Positions 1 through 64,000 of a stretch of DNA of 64,000 nt are shown here, piece after piece. A model generated the notes under the pieces. That model searched no databases. It saw nothing but the letters and a program-made list of their open reading frames with translations, and was not told the DNA's origin. The position numbers and the translations under genes were made by a program. Source of the stretch: Tetradesmus obliquus (Eukaryota; Chlorophyta; Chlorophyceae; Sphaeropleales; Scenedesmaceae); NCBI GenBank assembly GCA_030272155.1, contig CP126202.1, positions 4,485,501 through 4,549,500 of the forward strand, given 5' to 3'. How positions within the stretch are numbered: the stretch's first letter is position 1; the number at the start of each line of letters is the position of its first letter.

Positions 1-1960
1 TGCTGATCAGTAGCTCGGCATGCCTCATTCGTGTGAGGCCCAAGCGTGCCAGATACAACAGAGGTGCTTTGGCAAAGTATCCCAATGCTCAGTGCTTGAG
101 GGAAGCAGCAGCGAGCTACGAAGCTTTGCACAGTGGCAATACGTTTCAGGTACAACAGCGCAGGCTGCACACACGCACGCACGCACATATGCACGCATAC
201 ATATACACAACACACGCCTCACCTGCCCGCAGCTTGGGCAGCTGTATGGTGTCATACACAGCATCCAGCGCACCATGGCAGCAGCACAGCAAGCCACAAC
301 CGCCTGTCCTGTGCCAGAGCCCTCTGATTCCCCCTCCCACCACACACGGCTGTGTTGCAACCGCCACAGCCCTCACCTGGCTGCAGCTTGGGCAGCTGTA
401 TGGTGTCATACACAGCATCCAGCGCACCATGGCAGCAGCACAGCAATCAACAACCCCCTGTCCTGTGCCAGAGCCCTCTCAATCCCCCTCCCACCACACA
501 CGGCTGTGTTGCAACCGCCACAGCCCTCACCTGGCTGCAGCTTGGGCAGCTGTATGTTGCCATACCCAGCATTTAGCAGACCACAGCATCTGCAACAGCC
601 AGCAACAACACTCTTTCCTAAGCCAGCACCACAAACCGCCACAGCCCTCACCTGGCTGCAGCTTGGGCAGCTGGATGCTGTCGTATTCGCGTGTTGCCAG
701 CAGACCACAGCATTCTCAACAGCCAGCAACAACACCCTTCCCTTTCTCAGCACCACCAGCTGCCACACGCCTCACACCCCTCCCCCTATCCCCTGGCATC
801 TCACCTGGCTGCAGCTTGGGCAGCTGTATGTTGTCGTACCCAGCATTTAGCAGACCACAGCATCTGCAACAGCCAGCAACAACACTCTTTTGTAAGCCAG
901 CACCATACAACCGTCATAGCCCTCACCTGGCTGCAGCTTGGGCAGCTGTATGTTGTCATACTCGCGTGTTGCCAATAGGCTGGTCCACTTCTTGTCACCA
1001 GCAGCACTGAAGCTGACCTCCCACTCCACACCCTTCGGGGGCAGCTGCAGCATGGAAGTGAGGCAGGCAGAACAGACATAAGTTGCTTTCTTTCTATAAC
1101 TTGCTTGAAATGCAAAGCAGACACGCATGTGCAGCTGAAGCTGACCTCCCACTCCACACCTTTTGGAGGCAGCTGCGGCAGCAGCAGCAGCAGCAGCAGT
1201 GCAGCAGAGCAAACATGAGCTGCTTGCAAGGCAAGCTAGTGCACGCATGGGCAACTGAAGCCGGAGCATCCAGCAGCACGACAGATCCAGTCAGCCAGAT
1301 CCAGGTAGCTGATAATGGTAACCGATATATGTCACTGCTGCAGTGCCACGTGTTATGGTGCCGTGCAGCAGGCTCAAGTCCGGTGCGTCCAGCAGCAGCG
1401 TGAGGCTGCTGTTGGCCTATCAGCAGCGGTCACGCAATCACAGCAGCAGGCCAGACACGCACCTTGCCATTGAGCAGGCTGAGGTCGGGTGCATCTAGGA
1501 GTGTACAGAAAAGCCACTCAGCAGCACACAACGGCCGTAAACTACCCATACTGCTGCCCTATTACACTCTGCTCACCTTGCCATCCAGCAGGCTCAGATC
1601 GGGTGCGTCCAGCACCAGCGTGAGGCTGCTGTCAGCAGCAAACAATACAGACATCCAGCCAGACCTAACCAAACCCTACCCAATCAGGTGACTGCTGCAG
1701 TGTCATGCAGTCTCACCTTGCCATCTACCAGGCTCAAGTCCGGCGCATCCAGCACTAGCGTGAGGCTGCTACTTGCCTATCAGCAGCGGTCAAGCACCAG
1801 TCACAGCAGTACCCCAAACATGTATCATAAACACACACCTTTCCATCCAGCAGGCTTAGGTCGGGTGCATCCAGCACGAGAGTGAGGCTGCTGTCGGTGG
1901 CGGCGTGCAGCAGCAGGCGCGGCGTCTGGCGCAGAAAGTGCTCACGGATGACCCGCTCCT

Positions 1961-1992
<32 letters not shown>

Positions 1993-4461
1993 GCAGAAGC
2001 AGCCATCAAGTTGTGCACACTGACGTCCACTTCTGTGCAGCGATCACGTGAGAAGCAAAAGCAATCCACGCCCGCCATGTCCTTTCCCGCGCTCCTTCCA
2101 GGCTGCCTTTAGGATCAGTACATAACCATGCAATTCATTCCTATGCAACTTTCTGACACACTTACCCTGTGCTCGCCGCCCTTTTTCCAGGCAATGCTGG
2201 CCTTTGGGTCAGTGCGCTGCAGCCGCCGGTCGGCCTCCTCCTGCGCACGAGCCTCAGCAGCCTCCGCCTCCCTGCAGCAGCAGCAGCAGCAGCAGCAGCA
2301 GGGGCAGCCAGGTTAGGCACCTACACAACTCGAGAAAAAAGGCCTAGCACGGCTCAATAAACACCACACCAGCAGCTGCCAACCATGAAGCTACAACCCC
2401 ATTTCGCTCTCCCTTATCCTGAAACCGCATGCAGTTCCTCAGCACTGCTGCACTCACTGTTCTAAGCGGTAGCGCCGCACCTGCTCGTGCCGCGCCTGCC
2501 TGTCCGCCTCCTTGCTGCCGCAAGCACTTCGGGCAGTAGCAGAACTCGCCGCCACACACCATACCAACAGCAAAAAACCCTGACACCACACCTCGAGGCG
2601 TTCGAATCAACCCTCTGCAGCCACGGCAGCACCTTGACAGACTTGACTACGATGTCTAATAAAAACACGCAGCGCCTCAGCCTCGCCACTCACTGGTCTA
2701 AGCAATAGCGCCGCGCCTGCTCACGCCGCGCCTGCCTGTCTGCCTCCCATGCTGCCGCATGCACTCGGGGCAGTAGCAGAACTCGCCGCCACCCACCATA
2801 CCAACAGCAAAAAAGACCTACATCAACAGCTCAAGGCGTTCGTGCCAACCAGCTGCAGCCACGGCAGCACCCTGACGGATGCAACTACTGTACAATGCTT
2901 GATAAACGCAAGCAGCGCCACTCACTGTTCTAAGCGGTAGCGCCGCGCCTGCTCGCGCCGTGCCTGCCTGTCCGCCTCCTTGCTGCTGCGCCGAACCCGC
3001 ATGCACTCGGGGCAGTAGCAGAACTCGCCGCCGCGGGTGCCCCTGGGCTTGCCTCCTGATGACGCGCCTGGCGGCATAAATTCGCCATACTCGTCGATCT
3101 GCCCCGCATCACGCATGCGAGCATACCTGCAGTCAAGTATTTGACAAGTATCCGCGGGAGGTGCGGCATGGCAGTGCAGCAGGGGTGAGAGCAGCGATTC
3201 TACAGTGTGAGTTTGCCATACTGGTCGATCTGCCCCGCATCACGCATGCGGGCGTACCTGTGGCACAGCAGCAACCACGAGAACAACAGCAATGACATGC
3301 GTACCAATCGGGTGATAGCCGTTGATTTGGCCCGAATCACAATGCGAGCATACCTGTGGCCGGCGACAGCATCCATGAGGAGAGCAGCAGGGGTAAGACC
3401 TGTGTGTGCAGCCATGCTGGCAATGCAGGCATGTTGTAGCAATCTGCTGCATGCCTGTTGGCGCAACGTGTTATGCTGAGGAGCAAGCGCCGCAGCATGT
3501 GCAGTTGCCGCCCACGACAGCTGTTGCGCAGCTATACAGAGATGCACGCTACTATCTGGCGCTTGGAAGCGCAAGCACTGCTGCAACTGCTCAAGAGACT
3601 GCCGCAGTGTGCTGCAGGGGGTGTCCTGCATTCAGCAAACTGTGCTATGCTGCGGGCCCCGCGTCCTTCCGTGCTGCTGCTGCTGCTGCTGCTGTTTTTG
3701 CTGCTGCTGCTGCTGCTGCTGCCACTCACATGCGCAGGAATGCGGCAAAGTTCATGGTGGGTCCATTGAAGGGGTCATCGTCATAATCATCTTCGTACTC
3801 GTCAGAGTAGTAGCCGTCGGATTCGTACTCGTCATCTGCACAGCGCATGCAACGAAAAGGCAAGCCACACAGGTTGATTTTGATTGATCACCTGCTTGAA
3901 GACTTGCTGCTTGGTTCTGCCTGCAGGAGCATGAAGCTGCTGTATCTGCAGCTGCTCAAGTGCTGGCTGTGGTGCTGGTGCTGCTGCTGCCACTTTGCCA
4001 CACTTGCGGGACACAACCCTAGCGTGCGCTTGCATGCTGGACTTCAGCTGCGCTGATAGATTAAATAACCATACAAGCAAAATGAACCATAGCGCTTAGC
4101 TCTCTGCAAAGTACCCACCTGAGTAACCATCATCCTGGCCCAACTTGTCCTTTGCTGCATTCAGTTGCTGCATCATGTGCGTGGCCTCGCTTGACCCCTG
4201 ATTCTTATCAGGATGCCTACAAGGTTTAAACATCAGCGTGTTAAGCGACTTCAGCTTGCAGGAGCGGTCGAACATGAGGGGTTAGACGGCAAGTGAGCAG
4301 TGCCCTGAGAACAGCTGCTGCAAGCCTTGCTGCTGCGGGGCGCGTATGGCAGAGCGCTCTCACCATTTTATGCTGAGGCTCTTGTAAGCCAACCGGATGT
4401 CCTCATCTGTGGCTCCTTCGGCCAACCCCAGCACCTTCAGTGCCTGCTGTCTATCCGACAT
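1..4461 (-). CDS. J-domain protein with acidic stretch, CxC/CxxC-like cysteine cluster and fibronectin-III-like part (3' end outside window)
   Basis: Likely an Hsp70 co-chaperone. Seven exons join in frame: 4364-4461, 4119-4216, 3730-3835, 2926-3126, 2166-2271, 1839-1958 and 927-1044 (about 282 codons; the end lies beyond base 1). Exon 1 starts at MSDRQQALKVLGL. The exon 1/2 junction makes WHPDK, the HPD tripeptide needed to stimulate Hsp70 ATPase. An Asp/Glu/Tyr-rich stretch follows, then YARMRDAGQIDEYG, a cysteine cluster (FCYCPEC), an Arg/Gln/Ala-rich helix, and a segment ending in LQPG whose spacing of Trp and Tyr resembles a fibronectin-III beta sandwich. The J domain is clear; the FNIII call is inference. 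No signal peptide or membrane segment is visible. Introns are packed with copies of exon edges, listed separately. The last exon or exons were not found. Confidence 0.72.
226..845 (-). repeat. Five echoes of the 3' edge of J-protein exon 7
   Basis: Copies of the exon end coding for IQLPKLQPG, each followed by a GTGAGG-like donor, lie at about 226-262, 376-412, 526-562, 648-684 and 806-842. The working exon ends at 927. All are on the gene strand and inside the following intron, spaced roughly 120-160 bases. The tyrosine-containing start of the motif also varies between copies. Confidence 0.85.
1140..1180 (-). repeat. Echo of the 5' edge of J-protein exon 7
   Basis: A second copy of the exon start coding LPPKGVEWEVSFS lies in the intron just upstream (in transcript sense) of the working exon at 927-1044. 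It is followed by unrelated sequence. Confidence 0.8.
1370..1775 (-). repeat. Four echoes of the 3' edge of J-protein exon 6
   Basis: Copies of the exon end coding SLTLVLDAPDLSLLDGK lie at about 1370-1402, 1459-1502, 1575-1635 and 1717-1775; most keep a GT donor. The working exon is 1839-1958. Copies differ mostly at third codon positions. Confidence 0.85.
2455..2800 (-). repeat. Two echoes of the 3' part of J-protein exon 4
   Basis: About 100 bases around the segment RREQARRYRLEQ recur at 2455-2560 and 2698-2800, downstream of the working exon 2926-3126. Both keep the preceding GEFCYCPE-like codons and a TGAGTGG-like donor region. Confidence 0.82.
3205..3356 (-). repeat. Two echoes of the 5' edge of J-protein exon 4
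   Basis: The acceptor and first codons (YARMRDAGQID) are repeated at 3205-3257, almost exactly, and at 3318-3356, decayed to YARIVIRAK. Both lie in the intron before the working exon 2926-3126. Confidence 0.8.
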
Positions 4462-5519
4462 GGTGCCTGATCTCAGCACAGCTATATCTACTAGCCCTTA
4501 ACTATGATGTGGATTGTTTTTAGAGCATAGTAAAACTTTCCAAGCTGCCAGATTATGAACGCAGCTTACAGACGAAATGCGCTTCTGGCTTGTGGCACTG
4601 TGACCCGCTGCTGCCTCTGTCTACACGGCTACCCCTTACATTCAACCGAAGTTGCCGTGTCAGCAAGGCTACAAGTGAACTGCCCATGGTAGCCGTGCTT
4701 TGCAACCTGTCATGTGTCTGTGCACCTTCCATTCAAAACAGCCGCTTCATTTGCAACTCCTGCACTGGCCACCGCTCAGTTTGAGTTTGCACGTAACTTT
4801 TATTTCGAGCCAAGCACACAGCCACCGGGGTGGGATAGTCAGGTTTACCCAGGCCAAGGCCTGCACAAACTGCCAGAAACTGCCATGAGCTGTGCTTGAA
4901 CTGCGCATTCAAACTGTATAGGTCCTCAACATCATACACATTAATCAAATATAATAAAAGTATTTAAGACCTTGAATACAAATTAAGCTGTGCCACGAGG
5001 GAGCCTGAGGCGCATCAGGCAGGGCCTGCACCTGCAGCAGGTGACCTGCTGCCGCCAAGATGCAGGATTCGCTGCAGGTGGTGAGGTAAGTCAGCATCAC
5101 CATGCTGCAATCCTTGCGTTGCAGCGATGCTCTGCTGATTCCAAAGCACAGCGTTGAACTCTCTGCACACCACTGTACACGACCGGCACTGCATGCGCAG
5201 CGCTGAAACACCAACTGCAACCTGATGTACAACTGTACCGCTCTCTCAGCACAGCAAACTTAGCGAGCCCTGGTACCAAAGTGCTGGCCAGTTGCCTGCT
5301 TGCACCTGCCCTTATTGTAAGATCATAATGTCATTTAATCACACTTCATCATTGCCAGGTTGTACAAGTTGCTAGCTGCTCTCAGCAGAGCATCGGCCTC
5401 CTTACACTGCATGAGAAGCATGAGGCTGAGCAGCCTCCCCAGCCTTCTTCAGCTTCATGCCAGCTGCTGCCACTGCATCGCATCGTACACCACCATTGTC
5501 GCATGCCCTCAGCAGGACA
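4462..5519. other. Intergenic region between two minus-strand genes
   Basis: No convincing gene. It probably holds the J-protein promoter next to 4461 and the 3' flank of the PIP-box gene. At 5430-5475 the minus strand carries an echo of the PIP-gene C-terminal codons (AAAGMKLKKAGEA against AAAGKKLRKAGKA in the gene). Confidence 0.5.
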
Positions 5520-6395
5520 TCAGCCTTCAGCCTTCCCAGCCTTCCTCAGCTTCTTGCCAGCTGCTGCTCCTGCAGCGGGGCCTGCAGCTGCACGCTTGCC
5601 TGCACTGCCAGGCGCCTGTGCTGCTGCCTGCTTGCCTAAGCCTGCACTGCCCGCTGCCGCTGCAGCTGCGTTGTCAGCCTGGCTTGGGCCGGCCTGCTCA
5701 TCTGCGTTGCGCACTGCTGCAGGACAGTCAACAACAAGGTGATGGCGGTTAAGTTATATCCATAACTGGGCTCAGAAGTGATCTGGTTTGCTCATTGATC
5801 TGGATGACAGCAGAGACAGTCAGCAGCCTGCTGCTGCCACAAAAAGCGACCCTTTCCAAGCCTATATGCCTCCAAGCCTGCTGCTGCTCCATGCTTCTCA
5901 GCCAACAATCATTATGCAAGTACTGCTGCGAGCACGTCCGACACAGGTGGCACTGCACAATAGACAGCTTCAAGAGCAAATGATTGGGCATCACCACCCA
6001 CCTGCACCTTCTGGCTGCTGCTGCTGCTGCTGCTGCTTATCTGCTGCTGCCGGCTTGTTAGCAGGGCTGCCCACTGGCTTGAAGAAGCTGCTGATGCTGC
6101 CCTTCTTGGCTGCAGGAGACTTCGCGTGCTGCTGCTGCTGCTGCCTCTGCTGCTGCTGCTGTTGGTGCGGTTGTTTGGCTGTAGGGCTGCTGTGGCTTCC
6201 CTGCTGCTGCTTCAGCGGGCTTGCCGCTGCTGCTGCTGCTGCTGCTGCTGCTGTGCCATGGCCACCCCCACTTGCCCCACCTCCACTAGCAGCAGCCCCT
6301 GCAGCAGCAGCTGGTTTGAAGAAGGTGCCAATGCTGCCCTTCTTGGTTCGTACATCCCTGCTGGCATCAGGGTTGTCATAGCTAGGCTTGGACAT
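5520..6395 (-). CDS. Small basic protein with two PIP-box-like motifs
   Basis: Two exons, 6002-6395 and 5520-5716, join in phase to give 196 aa (200 if the ATG at 6407 is used). The product begins MSKPSYDNPDASRD and contains KKGSIGTFFKP near the N terminus and KKGSISSFFKP near residue 100, separated by Ala/Gly- and Gln-rich linkers. It ends in a lysine-rich tail, KKLRKAGKAEG. Both repeats fit the core of the PCNA-interacting PIP box (hydrophobic-x-x-Phe-Phe), although the usual leading Gln is replaced by Lys. Proteins with such motifs include replication and repair enzymes and RNase H2B; I cannot place this one in a family. A role at the replication clamp is inference from the motifs alone. 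The N-terminal codons are duplicated upstream at 6604-6660. Confidence 0.55.
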
Positions 6396-6962
6396 GGCAG
6401 GTGTCACCGGGTGCCACTGAAGCGTGTCACTGTTGCAGGGTGTGCACAGCTGGCAGTGGAAATCAACAGAAAAAGCAGGAGCCGCAGCGGCAGTGTCAGT
6501 GTACAGTCAGCAGGGCGGTGTGTTGCGGGTGTCACCGGGTGCCATTGCAGTGTGTCACTGTGGGAGGGCGTGCACAGCTGGCAGCGGCAGCAGCAGCAGC
6601 AGCAGCAACAGCATCAGGGTTGTCATAGCTAGGCTTGGACATGGCTGGTGTCACCGGGTGCCACGTCAGCGTGTCACTGTTGCAGGGCGTGCACAGCTGG
6701 CAGTGGCAAACAGCAGAAAAAGCAGCAGCACTGGCGGTGTCAGTGTACAGTCAGCAGGGCGATGTTTACAGGTGTCACCGGATGCCACGTCAGTGTGTCG
6801 CTGCTGCAGGGCGCGCACAGCTGGCAGCGGCACCAGCAGCAGCAAAGGCAGCAGTGGTGCTGTCAGTGTTTCGCTGTTGCCGGGTGTGCACAGCTGGCAG
6901 CGGCAAAGGTGGCAGCGGCACAGCTGGCAGCGGCAGCAGCAGCGGCGGCGGCGGCGGCGATG
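6396..6962. repeat. Tandem minisatellite upstream of the PIP-box gene
   Basis: A repeat built from GTGTCACCGGGTGCCA, GTGTCACTGTTGCAGGG and GTGCACAGCTGGCAG blocks occurs about five times, with (CAG)n and CGG-rich inserts. The unit at about 6604-6660 includes a second copy of the gene's first codons (MSKPSYDNPDA), so the array arose partly by duplicating the gene's 5' edge. Confidence 0.75.
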
Positions 6963-7075
6963 TGAGCACGGGGCTGTGATGTGTTACAAGCACTTGTGAC
7001 ATCCAAGCCTGGTGACAGCTGTTACTGTGGGGTGCCTCTGCTGTAGCACACACACACCAACAGAAATAAACTCAC

Positions 7076-7675
7076 ATGCATAAAACTCATGTTGATTCTA
7101 TGCGTTTCAAGGCACCTAGGCCATTTTTGTGTTCAGGTTGTCCTTCACGTGGTATCGAGCTCCTGATGCGAGTTCGTCTGCGCTGCTTGTGTGTGCTACA
7201 GCAGAGGCACCCCACACCTACAAGCACATATGGTGGCCGTCGGGCTAATCCTACCACTGTCTGTCCTGCATGTGGCTCTGCTACTGAGACTTTGTCCCAC
7301 TTTGTTTTGGAGTGTCCTGGCACCTCTGATTTGAGGGAATCTATGTACGCAGAGCTGAGAAGGCTGCCAGGTTGCGCTGACAAACTGCGCACTTTATTGG
7401 CCATGACTGACCCCTCTGCCATGGTGTTGCGTTTTGTTTCTAATGATGTCTGGGGTGGATCTGGTGTTTGCAGGTTGGCTGCTCGGCTGATTGCTGACTA
7501 CCTTGTCCTTGCCTGGAATCACAGGAATGTCTGCAAGCGGGATGATGAAATAGTGCTCCCTCCCCTTCCCCCTTCGCCTGTTCTTTCAGCCGCTCCTGTG
7601 GGGCTCGAGGCCGATGGCGACGTCGCTATGGCTTGAATGGTAACATGATGATGATGATGATGATGAGAGAAAAAA
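7076..7675 (+). mobile_element. LINE (non-LTR retrotransposon) 3' fragment with zinc-binding C terminus
   Basis: An open frame of 186 codons (7076-7636) matches the C-terminal end of LINE reverse-transcriptase ORFs: a basic segment (MRVRLRCLCVL) followed by the zf-RVT pattern CPACG-x8-H-x4-C (CPACGSATETLSHFVLEC). The stop is followed by a (TGA)n run and a short A-run, which looks like the element's 3' tail. Reverse transcriptase and endonuclease domains are absent, so it is 5'-truncated, as is usual for LINE copies. The upstream end is not marked by any repeat I can see. Clade cannot be assigned safely. Confidence 0.75.
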
Positions 7676-7684
7676 AAACAAGGG

Positions 7685-7930
7685 CATGCAGCCTCGGGTC
7701 ATGTTGAGGACCCATGGCGAGGCAGCACACCCGCTGACAGTTGGCTGACTGGACACGCTGCCTCGGGTCGTGTGACCGACCCATGGCGAGACATCATGCC
7801 CGCTGCCCACTTACAAATGCAGGGTGGACACACATGCATGGACTTGGACACGCTGCCCCAGGTCGTGTGACCGACCTATAGCGAGGCAGCATGCCCGCTG
7901 GCCACTTACAAATGCAGGGTGGACACATCT
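7685..7930. repeat. Short satellite of about 90-110 bp unit
   Basis: Three imperfect copies contain GCCTCGGGTC-x-TGTGA-CCGACCCATGGCGAG followed by GCAGCATGCCCGCTG; the last two also share CCACTTACAAATGCAGGGTG. The array starts directly after the LINE tail. Confidence 0.75.
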
Positions 7931-8316
7931 TCTACCACTGCACATCAACCCCGACTGCGATAAAAGTGCTGCGGGAAAGCATCATATAGCCTTGCCCGCA
8001 GGTGCCTTGTTAATTCAACGAGGTCGCGGGCGACACGTCATACTTCGCGCCCAATTTTCGTGCGCTACGGAGTGCTACCAGATTCTAAAATTTGATTTCG
8101 ATAATCATATAATTGTCCTTCAGACCTGTAAATGACGGACGAGGCGCGGGTTGCGGTAAACTCTGCGTCAACACAACAGCTGCTGTTGCCGAGTCTGATG
8201 CCGGGTAATGGGTTTGGACTGAAAGCAGCCTGCAGTACTGCGTGTAGCATGCTTCATGCATATTCGGATGCATCTCCCGAGCTGCTTAGCGCGGTGAAGA
8301 CATGCCAGTGACTGAC
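7931..8316. other. Unassigned spacer
   Basis: No coding signal, repeat or RNA gene recognised. Confidence 0.4.
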
Positions 8317-8440
8317 TGCATGCCTGTACTCCACCGTGGAGTACAGGCATGCAACGGCCAGGGCCCTGTATGTGACATACAGGGCCTGGCCGTTGCTGCC
8401 TGTACACAGACAGGGCCCTGGCCGTTGCTGCTGCAGCTGC
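8317..8440. repeat. Palindrome cluster able to form hairpins or cruciforms
   Basis: 8317-8353 is a perfect inverted repeat: 18-base arms beginning TGCATGCCTGTACTCCAC around a single C. It is followed directly by 8352-8395, arms of about 21 bases beginning CAACGGCCAGGGCCCTGTAT around one G, with a one-base bulge. A third, direct copy of the second arm lies at about 8403-8427. The two palindromes overlap by two bases. Confidence 0.9.
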
Positions 8441-8521
8441 CGCTGCTGTTTGCAACAGCCGCGCCAACACCAGGCACCCCTACCATGATAGCAGCAGCAC
8501 CAGCAGGCCAACAAGCTCCAC

Positions 8522-8561
<40 letters not shown>

Positions 8562-8832
8562 AGAAGCTGCAACTTGAAGGCCAGCGGCAGCAGCACTTGC
8601 TGCAATCGCTACTGTTGCCGCTAGCTGTGTGCGGCAGTAGTAGTCGTACTAGGTTGTTTGGGTTGTTTGGGTACTGGCAGCATTGTGTGTGGTGCCACCA
8701 CGCACTGAACACCCCCTGGCTCCAGGTGTGCTCAGCCGTCCTGGCGCCTTAAAAGGCCCTTCTTCCGGGCCCGCCTGGGCGGATAGGCCTATCCTGTTTC
8801 CAACATGACAAGTTGTCGCCCTCATCCTGTTC

Positions 8833-8924
8833 CTATTTCAATAACTCCCGTTCAAATTTGGTAGATGACATCATCCTGCCGCTCACCTGGTTGACAAGCT
8901 TGAAGGCTGAGGCCTTGCCGCCAC

Positions 8925-8955
<31 letters not shown>

Positions 8956-10684
8956 TTCTTCCACTCCTTCCTCCTGACTGCTGACAGCCTCCTCCTCCTT
9001 CAGCTGCTGCTGCTGCTGCTGCTCATCATGCTGCTTCTGCTCATCCTGGTGCTGCTGCCCCTGACTGCTGCCGCCTCCCAGCCATGCTGCTACTGCTGCC
9101 TCGTCTTGCAGCACCACCGGCATCCTGTTGTGCAGCCAGGTCAGCTTGGGAGACGCATCCACAGTCATGATGGTATAGGTGGCCATTGGGCCTTCGGGCC
9201 CACCTGCAAGGTTCAAAACATTATACAACACATTGAAACATCCTGTAAGTAGGACTGTAGTAGGCAAGCTGTCAGTTACTCCACACGCTGCTTCGGCAGC
9301 ATTCTGTTGTGCAGCCAGGTCAGCTTGGGGGCAGCATCCACGGTCATGATGGTGTATGTTGCCAGGGGCCCCTCCGGCCCGCCTGCAAGGTCAGATACAA
9401 ATCATAGAGCATCAGAGTAGATGAGCTGTTTGATATTCCACATGCTGCTTCGGCAGCATTCTGTTGTGCAGTCAAGTCAGGCTTGGGGAGGCGTCCACGG
9501 TCATGCCATGACACCATCATGGTGATCAGTGATTGTGGCATACCATCTAGTAGGTGGCCAGGGGCCACGCCTGCCCACCTGACAACTATTACTATAAAGC
9601 AACAGGGCAGCTGCATGTCAGCCTGTCAGTGCCATCCTGCCGGCTGCTGCTGCAGCATAACACTGCAGCCGCCGCCAGGGGCCAGCCTTGGAAACCCTAA
9701 ACACAACATGCTGTGTTTGAAATATGGCTGCAAATAAGAGCTTTGCAATCAGCGCACCTGCCCACACATCGTACAGCCCTGCCATGCGCATCACGCTGCC
9801 CTCCCCGAATGACACGTAGTAAGGCTGCTTCCTGCCGCCAGCATCTGCCTTCCACTCGTAAAAGCCCTCAGTCAGCACCACGCAGCGCTGCCTTGAAAGC
9901 AGCCGGCAGAGTGCACTGCAACAGCCACGCTCACCAAACCCTATTCATAGCCACGTTCACAAACAATACTAGGGCAGCTATTCAAAGCAGAGCTGTGCCC
10001 ACCTGCCCACACATCGTACAGTCCCGCCATGCGCATCACGCTGCCCTCGCCAAACGACACAAAGTAGGGCTGCTTCCTGCCACCAGCGTCAGCCTTCCAC
10101 TCGTAAAAACCTTCAGTCAGCACCACGCAGCGCTGCCTTGACAGCAGCCGTGAAAACACGGGCTTCTCTGTTGCGCTCTCTGAGCGTGCGTTGAACTTCA
10201 AAACGCAATATTTACAGCAGCATCAGCATCATCATCATCAGCAGCAGCAGCAGCAGAGTTGTCGCAACGGCAGCAACGTCAACAGTTTGCAGCAGGCATT
10301 CACAGCAGGCGGTGTCTAGCATGAGACTGGCAGGAGTGCGGCAAGCTCCTCCAGGCACCCCCCTGACGTGACTACAATACATGACCGCTGTGGTAGCATG
10401 TGTACGACAGAGGGGAATCGCACATGAATGGTTCTGCTGCTGCACCACATGCAGCACATGTGCCATTTCAGCAGCACCTCACCATCCTGAAGTGGTCTGG
10501 AACCCCCCAGCAACAGCATCAGCAAATAAAAGCGCAGCAGCAGGCCCAACAACGTTCAAACATTACATGCAGCAAATATGCCGTGTCAGCAGCCCCTCAC
10601 CATCCTGAAGTGGTCTGGCGTCTCGCCTGGCTTGGTGAAGCTGGGCACCAAACCCCACCTGGCAGCAGCAGCAGCAGTTATGGT

Positions 10685-10729
<45 letters not shown>

Positions 10730-11855
10730 GGGTCAACTGCATGTCACTTGGCTGCTTTTGGACAGCAAGGTTGGCAGCGGCTGCGGCACCACGCATGGAT
10801 CAGGGCACATCAGTGCAACATGTGTTTGCAATTCAATAATGGCGTCACTACGATGAGTTTTAAATCTGTGCACTAATACTAGTAGTCATGCAGCAGCTCA
10901 CTTCATGGTCTGCAGCATGCGCTCTTGCTGCTGCTCGTCCATGCGCACAATGGGCGTCCAGTGGCCTGGCTGCACGTTGTATGAGGGGCGGTACCTGCAG
11001 CACAGCACAGCACATAGCACACAGCAGTGCAGCACACAGCACATCAGGGCACACGCGTGACACAAAACCATGGCACGAACAGCACAGCATATGCTGTTGC
11101 TGCCGACCTGCTGCCGTTGGGTGGGTGCCTTGGCTGCTGTGGCAAACTGAGCAGCAGCTGCAGCAAGCCCTCACATGCCTTGAAGCCCAGCAAGCCCCTG
11201 CACAGGCCCCACTGACCCTATTGCAGCAGCTGCAGCAGGTCCTGCACACTGAGCCTCGCAAGAGCCGCACCTCCCCCGTCCCCCCACTCGCTTGCTGCGC
11301 AGCAACACCCAGATTCAGCAAAACCGCAGCAGCTGCAGCAAGCCCTGCACACTGGAGCCTCTCACCTCTCCCTGTCGGTCCACCTGCCTGGCTGCACTCC
11401 TGCTGCCTGCTCCACCTGCTCAGGCGCAAGCGCACACCTGCAGGCACAACAACAGCGACAGAAGAAGGCACAGGTATGAAAGACGTCAATGCATGACGTG
11501 GAGATCGCGCATGCCTGCCTGCTGCCCATTTGCAAGCACTGCTACACGCAGCTGCTAGTATGCAAAGCAGCTTGGCCAAGCTCCATCCATGGATGTCGGC
11601 AAAGCAACAAACATGCACATCCCTGGTGTCATAGCATGGCCCCCACAGCAATTGGCCATGCACGTCCACCACTGCAACTAAAGAACCACGCCACGAGCGC
11701 ATAGAGTAGCAGCTATAGCGTGGCTGACTTTATGTGATGCTGCTGCTGCTGCCTGCTGCTGCCAGCAGTGGTGTAGGTGGGTGTTCCACCAATTATTGAA
11801 GACGGTTTACATGTTGCCTATGTGGCAACAATGCACACCTCGAGCGCCCGCACAT
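8833..11855 (-). CDS. HMCES: HMCES/SRAP-family abasic-site DNA-protein crosslinking protein
   Basis: SRAP proteins (HMCES, bacterial YedK) shield abasic sites in single-stranded DNA by a thiazolidine crosslink through Cys2. Six exons join without frame loss: 11839-11855, 11366-11437, 10902-10994, 10601-10658, 10003-10195 and 8833-9203 (267 aa). All family landmarks are present: MCGR with Cys2, RPSYNVQPG, MKWGLVPSFTKP, FNARSE (Asn82), GFYEW (Glu112) and LHNRMPV (His169). Protein length is close to that of the plant homologues. The last exon carries a Gln/Glu- and Ala-rich insert before a short tail ending at a TAG. The first coding exon is only 17 bases. The gene is divergent from cpFtsY, with 377 bases between start codons. 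Extra exon copies lie in the introns. Nuclear location is expected but not shown. Confidence 0.93.
9298..9580 (-). repeat. Two echoes of the 5' edge of the last HMCES exon
   Basis: 9298-9386 repeats the acceptor and the codons for GGPEGPLATYTIMTVDA through LHNRM. By hand it differs from the working exon (9203 downwards) at about 11 synonymous and 2 nonsynonymous codons. A more decayed copy lies at about 9455-9580. Both sit in the preceding intron. Confidence 0.85.
9745..9906 (-). repeat. Near-complete echo of HMCES exon 5
   Basis: Repeats the exon from RLLSRQRCVVLTEGFYEW to GLYDVWAG plus a donor. I count 14 base differences in about 150. They leave one amino-acid change (YYV for YFV), so about 12 changed codons are synonymous. 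It lacks the upstream FNARSE codons. Confidence 0.9.
10460..10510 (-). repeat. Echo of the 3' edge of HMCES exon 4
   Basis: The end of the exon (PDHFRM and the following GTGAGG donor) recurs about 130 bases into the next intron. Confidence 0.75.
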
Positions 11856-12232
11856 GATGCCTGAAGTGCTGCTGCTGAAGTTCTTTGCCTCTTAGGTTGC
11901 AAGGTGAGCAGCATGCAGCAAACGTTGAGAGGCAAGAAACGTTTGGTGGGGCAATAAACGTACGTGAAACGTTTTTGGGTGATGTTTTTGTTTATTCAAG
12001 TCACTCCTTGCAGCCTGTCGATTGCTGAGAGCAAGCGCACGTTCATACGAAAGGGTTCACTGACACGCACATGCGGACCAGATCCCCACCAGCAATTGCT
12101 GCCATTGACATTACCTATTCGTAGTAAAAACGTTTTACATTCAGGTCTACACGTGGACGGCTTCTGACATCCGCGTCACTCGGGACTCCTCTCAGCTTCA
12201 ATTGCCCGCGTTTCCTGCCAAAAACAATCGAC
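11856..12232. promoter_or_regulatory. Divergent intergenic region between HMCES and cpFtsY
   Basis: 377 bases separate the two start codons on opposite strands, so this must contain both 5' UTRs and core promoters. No certain TATA box or named operator is recognisable. The position is the only evidence for a shared promoter. Confidence 0.5.
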
Positions 12233-12899
12233 ATGCAGCTACAAAAGATGCAGGCAGGCAATGTCTGCCACAGCCGCAGATGCGCACCAGTAGTAGCCCC
12301 TCACCACAGTACAGCAAGCAGCAGCAGATCCCGGCTGCAGCCAGTGCGAGCTCAGGTAGGCATATGCCAGCTGCATGCCATTTGGAAGATCCTTTCATTC
12401 AGCTGTACGTTCAGCAGCAAGGCCGCATGTAAGGCAGATGCAGCACAAACTGCCCTTGCAGTACGTAGTCATGGTTGCAGGGTGGCAGCAGCAGCACTAT
12501 GCAACGCCACCTGCTTACATAAGCCACCTACTGGCTCTTGCAAGCAGAAAGGCATGCATGTACAGTGCCTCTTTTGCTAGTGCTATGCAATGAATCTATC
12601 CTGCAAGCATGGCATCAATGGCACTTCCTTGCCTGCTCAGCTATGCTGTACACAAGCTGCATACCCAGCCACACCTGGCCATGGGCCATGTTCAGCGCAA
12701 CACCCACTAGTCAATCCATCAATGCAAGCTGTCATGCTGCAAAATGCTTCAAGCATACAGCTACAGCGTGTGTAACCCTGCTGGTGTGCTGCATGTTGTG
12801 CATTTGCTGACTTCGCAGCAGGCTGAGGCCTCTGCGGGGCTGCTGGCCAAGCTGGGCCGTGTCATCAAGGAGAAGGCGGCTGGAGACTACGAGCGGTGC

Positions 12900-12961
<62 letters not shown>

Positions 12962-13476
12962 GATGCTTCCGGGGAACATGCAGCACTAGTGATGAGCTGC
13001 TGTGAGCTGTTTGCCTGGATTGCCTTTGCAGCAGCCGTGAGACAGAATGATGTGCGCATGCAGAGCATGGCAGTTGCACCGAGCTGCTGACAGCACACAC
13101 CCAGGTCTATTCAGCTTCTACACATTGCAGCGACAGTTTGAGGCATCATGGCGGCACATACAGAATTTATGTGGCACGCTGCTGCTGCTTGTGGTGTGCA
13201 GATTCTTCAAGGGCACCAGCAAGACACGGGAGCGCCTGGGGGTGAGTAACGATGTCTGTATGTTATAACAACAAACTGCAACAGCATTTGTAACAAACCT
13301 TGCGGCTGGCGTAGGCGACCGTTTTATGTTGTGCGGTACCTGGCCAGCTGGGGTGCGCAGGAGGATGCTGCTAGCACGTGCTGCGCTGCAAAGGCTGGCA
13401 CTGCATCCAGCTGGTAGATGTGCACTCAATGCTGGCACGTCTCTTCAACTGCTGTACTTGCTGCATCACTCCATGC

Positions 13477-13510
<34 letters not shown>

Positions 13511-14562
13511 CATTAATCAGCTTGTGGAGGAGCTGCTGACCTTCTGGTCACTGGAGGACTATGAGGACACACTGGAAGAGCTGGAGGAGGCACTCATCGT
13601 GAGTACTGTTTCTACCTTTGTGCATGAATTTCACAGCTGGCACGGATAAATGAGTGAATGCTGCAGAGTATTATACAAGGCAGGTGTGAAGATGCGTGCG
13701 GTTTGGTGCCAGGCCAGTTGCACCATTTCTTGTCACTTGGAGGTGTAGAAGGACACATTGGAGGAGCTGGAGGAGGCACTCATCGTGAGTTCACAGTCCA
13801 GGCTGCATGAACTTCACAGTGCTGTGCCCGTGAAGTTCACACCTGGCAGTGTGATGTTGCCTTGTGTCAGACATGCGATGCTGCAAACTAACACACAGGA
13901 CAGTCATGCCGGCATTCTAGCGCCCTCTTCATTCCAGGGCCCATGGTTTAGGGTTTGGTTTTTTACAGTTCGGCATTGCCACCTGAACACAGCAAGCAGC
14001 CTTAGGTGCAGGACAACGCTTGCTCTGGTCACGGGCTTGGGTTGCTCACTGCCACTGCCGCTGCCACTGGTGCTCCTGCCAACACTGCTGCTGCCGCTGC
14101 TGCTGCTGCTGCCGCTGCAGACGGCAGACTTTGGTCCCAAGACAGCGCTCACAATTGTGGATGGCCTTCGTGAGGAGCTCAAAGCAGGCAGCATCAAGAC
14201 AGCAGATGACATGCGGTCAGCATTAAAGCGCCAGATCATTGCGCTGCTGGAGCCGGCTAACAACAGCAGCAGCAGCAGCAGCAGCAGCGGCAAGACTAGT
14301 GAGCTGCAGCTGCAAGGGGAGCCAGCAGTGCTGCTGATTGTGGGTGTGAATGGAGCCGGCAAGACGACAACAATCGGCAAGCTGGCGCACAGGCTGAGCA
14401 AGGAAGGCGCGCGGGTGAGCGAGGGCGGTACATGGTGGCACCAGCAGCGGCAGCAGCACCACCACACATAGCATGTCACAGGCACGTGGGTTGGCATGAT
14501 TGGCAAGCTGGCGCACAGGCTGAGCAAGGAGGGCAGGTGGGCGAGTATGGGGCAGTCAAGGT

Positions 14563-14605
<43 letters not shown>

Positions 14606-14898
14606 CATGCACGTCCCAGGCGTGTAGGTCGGCACGATTGGCAAGCTGGCGCATGCTGAGCAAGGAGGGCAGGTGGGTGAGTGTGTGGCAGTGAGTGCAG
14701 CAGCATGGCAGCAGCAGCAGCAGCACACGCGCATGTAGGTTGCTTCCATAAGTATGGCTGCTCATATCCTCTCCGTTGCTGCTGCTGCTTGCTGCAGGTG
14801 CTGCTTGCTCCTGGCGACACTTGCAGCAGCAGCTGAGCAGCTTGCTGAGTGGGCGCGCCGCTCAGGCACTTTCAAGGAGGCTTGCTTACATATTCTAA

Positions 14899-14930
<32 letters not shown>

Positions 14931-16293
14931 CCCTGTTGCTGCTGCTGCAGGTACTGCTTGCCCCCGGCGACACTTTCCGTGCAGCAGCAGCCGAGCAGCT
15001 AGCAGAGTGGGCCCGCCGATCAGGCGCCAAGATGGGCACTTTCAAGGAGGGTGGGCGGCCGGGTGGTGTGCTGGCTGCTGCCTGCAATGACGCAAAGCAG
15101 CAGAAGGATGTGGATGTTGTCATTTGCGACACAGCGGGGCGGCTGCACACAGCGTATGCGCTCATGGAGGAGCTTGCCAACTGCAGGTGAGTTAATGGCC
15201 TGACAGTATCAGGTCATTGTCATCAATGTAAAGCTTTGCAGTTTGCTGCTTTGAGTGTGATGTCGTGCTTGCCGCCCGGTGGAAGGGGGTGCAGATGCTC
15301 TCTGAGCTGGCGCATGCTGTGCTGCAACGGCAGAAGCGCCGCAGCAGTGCTTCTATGCTGTTTCATCCTTTGGTGTTGCACACACCTTTGTTGACTGAGG
15401 CGGATGCGTGTTGCTGCTATCGCTGCTGCTGCCGCAGGAAGAGCATAGCCAACGTGCTGCCGAAGCAGCCGTGTGAGACGCTGCTGGTGCTGGACGGCAC
15501 CACAGGTGAGGGGCTGATGTGGCTGAGCTCAACATGTTGCAGCAACTTGCACCGCAGCACTGACATGTTGTGCGTGAAAGCAGACGGGTTGCTGCTGCTC
15601 CTGCTGCGTCTGTTGGATGGTGCAGCAGCTCTGCGTCTGTGGTGCTGCCGCTACTGACTTTGTAGATCAAGCCGCTGATCAATGCAATATTTTTACTTGT
15701 GCTGCGGCTGCGGCTGCTGCCTGCGCCAGGCCTCAACATGCTCAACCAGGCGCGAGAGTTCAACGACACAGTGCCACTCTCAGGTACGCTACGCAGCTGC
15801 AGCTGCTGCTACTGCTCAGCAGCAGCCTGCTGCTGTTGATGCTTTGGTAGCTTGCTTGGTGCATACAACGTCTCTCATGTGCCACAGCACTGTTAAGAGC
15901 CAGCAAGACAGCAAAGCAGCAGCAGCAGCGTCGCTTGGCACCCCATTGCCGTTCTTGCCGGCTGCGCGCCTTGCACTGTGCGTGCTGCGCCTACCGGCCA
16001 ATCCCCGCATGCTTCCCTGCTGCGTGTGGGCAGTGTATGACGCAGCCAGGCGTCATCAAAACCAAGCTTGATGGCACGCTTCTGCTGCTGCTGCTGCTGT
16101 TGCTGCTGCCCTTGCAGGCCTCATCCTGACCAAGCTTGATGGCACTGCGCGTGGCGGCGCTGTGGTGAGTGTGGTGGACCAGCTGAAGCTCCCCGTGAAG
16201 TTCATTGGGGTGGGAGAGACGCCCGAGGACCTGCAGCCCTTTGATGCCGTGAATTTTGCCGAGGCGCTGTTCCCCGCAGCAAAGCAGCAGTAA
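12233..16293 (+). CDS. FTSY: Chloroplast SRP receptor cpFtsY (SRP54-type GTPase)
   Basis: The receptor that brings cpSRP54 cargo to the thylakoid Alb3 insertase. Nine exons: 12233-12355, 12819-12895, 13202-13241, 13521-13598, 14121-14414, 14951-15186, 15438-15505, 15730-15783 and 16118-16293; frames close to 381 aa, near the 366 aa of Arabidopsis cpFtsY. Residues 1-41 are Ser/Arg/Ala-rich and look like a chloroplast transit peptide. Then come the N-domain helices (FFKGTSKTRERL, LEELEEALI), G1 NGAGKTT at 183-189, GDTFRAA at 210-216, G3 DTAGR at 264-268, LDGTTGLNML, G4 TKLDG at 328-332 and the closing FIGVGETPEDLQPFD. The long acidic A domain of cytosolic or bacterial FtsY is absent, as in plastid forms. 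Introns hold exon-edge copies. Confidence 0.95.
12901..12960 (+). repeat. (CAG)20 microsatellite in cpFtsY intron 2
   Basis: Sixty bases of pure CAG five bases after the exon 2 donor. Confidence 0.97.
13745..13790 (+). repeat. Echo of the 3' edge of cpFtsY exon 4
   Basis: Codons for DTLEELEEALI and the GTGAGT donor recur about 185 bases after the working exon end at 13598. Confidence 0.85.
14490..14690 (+). repeat. Two echoes of the P-loop exon end of cpFtsY
   Basis: IGKLAHRLSKEG codons with a following donor-like GT recur at about 14490-14540 and 14630-14680, downstream of the working exon end at 14414. The P-loop codons themselves (NGAGKTT) are not repeated. Long (CAG)n tracts lie between copies. 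Confidence 0.82.
14795..14882 (+). repeat. Echo of the 5' edge of cpFtsY exon 6
   Basis: Repeats acceptor, VLLAPGDT and AAAEQLAEWARRSG codons. Eight codons differ from the working exon (14951 on), all synonymous, yet five bases are missing after the GDT codons, so the copy is out of frame. Confidence 0.88.
16050..16082 (+). repeat. Echo of the 5' edge of the last cpFtsY exon
   Basis: A short copy of the acceptor and TKLDGT codons precedes the working exon at 16118. Confidence 0.7.
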
Positions 16294-16335
16294 AGCCGGC
16301 AATGTGTCACACCACAGCGGCAGCAGCAGCAGTGG

Positions 16336-16478
16336 CCGCGTGGTGGACCAGCTGAAGCTGCCAGTGAAGATGTGTTTTTTGGAAGTTCATCGGGGTGGGA
16401 GAGACACCAGAAGACCTGCAGCCCTTCGATGCCGTAAATTTTGCCGAGGCAATGTTCCCCGCAGCACAAAAACAGTAA
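16336..16478 (+). repeat. Second copy of the cpFtsY terminal coding exon, including a stop codon
   Basis: VVDQLKLPVK, FIGVGETPEDLQPFD and a tail AAQKQ with TAA recur 43 bases after the real stop. About 9 synonymous and 3 nonsynonymous codons differ. An insertion of about 14-16 bases after LPVK breaks the frame. Confidence 0.88.
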
Positions 16479-18008
16479 GGGGTGAGGACGGTGCTGTGCA
16501 GCAGCGGTAGCAGCAGCAGCAGCAGCAGCAGTGAGGAGGATGTGCTGCTTGGTGCTTCAGCTGAAGCTGCCGGTCAGGCGAACTTCAAGAAGGAAGTTCC
16601 GGGTACGTGTTTGGTCTGTTGCCAAGCTTCCCTGCACGTGCTGCCAGCAACTGATACTGCACATGTGCTGTAAAACAGGCTTTTGACTGTGGACGATGCA
16701 TGCAGATGTACCTTTGGACCACAGGATCAGCATTGTGCGGCATTGAAGCAGGATGAGCTTTGTCAATGCATTGTTTCTGCGCTGTTTGTGGTGCAGCGCA
16801 CAGCAGTACAGGTGTTGAATCTTGGCATGCAGTGCCAGATGTTAAAGCAGCTGCTGCAGGAGGCTGCTCTGCCTGCTGTGGCATGCTGCAAGTGTAGAAC
16901 ACTACCGCTGGTTGCAGCATATATGCCGCAGCTGCAGTGGGGCTTCAGTTTCAACAATGTACAGATGCTGTGGTGTCATTAGCGTTTTGGCTGCAACAGC
17001 AGTAAAGCAGTATGTTGTTGTTGCTTGCTAGCAGGACGCGCTAGACTGTGCCAGCTTGTTGGCACCTAATCTCTTCATTGACAAGGTATTGACTTTGACT
17101 TGGCGCTGGATTTGGTTGATTGTGCTGGCCAGCGTGGCGATGCAGGCGCTTCAGCGTGGCTTGTGATGAGAAGTTCCTGGCATTGTTCGCACCAGCTTAC
17201 ACATGGAAGCTACGATATCAACGACACGAAAGGTAACACGGGTACTTCATTCCGTAAGAAATGAATGTTTTTGGAGCAGGCAAAGGTCGCATGAGATGCT
17301 GCCTGGCTGGTTAATGTAGGTCCAGTCGACCGCTGGGATTACTCGACGCCAACGGATGTCTAGTGTGTCTCAGCTTTTTTGATTTTCCTATCTAAATTAC
17401 GTTTGAGTGACAGCACATGAGCAAGAGCAACCAGACAATACTTGCAGGACTTGAGGCAGCTTGCAGCTCATTGTCGGCGAGGGGCCTGTAGAAACAGCTT
17501 TTGTGAGGACAGATAAAGTTATAGACAGGGTAACCACAGCGTGAAGAAGGCATTAAGAGACGGATAACCCTGCAGTATATATCGAGATGACTCGCACCTG
17601 CGCTCGGGTCCCTATCCCTCCTGCTTTTTGCAAGAGAAACGCAACTTAATCATTATAGTGGTTATACTTGTGGCATATGCTTGGATAGTTGTGCAAGATC
17701 GCCGCAGCCCGGCTTATTTGTGACAAGTCGCATCATGATACAGTCACCCGAGGCACCCCTGCTTGTCCCTGCAGTATACGCCCAATTACGATCGTCTTGT
17801 CTGACCACATTGATCACTTGTTGTATACCAGATAGTCTTACACACGACACTGTTCTCTTCCACCACGTTCACGTTCGCACCTCGGCTCAGACCCCTCATT
17901 GGGGCTTACACAGCGAGGAAGCCAGATAACATGCATTAGAACCAATCTTAGAATTCATAGGGTATCTGGGTTGGCGTAAAGGCGCCTGTGCTTCGCCAGT
18001 CTGCAGTC
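16479..18008. other. cpFtsY 3' flank and MYB upstream region
   Basis: No convincing gene. 16500-16530 is (CAG)n. The T/G-rich stretch 16.98-17.5 kb could be 3' UTR or spacer; the last several hundred bases before 18009 must include the MYB promoter. Confidence 0.45.
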
Positions 18009-19728
18009 ATGAGCTCAAGCTCGGACGAGCACACGAGTGTGCCCAGTGACTCACGCAAAGGTGCCTGGACTGCAAAGGTCAGTAAGCTTTATCATAAAGG
18101 CTGCACCACGCAGTGGCATGTCGACGTCTTGGTGAGTGTAACCCGCTGAGGCTGTGGCATTGCTGTGAGTTCAGGAGGACCAGTGCCTGCAAGCGCGAGT
18201 TGGAAAGTATGGCACCAAGTCTTGGACTACGATAGCATCCGGAGTGGAGGGCCGCAGTGCCAAGAGCTGTCGCCTCAGGTGCGCCCAGCCTGCTTGCGGA
18301 CATCAGGAGCAGCGCCCTCACAGCCTTCAGCATGCGCCCATCGTGCGGTTTCAGGCCGTGCTCAGTATTGCCGTTTATGTATCTAGTTCTTGCACAGCGG
18401 GGTTCGAACTGAGGCTCGTGATTCTCTGCATTTTGCAGGTGGTACAACCAGCTCTGCCCCGGCGTCAAGCGCACGCCTTTCAGCGAGTGGGAGCAGGCTG
18501 TAATCATCAAGGTAATTTGCTGAAGCTTTATCACTACTTGCATGTGCGGACCGGATCGCATCGCAGGACTGTGTGACCAGGGCTTGCACGGCCGTGTGCG
18601 GGGAATCCTGGCATCTCCGCTTTTCTGGCTGATCCGCGCGCCACGCTGCTTTCCCTATTTCCGCAGGCACAGAAAGTGCACACCAACAAGTGGGCTGCGC
18701 TGGCGAAGCTGCTGAAAGGCCGCACAGACAACGCCATCAAGAACCACTGGAATGCCACTCTGAGCAGGAAGCTGAACAACCCTGCGGAGAACTTCCGCAA
18801 CCAGTACATCGAGCGTAACGTAACGCTTGAGTGGCTGCTGCAGCACCCTGAGCTGGACAGCAGCAATGACATTGAGGAGGCATTGGCTGGCACCTTTGGC
18901 AGCAGCAAGGCTAGCAAGGTGTGTAGGGTTTGGGCAGCACCTTGCAGGGTTTGGGTGGGGAAAGGGGTGGTGTAACAGCAGCCAGGGACACTGAAGCCGC
19001 TAGCAGCAGCAGTAGCGAGCAGCAGCACACACTGTCGATCTGCTGGTGGTGCAGCTGCTCATGCAATGCTCCACTGCTGCCTTACCCAGCCACTCTGTTC
19101 CTACACCTTCTTCACCTGCACACCTACCCCTGCCCCCACTGCAACCACCCTGCTGCTGTCTCTTCCTGCTCACTTCACTCTCTCTTTCCTCTGCTTTTTC
19201 TCACTGCTTTGCTTACTGCTATGTCTTACTGCTCACTTTGCTGTTACCTGCTGCTGCTGCTGCTGCTGCTGCTTCCTATCTCTGCTTCTTCTACTGCTGT
19301 CTCTTCCTGCTCACTTCACTCTCTCTTTCCTGCTGCTTTTCCTCACTGCTTTTGCTACTGCAGCTGGGCCTGGGCGTGATCAAGCCGCTCAAAAAGAAGA
19401 AGCGCCGCTCCACTCCCTCATCCCCCAGCTACAGCCTGAGCCCCAGCCCGCCACCCCCCTGCCGCAGCAGCAAGTCCCAGCGCCACGCAGCAGCACTGGA
19501 AGCCTGCTGCGAGTCCGGGCTCAGCAGCGAAACCGCACCAGCAGCCAGCAAGCGCGCAGCCGTGGCAGCGGCAGCAGCAGCAGCAGCGAATGCGGCTGCA
19601 GCCGCCGGCGGCGGCGGGTGCAGCTACAACCTCAACCAGCAGTATGGCGCGGCTGTAGCTGGCGGGCAGCAGCACAGCGGCTGCTACAGCCCCTGCAGCC
19701 AGACCCGCAGCCCGCCTGCAATGCACGC

Positions 19729-19766
<38 letters not shown>

Positions 19767-21889
19767 TGTTGAGCATGCACTGCACGGGTTGCATGCCAGG
19801 CCCTGGAGGCATGTGCAGCTGCGGAGTGTGGATGGGGCCCCCGCAGCAGCAGCAGCAGCAGCAGCAGCAGTACCACAGCAGTAATGCAGCGCTAGAGCGC
19901 ACCACCACAGCCAGCAGCTACCTCAGCTGTCAAGACGGCCAGCTGTCCAACATGCTGTGGGAGCAGCCGCCCCAGCAGCAGCAGCAGCAGCAGCAGCAGC
20001 TGGGCGGGGACTTTGGCAGCAGCTACGGAGCTCCGCAGGACTTCCATGGCAGCAACTTCCAGGCACTGCCAGTGCAGCAGCAGCAGCAGCAGCAGATGTT
20101 CCTCAAGGCCGAGCCCCAGTTCTCAAGCCCTATGCAGGATGCCATGGTGCACAGCCCAGTAAAGCAGGAGCAGCAGCAGTCGCTGCTGCTGCCACCTGAG
20201 CAGCAGCAGCACTCCAGCAGCAGCATGAGCAGCGGCAGCCCAGTGGGTCTGGCTGCTGGCGTGCCTGACAGGTCACACAGCAGCACCGACCTGCCTGCAG
20301 CAGCAGCAGCAGGCGGCAGTGCTGCTGCTGCGTCCGGCCTGCGCATTCAGACAGACGCTGCTGCAAATACCTGCAGCAGCCTGCTTGCTGGCTTGCCTCC
20401 TGCAGCTAGCAGCAGGACCAGCATCAGCATCTCAGCAGCAGCAGCAGCAGCAGCAGGGCCGCCAGATGCCCAGGCTGGGGGTGGTCCGGCTCCTCACGGA
20501 GCTTGGAAGCCAAACTGCAATCTCACTGGTGGCATGCATTTGCCGCCCAGTGACTGCCTGGGTCCCTTGGGTATCAGGCCACTGGGTCAAGGCAAGATAT
20601 TAAGCCCTGCTGCTTATGACATGATGGTGGCTGGAGTGTCTAGGCCTGGGATGGAGGTGCAGCTTCGCTCAGAGAACGGCTCTGTGCATGCAGCAGCAGC
20701 AGCAGCAGCAGGGGAGCGGGGCCAGGTACAGGGTGCATCGCTGCAGCAGCACCACTCAGTGCCACCTCCGAGCATGATGAGTGCAGTGCCAAACATGATG
20801 GGCAGCGGCAGCAGCAGGGGCCTGAGCCCGCACCACCCCCTCGGCCGTAGCCACAGCTACAGCTGCGGGCCCAGCCACTATGATGGCAGCAGCAACAGCT
20901 TCAACCCTCCGTCTGGGCTGCCGCACTTCAGCAGCAGCGGCGGCTGCTACCCTGGTAGTGAGTTTGGCCCTAACGGGCCCGGCAGCAGCAGCAGCATGGG
21001 CGGCCCGGGAGGGTCTAGCCACCACATGGGGGTTCAGGGTTCAGGCTGTGGGCCTGAACCCTTAGGTCCTTATTCCTCATCAGGGCTTGGATCATTCCCA
21101 AATGCTTCTTTGATGGGGTCTGAGGCAGCAGCATATGCAGCCAGCAATGCAGCATGTGCCCGCGCAGGCACCGGCCGCAGCAACATGGACCTTCCTCCTG
21201 TCTCTCGCTGCCACAGCACGCCCTCACCTTACAATAATGCAGGCGGCGGCAGCAGCGGCGGCGGCTACCCGCAAGCGCCCTGGCAGCAGCAGCAGCAGCA
21301 GATGGGCCTGCCGCCTCGCAGCAGCTACCCAATGAGTGCAGGTGGCAGCTATGAGTCTAACATGGCTGGCTTGCCTCCTTCAGGCCACAGCCACATCCGG
21401 CATCACAGCTACGGCGGCGCACACAACCCTGCTGCTGCTGTACCCTACGGCAGCAGCAGCGCTGACCCGCTGCTCAACATGCCAGCCTCCCTGCTGGCTG
21501 ACGCGCCAGCTACAGTCATGCTGCAGCAAGCTGTAGCATCTGGCGCTGCTGCTGCTGCTGCTGCTGGCGGCAGCAGCAGCAGTGATCTGCACATGGGGCT
21601 GCTGAAGGACATGTCAGCAGCAGGGCCGCATCTTCCTCACTTCCAGCAGCAGCAGCATCTGGCGCATGCGCACACTGCGCCGGCGCTCAGCAGCTTGGGG
21701 GGTCCTGCAGATCACCTGCAGCAGCAGCAGCAGCAGCGCTCGGCGACGCCACCGTTGGCAGCATGGGACGCTGTGGGAGAGACGCTGAGCACTGCCTTTG
21801 GCGATGCAGGGGATGACAGTTTGGTCTGGAATAACTTTGACCTACCAGACCTGAAGGAGAATGACGTTGAGGCGCTGCTCATGCTGTGA
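18009..21889 (+). CDS. R2R3-MYB transcription factor with very long Gln/Ser-rich tail
   Basis: Five exons, 18009-18077, 18175-18278, 18439-18511, 18667-18918 and 19364-21889, close in frame to 1007 aa. R2 runs from KGAWTAKEDQ to WYNQLCP, with the three regularly spaced Trp. R3 has Phe in place of the first Trp (TPFSEWEQAVI), then KWAALAKLL and the recognition-helix segment GRTDNAIKNHWNATLSRK, most like plant subgroup-22 MYBs (MYB44/73/77 type). A basic KKKKRR run at the start of the last exon may be a nuclear signal. The remaining 840 or so residues are Gln-, Ser-, Gly- and Ala-rich with many CAG-coded poly-Gln runs. The C terminus is acidic and hydrophobic (SLVWNNFDLPDLKENDVEALL), a plausible activation domain. 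Target genes cannot be told. Confidence 0.93.
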
Positions 21890-24800
21890 TGCTGTGATGC
21901 GGCGGTGTGCATGTGTTCTGCTGCTGCTGGAGCAGGGTTTGGGGGAGCAGGGTTTGTGGTGGTAGGCAAGGAACTATGTGGGGCAGGTACCTGGTGGTGA
22001 GAAAGGCGGGTGGTGTGCGGCTCGCATGGCAAGGGGGAGGGCCAGCCCGGATGCAGCGCTGCACACATTGACAAGACCATGGGTACCAGGGGCCGGAATG
22101 CTCTGTCGTATTCTGTCATGTGATCGTGCAGTCCTGCTTGCATCATGGGCCAGCATCTGACTACATATGTGTCGGCGGCTGCGGCAGCTGCAACTGCGGG
22201 GCATTGGGGCGTGAGGTGGTTTGGTGGTGTGTGTGGCTGTATCACGGGCTACAGCGATGTTTTAAAACAACGAGCTGTTGGGGTGGGCAATGGAGGCTTA
22301 GCGAGCTAGGTTTCATTTGGGTTTTATATATGATGCAAGCGGGCTTCCCCAGCAGGCTGGCTTGCGGGCTGGCTGTTTTGTTGGTGCTCTCTGTTGCATT
22401 ATCTGCTTCAGATAATGGTGCTGAAAACCGGCTCTGTACAGCAGGAGAGCCGACATGCTTTAGTAGTTGCAGAAGATCATGCAAGCTTGGAGCAAACCCT
22501 GGGAAGGCGTCCCGCGTTTGTGCGCGCCTTTTGCGTGCGCGTGTGTGTGCGTGTGTGTGGTTGGTGGTGGGCTGTTTGACGTTTGACTGGGTGTGTGGTT
22601 GTTGTGGGTGAGCGAGGCTGCAACTGCCTAGGTTGTTGTTGTGTTGGTCCCAGCCCTGCTACCCAAGCTTTTTTGGGTACAGAGGCGTGTGAGAGTGCAG
22701 GCCGTATATGTGTGGGCTCTCTGCCTATGCTGCGGCCTTGTACAGCAACAGAAACAACAGAAACGCATGAAGAAATCGGCTTCGGATACAATGCATGTTT
22801 TGCTGAAATGCATATGCATGCGCGGTCGCCTCGTGCCCTGAGGTCTGACCAGAACATACTTGTTTTTCTTTGGGAAGGAAGGAACGAGACAGGCAGCCAT
22901 GATTCAGCCGTGTGTTGTGTCTGCCAACACATCCCCTGCAATGCGTGCACAGCGCAGCAGTGCAGGCTAGCATGGCAGCTCGCCCCTGCAGCAGATGTTG
23001 TGTTGCAAGCCCCTAAGAGGTTTGACAATCACGCTTGGTTTGTGTACGCAGCTTATGGCAGCACTCCTGTTTATTCAACAGATGCACTTATGAACCGGTG
23101 GATAGAGCTCCAGACAATGCAGCAGCTGTTGCGGGGTGTTGCTGTTTCTTGGTATGTTGTCCGCGGTGCGCTTCTACTGTTGCACTCCCCTGTGCCAGCA
23201 CTGTATGCAGCAAGTGCAGCACTGACAGAGCATTACATCGCCACATCAGGTGCTGCATCAGTCGTCAGCAGCAGCGGTCATTTGTGACAGGTTGCTGTGT
23301 TGTATCAGGCAATGCACGTGATGATGCAGCATGTATTAGGCACGTGCGTGGCCTTCTGTTATAACGTGTTACTTTACCTCGTCAGCAGTCGGCGCATGTG
23401 CGCTCATCTGGCGAGGATATTACGGACACCGCAGTACTGATGTCTTGCCTGAGGACATGCATGCATGTCATTTTGGCTCCTTCCCTTCGAGCATTTGCTT
23501 TGTATGAGCGCGCATTTTGTTGTTAGGATGCACGCAGCTGCAGCAGTGGGGGCAAGCCCTCCGCTACAGCGCTGCATCGACAGAACTGCAGCCTAGGGGG
23601 TGAGGCAACAGCCTGCCCGACTGTATTGCAGCTGCTATTTGACCGCAGTGCTGCCTGTTTCTGGTGGGAAGGCGCGCAGCTATCTGCCGTATCGCGCTTG
23701 CGCTGCGCGCGTGCTTGTATGTGGTTGGTACCTTGGTATCTGGCATTGGTTGTAGCCATGCATTGCTTAAAGTTGTGTTTTCCAGCCACCTGTGTGGCAT
23801 GTGGGAGCGCGAGCTTGCTGCTGTGTGTGCTAGTCCTGCCGCGCATTACTCTGGACCATGTGACATGTTATATGACGACATGTTACTTTGCAGCCAGCCA
23901 ACGCACGTGCCCAATTCTGCCTCATGTGTAATTCAACGCATGTGATGATACCGTGGCGCACTCATCGTCAGCTAGCACGGGACTCACTGCCAGGTGCTGC
24001 ATGCATGCATATGGCCGAGCAATACGTACATACATATCTGCATCAGCTGTCGCCACTGCAGTTCAGACCCTGCGGGTGCATATGAGGCAAGCACACCAAC
24101 AGCATATGGCATGCACGCGAATGCACTGCTGTTATGCGGTTGGTGCAAAGTACTACCGTTTCAAGGCGTCTGCACCCAACCCGTGGCAGTACTTTATCTA
24201 GCTTGCTGCTCACTTGCTGATTTTGTGAGCATGGCTTGCTTATATGTGGCTTGCCTTTGTCTTGCCTAGCACCCCTAGGTACGCAGCTGCATAGAGGCAT
24301 ATGCAGTCTGGTGTGTTTCCTGCAGGCATACAGAGCTCGGCTGCAGCGCAATGGCACAGCCGCCAGCCGCAGCTGTTGATTTTGAGCTGTCCTGCTGTGC
24401 TTGCCGCCCGGCCTAGCACACCATACACCCATGTGGCAGGGCTAGGCACCAGCACTAGCGTTGCTGTCGGTTTGCGACTCCTCTGGGGTAGTTCGGGATG
24501 CCGCTTTGCAGGCGCACTGATCGTTGCAGCCCAGGCGATCACAGTGCGGACGCCGAACATAACCGTCCGCGTAGGATACAGTCTTTCAGACTCACACCAA
24601 ACGAATGCTGCACTGACTGCTGTGGATTGCCAGTTTGGGGTAGGGGCGGTCATCTGACTTGTGTGGGACAGCGATTTGATGGCAGGAGCTTTCTGGTACA
24701 GGCAGCGGCGGTTGTCATTTCACATTATCAGATGGCGGCCTGGATTGCAACAGGGTGTGCAGGGAGCAGCATATAGCAAGGTGCGAGGGTCCGCCTAGGG

Positions 24801-27116
24801 GGTGCACATGTCGGCTGGTGGGTGTTCTCTGTGAACATCTTCTTTGTGTGTTTTGCATCTCAGGTTTGAATCCCGGATTGGCCTGCATGGCTGTTATGGC
24901 TCTGCTATATAACCAACTATCTTACTTCTCTACTTTGTCCTTTATGATTATCTTTTTCTTTCTGAATGGCACTGTGCTGATGTGGTTCTGTACTAAGCTT
25001 GTAGGCATGATTACGTGGGCGAGGTTCTGCTGATGATCAGGCACGTCATGTGCTGGTCTACGTGCGTGCGGGTGAACACCTACCTAAGGCTGCGTGCCTC
25101 TGCACTCAGGCGTCAGGGGTGCACCCGCTGCTGGAGTTGGTTTTGGGTTTTGGGGTTTTTGGGTTTTGCACAGTCACGGTCGTAGGTGTGTGTGCCAGCA
25201 CCCGCATGCCTTGTCAGCAGCAGCAGCAGCAGCAGCAGGCTTTGTCAGCAGCAGCAGGCTTGAGTAGCTTCCAGGCAGGCGTCCTGCTGCACCCCTGACA
25301 CATGCAGCGCATGCATTCGCTTGATGGTTTTGGACGGCAAGTCGGAGTCTGGCCCAAGGCTGTTCAGCAGCGGCCTGCAGCTGTATGTGGCTTGTCTGCA
25401 TTACGTATGGGGAGAAACGAGCAGCGTTTGTTTGTTTGCATGTGGAACTATTTCGATCATGCAACTGGGAGCCAGGCTAGGTGCAGCAGCACCCTGCAGC
25501 TTGTGATGATGACTAGCATGAGCATACATGTTTGCTGGTGGCTGGCTTTCTGCTGTAGCGGAGCCGCGAGATTGTTTTGTGGGGCGCTACTTGTCTTGGT
25601 CGTGAGCGCAGCAGCTGCGTACAACTTGCAAAATGCTGGCTGGGCACCTGCAGGCATATGCTTACTTCAGGCTGCCGGGATACTGAAGCAGCAGAGACAA
25701 CAGTAGTGTGGGATCAATGGGAGTAGCCGCCGCAGCAGCTGCTGCTCAGCAGAGTGTGTTAGGCAGGGTGGGCAGCTGTCAACGACAGAGTGGGACGCGT
25801 ATTCCCTTCCTTGATGTTTGAGTGGAGGGCGCGCTACCTGTATGTTGTGCTGTCGAGGTGTTGTGGGCAAACTCGAATGTACAGCTGCTGCTTTCCTTCC
25901 TTCTGTGGTGGTGTATTGGCCAGAAGATCTAGGCCCTAAACCGCTGAGGAACATAAATGGCTTTTAAAATTTCGTGCCGCATGTGTGCTGTGCGGCTTGC
26001 TCCCCTGTGGGAGTGGCTGCCAGACTCCCCGCTTCTGATGCATTCAACGCATGTGTTCAAAACTGTTGCTCAGTCATGTCAGCATGTTCTGCTGCACCAA
26101 AGGATGGGGTTACGTGCCACTGCTGGGGTCATGTTTGGTGCCTGAAAGGCTTGTGGTAGGGTGCCATAGGGGATCACAGCAGGAGCACCAATGCAAACCA
26201 AAACAATTTACAACGGCATTCTTCTGAGGAGCAGAGAGGGATTGGTTCAATCTTGCTCAACATGCCGTATACATCATTCAATGATTGTGCAAACCTTTGC
26301 CATGGCGTTCAACGCCAGTAAGTTACTGCTGAACAGCAGCTGAACAGCAGCTGTTTGTCCCTGGTTTGTTGCTTGCCGTTGACCCCAAAAGGAGTTCGCG
26401 CAGTTCACTTCACAGGCTTCACCCAGCCTGACAGACTGCCTCAGTGTGAGGTGCTTCCGAAGCCAGAGTCTGGCTGTGCACCCTAGCTGAGCTGGCACTG
26501 CCCTGGCCCTGGCCACTGGCGGCCTGCCATCCGCTCATGAGAAATGTGAAGGTCATGCATTGTTCGTGGTTGGACTTAGCGGCTTACACTCAGCCTCTCA
26601 ATAGCGTTAAACAGCCTAAGAACTGCGTACAAGCATTCTGTGGATGAAGAGGACAGCGACCTGCGTGACATGCAGCCAGGTGCACAAGTGGCGCCAGTCC
26701 ATCTGCAGCCATGGCACAGTCGAGGGCGGGATCACAAAACCGGCACACTTGAAAACCACAGCCATGACAATACATTGTGATCACATTTTCCAGCTGCAAG
26801 GGTGCCAGAAAGGGTCCAACGCAAGAAAACATTCTTGTTCATTCAAATTCCGTTTCTTGCTGCTGGTGCCTCTGGACGTTTCGGTGCGATATTACTACGT
26901 ATTGCAAGTGTCACATCATGATTATAGTATTGCTTTAGAACAAAACGGGAGGAGAGACGTTTTTACTGCCGTTTGCACTCACGCCGCGCACCTGGGCCGA
27001 GCAAAACCCGATAAGATTGAATTAAATCCTTTTGATCGTTGTTTTGTGGCGTTGTAAGTGCTCGGGCGGCTGCTAGGGGGCGCATCAGCACTCCCTACAG
27101 CCCCTCCCAGCAGCAC
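21890..27116. other. Gene-poor stretch, partly MYB 3' flank
   Basis: About 5.2 kb without a frame I can defend. The first 1.5-2 kb is T/G-rich on the plus strand and may be a long 3' UTR of the MYB gene. Several open frames of 60-230 codons exist but have no splice support, family motif or sensible composition. (CAG)8 lies at about 25214-25240. Confidence 0.45.
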
Positions 27117-28295
27117 ATGCATAGGCATCGCTTGACAGAGCCGGGCAGCGGCCCCTGTACACCCCCCGGGCCGTGCTGCGATGCTGATAGTTCAGAGCTC
27201 GAGACCGAGCTATGGGCTGGCGCTGAGTGCAAGGTGTGGGGTTGCATCCTGCTGCTGCGCATTGCGTGCAATCTTTTACATTCTGCTTTGCATGCCATGT
27301 ATCCAGCACATTAAAACACTGATACATACGACTCTCAAAGTAGTACCGTCCCAGCACGGCTGTACATGACCCCCTGCTGTTCTGTTCTGCACACCCTTGT
27401 ACCGCCACACTGCTGTTTCCAGCAGCTGAAGCAGCAGGCAGCATGGCCTCCCATCAGCATTGGCACTGCCAGCTCAACACAGCTGCAGGAGCGACAAGTG
27501 CAGCGCTCTGCTGCATCCTGCGCATCCCACGCGTCTGATGCAGCAGCCTCCGAGCTCTCTACACCAGCCGAAACAGAGTTTTACGGCAGCAGGCACGCCA
27601 GCAGCAACGGCGTCGCCACCAGGGCGGAACGCCAGTCTCTGTGCGACGCCGCTGCTGCAGCATCAGCAGACAACCAGCCGGAGCGCCGCGCTGCTGCATC
27701 TGGCGGTCCCGCAAAGCGCTCTGCTGCGCATCCGCTAGTGCAGCAGGTGGCTGCAGGAGCGGCGCGCTACTGGCAGCGCATAAAGCCCAAAGCACCCGGC
27801 CTCCTGCAGCCAGTCAAATCAGACCAGCAGCAGCAGTACCAGCACAGCCAGCGCAGCGACCAGTGGCAGCCACAACAGCAGGTGTACGGCACGCCTGCGG
27901 CATCACCAGATGCTTCGGGCTTAGAGCGGGTGTTCAGCATCACTGACGTTCCTGCAGAGGCACAAGCTGCTGAGGATGATGCCGATGCTGATGATGTAAG
28001 GCTGCAGGAGTGCACGTTTGCGCAGATGGTCAGCCATCTCGAGTGTGAGCGCCAGCACTTGCAGGAACAGCAGCAGCAGCAGCATGAAGGGCAGCATGGT
28101 GAGCTGGAAGAGGCAGCTGCAGCCACAGAAACAGCTGGAGCTGCTGCTGCTGCTGCTACCCCATCAGGTGGAGATGCAGGCTCCAGCACAGCTGCAGCTG
28201 CAGAGCATGCACCCAGCAGCAACCCTGCAAATGAACACGCTGCTCCAGTACACATCAGCGCAGAGGACGCCCGTGCTGCAGCATGTGGAGCAGGC

Positions 28296-28339
<44 letters not shown>

Positions 28340-28559
28340 CTACCCCGCCACAGCAGCTGCTCCAAGATGCGCTGCAGGAATGAAACAACTAGCAGCAGCG
28401 GCAGCAGCAGCAGCAGACGAGGGTGCAGCATGCAGCGCTGGGAGCAGTGGCGGTTCCTACACACAGATAGCACGCAAGAAGGCAGCAGAAGGTGCTGGTG
28501 CAGCTGCAAGTGCTGCAGCTGCTCCCCGTGTGGCAAAAGCAGCCAAAGTCAAGCGCTCC

Positions 28560-28592
<33 letters not shown>

Positions 28593-30538
28593 GCTGCTCC
28601 GTCGCCAGCAAGGGTATGCAAGCAGCAGCAGCGAAGCTTGCAAGGCAGCAGGGGCAGCAGCAGCGGCTACGCTGCTGTCAGCAAGCGTGCAAGGGCTGAG
28701 CCGCAGGTGCAGCAGCAGCGGCCTGGCACTAGCGCAAGCCAGCAGCCCAGTAAGCTGTGCAGCAGCAAGGCTGCCACGCAGCTAGCAGCCCAACAGTCAG
28801 CCCAACCTCCACCTGCGGCAGCAGCAGCAGCAAGCGAGGCAGCGCAGACACAGGCACCTGCAGCTGCCAAGCAGCAGCAGCAGCAATCAGCTGGAAGGAC
28901 TTCTAGCAGGCAGCAGCAGCAGCAGCACAGCATCAAGCCCAAAGTGCCACGCAAGCCAGCCTTTGGCAGCAGCAGCATCAAGCCTACCTGCAGCAGCAGC
29001 AGCAGCAGCAGAGCTGCCACGGCACAAGGCAACAAGGCAGGCGCAGTGCAGGCAGCCGCGAAACGCCCTGCTGCAGCAGCTGCGCAAGCAGCAGTTGCCA
29101 CTGAGGCAGCAGCAGCAGTAGCACAGTCAGCTGATGGTAGTGTTGCTGACGACAATGCAACTGCTGCTACTGCCACTGCAGCTGACTTAGTGCCAGTTGA
29201 CAGTGCTGCCGACACTACAGCCAGCCTTCAACAGGCAGCAGCAACCGCAGCAGACGATGACAAAGTCGACCCAACATGCATCACAGCAGCTGAGGCAGCA
29301 GCAGCAGCAGAGCCTGCTTTGGATGCAGCTGTTTTCAATGCACCTGCATCTAGCATCATCCCAGCAGCAGTGCTGCTCAGTGACGAGCAGCAGGCCCAGG
29401 CGGCAGCAGCAGCAGCAGCAGCAGCGGCTGTTGCCTCCTGTGCAGCGTCCAGCAGTGCGGGCTCCCCGGCTGCAACAGGAAAGTGCCTGGCACTGAAGCA
29501 GGCAGCAGCAAGGTGCTGGGCAGTACTAAAGCGCGAGCTGCAACCTAAAACTCGGCGGCGGCTAGTGCTGGTTGATGTAGACAGCCTGCCGAGTAGCGCA
29601 GCAGAGAGCAGCGCCGACTGCCTGTCACCAGACACCAGTAGGCAACTGGAAGCCGCGGCAGCGCTTGCGGCGGCGGCAGCGGCAGCAGCAGCGCAAGTGG
29701 CTGCAGTGCATAGCGGCATGGAGCTTGGGGGTACTGCTGCTGCTGCTGCTGGTGGTGGTTGTGGAGGTGCTGCTGGTGGTGCGGAGGCTGGGCATGCATC
29801 TGCCCTTGCCATGGTGGCTGGGCCAGACAAGGTGAGTTGCGATGTAATGTGATGAGCACTGTGTGGTTGGGCATGTATCTGCACTGCGGGCACTGAGCAT
29901 GGTGGCTGGGCATGCAACTGCCCTGGCCATAGTGGCTGGGCCAGACAAGGTGAGAATCATTTGACTATGATGAGCAGTGTGCGTGCATCATCATCTCATG
30001 CATCTGCCCTTGCCATGGCGGCTGGGCCAGACAAGGTGAGCTGCAACATGGTGAGCAGTGATTACTACTGTGTCAGCAGGCTTGTCACACGATATCACAT
30101 CAAGATGAGTAACTTAAATTCTTCATCCCTGCTCCGTATGCTATGCTGCGTCTCATCATGCCATGCAACTGCGCTGACACTTGTGACGTGCTGTGCTGGC
30201 GTGCTGCGCTGCCAGTGCCATCAATGCTACTGTGCTCTGACTCACAAATTGTGCTCGCTGCTGAACACACTACCCGCCAGGCTGCTCGCCAGTCTGCAGG
30301 AGGCCGCCGCTCCTCTGCAGGATCAGCAGCACCGCAGCAGCCTGCAGCAGCAGCAGCAGCAGCAGTGCAACCTGCCGTTACAGCTGAGCAGCACGGCTTG
30401 AGCCTGAGCCGCCTGCAGCTCCCATCACATGATGATGAGTTTGGCACTGCACACTGCCAGGCAGATAATGACGATGTACAGCAGCAGCAGCAGCAGCAGC
30501 AGCTGTGCGTCACCCCAGGCAGCCCTGCAGGCACCCCT

Positions 30539-30571
<33 letters not shown>

Positions 30572-33081
30572 GCCGTGCCGCGCGCGCCAACGCCTGCGCA
30601 GCTGCCCCGCGTAGCGCTGCTGGCGTGTGGCAGCAGCAGGGGCAGCAGCACCAGCAGCAGCCCGGCCAGCAGCCCTACCAAGGCCTCTGCAGCAGCAGCA
30701 GCAGCAGCAGCTTTCAGAGCAGAGAGTGCAGGAAGCCCAAGTTCACTGCAGCAGGGGCAGTTGCCGCGTGTCGCAACGCTCGCTACTGCTGCTGCCACCC
30801 GGCAACAGGATAGCAGCAGCAAGAACAGCCCGCTGTCAAGCCCAACGAAGGCTAGCTCGGCTGCTGCTGCTGCTGAAGCCGAAAACAAGCCCTGTAGCAT
30901 ACAGCAGCAGCAGCAGCAGCGAGGCCGAGGCCCCAGGGTGCCGGGACCTGCAGGCAACGCTGCAGGGGCAGTGGCTAGAGCAGCACAAGGCGCTGCGCTA
31001 CACAAGCACAGCAGCAGCAGCAGTGCGGTTGGCCGCAAGCTGGGTGCTAGGATGTCAAGCAGCAGCAACGGCAGCGGGTGCAGCAGCAGCGGGTGCAGGA
31101 AAGGCAGGCCAGCTGCCAAGGACAGGAGCGCTGCTGCAGAAGCTAAGCCAGCAGCAGCAGCAGCAGCTGGACCAGAAGCTGAGCCAGCAGCAGCAGCAGC
31201 AGCTGAGCCAGCAGCCGAGGTAGCAGCAGCAGCAGCAGCTGAGCCAGCAGCAGCAGCAACAGCAGCTGAGCCGCCAGCAACAGCAGCTGAACCAGCAGCT
31301 CAGCCGGCAGCAACAGCAGCTGAGCCAGCAGCAGCAGCTGAACCAAACACTGCTGCAGCAGCTGCTGCTGCTGTAGCCCCTGATGCACCAAAGCTTGTGG
31401 CAGCTGCTGCAGCTCAAGAGGCCGCTGAAACAACTGCTGAGCCAGTTATTGCTTCAACAGCAGCAGAAGAATGCCAGCAGGAGCCGCCAGAGGTCTTGCA
31501 GGAGATTGATGCCTGTAGCGCTGCTGCTGGCAGCCAAGTGCCTGCTGTGTCTACCAGCCCTTTTGCTGTGCAGCAGACACCTGAAGACCACGATGCTGCT
31601 GAAGCTGCTGAATCTACGGCTGCTGCTGGTGCTGCTGCTGCTGCTGTGGCTGCTGCAGCTGGTGGCAGCAGCAGCAGCACTGCTGGCTGTGAGCCTGCCA
31701 GCAAGCCACCCTCAAGGGCAGCCAGCCACGACAGCTGCAGAAGCAGCAGCAGCAGCCTGCCCAGCAGCAAGTCCTGGGGCAGCAACAAGGCGGCTGACGC
31801 CGCTGCTGCTGCTGCTGCTGCTGCTGCTGTGTCAGCAAGCAGCCCTGGTGCAAGCAGGAAGGGCAGCAGCAGCAGCAGCAGCAGCAAGGCGGCTAGCCGG
31901 GACATCAGCAGGACAAACAGCCTTAGGGAGGAGCAATGGTGCCCACCCAACCGCAAGCAGCCGCAAGTTCACAGTAAGAACAGTAGGAACGCCACTGTGG
32001 AGACCACCGTGAACAGCAGCAGCGCATGCACACCTGGCAGCAGCAGGGCAGCTAGCCGTGCAGCCAGCCGAGTGTGCAGCAGGGCCAGCAGCAAGCCGCC
32101 TAGCAGGGCTAGCAGTGTGAGGAGCAGCATCAGCAACTTGCAGGATCACGGTGACGCTGTCTGCTGTGCGGTGCTTGGTGCTAGCCCAGCACACAGCACT
32201 GGCGCAAAGCTGCAGCAGCTGCTGGATCTGAAGGTGCAGCAGTGGCAGCAGCAGCAGCAGCAGCAGCAGAAGGGTCACCTGCAGCAGGGCATGCCTGAAT
32301 TGAAGGAAGCTGCTGCTGCTCAGGAGATTGATGCTGTCCCAGACGATGTGGCAGCAGCAGCAGCAGCAGCAGCAGGGGAGAAGGGCAGTGGTGGCTGCCG
32401 CCTGCTGTGTGATGCTTCCGGGGAGCATGTGGAGGGGCTTGGCCAGGTGGCAGGCGGCCACCTACTGCACAGGAACTGGTGAGGCGAGCTTTCAGTGTGA
32501 CCAAGCACAGTACAGTGTTTGTCTGTTTTGTATGCACACGTGTTGTGTGGTGAGGCAGGCTGTGCTGTGTGATGCATCAGGGGAGCCTGTCAAGGGTCTG
32601 TGCCAGGTGGCTGGGGGGCAGTTACTGCACGGGGACTGGTGAGGCAGGCTTGCAGTGTGACCAAGCACAGTACAGTGTTGTGTGTGGCTGTTTTGTATGC
32701 ACACGTGTTGTGTGGTGAGGCAGGCTGTGCTGTGTGATGCATCAGGGGAGCCTGTCAAGGGTCTGTGCCAGGTGGCTGGGGGGCAGTTACTGCACAGGGA
32801 CTGGTGAGGCAGGCTTGCAGTGTGACCAAGCACAGTACAGTATGTGTGTGTGTGTGTGGCTGTTTTGCATGCACATGTGTTGTGTGGTGAGGCAGGCTGT
32901 GCTGTGTGATGCATCAGGGGAGCATGTGGAGGGTCTGTGCCAGGTGGCAGGCGGCCACCTACTGCACAGGGACTGGTGAGGACGGCTTGCAGTTTGACCA
33001 AGCACAGTACGAAGTGCCTGCTACCGGGAACATGATTGACGGCATGCCTTCACACCTGTGCACAGGCGTGTTACCACCCAC

Positions 33082-33122
<41 letters not shown>

Positions 33123-33441
33123 AGTTGGCAGCTGGTGCGGCTGGCCGCCCCTGTGCACTGCGCAGCCAAGGACGGCACGGTGTTGATGGAGGCGGTGCAT
33201 GGCGGGTTGGAGCTGTTCCAGTGCAACACGCTGCTGCGGCCAGGATGCCTTGCAGCAGCCTGCATCAGCAGCAGCAGCAAGGCCACACAGGGCGATGTGC
33301 AGCAGCGCAGTGATGATGATGATGCTGGTGGTGCTGCAGACCCAGCTGCTGCTGCAGGTGGTGCCAGCTGCCAAGACGAGGAGGGTGTGGCTGCTGTTGC
33401 TGCTGCAAACGCTGCAGATGGCAGCGGTGACATGGACAATG

Positions 33442-33478
<37 letters not shown>

Positions 33479-34211
33479 CAATGCCGCAGGAGGTAGCCTG
33501 GAGGGTGCTGCAGGCAGCAGCAGCAGCAGGGTGTGGCTGTTCTGTGCTGACCCGCTGTGCCTGCTCAGCCGGCCCAGCACCACGCTTGAGGTGGAGCTGC
33601 CAGAGTGGTGAGCGCTTGCTTGCCCAGGCGCTGCTTGCCTCGTGATACTAGATATAGTGAGCAATAGCATCAACACTGCTTAAAGGGTGACAGAGGCTGT
33701 GCTGAATGCCAGACGTGCAGGAAATTTTCCCTGTTGCACTGCAGCAGCTGCTGCGCTGCATACAAGTCACCACATTGATGTACCACCGACCACAGTAGCG
33801 TGTAATGGTACCAGATGTATGCATCCTCCGTGACTAAGTATACAAAAGTATGGCTCTGTTTCTGTTGCTGCGTGCATGTATGTCTTCGCTATCTGCAGGC
33901 GCTGGAGCCTGGCCTGCAGCAGCGGCATCACGCTGAGCGGTTGAGCCACATCCTAAAACCACATCATCTCAACAATGAATTGTTTTGTTTGTGCCTGTCG
34001 CAACAGGCGCTGGAGCCTGGCCTGCAGCAGCGGCATCACGCTGAGCAGCGACGAGGTTGGGGAGCTGCAGGGCATGGGCATACAGCTCACGGGCCCCCCA
34101 CCTGCTGCTGCTGCTGGTGGTGATGGTGATGGCTGTGAAGAGGTGGAGGGGGATGCCGGCAGCAATGAGGTGTGCAAGGAGCTATTCAAAGAGGAGGAGG
34201 AGGACAGCTGA
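27117..34211 (+). CDS. Large Ala/Gln/Ser-rich orphan protein of about 1803 aa
   Basis: Five exons join in phase: 27117-27233, 27423-29831, 30281-32478, 33125-33607 and 34007-34211. I recognise no family. Most of the protein is low complexity: poly-Ala, poly-Gln and Ser runs, and two related blocks of the type LPRVALLA-SSP-SSPTKAS around residues 950-1050. It has Arg/Ser-rich repeats (SRAASRAASRVCSRASSKPPSRASS). The better-ordered C-terminal 230 residues include CDASGEHVEGLGQVAGG, QLVRLAAPVHCAAKDGTV, GGLELFQCNTLLRPGC, VWLFCADPLCLLS and an acidic tail ending KELFKEEEEDS. A scaffold or chromatin role would be guesswork. The first exon is the least certain. Exon-edge copies follow exons 2, 3 and 5. 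Confidence 0.68.
29905..30040 (+). repeat. Two echoes of the 3' edge of orphan-gene exon 2
   Basis: Codons for ATALAMVAGPDK plus GTGAG donor recur at about 29912-29952 and 29999-30037, after the working exon end at 29831. Confidence 0.85.
32550..32985 (+). repeat. Three echoes of the 3' edge of orphan-gene exon 3
   Basis: Units of about 165 bases carry acceptor-like GGTGAGGCAG, codons for LCDASGE-x-V-x-GLCQVAGG and a GTGAGG donor at about 32556-32640, 32725-32807 and 32894-32981. Each exon-like block is about 80 bases, not a multiple of three, so simple inclusion would shift the frame. Confidence 0.88.
33895..33945 (+). repeat. Echo of the 5' edge of the orphan gene's last exon
   Basis: Acceptor plus codons for RWSLACSSGITLS appear about 110 bases before the working exon at 34007. 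Confidence 0.85.
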
Positions 34212-34304
34212 ACGACCAGGAATAGGGGGGTGCAGCTGGCACACGTTGTGGCCATAACCATAGGAATCTGTCAGCTCCTTGATTGTGAGTGTGAGGAGGA
34301 GCCG

Positions 34305-34780
34305 GGCTGCGGAGCAGCGACGAGGTTGGGGAGCTGCAGGGCATGGGCATACAGCTCACGGGCCCCCCACCTGCTGCTGCTGCTGCTGCTGGCGATAGCG
34401 ATGCTGACGGTGATGGTTGCGAGGAGGAGGGGGGGGGGATGCCGGCAGCAGTGAGGTGTGCAAGGAGCTGTTCAAAGAGGAGGCAGAGGACAGCTGAACG
34501 ACCAAGAATAGGGGGTGAAGTTGGCACACTTTGTGGCCATTACCAGGAAGGACACACTAGGAATCTGTCAGCTCCTTGAATGTGAGTGTGAGGAGGAGCC
34601 GGGCTGCTGAGCAGCGACGAGGTTGGGGAGCTGCAGGGCTTGGGCATACAGCTCACCGGGCCGCCACCTGCTGCTGCTGCTGGCGATGGTTGTGATGGCT
34701 GTGAGGAGGAGGATGGGGATGCTGGCAGCAGTGAAGTGTGCAAGGAGCTGTTCAAAGAGGAGGAAGAGGGCAGCTGAATG
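34305..34780 (+). repeat. Two further copies of the orphan gene's terminal exon, each with a stop
   Basis: SSDEVGELQG-x-GIQLTGPPP through CKELFKEE and TGA recur at about 34311-34497 and 34608-34777. Spacers between copies are related too (GAATAGGGGG, TTTGTGGCCAT). Only the first copy (34007-34211) carries the upstream half of the exon. Confidence 0.87.
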
Positions 34781-37700
34781 AATGTGGGTTTGATAAGGGG
34801 CGGGGCTGCTGCCTGTGGTTTATGACGCATCACATGTGCACGGCTGGGCAGGCAATGCACTGCCAAAGGGCTTGTCATGCGCATTAGCACGCAACAAATC
34901 GCATGCTCACTTGCATGGCATGAGGCGTGGCAATGTGCTCTGGCATATACAATACGACCTTACGTTGTTTTTTTTCACATGTACACGGTGTTGACCACAC
35001 AATCGTCTCGGACTGTTGAGACCTGACTGTGACAAAGTTGACCTGACCATTCCTGGCGCTGTTTTGCACAGACGGCTTATGGTGTGATCGCTTGGCATCC
35101 ATGGTCATTGCCGCCATCATGCATGATTGCATCCATTGACCAGGGGTCCCTGACAGCAGGAGGTGGTGCATGGCCGGCTGTTTGCAGCTGCCACTTTGCC
35201 AAAGGCGTTACTATTATGACAGACATTGCTGGACGCATCACTATGCAATCATGATTTATGTTGCACGTGCTATTTATCTGATTTCACTTTGGATTCAAAC
35301 ATGGACTGGTTGAGCCTGTGACCAACGATTTTGATGCATGCATGCTGAGCATCCACAGCAACTTGCAGCCAGCAAGGTGGCACTGCATGTGCTGTTCTGT
35401 ATGAGGGCATGGCTTGCTGGTCTGATCGCTGCGAGAGAGGCTTGTTAGCCTGCTGGTCTGATCGCTGCTGATGATGTGTGCTTGTTGGAATGGGTGTGGC
35501 TTGATAGATATGAATGCTTGCGGACACCGTGGTGCGGCAGCAGCTATGAGCAGCGGGTTGAGGGCGCTGGCTGCGCGTGGGTTCGCTTCCCATGTTGAGC
35601 AGTCTTTCCTCAATTTTTTTATTTTGATCAGCTGTTGTTCCATTGGTGTGAGGCACCCCGGCTGGTAGCTTCATCCTGCATGCAAGCGCGCAGCAGCTGC
35701 CCTCCCCGCTGAATTCCACCATGCAATGGCATTGGCGCTGATGCTCCCATGATGATGGTGGTGGCAGTGGTGTGATTGATGGTCATGATCATGCATGCAT
35801 GCAATGATTGCGGAAGCAGCCACGAGTGCATCACCTGCAGTGCACTTGATTTACGGCTGCATCATGTTTGGCAGCGGCCCTGCTAGGCTTGCAGACGCGG
35901 CAATTTTCAACAGGTTTGACAGTTGATGGCCGGCCCAGACCGGGGATCTGTGTTGTGTTGTGGTTGTGTCATACTAATGTCGGAGTAGGAGCATGTCATT
36001 TTCCATGGTCAAAACATGGCCGGAGACCGGTCTCACAGCATCCTGCTGTCAAGTCACTGTTTGAACACACGTCATGTGCTGACTGGGTACTAACTTGTAG
36101 GAGCTTGTCTCCGGCTGTAGCTTCAAAACACCCAGGTGTTTAGCGGAGGCCTCCACCATTGGCGGCACATCATCAACTTGTCAGCGTGGTTTTGACCTTT
36201 CTCTGGTCTGTCCCTCAGGGCCTGAGAACTCGAAATCTCATCTATCTTTGCCCTGAGTGCTGTGTGATGGACAGGTTGACCAGCCCGTCTGACTCAGCGA
36301 AAAGCCCAACACAACTCCATCAGGCAGTGCACATGATCAGACAAGCTATACACAAGCCACTGGGGTTGCCTTGGCTGTTTTGCTGCAGCGGTTTAGGCAC
36401 AGACCATCAACCGCTGATGCCCCAAACGCAACTGCAACAAGCCAATGCCAATTCCATGTCATGTCGTCTCCTTGAATGGTGATCAGCCTGCCCCGAGCCA
36501 CCCCACAGCAGCATCCTTGCTACTGCAGCATGTTCCTCCTGCTTCACCGCTGCTGCTTTTCTAATGCCTCAATATTTCTGAGTTTGTCTTGAATTTTCTT
36601 ATGTGCAGGTTCATAGCTCAAACAATGGGCTGCTCTCGTCAGAGCACTAGGCCAGTGCTTTGCTGGTGCCGTGGTGAAGCAGTCGCTGGTGTAGAGCGTC
36701 TCACATGGGCGATGATTGCAGAATGCTCGTTGCTATGTTGTGCGACGGCATCAGCGACTGCTCGGAATCCGTGGCACCTGTGACAGCTCCAGCTGCAAGG
36801 CTAGGTGGGTGCAGCAAGGTGCAGTGATCTGGTGCTTAGAGATACACGCCTGCTGCAGCAGTTACGGCACATTGTGTGCATTAAGTATTTATGTAAGTCA
36901 ATTTGCAGCAAACGCTGCATGGAGCTTGCGGTTTCTGCCTGTAGCTTGCAGTGGTTTGTAATGCATGCAAGCTGCAGTAGTACAGATCAAACCAGGGTTG
37001 CCATCTGCAGAGCTGCAGCTGGGCCTTCATGTCCACGAACGACTTAAAGTTCATTACACTGCTGCCAAGTTTCCAGGTCAAGACATACATTTTGCTGCTT
37101 TGTTCAGACACCACACGTCAGCACCGTCCATGTCTGCATGTGCATGAGTATTTACTTCTCCATGCTGCATCCTCTTCCTTCCACTGCTGCCTCACTCCAG
37201 CGCCTTGCCTAGCACGCAACTAAAACCCCTGTCCACAGAACCCTATTGTGCACCAAACGTCAAAGTTCCGCCCTGCTGTTTGCCCTGCTGTCATCCTGCA
37301 GGCACCGCCCGGGTGATGCCTCCAGCATAGCAGCAGCAGGAGGGCCCTGCTGCTGTATGTACCCTTCCCTGCCGCCACCCCTGGGCCAGACAGATGCCCA
37401 GAGAGCAGCAGCGTTTCACTTTGACTTTGACCAGCTGGCTGGTCGAAGTTGACGCTGCTGCTCGCAAGTGAAGACGGCACTCTTACGGGCAGCGGCAATT
37501 GGTTGGCTGCGAACAGTAAAGGGGGCAGCGTCCGGGCCACACCAAGCGTGTGTTGCATGCATGAACGAGACGCCGGCATGCATGCGCGTGCGGGCGTACA
37601 GGTTTGAGCCCTGGCGCCGTGGGTAGATGCACAGCGACTTTCTGCCCACTGCCCTGTTCAAGACATGCCGCGATTGGCATGGCAGGGCATGCACGGGCTC

Positions 37701-40700
37701 GGGCTCTGCCAGAAACAATGCCAATGAGGCAATTGTTACTTTCGGGTCAAGCGCCACAGCGTGCGCCCCCGTACAGCAGCAGCAATGGGAGCCAGTGAGC
37801 CCCGCCTGCTTCATAGCGCTGGAAGCTTTGTACAGCTACAGCAAGACAGGCTGCGAGCCAACAGCGGCCGCAGCACCCTCAGGCTGTGTGCGCCAGTGCG
37901 CGCCACAGCAGCAGACCTCCCGTACTAAGTGAGTTGGCGCAGCTGAGATGAGAATGCTGTGTATATTGCTGCTGCTGCGTGGCGCGGTGGGATGTTAGTC
38001 ACATGTTCAGAAAGACAGCAGCTGCATGCCACAGCAGCAGACCTCCCGCACTAGGTGCGTGAGCACTGCTGAGCTGTATGTGCTGTGTCTCTGCTGCCTG
38101 GCGAGGCGCATGTTACAAACGTTACACGCATGTTTGACCAGCCAACAGCTGCATGCCAGAGTAACCGGCCAACATAGCCTGCCCTACTATGCTGACTGCA
38201 GCAGCTGAATGCAGCATGCAGCATGCAGAATGCATTACTTGCGGTGCAGCTGATTGGCCCCGCTGCCATTCCCGCCCTGCCTTTCCTCATCTGGCCCGTG
38301 CCACTGCCAGGTATGTGCGAGGAGCGGTTCCCCTTTCCCCCAGTCAGTCCCTGAGCACTGCTGGGGTCCAGGACAGCCCTGCCAACAGCTGGCAGCGGCT
38401 TAGCAGCTTTTGAATGCCGGGCCGCAGCAAGCAGCTGCGGCCGGGGTCTGCCCGCCTGGCGCTGCCGGCTGCACTGCGGCCCACCTGCCCGCGGCCGTGC
38501 ACCGCGGCGTAGCTGGCAGCACAGCTTTCCTGCAAGTGGTTTCCTGCAAGGAGTTTCCTGCAAGCTGGCTTGGCGGCCGCCGAGGCAGCAGGCAGAGCCG
38601 GAGCAGTAAATGGTGCAGGAGAGGTGCTGCTGCTGCTGGAGCTGTGTGGTGTCACACCGCCGCAGGAGGGCCGGTGAGTGCGGCGACTGGCGCTGGCTTG
38701 GCACGAATCGTGTTGGTGGCGCCCTATTTTTGTTTCTGAGCGCAGCGCAGCACAACGCAGCATCAGCTTGATGCTGCTTGCTGCTGGTGGCTTGCCATGC
38801 AAGGGAACGCTGTACTGTGAGGGCAGGGCTCACCAGCTTGCAACATTTATCTCTTGCACCGGAGCCTGCTGACACTGCTGCTGTCGATGTGTGTGGTAGT
38901 TTCTTGCTTTTTAAAGGACCGGTCGGGGTTGCTTTTTTCTCTGCCCAATGAGGCTGTCATAGGCTCCCCAACGGGCGAGGTTACTCTTGTAACTTCCAAA
39001 ATGTGCGGCCCCCGCTGCTGCAGGCAGTGGAGCTCGCTGGCGACGGCGGGCAAGCCCCCTGTTACGAGGGCGATGGTCGTGTCATGGTACATGCTGTGCG
39101 TGGTAATCCTGGGCGGATCAGGACAGCCGCGGCTGCGGAGGCGGCCCGGCTGGTGCGCTGATGGCCATGGTCATTGATGGCTGGGAGACGGCTGCTGATG
39201 GGTGAGGGGCGGCTTGCAGGAGTGCTTGCAGGACAGCTTGCAGGACAGCTCGCAGCAAGGAGTCTGCTGGGTGTTGCAAGCTGTGTGACTGTAGCATCTT
39301 CGGCTGTTGTACTTGGAGCTCTGCTCATGCTGCAGCATGTGCGTCATATGCGTGCGCGTATGCCCTGCACAGCATCATGTGTTGCATTGGAGGGGCTCTG
39401 GGGCAGGCTGTCGCGCGCACTGTCACAAGCACGGCAGCAGCAGAATGATGCAGGATGACTGTCCACAAGCAACAGCAGCGAGGCGCCACGTGCTTGGGCT
39501 AGGACGTGCCGCCAGCTGCTGGAGATGCAGTTATGTTGGGAGCAGGTGAGGACTCGCTTTGTCTGTTGTTCTTTATGTGCCGCAGCAGCGCGGGGCTCAC
39601 CTTCCATGTGCGCAGGTGTTTGGCGAGATACCAGCCGGGCTGGTTTTCAGCCATACCTTGCGGCATCGGCAACGCGCCTTACCGGGTGGGGAGGTGCAGG
39701 AAGTGCCTCCCGGCAGGAGCACTTGAGCAGCATATGCAATGCAGCCCGCAGTGAGGCTGGCAAGAGCATACAGTCCAGCTGATGTCGGCAGTGGCAGCAG
39801 CGATTGGGTGCAGGGCAGGGCTTGCAGGACCTGCGGGCAGAACCACTCGCCAGGAGGTGCATTACCTCCCAGTGGAGCTGAGAAATTGGCCACGCTGTTG
39901 TTCCGTGGTGTAGCATCCTATTTCCGTTGATAGACGTTTTTCGGTGCTGAGATGCCTGTAACTCACATTCAGCCGATCGAACATACAGGAGCAGAAGCAG
40001 GAGCTGCACATGTTTGCAATCTGAGGTTCAGCAGCCATGGGGGCCTTTTGGGGGACAAACTCAGGCAATGTTAGTGCTCATTATGCTGCATTATGCTTGC
40101 AATGTTTGAGCTGCATGCACGTTCTAACCCTTGAATGCAGTCCATGCAGCCTGTCATGGCTCGGAAACGGGCTGTGTTCCCGTCGTCAATCCAAGGTTTG
40201 CGTTATGTTCTTAGGGCAAACGACCACACAGAGTGAGCATTCAGCTGATGCAAAACGTCTTCCCTGCAACTCTCAATACACACAGGCTGTGGATTCCATG
40301 CACAAATGAACATCTTGCCTGTGCCAAGGGTCAAGTACAAGGCCACTGCCCATCAGCAAATGCTGATGTGGCAAAAGCACACAGCAAGCTTCCGCAAAAA
40401 CAGTGAGACGTGAGATTGAGTACGGCCCCTCCATATGCTGCGCAGGTCGTGAATTGTTTGGCCCGCAACCCATCCGCCTTTGTTTTAACAGGACCAGCAT
40501 TGCAGATAATGCTCTGGTCCGCTCGGTGACGACTGCAATCGCTGTAACTTCACCGGGCTAACCTCGGTGTCTCATGATCTGATCTTCAGCTGCTGCTTGC
40601 GCTGATAGGTGGACGTGTGCTTGGATTGCGGTCGTTGTAAACAGCATTGTATGCTGTGTCTCCTGCTGTGCCGCATGTAGACAGCTAGACGTGCTTGTAG

Positions 40701-40749
40701 TTGTGGTGCAGTAGTTGTCTTCTACGGTGCAGCGTTCCTGCGGTGCAAT

Positions 40750-40787
<38 letters not shown>

Positions 40788-40812
40788 TCACCGCGGTCAG
40801 CTGGCCTGCAGC
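34781..40812. other. Largely unassigned region
   Basis: Apart from the tentative exons at 37.6-38.4 kb, I see nothing I can name. Short open frames at 35.9-36.5, 38.85-39.2 and 39.5-39.75 kb lack support. (CAG)n precedes the next gene at about 40749-40785. Confidence 0.4.
37627..38415 (+). CDS. Tentative exons of an unknown gene
   Basis: A frame at 37627-37928 has balanced composition and ends at a donor-like GTGAGT after TSRT. The same exon edge and donor (QQQTSRT then GTGCGT) recurs at 38028-38055, which fits the echo pattern seen in the surer genes. A hydrophobic frame, LIGPAAIPALPFLIWPV, at about 38246-38312 could be a later exon. The minus strand of 37416-37814 is also open and looks equally protein-like, so strand and function are uncertain. 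Confidence 0.25.
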
Positions 40813-42360
40813 ATGCGTGTGGTATTGCTTGTACACAACACTCTCACTGCATTGTACTGCACTACCACAGGGTGCTCCAAGGGCAGCATGCAGCAGCACC
40901 AGGCAGCTGCAGCAGCAATGCTATCAGACACAACGCACGACAGTGGCAGGAGCAGGAGCAGTAGCCTGGCAGATGCACTCGGCTCAAAGCTGCCAGGCCT
41001 GCTGTTACATGATGACCAGAGGGCAGCACGGCTGTCCTGCACAATGCTGGCTGCTGCGCTGAGCCCTCACATAACCCGCATCTCCATCGTCATGAGCAAA
41101 GCAGCATACATACGAGGCAGCAGCAGCAGCAGCAGCAGCAGCACCAGACTGCAGAATGTCAGTTATGTGCGCGTGGGAGTCGATTCTCCTGAACACTGGG
41201 AACCCCTGCGACAGCTCACAGCACAGCTGCCGTCACTCTCAGACCTGGAAGTAGTTGTACCACATGGCAGAGTTGGGTATGGCGCCTGGCCTGGGATGGA
41301 TAGCAGCTTCTTTAGCGCGCTTGCAGGACTGACAGCAGTCACACGCCTGAGCTTGTTACTAGCCCCACCTGGAATCCTGCCGGAGGTCCTGCCGCAGGGT
41401 GTGCAGCTACCGGCAGTACGCATCGCAAGGTTTACGAGTTCGAAGTACCTGGAGATGTCGGCGGTGGCAGCGCTGGTGCCAGCAGTGCAGCAGGTGCGCC
41501 GTGCGCAGATGGCACAATGCATCCAACCTTAGTTGCAATGCGTTGTGTGAATGCACCTTGACCCTGCAGCGGCTTAGCTGCACCGTTACTCGCTATTGCT
41601 GTGTTTGCCCGTTGCTGGTGCAGCTGTACTGTGAACTTGTGGCCATGCCGGCGCCATCAGCTGTCAGGCTGGCCAGCTGCACACGCTTTGCCTTTCGAAG
41701 AGTGGGCTTTCAAATGCCACCCGGCAGCAGCAGCAGCAGCATTGGCGGCTGCACTACCAGTGTTGGAAGTGGCAGTCCAGTACCAGGGCTTCTGGCTCAT
41801 GGACCCTGGTTGGACCGCAAGCAGCACGCAGGGCACACGGCGCGCACACCTGCTTGCGGAGCTGAACAGCTGGCAGATGCTCTCGCAGCTGCCACGCTTG
41901 CAGGCAGTGCATGCGGAAGTTGGGCTTTCGGGAAGTCCTGCGGGAGGGCTGCATCTAGGGCTGGAGCAACTGTCTCGCCTTCGGCGGCTGTCTCTCCGAG
42001 GCAGGGTGCCCCTGGGGGACGCGTGGGATGAGCTGCCGCAGCAGCTGCAATGCCTGCAGCAGCTGCGGCACTTCCGCATGTCGCCGTGGCTCGGTGCGGC
42101 CTCGCAGTCGCATTGTGTAGCGGCGCTGCTGCAGAGTCTGGTGCAGCTGCCGCAGCTGCACAGCATTTGCCTGCCTGCAGACCTGTTGTGCAGTGAAGGT
42201 TGCTGTGGCATCGCCGATGACACCGCTGCAGTGCACAGGGGGTTGACTGCGTTGGCAAGCAAAAGCAGTTTGCAGCAGCTGGGGTTCCTGAGGTTTGCAG
42301 GGGCTGATTACAGCCCCTGTAGCCATACCCAGGCGCGGCGCTGCACACTAGCTCAGCTGC

Positions 42361-42435
<75 letters not shown>

Positions 42436-42536
42436 GGCAGACAACATGTGACACGGCTAGTTCTGGATCTCAGACTGAGTCCCAGCGGGTGTGCATGATC
42501 AATGGTGGCCAGTTTTTGAGCTGGACTGATCTGTGA
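40813..42536 (+). CDS. Leucine-rich protein, F-box/LRR-like
   Basis: Two exons, 40813-41493 and 41661-42536, join in phase 0 (about 518 aa if the first ATG is right; ATG 40918 is an alternative). Near residue 60 is LPGLLLHDDQRAARLSCTMLAAAL, similar in pattern to the F-box-like start of many algal LRR proteins. Irregular leucine-rich stretches follow (LPSLSDLEVVV, LTAVTRLSLLL, LPRLQAVHAEVGLS, LSRLRRLSLRG, LQQLRHFRMS, LVQLPQLHSICLP). The region near residues 450-480 is a CAG-coded poly-Ala tract. F-box proteins recruit substrates to SCF ubiquitin ligases; here that is only a possibility, because the F-box is weak. Confidence 0.6.
42365..42433 (+). repeat. (GCA)n tract coding poly-Ala in the leucine-rich protein
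   Basis: About 22 units with one ACC interruption; read in the Ala frame of the exon 41661-42536. Confidence 0.9.
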
Positions 42537-43118
42537 GAGGTCGGCAGCCACCACAACAGCAGTGGAACATGAGTTGCAAAGGGTGAGTTTTCAATTCATC
42601 ATTGGTTGCATTGGGATGTATCAGGAAGTGAAGAGTGTTGGTCGGATGGTGTTGTGATGGGGGCAACAATCATGCAACGTATCTGCAGCAACACCGCACT
42701 CTTTGTACGTGTAGTCAGGCGTAGTGCACATTGTCTGCTGGCGGCTGCAGCTTTGATGGAGACTGCTTGTGCATGTCAACCGCCGTTGGCATGTGGGTAG
42801 CGTGCATTTGTGCTTTTGAGCTGATGCGGGCCAATGCGGGCTGTGCGTGGCTTGCGTGCATGCAGATGTGGGGTGTGCTGGTGTGTTGTTAGCCAGTATG
42901 GCGTCTGCCCTTACTGTGGAGAGGTTGGATGAGGGCGATCAACTGTACCGTAGAAATTTGAATTCAATTCCTCAGCTGTTTTTGTCCGGGTGCTGGGCAC
43001 CTCATGTGCCTCCGGGAGGCTCCTGTGATAGGGTTCTGGGCGCGCTGGCGGGCCATTGCCTCCTGTCCCCTGGCAATCAAGTGCGCTCAATTGTGCTGTC
43101 TTTACGAGGCCCAGCTGT
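42537..43118 (+). other. Spacer with an open frame ending at the transposon insertion point
   Basis: A frame of about 90 codons (42847 on; VERLDEGDQLYRRNLNS, then a Cys/Gly-rich part) runs into the left end of the CACTA element at 43119 and stops just inside it. It may be an exon or an older element interrupted by the insertion; no family recognised. Confidence 0.3.
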
Positions 43119-43142
43119 CACTGTGACAAAGGCTGATCCACA
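43119..43142 (+). repeat. Left terminal inverted repeat of the CACTA element
   Basis: 24 bases starting CACTGTGACAAAGG, identical in reverse complement to 44630-44653. Confidence 0.9.
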
Positions 43143-43538
43143 GACTGTCCCCTGACTGTCCAGTGGGGGGTTTTGGGGGCATCCACAGCACCTGCAGTGG
43201 ATGGGTGTAAGTGCGAGTAGCTTGAACGACTTGCAAGGCTGTGTGTGATGTAGCTGTTGGTTAAATACCATTGTTTGTCCCGGCAGAGTTCGCGCTGGAC
43301 CGTGTTCAGACCTGAACCGGCAGGTTGTCAGCAGGTCACCTTGACCCTCACAGTGACAATGCTCCCTTCCTGGAGCTTGTAAAATCGTGCACAACATACC
43401 ATGATATCCTTTAAAGCTCGTTGTTTGTCGGATCACACGCGGCCGACAGGACAGCCACACCAGTCGACTGAGGCGCACAGACGCACTATCACCTCAGTTC
43501 CTGCTGCCGTCAAGTGAATATTTGCTCTGCATTTGTGA

Positions 43539-43978
43539 ATGGGCGCGGATGATCTATGGAAGCAGGCTCAAGCTAATGCTGTAGCAGCTCGCACCAGTTA
43601 CCTCACTTGCCCTAGATGCCATACCACGCACATCGGCGGTAAAAAGAAATTCAGCCAGGTGACGGAGCCATGCGCGTGCAGCACCCCACCGACCCAGGCA
43701 AGAAGACCAAGCGGCTGTCGGGCAAGGGCAAGGGCAAGAAGGGGTCAGCGGCTGCGGACGAAGGGGCTGCACTCGCGGCTCGACTCAAGCGCAAGACAGC
43801 AGCCGCAGCAGGCAAGAAGGATGCTGCGCCCAAGCGCCGCAAGCCCAACAGGCGCAAGGCGGCCGTGTCAAGCGAGGACACCGAGGAGGATGTAGGGTGC
43901 AGTGAGGATGACGCGCCTGGGGATGGCAAGGCTGCTGCAGAGGTGGGCAGTGATGATGATGAGTGGAGGGAACTGCAT

Positions 43979-44012
<34 letters not shown>

Positions 44013-44095
44013 GTGTGCAGCAAGCTGGCGTGGGTGTAGAGTCAGACAAGCGGCCGAGGCGCAGCGCTGGGCTGCCGCTGAGGCTCCAGGAGTGA
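43539..44095 (+). CDS. Lys-rich zinc-ribbon-like gene fragment inside the CACTA element
   Basis: A frame starting MGADDLWKQAQANAVAAR reads into CPRC-x19-CAC, a possible zinc ribbon, and overlaps a second frame (43670-44095, 141 codons) coding a basic, then acidic, protein: KKTKRLSGKGKGKKG, KRRKPNRRKA, EDTEEDV, poly-Gln and a final KRPRRSAGLPLRLQE. The two frames look like one protein split by an offset of one base, either a frameshift in a decaying capture or an unrecognised small intron. Codon use is ordinary for this genome, which fits a captured host gene. Function unknown; the basic/acidic blocks suggest a nuclear protein. Confidence 0.5.
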
Positions 44096-44629
44096 TTGTA
44101 GGCGTGGCTATACGGGTTGGTGAAGTGTGCTGGCACCAAGATGGCTGATGCCGTGTGTTACACCGTGTTGAATGTACTATTGTGTGCATGTGCGCATGCG
44201 CACCTTGTGTGCATGTGTGTACGCCTTGCGGTGCTGGAGTGCCAAGCGGGCCCAATGCATCTTGTATGGTGTGCATATTGTGTTCTTTTGATCAGTCTCA
44301 ATTTCAGTGTGGTACAGTGCGTTGCATAGCAGTAGTGCCACAGTACCGGATACAGCAGCCCCGAGCTCGAGGGTGGCCCCGCAGCTGTGAACTGGGCTCT
44401 GAGGTCTTACGAGCCATGTATTAGGCTTTGTGTTAACGTTTTAAATGACATACAGCATTGGAACGCGCTCCCGGCGCTGTTTAAGTTCATCCACGTAATG
44501 ATCCAGTCGTATCCACAGACCGCAGCAGCCCATCCACGGGGTCACTGGATATGAGCCCTCTGTGGATGGCCACTGGACGGCATCCACGGGCCCACTGGAC
44601 GGCCGTCCGTGGACATTCTGTGGATGTTG

Positions 44630-44653
44630 TGTGGATCAGCCTTTGTCACAGTG
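44630..44653 (-). repeat. Right terminal inverted repeat of the CACTA element
   Basis: Ends in CCTTTGTCACAGTG on the plus strand, the exact reverse complement of the left terminus. Confidence 0.9.
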
Positions 44654-44656
44654 TGT

Positions 44657-45279
44657 GTGTAGTAGCATCTAGCGCCTACTGCAGCTGGGTGGTGAATGAT
44701 GCTGCTGGTGCTGATTTGGCTGTTTAATACTTGGCTCAACCTTCAGTTCACTGTCCTTTATGATCGAGCATCAGCGTCAGCGTTGTGTTTTTCCAGTTTG
44801 GCAACTGATCAAATTGCTTGATCACAACCATGGTTGGCTAGACACATGACTACAGCTGTGTTGGCATTGCAGCGCCACTACGGCAGGCATAACATGCCGA
44901 TTCGAGCAAAATGGAAGTCATGGGCAGGACGGTTCAAACTTGTATACGCAGTGCACCTGCCTGCGATGTCATTGACATTATGTCACAGACGCGAGCCTGG
45001 TTACACTGGGTCTCTGAGTTCGTAACACCGCACACGTGCTGAACCCAGCCAGCTGCGAGATACTCCTGGTTAACAGTACACACTGACGCCCTATCCTGCG
45101 CATGCTTCGCCTCTGGCGCTCTTCGTCAGCAGTTCAAACTAAATTGAACGAACTCCGCATACACAGCAGTTCACGCCCTACACGTACAGCTTCCGGCTGT
45201 TTCAGAAACCTGAGCTGCGTATCTAAGGCGCTGATTGTGCCTCTCGCTGCGTTGTTGACCTCAGCACGCCTCTCACGCC
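44657..45279. other. Upstream region of the GRF/3CxxC gene
   Basis: No gene seen. It lies between the transposon and the start codon at 45280 and should hold that gene's promoter. Confidence 0.45.
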
Positions 45280-47298
45280 ATGGCTGAGAACAGGCCCCTC
45301 TGCGATTGTGGTCGCCCAGCTGCTCTTAAGAAGGTGACAGACGCCGGTAAAGCCACATACGGCAGATGGTGAGCCGATCATGCTCGGATAGCAGCGCATG
45401 GCAAGTTGGTGCTGCTGCAGTGTCATTGTGTTTGGTGACAAGAGCGCTGTACACGATTACATTAAATGCAGGCTTCAAATGGCCTTGAGACAGCTTACCT
45501 GTGTAACTTCATTGTTCAACATCATGGAGCAGCTAATCTGCCATGCACAAAGGAGCAGCTTCTGCACAGAAACAAGAGCATCACTATGGGCATGCAGTGC
45601 ATGCCATGCACAGTCAGCAGCCCGCTGCATTGCATTGCAATCTGATTGAAGCAAACTCTCCCTGCGCACAACAATGCAGTCCTACAAACTTCGCTCGGCT
45701 TAGCAGAGCCTACACACTCTCTTGGCGCACCCAGTAACCCGGCTCTTTTCTGCAGGTTCTGGGGCTGCAAGAACTTCAATGACAGCCGCAAGCCGTGCCG
45801 CTTTTTTGAGTGGTATGGTGGTGATGATGATGATCAGCCAGAGCTGGGCAAGGTGCGCGGCAGCAGCAGCAGCAGAACAGCAGCAGCAGAAGGCGCAATA
45901 GCAGCAAATGGATCATTGTTACCAGCAGCAGCTGCACTATGCAGATGCCGTCGGCAAAGGGAAAGGTATAAATATATAAAATCGTACTTAAGGGTCAGCC
46001 AGGCAGGCAGGCCTTGCAGCTGCCGTGGCATCATGAGCCGCATGCCCTATATGCTGCTACCTGGCTGCAGGTGTCTGCTGACCTGCAAACCGTTCCCGGC
46101 AGCGCTAACGAGTACCGCTGTGCCCTGTGCCAGCAGGATGTGGCCATCACAAGTACTCAGGAAAGTTTCTGTATGCTGCTGGCTGCCTGCAGGTGTCTGC
46201 TGACCTGCAAAAGGTCCCCGGCAGCTCCAATGAGTACCGCTGCGCCCTGTGCCAGCAGGATGTGGCCATCGGAGGGCAGCACGTGTGCAGGGCATACGGC
46301 ACGTATCAGTGCAGCTGCGGCAACCGCTGGTGAGAGTTGGCAGCGATTGTGTAAAGCAGTGACAATGCGAGGGCAAGCGGGGATGCATTGCTGTTGTGCA
46401 TTGAGCCAGGGCAGTGCAGGGTCACGCCAGTCCTGCAGCAACTGTTGCAGGCGCGGCAGGGCGAGCCACCGCAGCAGCAGGCGTGCACAGGCAGCAGGCA
46501 GGCACAGGCAGCAGCTGCATGCATCATGCACTGGTAGCGCATCACCCTGGGCATGCGTGTGTCCACATGTGTGCTGCAGCTAGGTGTGCAGCAGCAGTAC
46601 GCATGCATGAAATGTTGGACGTGAAAGTTATGAGCACAGGACGGCAGAATCAGCTGGCAAGTGCACCTGTTGATGCTCACATGGGAGGTGCGGCAGCTTC
46701 ATCAGGCCCTAAGGTCTGCTCAACAGCATTGAACGTGCTGCTTGCACCCGCGCATGGCTGAAGACATTTTTGCTTTGTGTGCTGCTGCTGCAGGACATCT
46801 GGGTACAGCTGGGCAGGCAATGCGCAGCAGTGCAAGAGGTGTGGCCAGGGCCAGGTGAGTTGAGGTTCTGGTGTGCAGTTAACCACCCACACACCCTCAC
46901 CTAACGTGTGTTTGTGTTGTATGCCAATGCGTAGCAGACTAGTATAATGCCCATTGCAGGAAGTGGCAGCAAGCTCTTGCAGGCATTGCTACACGTAGAC
47001 CACTGCAGCACCTAGCACGCACCTGCCCCTGCTGCCTGTCTTTTGTCCCTATTGTGTTCAACAGGAGCCGGAGAGCAGCCAGCCGCTGCAGCGAGTGGCG
47101 CGCAGGGGAGGCAGCGGGCGGCCCCACAATGCAGCCATGTGCGGCATGTGCCAGGCGCTGGGGTACCCCTGCAACCTTGCTGCACAGACAGGGGCCCAGC
47201 CCGGCTTTGTGCAGCAGCAGCAGCAGCAGCAGCAGGCTTATAGCAGCTATGGCATGGCCTATACGTCATATGCAGGCAGCTACTATAGGCCCTTCTAA
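45280..47298 (+). CDS. GRF plus 3CxxC-type zinc-finger protein, 205 aa
   Basis: Exons 45280-45368, 45756-45852, 46193-46329, 46794-46854 and 47065-47298 close in frame to 205 aa. Residues 1-50 form a GRF zinc finger: CDCGRPAALKKV, then YGRWFWGCKNF and KPCRFFEW, the Cys-x-Cys...Cys...Cys spacing seen in topoisomerase III alpha, APE2 and NEIL3, where it binds single-stranded nucleic acid. Residues 80-140 hold CALC, YGTYQCSCGNRWTSGYSW and CKRCGQGQEP, matching the 3CxxC-type finger found in ZAR1 and receptor-transporting proteins. A further CGMC precedes a Gln/Tyr-rich tail. A nucleic-acid-binding role is inferred from the fingers. I know no named protein with both. Confidence 0.8.
46071..46160 (+). 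repeat. Echo of the 5' edge of GRF/3CxxC exon 3
   Basis: Acceptor and codons for VSADLQTVPGSANEYRCALC (K and S in the working copy at 46193) through QQDVAI. It then departs from the exon before the key CSCGNRW part. About three synonymous and two nonsynonymous codons differ. Confidence 0.88.
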
Positions 47299-47354
47299 CA
47301 AGTCAATGCACATGAGCAGCTGCGATAGTCATCTGCGGCAAACAGTGACACCAA

Positions 47355-47525
47355 CATATGAGCGCCGGGCTTCCCCTGCAACCTGGCTGCACAGCCAGGA
47401 GCCCAGCCTGGCTTTGTGCAGCAGCAGCAGCTGCAGCAGCAGCAGCAGCAGCAGCTGGCTTACAGCAGCTATGGCATGGCCTACATGTCATATGCTGGCA
47501 GCCACTACTGGCCCTGTTGCGTTGG
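47355..47525 (+). repeat. Echo of the 3' part of the GRF/3CxxC last exon
   Basis: GFPCNLAAQPGAQPGFVQQ, poly-Gln and AYSSYGMAYMSYAGS recur about 60 bases after the stop at 47298, in an untranslated position. Confidence 0.85.
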
Positions 47526-47694
47526 TAGTGCTGACAAGGCACGTGGATATAATAGCTCTTCTGTGTCCAAACAGTGGCATAAATTTGCAAGCTACACAAG
47601 CACCGCCAGCAGCAGTACGGTGTGGTTGGAGTGTAATGCTGCAGATGAAAGGAAGGTGCAGGTGTGCTCTGGTGGGTCTGCAGCTGCCGTGTTC

Positions 47695-47880
47695 AGCGCA
47701 GACATTAACAGAGTGATGGGTAACATGAGCTGGGTGATGGGTAACATGAGCAGGGTTCATGGGTAACATGAGCAGGTTGAAGGGTAACATGATGATGATG
47801 ACACATGAGCAGGGTTGATGGGTACCATGAGCAGGGTTGAAGGGTAACATGATGATGATGACACATAAGCAGGAGCGAGC
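47695..47880. repeat. Minisatellite of GGGTAACATGAGCAG-type units
   Basis: About seven imperfect units, two with (ATG)n insertions; part of the noncoding stretch 47299-48566, where nothing else is recognised. A short (TGTAA)n-like run follows at 47996-48014. Confidence 0.75.
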
Positions 47881-48566
47881 AGGGGGCGTGCCGCAGGGCA
47901 GGGAGTGAACTCAGTAAAGGTTTTACGCTAAAGTGTGCTATGAGCCTCTCGTTGGCTCCTGACTGGGGTTCCCACTCCTCGTTGAGTGGAGCATGTAATG
48001 TAATGTAATGTAATGCTTTTGCAAAATGTGCTGTCTGCAACTCTTTACAATGGGAGGCGTGCTGCTAGCAGCAGCACGTTGGTTCTCACATGTGGGTTTC
48101 CACGCAGCTGTTGCTGCTGCAGCCAGGCTGCGGCAACTAGTTGCCCAGTACTGGGCAGCCTGCATGGCTGCAGCAGCTGCTGGCAGTTGCGCCATGTTCA
48201 GCTCGCTGCCCCTGGCTGCGAAACATACGCAGTTCAATTTTGTTAATTTCGACAAGGCGCCAATGATTGTTGTGCGGAGCAAAACGCTACAAGCTGCAGC
48301 ACTGTGTTGCTGATAGTAGCTTGCTGACTAATCCGGCCCGGGTTTGCCTGTCACCGGCTGTGCTGCACCGCGACATGAGAATGGCAGGTCAATTACAGAC
48401 AGTCTTGTGCAACCATCAACCATCTTACGACAATTGAATTCATAAGAGAATATATCAACAGCGCAGGAACGCTGCTTTGACAACGCACAAAAGGGACTCG
48501 CTAGGTCCCAGACTGAAACTGGCTCCTCTCCGTCCATTAACCATCGTTATACCGGATTTTAGCTGT

Positions 48567-50320
48567 ATGGAGGAGATACAGGAAGAAAAGGTGAACTGAC
48601 GGCTGCCTCCGCTCTTCCCAGGTTCCGTGCAATTCGGCAGCTCCAGGCTGCAACCACTGCCCTTCCAGCCAGCCAGCAAGCACCGACAGAGTATGATTGT
48701 ATTGACAGTGTCCTTTTTGTATGGGGATATACCCATGCTGCGTGTTGCAGCTGCCCAGCTTCCAGTTTCCCGCCCACCTGCTCATCAGCACTGCTTCCTG
48801 TCTCGCCGTATGTCTGCTGCCTTCGTTTCCTCTGTGTGCAGAGCAAGCAGCAGGTGGCTATCGAGAAGGCCTACAGCTGCGCAGAGCACTGGCCGTTCCT
48901 GAGCAAGCTCAAGCTGCAGCCAACCTCAAACTCCATGACAGCCAGACTGAACAGGCTTGCCAACACAGGCCGCCCTATGTCTGACATGGCAGCATTCCAG
49001 ATCTCAGATGATGACATCAAGCGCCTCTCAGCGACAGCAACTGCCTTCTTTGACCGCAACCACATGAGCAGCTGGCAGCGCTACAGGGCCGAGTACTATG
49101 TCAACTTCCGCGCCAAGTGGGTGGGCATTGCAGGTGAGACTGTAAAGATGGACAGTCTAGCATGATTAATGCAAATCTGCGCACCTCAAGCATTGCTGGA
49201 CCAGGAGACCCCCGCCCAAGACTGTGTTTGACTTCTGTGCATGCCACAGCAGGAGTAGTATGCACCATGTTCCAGGGTGTTTATCAGTCGAGTCAAGTTC
49301 ATTCAAATAGCCTGGCCGCGTCCATGCTTGCGCTCATCCCCTTGTCCCAAAGCAGTGGCTCATACCGCCACTTGGTTGGTGCCAGGACCCATGCTCACCT
49401 ACCTTTACCTTTCTACTGCCTGCTTCTTGCTTGCAGGAGGCGACCTGCAGATGCTACTGACCTGGCTGCGCCCCCCACACTCTGAACATATCATTTCATC
49501 TCAAAGGGTGCATGTCCCTCTGCTGCCTGCCTCTTGCAGGAGACGACCTGCATCTGCTGCGTACCTGGCTGCACCCCCCAAACTGCTCTCTGGCTGGTCT
49601 CAGGCCATGCATATGCTCATCCCCTTGTGGCTCATACTGTCTCTACTGCCTGCCCACACTTGCAGGAGACGACCTGCATCTGCTGCTGACCTGGTTGCAC
49701 CCCCAAAATATCTCTCTCTCTCTGGCTGGCCTCATGCCATGCATGTACACACACACGTGTGGCTCATCCCGTCTGTTTACTGTCTGTACCCGCTTGCAGG
49801 AGACGACCTGCACCTGCTGCTGACCTGGCTGCACCCGCCAAACTACGACCATAAAATTTCATCTCAAAGGGTGCATGTCTCTCTCTGCCACCTGTCACTT
49901 GCAGGAGACGACCTGCACCTGCTGCTGACCTGGCTGCACCCGCCAAACTGCGAGGACGTGCCCTACGAGCTCGCCCTGGGCCTCGAAACAGCAGCACGCC
50001 TCTTCATCAACACGCAGATGAACCTCATGCTCGACACATTCGGAAACGAGCTGCAGCTGGCAGTGGTGATGCAGCTGGTGCGGGGGTGCCACATGGCAGC
50101 CTGGCAGGCGATCAAATGGGAGCTGCAGCGCGCCACAGCACGCCACAGGGACTGCCGCTGCGAGCGCTGCAGCCACCGCGGCTGCTACGATCCGTACGAC
50201 AGCTCCTTTGCTGACCTGTCGTACATTGCGCTGGGCAGCAGCACAAGGCTGGAGAAGGGCATCAGCAGGGGGCCCTGGGCCACGCGCTTCAAGGCGGCAC
50301 TGGGCAGGGTCCAGCGTTAA
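48567..50320 (+). CDS. Orphan protein with a Cys-rich knuckle, about 266 aa
   Basis: The surest exons are 48842-49133 and 49905-50320 (SKQQVAIEKAYSCAEHWPFL to the stop), joined at phase 1 to read GDDLHLLLTWLHPPN. Exon 48622-48690 (VPCNSAAPGCNHC) also fits in phase. A first exon 48567-48590 (MEEIQEEK) would need an intron of only 31 bases, so the true start may lie elsewhere. The protein is mainly helical in appearance, with LNRLANTGRPMSDMAAF, FFDRNHMSSWQRYRAEYY and, near the C terminus, the cluster CRCERCSHRGC that could bind zinc. No family recognised. Four further copies of the last exon's acceptor edge precede it. Confidence 0.6.
49437..49850 (+). repeat. Ladder of four echoes of the last-exon acceptor
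   Basis: Acceptor plus GDDLHLLLTWLHPP codons begin at 49437, 49540, 49666 and 49800, with the working copy at 49905; spacings are 103, 126, 134 and 105 bases. Each has a CTTGCAG or ACTTGCAG acceptor. One frame stays open from 49277 through the whole ladder to the stop. Confidence 0.92.
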
Positions 50321-50543
50321 AGCAGCAGCAGCAGCAGCAGCAGCAACGGCAGCAACAGCAGCAGCAGCCACTACGTTGCTGCCGCTGCAGCAGCAGGCAG
50401 CTGACTGCATTGCCGCAGAAGTGCCCTGAGCATGCGCAGCTGTGCAGCTACAGCAAGTGCCGCAGCTCAGCGGTGCCGGCAACAGAGGCAAGGCAGTTGT
50501 TTGGAGCAGCCTGAGTTAATGCAGCATTGCTGCGGCCCGGTTT

Positions 50544-50621
<78 letters not shown>
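50544..50621 (+). repeat. (CAG)26 microsatellite
   Basis: 78 bases of uninterrupted CAG, the longest pure tract in the window, in the 3' flank of the orphan gene. Confidence 0.97.
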
Positions 50622-50622
<1 letters not shown>

Positions 50623-51059
50623 TGCTGCGCTGAGGGGCAATTGACTTACAGCGATGTTTCCTTGTTGTTTTGCCACCACAGGGCAGCAGACTGCCCTTGT
50701 GTGTTACAGAGCACGTCAGCTACTAGCAGCTTGATGCTGCTGGACAGAGCTTCAGCATTTGGCGGCAGCTCAGCGTTGAGCAATCATGAATAAGTTATTT
50801 ACTGTACGACATGTACAGCCCCCAAATCAAAATCAATAATGGCCAGCGTCTGGCTGAGTGAATGGCGTTGCACAAGGATGCCCCTGCCGCGGGGCCCTTT
50901 TGCGCTTCAGGATATTGTCAATCTGTCCTGTCTTTTTGTGTTGTATGCTGGACCCACCACCCCTACACACAGCAGCAAGCAGCGCAGCGCAATGCTGGCG
51001 CTGCAGCTGCAGCTGCTGCGCACGCCTGGCCTAGCCAGGCCGTCACCATCTGTCATGAG

Positions 51060-51562
51060 ATATACGCAGCCAGTCCTGCTGCCCTCCTCTGGCTCTGCCT
51101 TTTAGGTCTTGCATCTTCCATTGCGTCAGTTTGCTTCAGAGGCAGCAGCCTGCCAACAACGTTAGCTGCAGCCATTGCGGTTGGTGCTGCACATTGCATG
51201 CTTTTGGTTTGAGCTCTGCAGCAGAGCTTTCAGTCAGTTACATTGCGCCAGCGGTTGACGGCCTAAACAAGGTCACAAGTGTGCCCCCAGATTTGCATGG
51301 TTCCTCAATGGTGCTGCTTGCTCATGATATTATGCAGCCGGTCCTGCTGCTCCTTTGGCTTTGCTTGATCAGCTCTTGCGTTTTTCAAGCAGTCGCATTG
51401 CCTCAGTGGCAGCTGACTGGTTTCTCTACAGGCATTGGTGCTGCACATTGCATCCTTTAGGTTTGAGCTCCGCAGCAGAGCTTTGAGTTGATTGCACGCC
51501 AGCGGTTGGTGACCTCAACAAGGTCAAAAGTGTGCCCCCAGATTTGCATGTTCCTCAATGGT
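51060..51562. repeat. Direct repeat of about 250-270 bp, two copies
   Basis: 51180-51310 and 51434-51562 share GGTGCTGCACATTGCAT, GTTTGAGCTC-GCAGCAGAGC and GTGTGCCCCCAGATTTGCAT; the similarity extends weakly upstream (CCTGCTG-CTC-TTTGGCT). Noncoding as far as can be seen. Confidence 0.8.
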
Positions 51563-53513
51563 TGGGTGGGCCTCCTTTGAGCCCCGGAACAAACTTTCAC
51601 CTTATTATGGGCTGCTGATTGCCCTGCATCTTGCTTTGTGCCATGTGCTTTGTGGGTGTCTTGCATCGCTGTTTTTTACAGCTGCTGTTGGAAGGGCGTT
51701 GGTTGATGATCAGCCGTGGACTGTTGTAGCATGACCGAGCAGTCCAGGCACAGTGCCGCCACTTGTCTGACACAGCAGTTTGACAAGTCGGCAAGTATCT
51801 GTGTGGGTTGCTTGGAGCCTTGCGGCCAGCTTGCTTAGGCAGGCACTAGTATGCTGTGTGTTGCGTATGTGTGCAGTGCTGCATCAAAGCGCGCTGCTGC
51901 ACAATACAGGCTGTGTTGGCAGCACAAAAATTAACTGTGGTGTCTGATTGAGTGTGTTTGGTGCCGGGGTAAAGGCTGATGGGGTTGGGGCTTTGGATGA
52001 AAGGTTGTGCTTTTGCGGGGTGACCATCCTGTAGAATTGCGTCCCCACTGGTAACGAAAAGAACTAAATGGCTGACCGCACACTGTGGTGTGGCGCCTTG
52101 TTTGACTGGATGCAAAGCTGCCTAGGTCCTGAAAGTCATCACGGTCACAGCTGTTCTGGCTGACTGCATACCTGTATGATCGTTGACGGGCACAAGGCGT
52201 TGACAAGTCGGAAAAACCACACAGTTGCACCTTGGCTGAGTAATTTCATCTTTCCGTGTTGCTCCCAGCACGTGGCAGGCACCTTGATTACGTGCCACGC
52301 AACTGCAGACTTCAGGCGCTTTGGCGATTCAAGTCGCTAGGCATCCTCTTCTTCTGGTGGTGGCCTTGCATTGCACTCAGCAAATGTATTCGCTTGACAC
52401 CAACTGTAACAAGCATCTTATGCTGACACCCTCAACTGCCGAGCCAGCCGCCGTCAGCGCTGCAAATGGATGAGTGGCCCGAAAGCGTCTGCTCTGCTGT
52501 TAAAAGATGTTCTTTTTTTTCAGCAGGGATTTGGCGTCCGTGTCAGCAGGAACGTACCTAGGCACACATCAGATGTAATTGCGTGTTACACTGTGCTTCG
52601 ACCACCAACAAGGCGCACCACAAGGCATTGACGCCATGCGCTGCACTGTCAAGAAATGCAGCTGCTGTTGCAGCAGCCAAAAGCAATTTCGTGGTGCAAA
52701 AATGCACATCAAGCCGCTTGCAGCGGCTGCGTAAATGGTCTGTATGCAGAGCCATGCAGCAACCCTCCAGCCGCCCTCAACTGTCTTGAACTCCAATGCA
52801 CCACAGTAAGCTGCAGCGCAAAGAAGATGCTGCGTGAACGAATCCGGTATCAAAACAAAAAGTCAAACATGTGTCACAGCACACACATTCAGTCCCACTG
52901 CCTGTCCATGACAGCATGTTTGGCATTAAACAGACTCATGCTGTTATTGCTGTTTGCTGGTCGTGTTCCTGACAGTCAAAATGTGCAGCACATACAAGTC
53001 AGACATGCGCCATGAGGTCAACACAGTGTAGCAGCGTCCCATAAAGATGTTGTGAGCAGCCCTAATTGTAGCGTCATGTATGTCATCTTGGCATGCAGTC
53101 CCGGACAGACCACATGGCTTCACTCAGATATATCCCAAGCACTTGCTGCTGTCACTACACATACGATAAATTGTGTGATAGTCTAGCAGGCCAAAGCAAC
53201 AAACAGAGCAGCAAACCATCCTGCTTGTCAACAGTAACTACTGATGCAACCAAAAAATAAAATCAGGTGCCTATTGCAGGAGCTGGTTGCAGCTGTGCAA
53301 CTGCTGAAGCAATGGCTTCAATGGCAGGCGGGTGGTGTTGCAAGTACAGCAACATAACTAAAAGTGCAGAAGTGGGTGAGCAATGTCCACAATACACAAA
53401 CGGTGTCAATTCAAACATAACAAGTCAGGCGTATAACCCTGGCACACCCACCTGTGTCATTCTGCTCTCCATCTTCTACAAAAAAACCAGTGGCACAGCG
53501 TAATCTGGAACTC

Positions 53514-53533
53514 TCAGCTCCAGTGCTGCTGCC

Positions 53534-53580
<47 letters not shown>

Positions 53581-54122
53581 GCCTGCTGCTGCACAGTCAG
53601 CAGGCATGCAGCGCTGCTATTGCCAGGCAGCGCGGCTGCAGCTGCAGCACTCCTCTCACGCTCAGCAGCACCTTGTGCAGTTGCGGCTGCTGCTGTTGCG
53701 TGTGCATGACCCACCCCAGCTGCAGCAGCAGCAGCAGCGGTAGCAGCCTTTGGTGTCACTGCTGCTGCCCCTGGTTGGCTCACCCTCGAGAGGCTGAGTG
53801 ACTGCCTGCCAGATACATTTGTGATGTTGGAAGCCCTGCTTAGATCCACTGACTGCCTGTAGTGCTGCTGCTGCTGCTGATCTCCCGAAAAGGCTGCTGC
53901 CGCTGGAAATGGCGGCGCAGCAGCAGCAGCAGCAGCAGAGCCAGCTGCTGCTGCTGCTGCAGCTGATCCCATGGAGTGGCGTGAGCTATCTGCGGGTGCT
54001 GCTGCTGGCGAGTTTATGCCTCCCACAATAGGCACATTGCCGATGCTGTCATGCATCTTTATGATGCCTCGGATGTCTCGGTGCACTGCTGAGCAGAAAG
54101 TGTCAAATGCAATCACCTGCAT

Positions 54123-54156
<34 letters not shown>

Positions 54157-57100
54157 GTTCGTGATCTTGACAGGTTTATACACACAGCCAGGGGGCCAAA
54201 ACAATCACCTGCGCCGCCAGCAGCAAAGTCGCATCATCTTCATTGTAGCACAAAACAGCGTAGCACAGCACAGCACAGCACAGCACAGCACAGCACAGCA
54301 CAGCACAGCACAGCACAGCACAGCACAGCACGGCACAGCACACAGCACAGAACTACAGATGGACCATGGCATGCTGCTCACGTGAAAGGGCTCCTCCATA
54401 AACGCTCCAATGATCTCAACGCCCAGCAGCAGGAGGGCGATGACCACAGCCAATTTCAACATTGAAAACATCTAAAGTCAAACCCAGCAGCAGCCAACTC
54501 ACATGGAAAGGCTCCTCTATAAAAGCCCGTGAGAGGAATATTATGAAGAGAGAAGGGCACTTGCAACACTAGTAAATGGTAACCAAAGGCGCTCACGTGA
54601 AAGGGCTCTTCGATAAAAGCTCCAATGTTCTCCGCGCCCAGCAGCAGGAAGGCGATGACCACAGCCAGAGGTGGGCTGGCCCAGCCCGCCATGGGCCACA
54701 ACACAACACTCATCCGGCACAGTCAATCGATCAATCAAATACACGTTTTTCTAGCAAGAGGTGAACCCAGCACAGTGCTCCCTCAAATTATAAGATCCTC
54801 TATGCAAGTGCCAATGTTCCCTTAGCCCTGCTACCGTGAAAGGGCTCTTCTATGAAGGCTCCAATGTTCTCCACGCCCAGCAGCAGGAAAGCGATGACCA
54901 CAGCCAGAGGTGGGCTGGCCCAGCCCGCCATGGGCCACAACACAATACCTCTCATCCAGCACTCTGCTCCCTCAAATTATAAAGATCCTCTATGCAAGTG
55001 CCAAGATTCCCTAAACTTCCCGCTCACATGAAAAGGCTCTTCTATGAAGGCTCCAATGTTCTCCACCCCTAGCAGCAGAAAGGCGATGACCACAGCCAGA
55101 GGGGGGCTGGCCCAGCCCGCCATGGGCCACAGCAGCAGCGGCAGCAGCGTCAGGTACACCATAAGGAAGCGGCTGGTGTGCCTGCAGCAGCAGCAGCAGC
55201 AGCAGCGGCAGCAGCAGCACATAAACAATATGATTGCAGCGGCAGCAGGATCAGACACGCAAATGCCATGTCCTAGCTCTGCCAAACACTAAACGTCACT
55301 GCATTAAACAGTTGCTGCTCCGCACTGCAGACCCCTTCACAATTATCTCTGCAGCACTTTTCTGCGTGCTCACCGCGTGTAACAGAAGGGAATGGCGGTG
55401 TTGTAGATGCGCCCGCAGGCGCCAAACTCAAAGGTGTACAGCGACAGCATGGCATCCAGGCGGCTCTTAGCCATGGGGTCCACGTCTGACGCAGCCACGA
55501 TGCTGCTGAGGGCCTGCAAGTCAGCAGCAGCAGCAGCAGCGGCAGCAGCAACAAACGGGACTCAAAAGGTGTACAGCGACAGCATGGTGTCCAGGCGGGA
55601 CTTGGCTATCGGGTCCACATCTGAAGCAGCCACGATGCTGCTGAGGGCCTGTGAAAATAGGACATTGGCACAGCACGCAACGTGCAGCGTGCAGCACACA
55701 ACCGAGCAGTGAGCAATGAGTAATTGATTGTGTGTGCATGTGTCCAGGCGGCTCTTGGCCATGGGGTCCATGTCAGATGCAGCCGCGATGCTCGACAGTG
55801 CCTGTAAATCAGCAAAAGCAGCACATAGCACACATGATTACAGAGTTGCGGCGAACTGCTTGAGCGTTGTGTATGATCTGGGACTTGGCCATGGGGTCTA
55901 TGTCAGGCGCAGCCACCCTGCTCGGCCTCACCTGCCCTAGTGCTAGTGGCCGGTGGCTTTGCTCCAGCCGCCATTCCAGCTCAGCAGGCAGCAGCACACC
56001 TCGCAGCTCGTTCCTCAGCTGCCCTGCCACCAGCGGCCGCACTGTCAACTTTACCACCCACATGGCGGCAACTGAGTCTGCTGGGGCTTGCTTCATGTGG
56101 TGTGTACAGCAAACCAAGTGCAAAAAACAAAGGCCAGACCGCAGCAACTGCCCTCACCTGTCCCAGGGCCAGCGGCCTGTGGCTCTGCTCCAGCAGCCAT
56201 TCCAACTCGGCAGGCAGCAGCACGCCCCGCAGCTCGTTGCGCAGCTGCCCCGCCACCAGGGGCCGAACTGTTGACTTGACCACCCACATGGCGGCTGCTG
56301 CCCAGCGCGCCAGCGCGTGCACGAGGTGTGCTTGGTGCGGCGGGATGTAGGCAACTCCCTGCGGCACATGGTGTGCATCAAAGCATGCAGTTGGTTGTGG
56401 GCAATGGCTTGCTGCAGGTGCCTGGTGGGGAGCACCCATATCGCGGCGGCTGCCCAGCGCGCTAATGCGTGTACTAGGTGCGCTTGGTGCGGCGGTTGGT
56501 TAGTGTTGGCAGTTGGTTGCGGTCAAAGGCAACACCCTGCGGCGGCAAGTTGAGGTAGCAGTTGGTTAGTGTTGGCAGTTGGTTGCGGTCAAAGGCTTGC
56601 TGCGGCCGCACAGTGGACTTGACCACCCACATGGCGGCTGCTGCCCAGCGCGCTAATGCGTGTGTGAGGTGAGCTTGGTGCGGCGGTATATAAGCAACAC
56701 CCTGCGGAATGGTGTGGTTGCAGGCAGTCACGGCAACATCGAAAAATTGAAGCAGGGCTGACAATACACTGACGCTGCATGCAGATGATGCAGCCGGTCA
56801 TTGCAATGAGGTTGTAGGCTGAAGCTGACGGCTGACGACAATGGCTGACATGCTCCAGCTTGGCGCACCGACACACCCCACAACACCTTGCCAAACAGCA
56901 TTTCAAGACTCAGGCAAACGCGCAAGCCCCACCTGCCGCACGATGTTGTGTGCCAGTGACACCAGCTGCCCCACATCCTTGCGTGCTTCCCACCAGCGAG
57001 CGTAGCTGCTGTTTGTTTTGAACACCAGCAGCAGCGTCAGCGCAAAAGTGATCGCGCTGAAGAAGGCCTGCACGGATGAGAGGCTCAGCATAGGCCAATG

Positions 57101-57714
57101 GTACGCCTACGGATGCAGAATCAGCAGCAGCAGCAGCAGCAACAGCAGCAGGGTGCAGGAGTGTAGGCCAGGTTCACCTTGCTTGTTGGGCACTGGGCAA
57201 AGCAATCGCAGAGGCTGCCTGCCTCCTGCCACTTGACAGTGCCAGCATGCTTGAGTTAGACGCTCAAAGCCGGTGTACAAGGTTGTAAGCAGAGGGGATG
57301 CGGCTGCTGTTGGCTGGACTTCAGCACAGTACGTGAGCACGTGTGTGATGCGTGTGGCGGCTACTGCGCACCTCGACCAGCGCCCTTGCGGCTGGTGGCC
57401 AAAGCAATTGCAGCTGCCTGCCTCCTGCTACCAGCTACTTCCAGCATGCTCCAGGAAGCCGCTGAAGTGTGCATATCAGGCTGTCAGCACTGAGAAGGCA
57501 GCTGCTGTTGGCTGAACTTCAGCACGGTGTGTGGCTGTCATAAGCTGTTGTGATGACGAAACCACATAAAAAGCAGAAGACAATCATATGTTGTGTGGTG
57601 TGCCTGACTGCTGGTGCGCACCTCAACCAGCGTCCTTGAGTACACCCCCACCACCACTGACAGCGCTGCCACGTAGACCAGAATCCATACATAGCCATAC
57701 ATGACCCGCGCCCT

Positions 57715-57791
<77 letters not shown>

Positions 57792-58617
57792 GGGTTGGTG
57801 GTGATGCTGACTCAGCTGCTGCCCTATCACTCTGCCTGACCGGACCAAGATCCAAACATAGCCATACATGACACGCGCACTGCAGCAGCAGCAGCAGCAG
57901 CAGTGGTGCTGGTGGTCATGCTGGCACACGTTGCTACTTGCAGCTCCTGCCAGCCCTGGCACAGCTCGACAAGGCCCTGACGAGCCGTAGCTTGGTCAGG
58001 GGTGACTGCATGTGCGCCACGTTGCGCTGCAAAGCTGCCAGCTGGGGTTGCAGAGTGAAGCTGCTGCAGCGCCAGCAGGGTGGGTGCTGGTGCATTTGAG
58101 CTGCTGAAACTTGCTACCCTGGACACCTGCTGGTCAGGCGTATACAGGCACGCCAACATGCCAAAGAGGTAATCACCTACATCGACTTAAGTTACATAGT
58201 GCTGCTGCAGGTGATTAGGTAAGGGCGTTCCCTTTGCACTTGCAGTCTGCAGCAGCACCCGTGCCTTGAGCTGCTGTTACTCAGTGCTACAGCCACTCAC
58301 AGCTTGAAGGGCTGCAGCCGGTGGCGGTGCATCGCCTTGCGCAGCCGCTCCCAGTCATCCTCCCGCATCACCTGGAAGGCATTATGCATATGTATTATAT
58401 GTATATATACACGTCTTTTTAGTTTGCCTTTGGCTTTGCTGTGTTACTGCCAATCTGTTGCTGCTGCCGCTGCCACTGCTGGTCAGCAGCAGGGACAGCC
58501 TACCTCCCACTGCCATTCAACGTCACTTCTGCCATTGCTTACCCTGTCCGCAAACAGAGAGTCGTGCTTGCTGTAAAGGATGTCCCATACTGCACTCTGT
58601 TCTGAAGTGAACAGCAT
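53514..58617 (-). CDS. Bestrophin-like anion channel, 502 aa
   Basis: Eight exons, 58543-58617, 58301-58371, 57622-57712, 56933-57106, 56158-56358, 55374-55513, 55028-55181 and 53514-54116, close in frame to 502 aa. Family landmarks in order: REDDWERLRKAMHRHRLQPF, a membrane helix (MYGYVWILVYVAALSVVV), LLLVFKTNSSYARWWEARK, LLPAELEWLLEQ, FCYTRHTSRFLMVYLTLLPLLL, then GVENIGAFIEEPFH followed by IAFDTFCSAVHRDI. This is the bestrophin/UPF0187 family, which includes thylakoid VCCN1 chloride channels of plants and the BST1-3 bicarbonate channels of Chlamydomonas. Which of these roles applies is not shown. The N terminus shows no clear transit peptide, so a 5' exon may be missing. The C-terminal 170 residues are Ala/Gln-rich. 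Introns 3 and 5-7 carry many exon copies. Confidence 0.9.
54264..54347. repeat. (CACAG)n pentanucleotide microsatellite
   Basis: About sixteen CACAG/AGCAC units with one interruption (CGGCACAG), inside the last bestrophin intron. Confidence 0.95.
54384..54945 (-). repeat. Four echoes of the 3' edge of bestrophin exon 7
   Basis: Copies of LAVVIAFLLLGVENIGAF and EEPFH lie at about 54835-54945, 54592-54700, 54502-54532 (short) and 54384-54450. Three keep a usable-looking GTGAGC or GTGAG donor; the first has GGTAGC. The first differs from the working exon (55028-55181) at seven codons, all synonymous; the second at nine synonymous and one nonsynonymous; the last is more decayed. Confidence 0.9.
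55560..55930 (-). repeat. Three echoes of the 5' edge of bestrophin exon 6
   Basis: ALSSIVAASDVDPIAKSRLD-type codons recur at about 55562-55652, 55735-55803 and 55868-55925, upstream in transcript sense of the working exon 55374-55513. They become more divergent with distance. Confidence 0.88.
55928..56062 (-). repeat. Echo of the 3' two-thirds of bestrophin exon 5 with intact donor
   Basis: Repeats AAMWVVK through LLPAELEW and HRPLALGQ and ends CAG/GTGAGG like the working exon 56158-56358. About 16 synonymous and 2 nonsynonymous codons differ, with no indel. Confidence 0.92.
56425..56705 (-). repeat. Two echoes of the 5' part of bestrophin exon 5
   Basis: GVAYIPPHQAHLTHALARWA and the following AAMWVVKSTVRP recur at about 56595-56705; a shorter HALARWAAAA copy lies at 56425-56515. 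Both are in the intron before the working exon, joined by repeats of TTGGTTAGTGTTGGCAGTTG. Confidence 0.88.
57716..57790 (+). repeat. (CAG)25 microsatellite at a bestrophin splice acceptor
   Basis: Uninterrupted, directly abutting the acceptor of bestrophin exon 3, whose sense strand therefore reads (CTG)25 as the polypyrimidine-like tract. Confidence 0.95.
57840..57885 (-). repeat. Echo of the 5' edge of bestrophin exon 3
   Basis: ARVMYGYVWIL codons with a CTGCAG acceptor recur about 130 bases upstream in transcript sense of the working exon; the two copies are separated by the (CAG)25 tract. Confidence 0.88.
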
Positions 58618-58996
58618 TGGCAAGCTTGACTGCTCAGCTGAAGACCAGCAGACTTGCTATCGCGTATCAGCAGCCGCTCTGCATCCTGTGCGTTTGCGTT
58701 CGTCAATCAAAAAGCATCATACAAGCATAATCAAGCGGCCGCACGATTTTACAGCCCTTCCATCGGGCCAGCTGTCCGTGACATGTCAGCAGCAGGGTTT
58801 TTGTGCATGGGTGCTGGTGCCATGGCGATGGCAGCGGCAGCAAGTACTTGCTCCCCTGCAAGCTGGTCGATATTCAACTGCTCCACAGCCCAGCCTAGCT
58901 GCAGCCTGCTAGCCAAGCCTTCTGGCAGCTTGCTTATGATGCGTCGAACGCTGGAGCAGTGCTCTTTGCTTATCTGTAGCCCTTTGCTTATTGCAG

Positions 58997-59472
58997 GTGA
59001 CTGATCCTTTGTTTGAGCTGGAGATGGGAGGCTTTGACCCGCCGGATCTGGTGCTGCCTGGGCGCTTGCTGCTTTGTGGAGTCCTTGTGACGCTCTCTTC
59101 AGGTAAGGCCTGCAGGAACGGGCCCCGGCGAACGACGCAGCATCATTTAAAAGCAGAATAGTTTGCTCTTGTCACATGTTGTGCAGCAGGCGTGCAGCAT
59201 CGCGCGTCCTTTACAACCGAGGGCTTGGCTGCCTGCAGCAGTTGTGCATGCAGTAGCTGCATCCCCGTCCCAGCTGCTGCCTCGTTGCTCGCTGCTTACG
59301 GTTGCTGCCTTATTCGACTTCTGCAGGACCCGTGACGATGACAGCGGTGCTCTCCCGGCCTGAGTGGCCCGGAGGCCTTCCCTCTGCCACCAGCCCTGCA
59401 CCCTTGGGTACTGCTGCTTGCAGCAGCACCCCTGCTTCAGCTGCGGCACAGCGCCCGGCTGCAGCAGTGTGA
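58997..59472 (+). CDS. Tentative two-exon terminal part of an unknown gene
   Basis: 58997-59102 (VTDPLFELEMGGFDPPDLVL) joins at phase 1, through a good CAG/GTAAGG donor and a CTGCAG acceptor, to 59327-59472 (GPVTMTAVLSRPEWPGGLP, then an Ala/Ser-rich end and TGA). No ATG-bearing exon was found. The minus strand over 58755-59111 is also open and protein-like (SSVRRIISKLPEGLASRL), so the strand is not certain. Confidence 0.35.
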
Positions 59473-60807
59473 TGTGCAGAAGTGGGTTCGGCAGGACCCT
59501 AGACTGAAGTAGACCACGCAGCTGCTAGTGTTCCTAGCAGCTGCTTGGTGTGAGTATCATCCTGCAGGGCTGGAAGTCATCCAGCCTTGCAGGATGCTGC
59601 TGCTGCAGCCTGGCGCGGCAACCCTAGCGTTGTGGCGGCAATGTCATGAGGCATGCGAATGATGCTGCCTGCAGGCATTGATGTGGGGGCAGCGCGTGCA
59701 TGCGCCTTGCAGGAAAACACACTGCTTGTTCTGGCCAGTGTCAAGATGCTGCTTGTGAGCCGGAATTGTCCTGCCCGGCAGCGGCCTGGTGTTTCAGAGG
59801 CAGTGCTTGCAGGATAACCAGAGGCGGCCTGCTTGGTGTCAGTGTTACCCTTGCAGGAACGTTGTTTGGCAGCCAGAGTTGCTGCTCCGTCCTCTTAGCA
59901 TGCCACACGTGTTATGTTCCCATGGGTGTTGGTGCGCTTTGTGGCCCGCCCGGTGGCGGCGGTGCGTGCAGGCGCCCTGTTAGCATTTTGCCATTGGCAT
60001 GTTCAGCACGGATGCTAAATGGAGCTCCATGGCATTTTGAGCATGCTTTTATATGGCATGCTTGCACCCCCGTAGGGCTGGAGGCATTGCCCCTGCCCTA
60101 TTGGCCGCCCTCACCTGTCTCTTGCTTTGCAGGATTCAGGTGTCGCTAACCTCGCATGGCTGCCAAAATGGAGGCGCCATAGCTTAATTCTCTCCTTTTA
60201 CCCTCGCTGAGCGAAGCTTTGCACACTCAGCCGAGCCTATTTGCAGGTTCACCCGGAATGCGTGGACTCGCATGGAATGTGCTGCTGGCGGGGGCCAGCA
60301 CCACAAAACAGCGCTGCTGCTGCTGCGGTTGGCAGCTCGCTTTCGCTTGGCCAGCAGCACACTTTTGGCATTTCACACCACTCCCTTTGTCAGGGGTAAA
60401 CCAGGTTTGTTCACTTGTGTGAGCATCGCCGCTGGTGCGTTGATTTGTACCCCAATTGCAGCAGCTCTAGTCTGTTTGGCAGCACACGTGCGCTTTGGTC
60501 GCCTGTGCTTTGTGCCTTTGCATTGGTTGTCCAGTTAGCACCACGTGGTCCTATTTGTGTAGCCGCTTGTTGTTTTGCAGGCATCTTGTGCTGCTGGCTG
60601 GCTTTGGAGCAGTTTGCTGCTGCAGCAGGTCAGGTCAGCGCTGTTGGACTAGGGTTTGATTGGGAGGAGCGGAAAGTCACCTGCTGGTTCATGTTACGGA
60701 CGTAAAAGGCCGGGCTTTATCCGCCTGTGCCGGACTGAGAGGCGGCCACTCGGCTGCTATCTGCACTGCTTCAAGCGCTTGGAAAAGAGGACTTACCTGG
60801 CAGCGAC
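59473..60807. other. Unassigned stretch rich in TTGCAGG acceptor-like motifs
   Basis: Roughly nine CTTGCAGG/TTTGCAGG sites occur between 59549 and 60580, but no matching exons with donors could be found. Confidence 0.4.
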
Positions 60808-62659
60808 ATGAAGGTTGATTTCACTGGAATGGTGAGCGCTGCGCTTGATGCTGCTAGCTGAATGAGGCAGCCAGTATTGAGCTCTGCAAGTTATTGCTTG
60901 CATGTAGCAGTTTATATACAGTGGGCAGCTGCAGCAGATGCGTGCAGGGGTCATGGAGGCAGCTGGTGCAGTCGCAGCAGCCAGACATGCATGCGTGCAC
61001 ATGTACAGGCCTGTGTGTTAGGATAGGCTGGGCTGTGGAGCAGGCGGCACTGGCACAAGCTTGCGGCATTTCCTGCAGTTCTGTCCAGTCAGCAACAAGG
61101 CTGCAGCGGGCAAGACCACCCGGGCCTGCATGAGATAGGGCCCAGGACAGCAAGGAAAGGAAAGCATCAAGGGGATGTCAGTGCAGCTGCTGGTGCTATG
61201 GAGACAGGTGAGCTGCTGTGTGGAGCAGGGCTGCTGCCCTGCGCATGTTGATAACACAAAATTCCTGCAGGCATTTGCGTCTGGGCCAGCAAGGCAGTCA
61301 GGGTGCAGCAGCTGCTGCAATGGAGTCAGTTGAGCTGCTGCTTGGAGCAGGGCTGCTGCCCTGCGCACGTAAGTAACCCAGTTTCATCTGCAGGTGTTAG
61401 CTGTACCTGTGCAGACAGGTAGCCTTTGTTTCAAGCACTGCACTGCTGCTGGCAACAAGCGGTTGCTGTGACATGGTGAGTTGTCGTGAGTTGTGGTGCA
61501 GTAGCAGCAGCAGCACGCTACATGCTGTCGGTTGGGTGCAAAAGACGGACAACGCAGATCTGCACGCATGCTTGGCATGGTTATGTTTGGTCGGTTGGTG
61601 GGGCTGGCATGCATACAGCATGCATGAGAGTGCAGCAGCTGTGCAGCATTTTTGGATGCAGCGACACACACAACTAGCAGGCACAGCACGCATATGCTGC
61701 GACAATGTGGCATCTCCCTGCTGACTGAGACGAGCAATGCAGGGTTGGTTTGAGGCAGCTGCTGTTGATGTGATGGCTGCGGCATGCAGTTGAAGTAGGG
61801 CGACCTTGAAGAGAGGCGTTGCATGTTTGCAGTAGATGCGGTGGCTGTTGCTATGGTGTATGCATGTGCAGTGCATGGCTGTTGCTATGGTGTATGCATG
61901 TGCAGTGCATGGCAGTTGCTATGGTGTATGCATGTGCAGTGCATTGCAGTTACTGCATATGAGCTCGGGGTTCCTCTGGTACCAGTCCAGCACCTCTTGC
62001 AGCAGCCCCTCTTCTTGCAGGAACAGCGAGTTGCTGCTGAAGGTGGCAGACTAGTACCAGGAGCACCCTCAGCTGATGGGCAGTACAGGTGCAGTTGCAG
62101 GTCATGTTTTGTTAAAATGGGGCTGTCAAGGGTGTAAAGGGAGAGTTTTCCTTCGAGTAAAGGTGTGAAGGCTGAGCACAGACTGGATTTTGCAGGTGTA
62201 GTAGCTCATTTTGGCTGTGGCAGTCGCAGTGGGCTTCTGCAGCCTCCAGCCTTGTCATGTGGAGTGCCCTAAAAGCTGTTGTGGCATGCTGTGGGGTGTT
62301 ACGTTTTCAGTACCTGTGTACGTATGGCAGCCTGCCATACGTACACACCTGCCAATGGCATTGGCAGGTTGCGAGGTGGTAACCTACATCTTTGGCTTCC
62401 TGTGTTCTGTGTTGCAGCAGAATCGCTTTTTCAGAAAGGCTGCAACACAAAAGTGCCAGGTGCTTGACCTGCTCAGCCAGATCACCATTTTCGATCGTTC
62501 ATCTAGCAGCAGCGGTAACGTACTTGATTGAGCGAGAACAAAGAGCACAGTACAGACCGAGCAGCACAATGAACGGCCAATCGATGCCAAGTGGACTCTG
62601 GCACGGCAGCAGTCGGTCCCACTGGCAGCAATGGGCAGCAGGCGACAAAACGCAGCAAG
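60808..62659 (+). CDS. Tentative multi-exon gene, function unknown
   Basis: Exons 60808-60831 (MKVDFTGM), 61139-61207, 61394-61418, 61950-62088 and 62418-62659 join in frame. The best is 61950-62088 (TAYELGVPLVPVQHLLQQPL), followed by SRIAFSERLQHKSAR and MNGQSMPSGLWHGSSRSHW. The second exon's 3' edge is repeated at about 61298-61345 with its donor GT changed to TT, in line with the echo pattern. No motif recognised. It may be the 5' part of the kinase gene that follows, but no acceptor in the right phase was found. Confidence 0.35.
61836..61945. repeat. 36-bp tandem repeat, three copies
   Basis: Units of GTTGCTATGGTGTATGCATG plus TGCAGTGCATGG, the last ending at the acceptor of the exon at 61950. 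Confidence 0.9.
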
Positions 62660-62704
62660 GTGAATGTAAACAGTGTACTCCATTTAAAGATATAGGGCGG
62701 TTTC

Positions 62705-63355
62705 ATGCGTTGCTTCCGTGCTTCACCGCAGCAGCAGGGGACAAGCAGTACCAGCAGCAAGCCTGACACACTCCCACCTGCTGGCCCTTCACGCCCTGCA
62801 GGAGCCCGCAGAACGCCTTTCAACCTCAATCCTGTGGCAACAATCGCCGATGACAGCAGCACTGTAGCCGCAAACACTGCCAGCTCTAAAGCAATCACCA
62901 GCAGCACTCCCTCAGTGCCACCCTCAGCACTTTTCCAGCCAGGAGATGTTATCAGCAACAGCAGCAGCAGTAGTGGTAGTGGCAGTAATAGTAAAAGTAG
63001 TGGAGATGCTTCAACTTCACGTGTGGGTGCAGTTGCCGTTTCCAGTCAACATAGCAGCAGCAGCAGCAACAGCAGCAGCAGCTACAAACTGGAAGCACTG
63101 GCTCACTCAGGCCCCCGCTCAAATGTGTGGAGGGCCACCCGCCTGGCTGACGGCAGCTTGGTGGCTGTCAAGGTGAGAGAATGAATTTGCTGCTTGCAGC
63201 AGCAGCACCACCATCAGCAGCAGCAGCACCTGCAGCATGGTGAACCAACTGGCTGGTTGCAGCAGTTCATAGCCACCCGGCTGGCTGACGGCAGCATAGT
63301 GACTGTGAAGGTGAGTGCACTGCTGGGCACAACTGCTAAGCTGTAGCAACACATA

Positions 63356-63386
<31 letters not shown>

Positions 63387-64000
63387 GTGGTGACTGTCAA
63401 GGTAAGAGCTGTGAGAGTAGTGCTTGATGCAGCACTATCACCTTACCTGACCTAGGGTTTAGGGTTTAGGCCAGCCATCACAGCATGGCCAGGCACCTGG
63501 CTGTTGGCTGGAGCAGCAACAGCAGCAGCAACATGATGCCAGCAGTCGGCACAGTAGCGCAACAAGGCACCCGTCAAGTGTGTTGGCAGCGCTGTCACCC
63601 TGCAGCTTGACTGGACCGCCCACTGTAGGGTTTGCTCGTGTCCAGCAGATAGATCAATAAAGACTTTGCTGCTATGCTGTTTTTGCTGTGCAGGCCCTGC
63701 GCACTGCCTTACCTCTCATTGTAGGGTTTGCTGGTGTCAACCAGCCTAGCCTGACTAGTGCTGCTATGCTGCACGCTGTTTATGCTGTTCATGCTGCTAT
63801 GCTGTGCAGGCCCTGCGCACTGCCTCACTTCTCATTGTAGGGTGTGCTGGTGTCAACCAGCCTAGCCTGACTAATGCTGCTATGCTGCACCTGTTTATGG
63901 TTTATGCTGTTTATTCTGCTGTGCTGCTATGCTGTCATGCTGCTGCAGGCCCTGCGCACAGCCTCACCTGAGCAGCTGGCAGCAGCGTAGGGTTGTTGTA
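62705..64000 (+). CDS. Protein kinase, N-terminal part (runs off the right edge)
   Basis: From ATG 62705 a Ser/Thr/Pro-rich leader of about 125 residues leads to YKLEALAHSGPRSNVWRATR and LADGSLVAVK, ending at a donor after 63172. This fits the kinase glycine loop and beta3 lysine (VAVK), although the loop has only one canonical glycine (SGPRSNV for GxGxxG). The next exon appears to be at about 63949-63987 (ALRTASPEQLAAA), joining phase 0 to phase 0. The rest of the kinase domain is outside the window. The intron between contains copies of both exon edges. A start further upstream is possible. Substrate and subfamily cannot be told. Confidence 0.55.
63255..63405 (+). repeat. Two echoes of the kinase VAVK exon end
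   Basis: ATRLADGSIVTVK plus GTGAGTG at about 63262-63312, and a shorter VVTVK plus GTAAGAG at 63388-63403, follow the working exon end at 63172. Confidence 0.85.
63451..63470 (+). repeat. Interstitial TTTAGGG run
   Basis: CCTAGGGTTTAGGGTTTAGG: two full TTTAGGG units plus edges, the Arabidopsis-type telomere repeat also found in many green algae. Too short to mark a chromosome end. Confidence 0.8.
63600..63948 (+). repeat. Echoes of the next kinase exon's acceptor, about 120-bp unit
   Basis: GCTGTGCAG or CTGCAG followed by GCCCTGCGCACTGCC begins at about 63694 and 63810, before the probable working copy at 63949. Each is preceded by TGCTGCTATGCTG repeats and followed by TTGTAGGGT-TGCT-GTGTC. 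Confidence 0.85.

What the first reader, a model, noticed from the sequence alone, without database searches (positions are those of the whole stretch)
1..64000. Splice-junction echoes: introns built from copies of the neighbouring exon edge
At least ten genes in this window have introns holding one to five extra same-strand copies of an adjoining exon edge with its splice site (J-protein exons 4, 6, 7; HMCES 4, 5, 6; cpFtsY 4, 5, 6, last; bestrophin 3, 5, 6, 7; both orphans; GRF/3CxxC; kinase). More than 35 copies are seen by eye. Tandem duplication across an AGGT site is a known route to new introns, but I know no description of such dense repetition in gene after gene. It suggests a continuing local mechanism, an unusual splice-site redundancy, or a systematic assembly error.
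Basis: seen in the sequence. Interest (0 to 1): 0.92.

Follow-up and report, generated by a model that had tools for sequence, protein, structure and literature searches.

The report
Half-exon copies scattered in algal introns
Genes of this genome, probably an alga's, carry in the introns beside their exons partial copies of the exon edge that differ from the real exon mostly at silent letters, so many of the copies seem to have been working gene sequence until recently rather than junk since birth.

Summary
In the window all 73 repeat pairs at E<=1e-6 are direct and within 800 bp, none inverted. Twenty other 10-kb stretches gave 129 direct pairs under 1 kb, 5 farther apart, 0 inverted. Echoes are partial exons reaching one splice edge. 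Those with the 5' splice site lie downstream of their exon (15 of 15), those with the 3' site upstream (6 of 6).

The new result: exon and echo differ mainly at synonymous positions. Over 32 of 40 echoes from 7 genes, 216 of 293 mismatches are third-codon; a simulated neutral echo gives 130.5 +- 7.2, at most 154 in 300 runs. Adjoining intron sequence is unlike in 26 of 33. Two echoes with frame-breaking gaps, one beyond a stop codon, show the bias too. GT/AG pairs that would rebuild the exon are not enriched (4 of 25; controls 7.4), so the AGGT idea is not supported.

Best reading (0.4): local duplication and unequal exchange between diverged copies of the same gene, confined to exons because only exons still match, drop recently functional exon pieces into introns. 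Use in mRNA, or an assembly artefact, is not excluded. Interest 0.7.

The parts
1839..1958 (-). exon xA of the J-protein-like gene (ERVIREHF...DAPDLSLLDGK)
   Evidence: open frame with AG/GT borders
1361..1770 (-). four 5'-edge echoes of xA: 1717-1770, 1577-1633, 1463-1498 (score 26), 1361-1415 (match stops 4 nt before the edge)
   Evidence: syn:nonsyn codons 6:1, 6:0, 4:1, 5:3
927..1044 (-). exon xB, taken as the same gene (LPPKGVEW...QLPKLQP)
1135..1172 (-). 3'-edge echo of xB
   Evidence: 3 syn: 0 nonsyn
223..839 (-). five 5'-edge echoes of xB: 805-839, 652-699, 531-565, 377-411, 223-257
   Evidence: 1:0, 3:1, 0:1, 0:1, 0:3
10003..10195 (-). HMCES (SRAP) exon 4
   Evidence: Pfam SRAP 2.4e-26
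9758..9905 (-). 5'-edge echo of HMCES exon 4
   Evidence: 12 syn: 1 nonsyn over 49 codons; only other genome hit of this peptide
9096..9203 (-). HMCES exon 5 (part modelled)
9299..9505 (-). two 3'-side echoes of HMCES exon 5: 9299-9380 and decayed 9443-9505 (in-frame stop)
   Evidence: 2 and 7:6
56158..56358 (-). bestrophin exon 5
   Evidence: Bestrophin_2 1.9e-37 over the gene
56430..56701 (-). two 3'-side echoes of bestrophin exon 5: 56604-56701, 56430-56495
   Evidence: 1 and 7:2
55932..56074 (-). 5'-edge echo of bestrophin exon 5
   Evidence: 3
55374..55513 (-). bestrophin exon 6
55565..55922 (-). 3'-side echoes of bestrophin exon 6: 55565-55648, 55743-55792, 55884-55922 (score 25)
   Evidence: 6:2, 3:2, 1:3
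55028..55181 (-). bestrophin exon 7
54383..54942 (-). 5'-edge echoes of bestrophin exon 7: 54837-54942 (GT shifted by one), 54598-54703, 54503-54526 (8 residues only), 54383-54452
   Evidence: 7:0, 9:1, -, 7:3
13524..13598 (+). FtsY/SRP54-type GTPase exon xA
13727..13784 (+). 5'-edge echo of xA with a 1-nt gap and a stop
   Evidence: 4
14358..14414 (+). end of G-domain exon xB (GKTTTIGKLAHRLSKEGAR)
   Evidence: SRP54 Pfam
14499..14670 (+). two echoes of the end of xB: 14499-14534 and a gapped match 14565-14670
14951..15186 (+). exon xC
   Evidence: SRP54
14798..14880 (+). 3'-edge echo of xC, 17 nt deleted in two gaps
   Evidence: 0
16118..16293 (+). last exon, ending in stop
   Evidence: SRP54
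16340..16478 (+). echo of the last exon lying beyond its stop codon, with 16-nt insertion
   Evidence: 9:3
32403..33010 (+). array of four units, spacing 160-172 bp, that look like an exon edge with donor (by eye)
   Evidence: (D7, D9)
34040..34781 (+). three copies of a segment that reads as a terminal exon by eye, two beyond the first stop
   Evidence: (D10)

Best explanation
Shown: introns in many places of this genome hold partial, same-strand copies of the adjoining exon edge, and copies whose introns no longer match differ from the exon as two working versions of a gene differ. Inferred: echoes start as local duplications from inside an exon into its intron. They then take part in unequal exchange between diverged versions of the same gene (alleles or introgressed haplotypes). 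Since only exons still match between such versions, crossovers fall in exon sequence. They leave exon pieces that worked until recently, with their splice site, beside the working exon. There they decay neutrally, and some are multiplied in tandem.
For: Third-codon excess over a neutral echo (216 of 293 against 130.5 +- 7.2). Intron flanks unlike in 26 of 33 although the exon parts align at a median of 90%. The bias sits in echoes with unlike introns (153 syn: 44 nonsyn codons, 26 echoes) more than in those with alike introns (23:20, 7 echoes). Mosaic units: in the ligase gene two echoes differ at 1 of 59 intron bases but 7 of 60 exon bases; in the chaperonin gene 1 of 39 against 7 of 72, the flank match there being p 0.067 because of CTG repeats. 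Two syn-rich echoes are frame-broken: FtsY xC (8:0, 17 nt deleted) and the last-exon copy beyond the stop (9:3, 16-nt insertion). No paralogous source in this assembly for the three exons sought. Orientation rule.
Against: Synonymous difference lies between 45% and 85% of codon-usage saturation in 22 of 36 echoes (full range 12-113%), very deep for alleles of one species. Several exon edges carry three to five mutually diverged versions, so more than two source lineages are needed. No second haplotype or relative could be looked at. In the 200-kb sample as a whole, all repeat types together, the periodicity excess is weak (212 of 421 against 202.9 +- 5.8). Echo-echo pairs are syn-rich too, which may mean that constraint lasts after birth.
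Confidence: 0.4

Rival explanations
1. Echoes are used now: transcripts take the second or first half of an exon from an echo by alternative or unconventional splicing, so selection on the protein keeps them.
For: Exon-like divergence; echo-echo pairs are syn-rich too (82:65 codons, 100 of 165 mismatches third-codon; echo-unique 24.0 syn: 15.5 nonsyn per two echoes, nine sets); splice sites kept in 19 of 20 that reach the edge.
Against: 0 of 40 echoes span both exon edges; no enrichment of GT/AG pairs restoring the exon (4 of 25 against 7.4); two syn-rich echoes are frame-broken, one of them beyond the stop codon.
Confidence: 0.2
2. Simple tandem duplication with echoes neutral from birth, and only the exon under selection.
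For: Local, direct, tandem; young units in the ligase gene are alike in exon and intron; 16 of 32 echoes have p>0.05, and some look plainly neutral (ligase x2 4:10, GTPase xA 2:4, three J-protein xB echoes 0:1, 0:1, 0:3).
Against: Pooled third-codon share 0.74 against 0.45 expected, beyond all 300 simulations; echoes with unlike introns are the more synonymous, the reverse of neutral ageing.
Confidence: 0.1
3. Assembly chimera: exon edges of several diverged haplotypes or strains strung together by consensus errors.
For: Exon-only similarity with silent differences is what two haplotypes or strains would show (inference).
Against: 17 contigs, C1 starting in telomere repeat, no N in 264 kb; near-identical arrays of 151-154-bp units; up to six copies at one edge.
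Confidence: 0.12
4. Fusion of former tandem gene copies: deletion from one copy into the next leaves exon pieces.
For: Would give the same anatomy and silent divergence (inference).
Against: No direct repeat pair farther apart than 1 kb in the window and 5 in 200 kb, so no visible stock of tandem paralogs.
Confidence: 0.08

Closest known systems
[quoted passage not shown] Rogers 1989 AGGT model; Hellsten 2011; potato RdRp case, PMC4974935)
   Same: tandem duplication inside a gene, across exon-intron borders, can add intron sequence
   Different: here GT...AG pairs restoring the exon are not enriched and the exon stays whole; dense in gene after gene; silent divergence. (PMC4974935: passages read. 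The three older papers were seen only as cited there and in PMC3488318.)
Tandem exon duplication and unannotated exon copies in introns (PMC9013439, passages read)
   Same: exon-like copies in the adjoining intron, some unannotated
   Different: those are treated as exons used alternatively; here 0 of 40 echoes span both exon edges
Tandem repeats near intron-exon junctions in Chlamydomonas and Volvox (PMC3887541, passages read)
   Same: green algae, tandem repeats concentrated at intron ends
   Different: the passages read speak of short motifs; no exon copies or codon pattern in them
Introners (PMC9860276, listing and start of abstract only)
   Same: repetitive sequence in many introns
   Different: introners are dispersed copies; echoes are local

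Membership tests
AGGT tandem-duplication intron gain | duplicated segment supplies GT and AG so that the spliced product is unchanged | tested here: not met
   4 of 25 echoes have such a site, shifted controls 7.4; a minority of single cases is not excluded
AGGT tandem-duplication intron gain | tandem duplication within a gene | tested here: met
Tandem exon duplication / mutually exclusive exons | copy is a complete exon with both splice sites | tested here: not met
   0 of 40 echoes reach both edges
Tandem exon duplication / mutually exclusive exons | copies appear one at a time in mRNA | not testable with these tools
   no transcripts held
Introner elements | similar copies in many unrelated genes | tested here: not met
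   three exons sought genome-wide hit only their own locus above 55% identity; 0 inverted and 5 far pairs in 200 kb
Minisatellite array | head-to-tail units of one length | tested here: inconclusive
   true for young arrays (151-172 bp), not for echoes with unlike introns (26 of 33)

The most novel reading that the evidence does not exclude
The half-exon copies are working spare parts: by homology-based switching between direct repeats, in DNA or in RNA, the cell makes products in which half an exon comes from an echo. Echoes without proper splice partners, even beyond the stop codon, are thereby exposed to selection on the protein.
Probability: 0.08. Interest if true: 0.93.

Novelty: new variant of a known kind. 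Interest (0 to 1): 0.7.

Why it matters
Internal duplications at splice junctions are usually reported one by one. Here a genome seems to make them in gene after gene and keeps a dated record of them in its introns. The silent divergence says that many pieces were working exons shortly before they landed. That makes it possible to test how introns grow, whether exons recombine between deeply diverged gene versions, and how splicing ignores many intact-looking decoy splice sites. Gene finders could also call false exons there.

Tried and rejected
Six-frame codon scoring to find genes drifted into the CAG repeats and was dropped. Family searches did not cover the window: six frames were read for 4-9, 45-50 and 61-64 kb, three + frames for 13-16.5 kb, one + and three - frames for 1-15 kb, one frame per strand for 30-60 kb; the rest (15-30 kb apart from the GTPase end, 60-61 kb, other frames) was not searched. 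Hidden whole exons: protein-level search lengthened echoes by a few residues as a rule; the two 3' echoes of bestrophin exon 5 were extended further at low similarity, from 33 to 43 and from 27 to 47 residues of the exon. Reconstitution by internal GT/AG: not enriched. Exon evolving fast while echoes stay frozen: would need silent change in the exon roughly ten times faster than neutral change in the echo (my estimate), and echoes with alike introns are less, not more, synonymous. Gene conversion between exon and echo: by simple reasoning cannot lower the nonsynonymous-to-synonymous ratio per site below about 0.5; not simulated. Literature: six searches on the pattern and two on the organism showed no description of such dense half-exon copies; only listings and the passages named were seen, in an open-access library.

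Rows dropped: copies of which 40% or more is CTG/CAG-type repeat; echoes with fewer than 3 mismatches (four) and four of the five ligase x4 copies (32 of 40 used); gapped, short or edge-less echoes (25 of 40 used); echoes without a splice edge or on terminal exons (33 of 40 used). The 40 exon-echo pairs do include the five near-identical ligase x4 copies. The 19 exons were chosen where repeats or known domains were seen, not at random. The simulation used a transition weight of 1.6 set by me.

Full report
Setting. The window lies in a 104.66-Mb genome of 17 contigs; contig C1 begins with CCCTAAA telomere repeat. It is about 57% GC and rich in CAG/CTG runs.

Is it there? Yes. With simple repeats masked, the window aligned to itself gives 73 direct pairs at E<=1e-6, all starting within 800 bp of each other, and not one inverted pair. 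Twenty 10-kb stretches taken at set places on ten contigs gave 129 direct pairs under 1 kb, 5 farther apart and 0 inverted; 15 of 20 stretches had at least one near pair, 5 had none. A whole-genome search with the chaperonin family PF00118 showed the same part of the profile hit repeatedly within a few hundred bases on C16 and C15. Both places were read and hold echoes. Three further loci (C4, C12, C14) show overlapping hits in that table but were not read; the other multi-exon loci of the table show no clear overlap.

Anatomy. I modelled 13 exons of four window genes and searched 2 kb on either side. The genes are a J-protein-like gene (DnaJ match below cut-off, and my exons only assumed to belong to it), HMCES/SRAP, bestrophin and an FtsY/SRP54-type GTPase. 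Echoes are parts of exons, mostly about 35-150 nt, that reach one splice edge or nearly so and stop inside the exon on the other side; 0 of 40 span both edges. Echoes with the 5' edge lie downstream of the exon in 15 of 15 cases (one of them the terminal exon); those with the 3' edge lie upstream in 6 of 6. This is what duplication from inside an exon into its intron gives if the exon must stay whole. GT stands at the exact edge in 13 of 14 internal 5' echoes that reach it, AG in 6 of 6. On the intron side, exon and echo are unlike in 26 of 33 (p>=0.05 against random stretches).

The main result. On adding two chaperonin genes and a glutamate-cysteine ligase gene, 19 exons give 40 echoes, 75-97% identical to their exon, median 90%. 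Over the 40 exon-echo pairs, 210 codons differ synonymously and 82 otherwise; mismatches by codon position are 55, 45 and 235. I simulated echoes that were free to change from birth while the exon could change only silently, at the same number of mismatches. For 32 of 40 echoes the third-position count is 216 of 293 against 130.5 +- 7.2, highest of 300 runs 154; 16 of 32 are individually below p 0.05 and 16 are not. A frame-free test agrees for the window (235 of 375 mismatches in the fullest phase, null 183.5 +- 5.7) but is weak for the genome sample of all repeat types (212 of 421, null 202.9 +- 5.8). Echoes with unlike introns carry the bias (153 syn: 44 nonsyn; 26 echoes); those with alike introns hardly do (23:20; 7 echoes). 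The synonymous difference ranges from 12% to 113% of what codon usage allows, 22 of 36 between 45% and 85%. Echoes of one exon also differ from each other in this way, though less strongly (82:65 codons, 34 pairs), so several edges carry three to five diverged versions.

What does not fit. Paralogs elsewhere in this assembly are not the source for the three exons sought: HMCES exon 4 hits only itself and its echo, the GTPase last exon itself, its echo and a 49% relative, bestrophin exon 7 itself, its echoes and relatives of at most 54%. The AGGT route is not favoured. Whole-exon duplication with mutually exclusive use is not met. Neutrality since birth is rejected for the pooled set, though some echoes fit it well. 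Present use in mRNA meets three obstacles: echoes are halves, the GT/AG pairs that would join halves are not enriched, and two syn-rich echoes are frame-broken, one with 17 nt deleted and one beyond the stop codon with a 16-nt insertion.

What fits best. Many echoes seem to have been working exon sequence for most of the time in which they diverged, and to be decaying now. Mosaic units suggest that exon parts and flanks have different histories: ligase echoes with introns 1 of 59 different but exon parts 7 of 60, chaperonin echoes 1 of 39 against 7 of 72 (flank match p 0.067), and three pairs of units in the J-protein array much more alike on one flank than on the other. I therefore infer recurrent local duplication plus unequal exchange between diverged versions of the same gene, with crossovers confined to exons because introns no longer match. 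Not shown: that such diverged versions exist in the population. Against it stands the depth of the silent divergence. I put it at 0.4 and leave use in mRNA at 0.2.

Literature. PMC3887541 (passages) reports tandem repeats concentrated near intron-exon junctions in Chlamydomonas and Volvox. [quoted passage not shown] PMC9013439 (passages) reports unannotated tandem exon copies in animal genes. In PMC12571836 on Sphaeropleales genomes a term search found intron, tandem and exon 0 times. PMC3488318 was searched for terms only. I saw no description of this pattern in six searches on it.

Noticed in passing
whole window: CAG/CTG runs are very frequent, in long open frames and between exons; 4.1% of the window was masked as simple repeat.
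   Followed up: no
L002 1-5617 (start of contig C1): Telomere repeat CCCTAAA at the contig start and a direct repeat at 889 bp distance, 99.9% alike over 4.3 kb, so a tandem repeat of about 890 bp.
   Followed up: no
window 34040-34781: A segment that reads as a terminal exon, in three copies, two after the first stop codon; the outer pair has mismatches 2, 6, 10 by phase (frame by eye).
   Followed up: partly
L011 4100-4620: Young array of about 151-bp units in a glutamate-cysteine ligase intron; two of the four units have TTGAGG in place of a GT donor.
   Followed up: partly
window 9299-9380: The HMCES exon-5 echo, if spliced to exon 4, would read in frame into a stop after a few more codons, so its use would make a shortened protein (by eye).
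   Followed up: no
L022 and L023: Chaperonin exons on C16 and C15 carry three 3'-edge echoes, and two 5'-edge plus one 3'-edge echo; C4, C12 and C14 loci show overlapping family hits that may be echoes too.
   Followed up: partly
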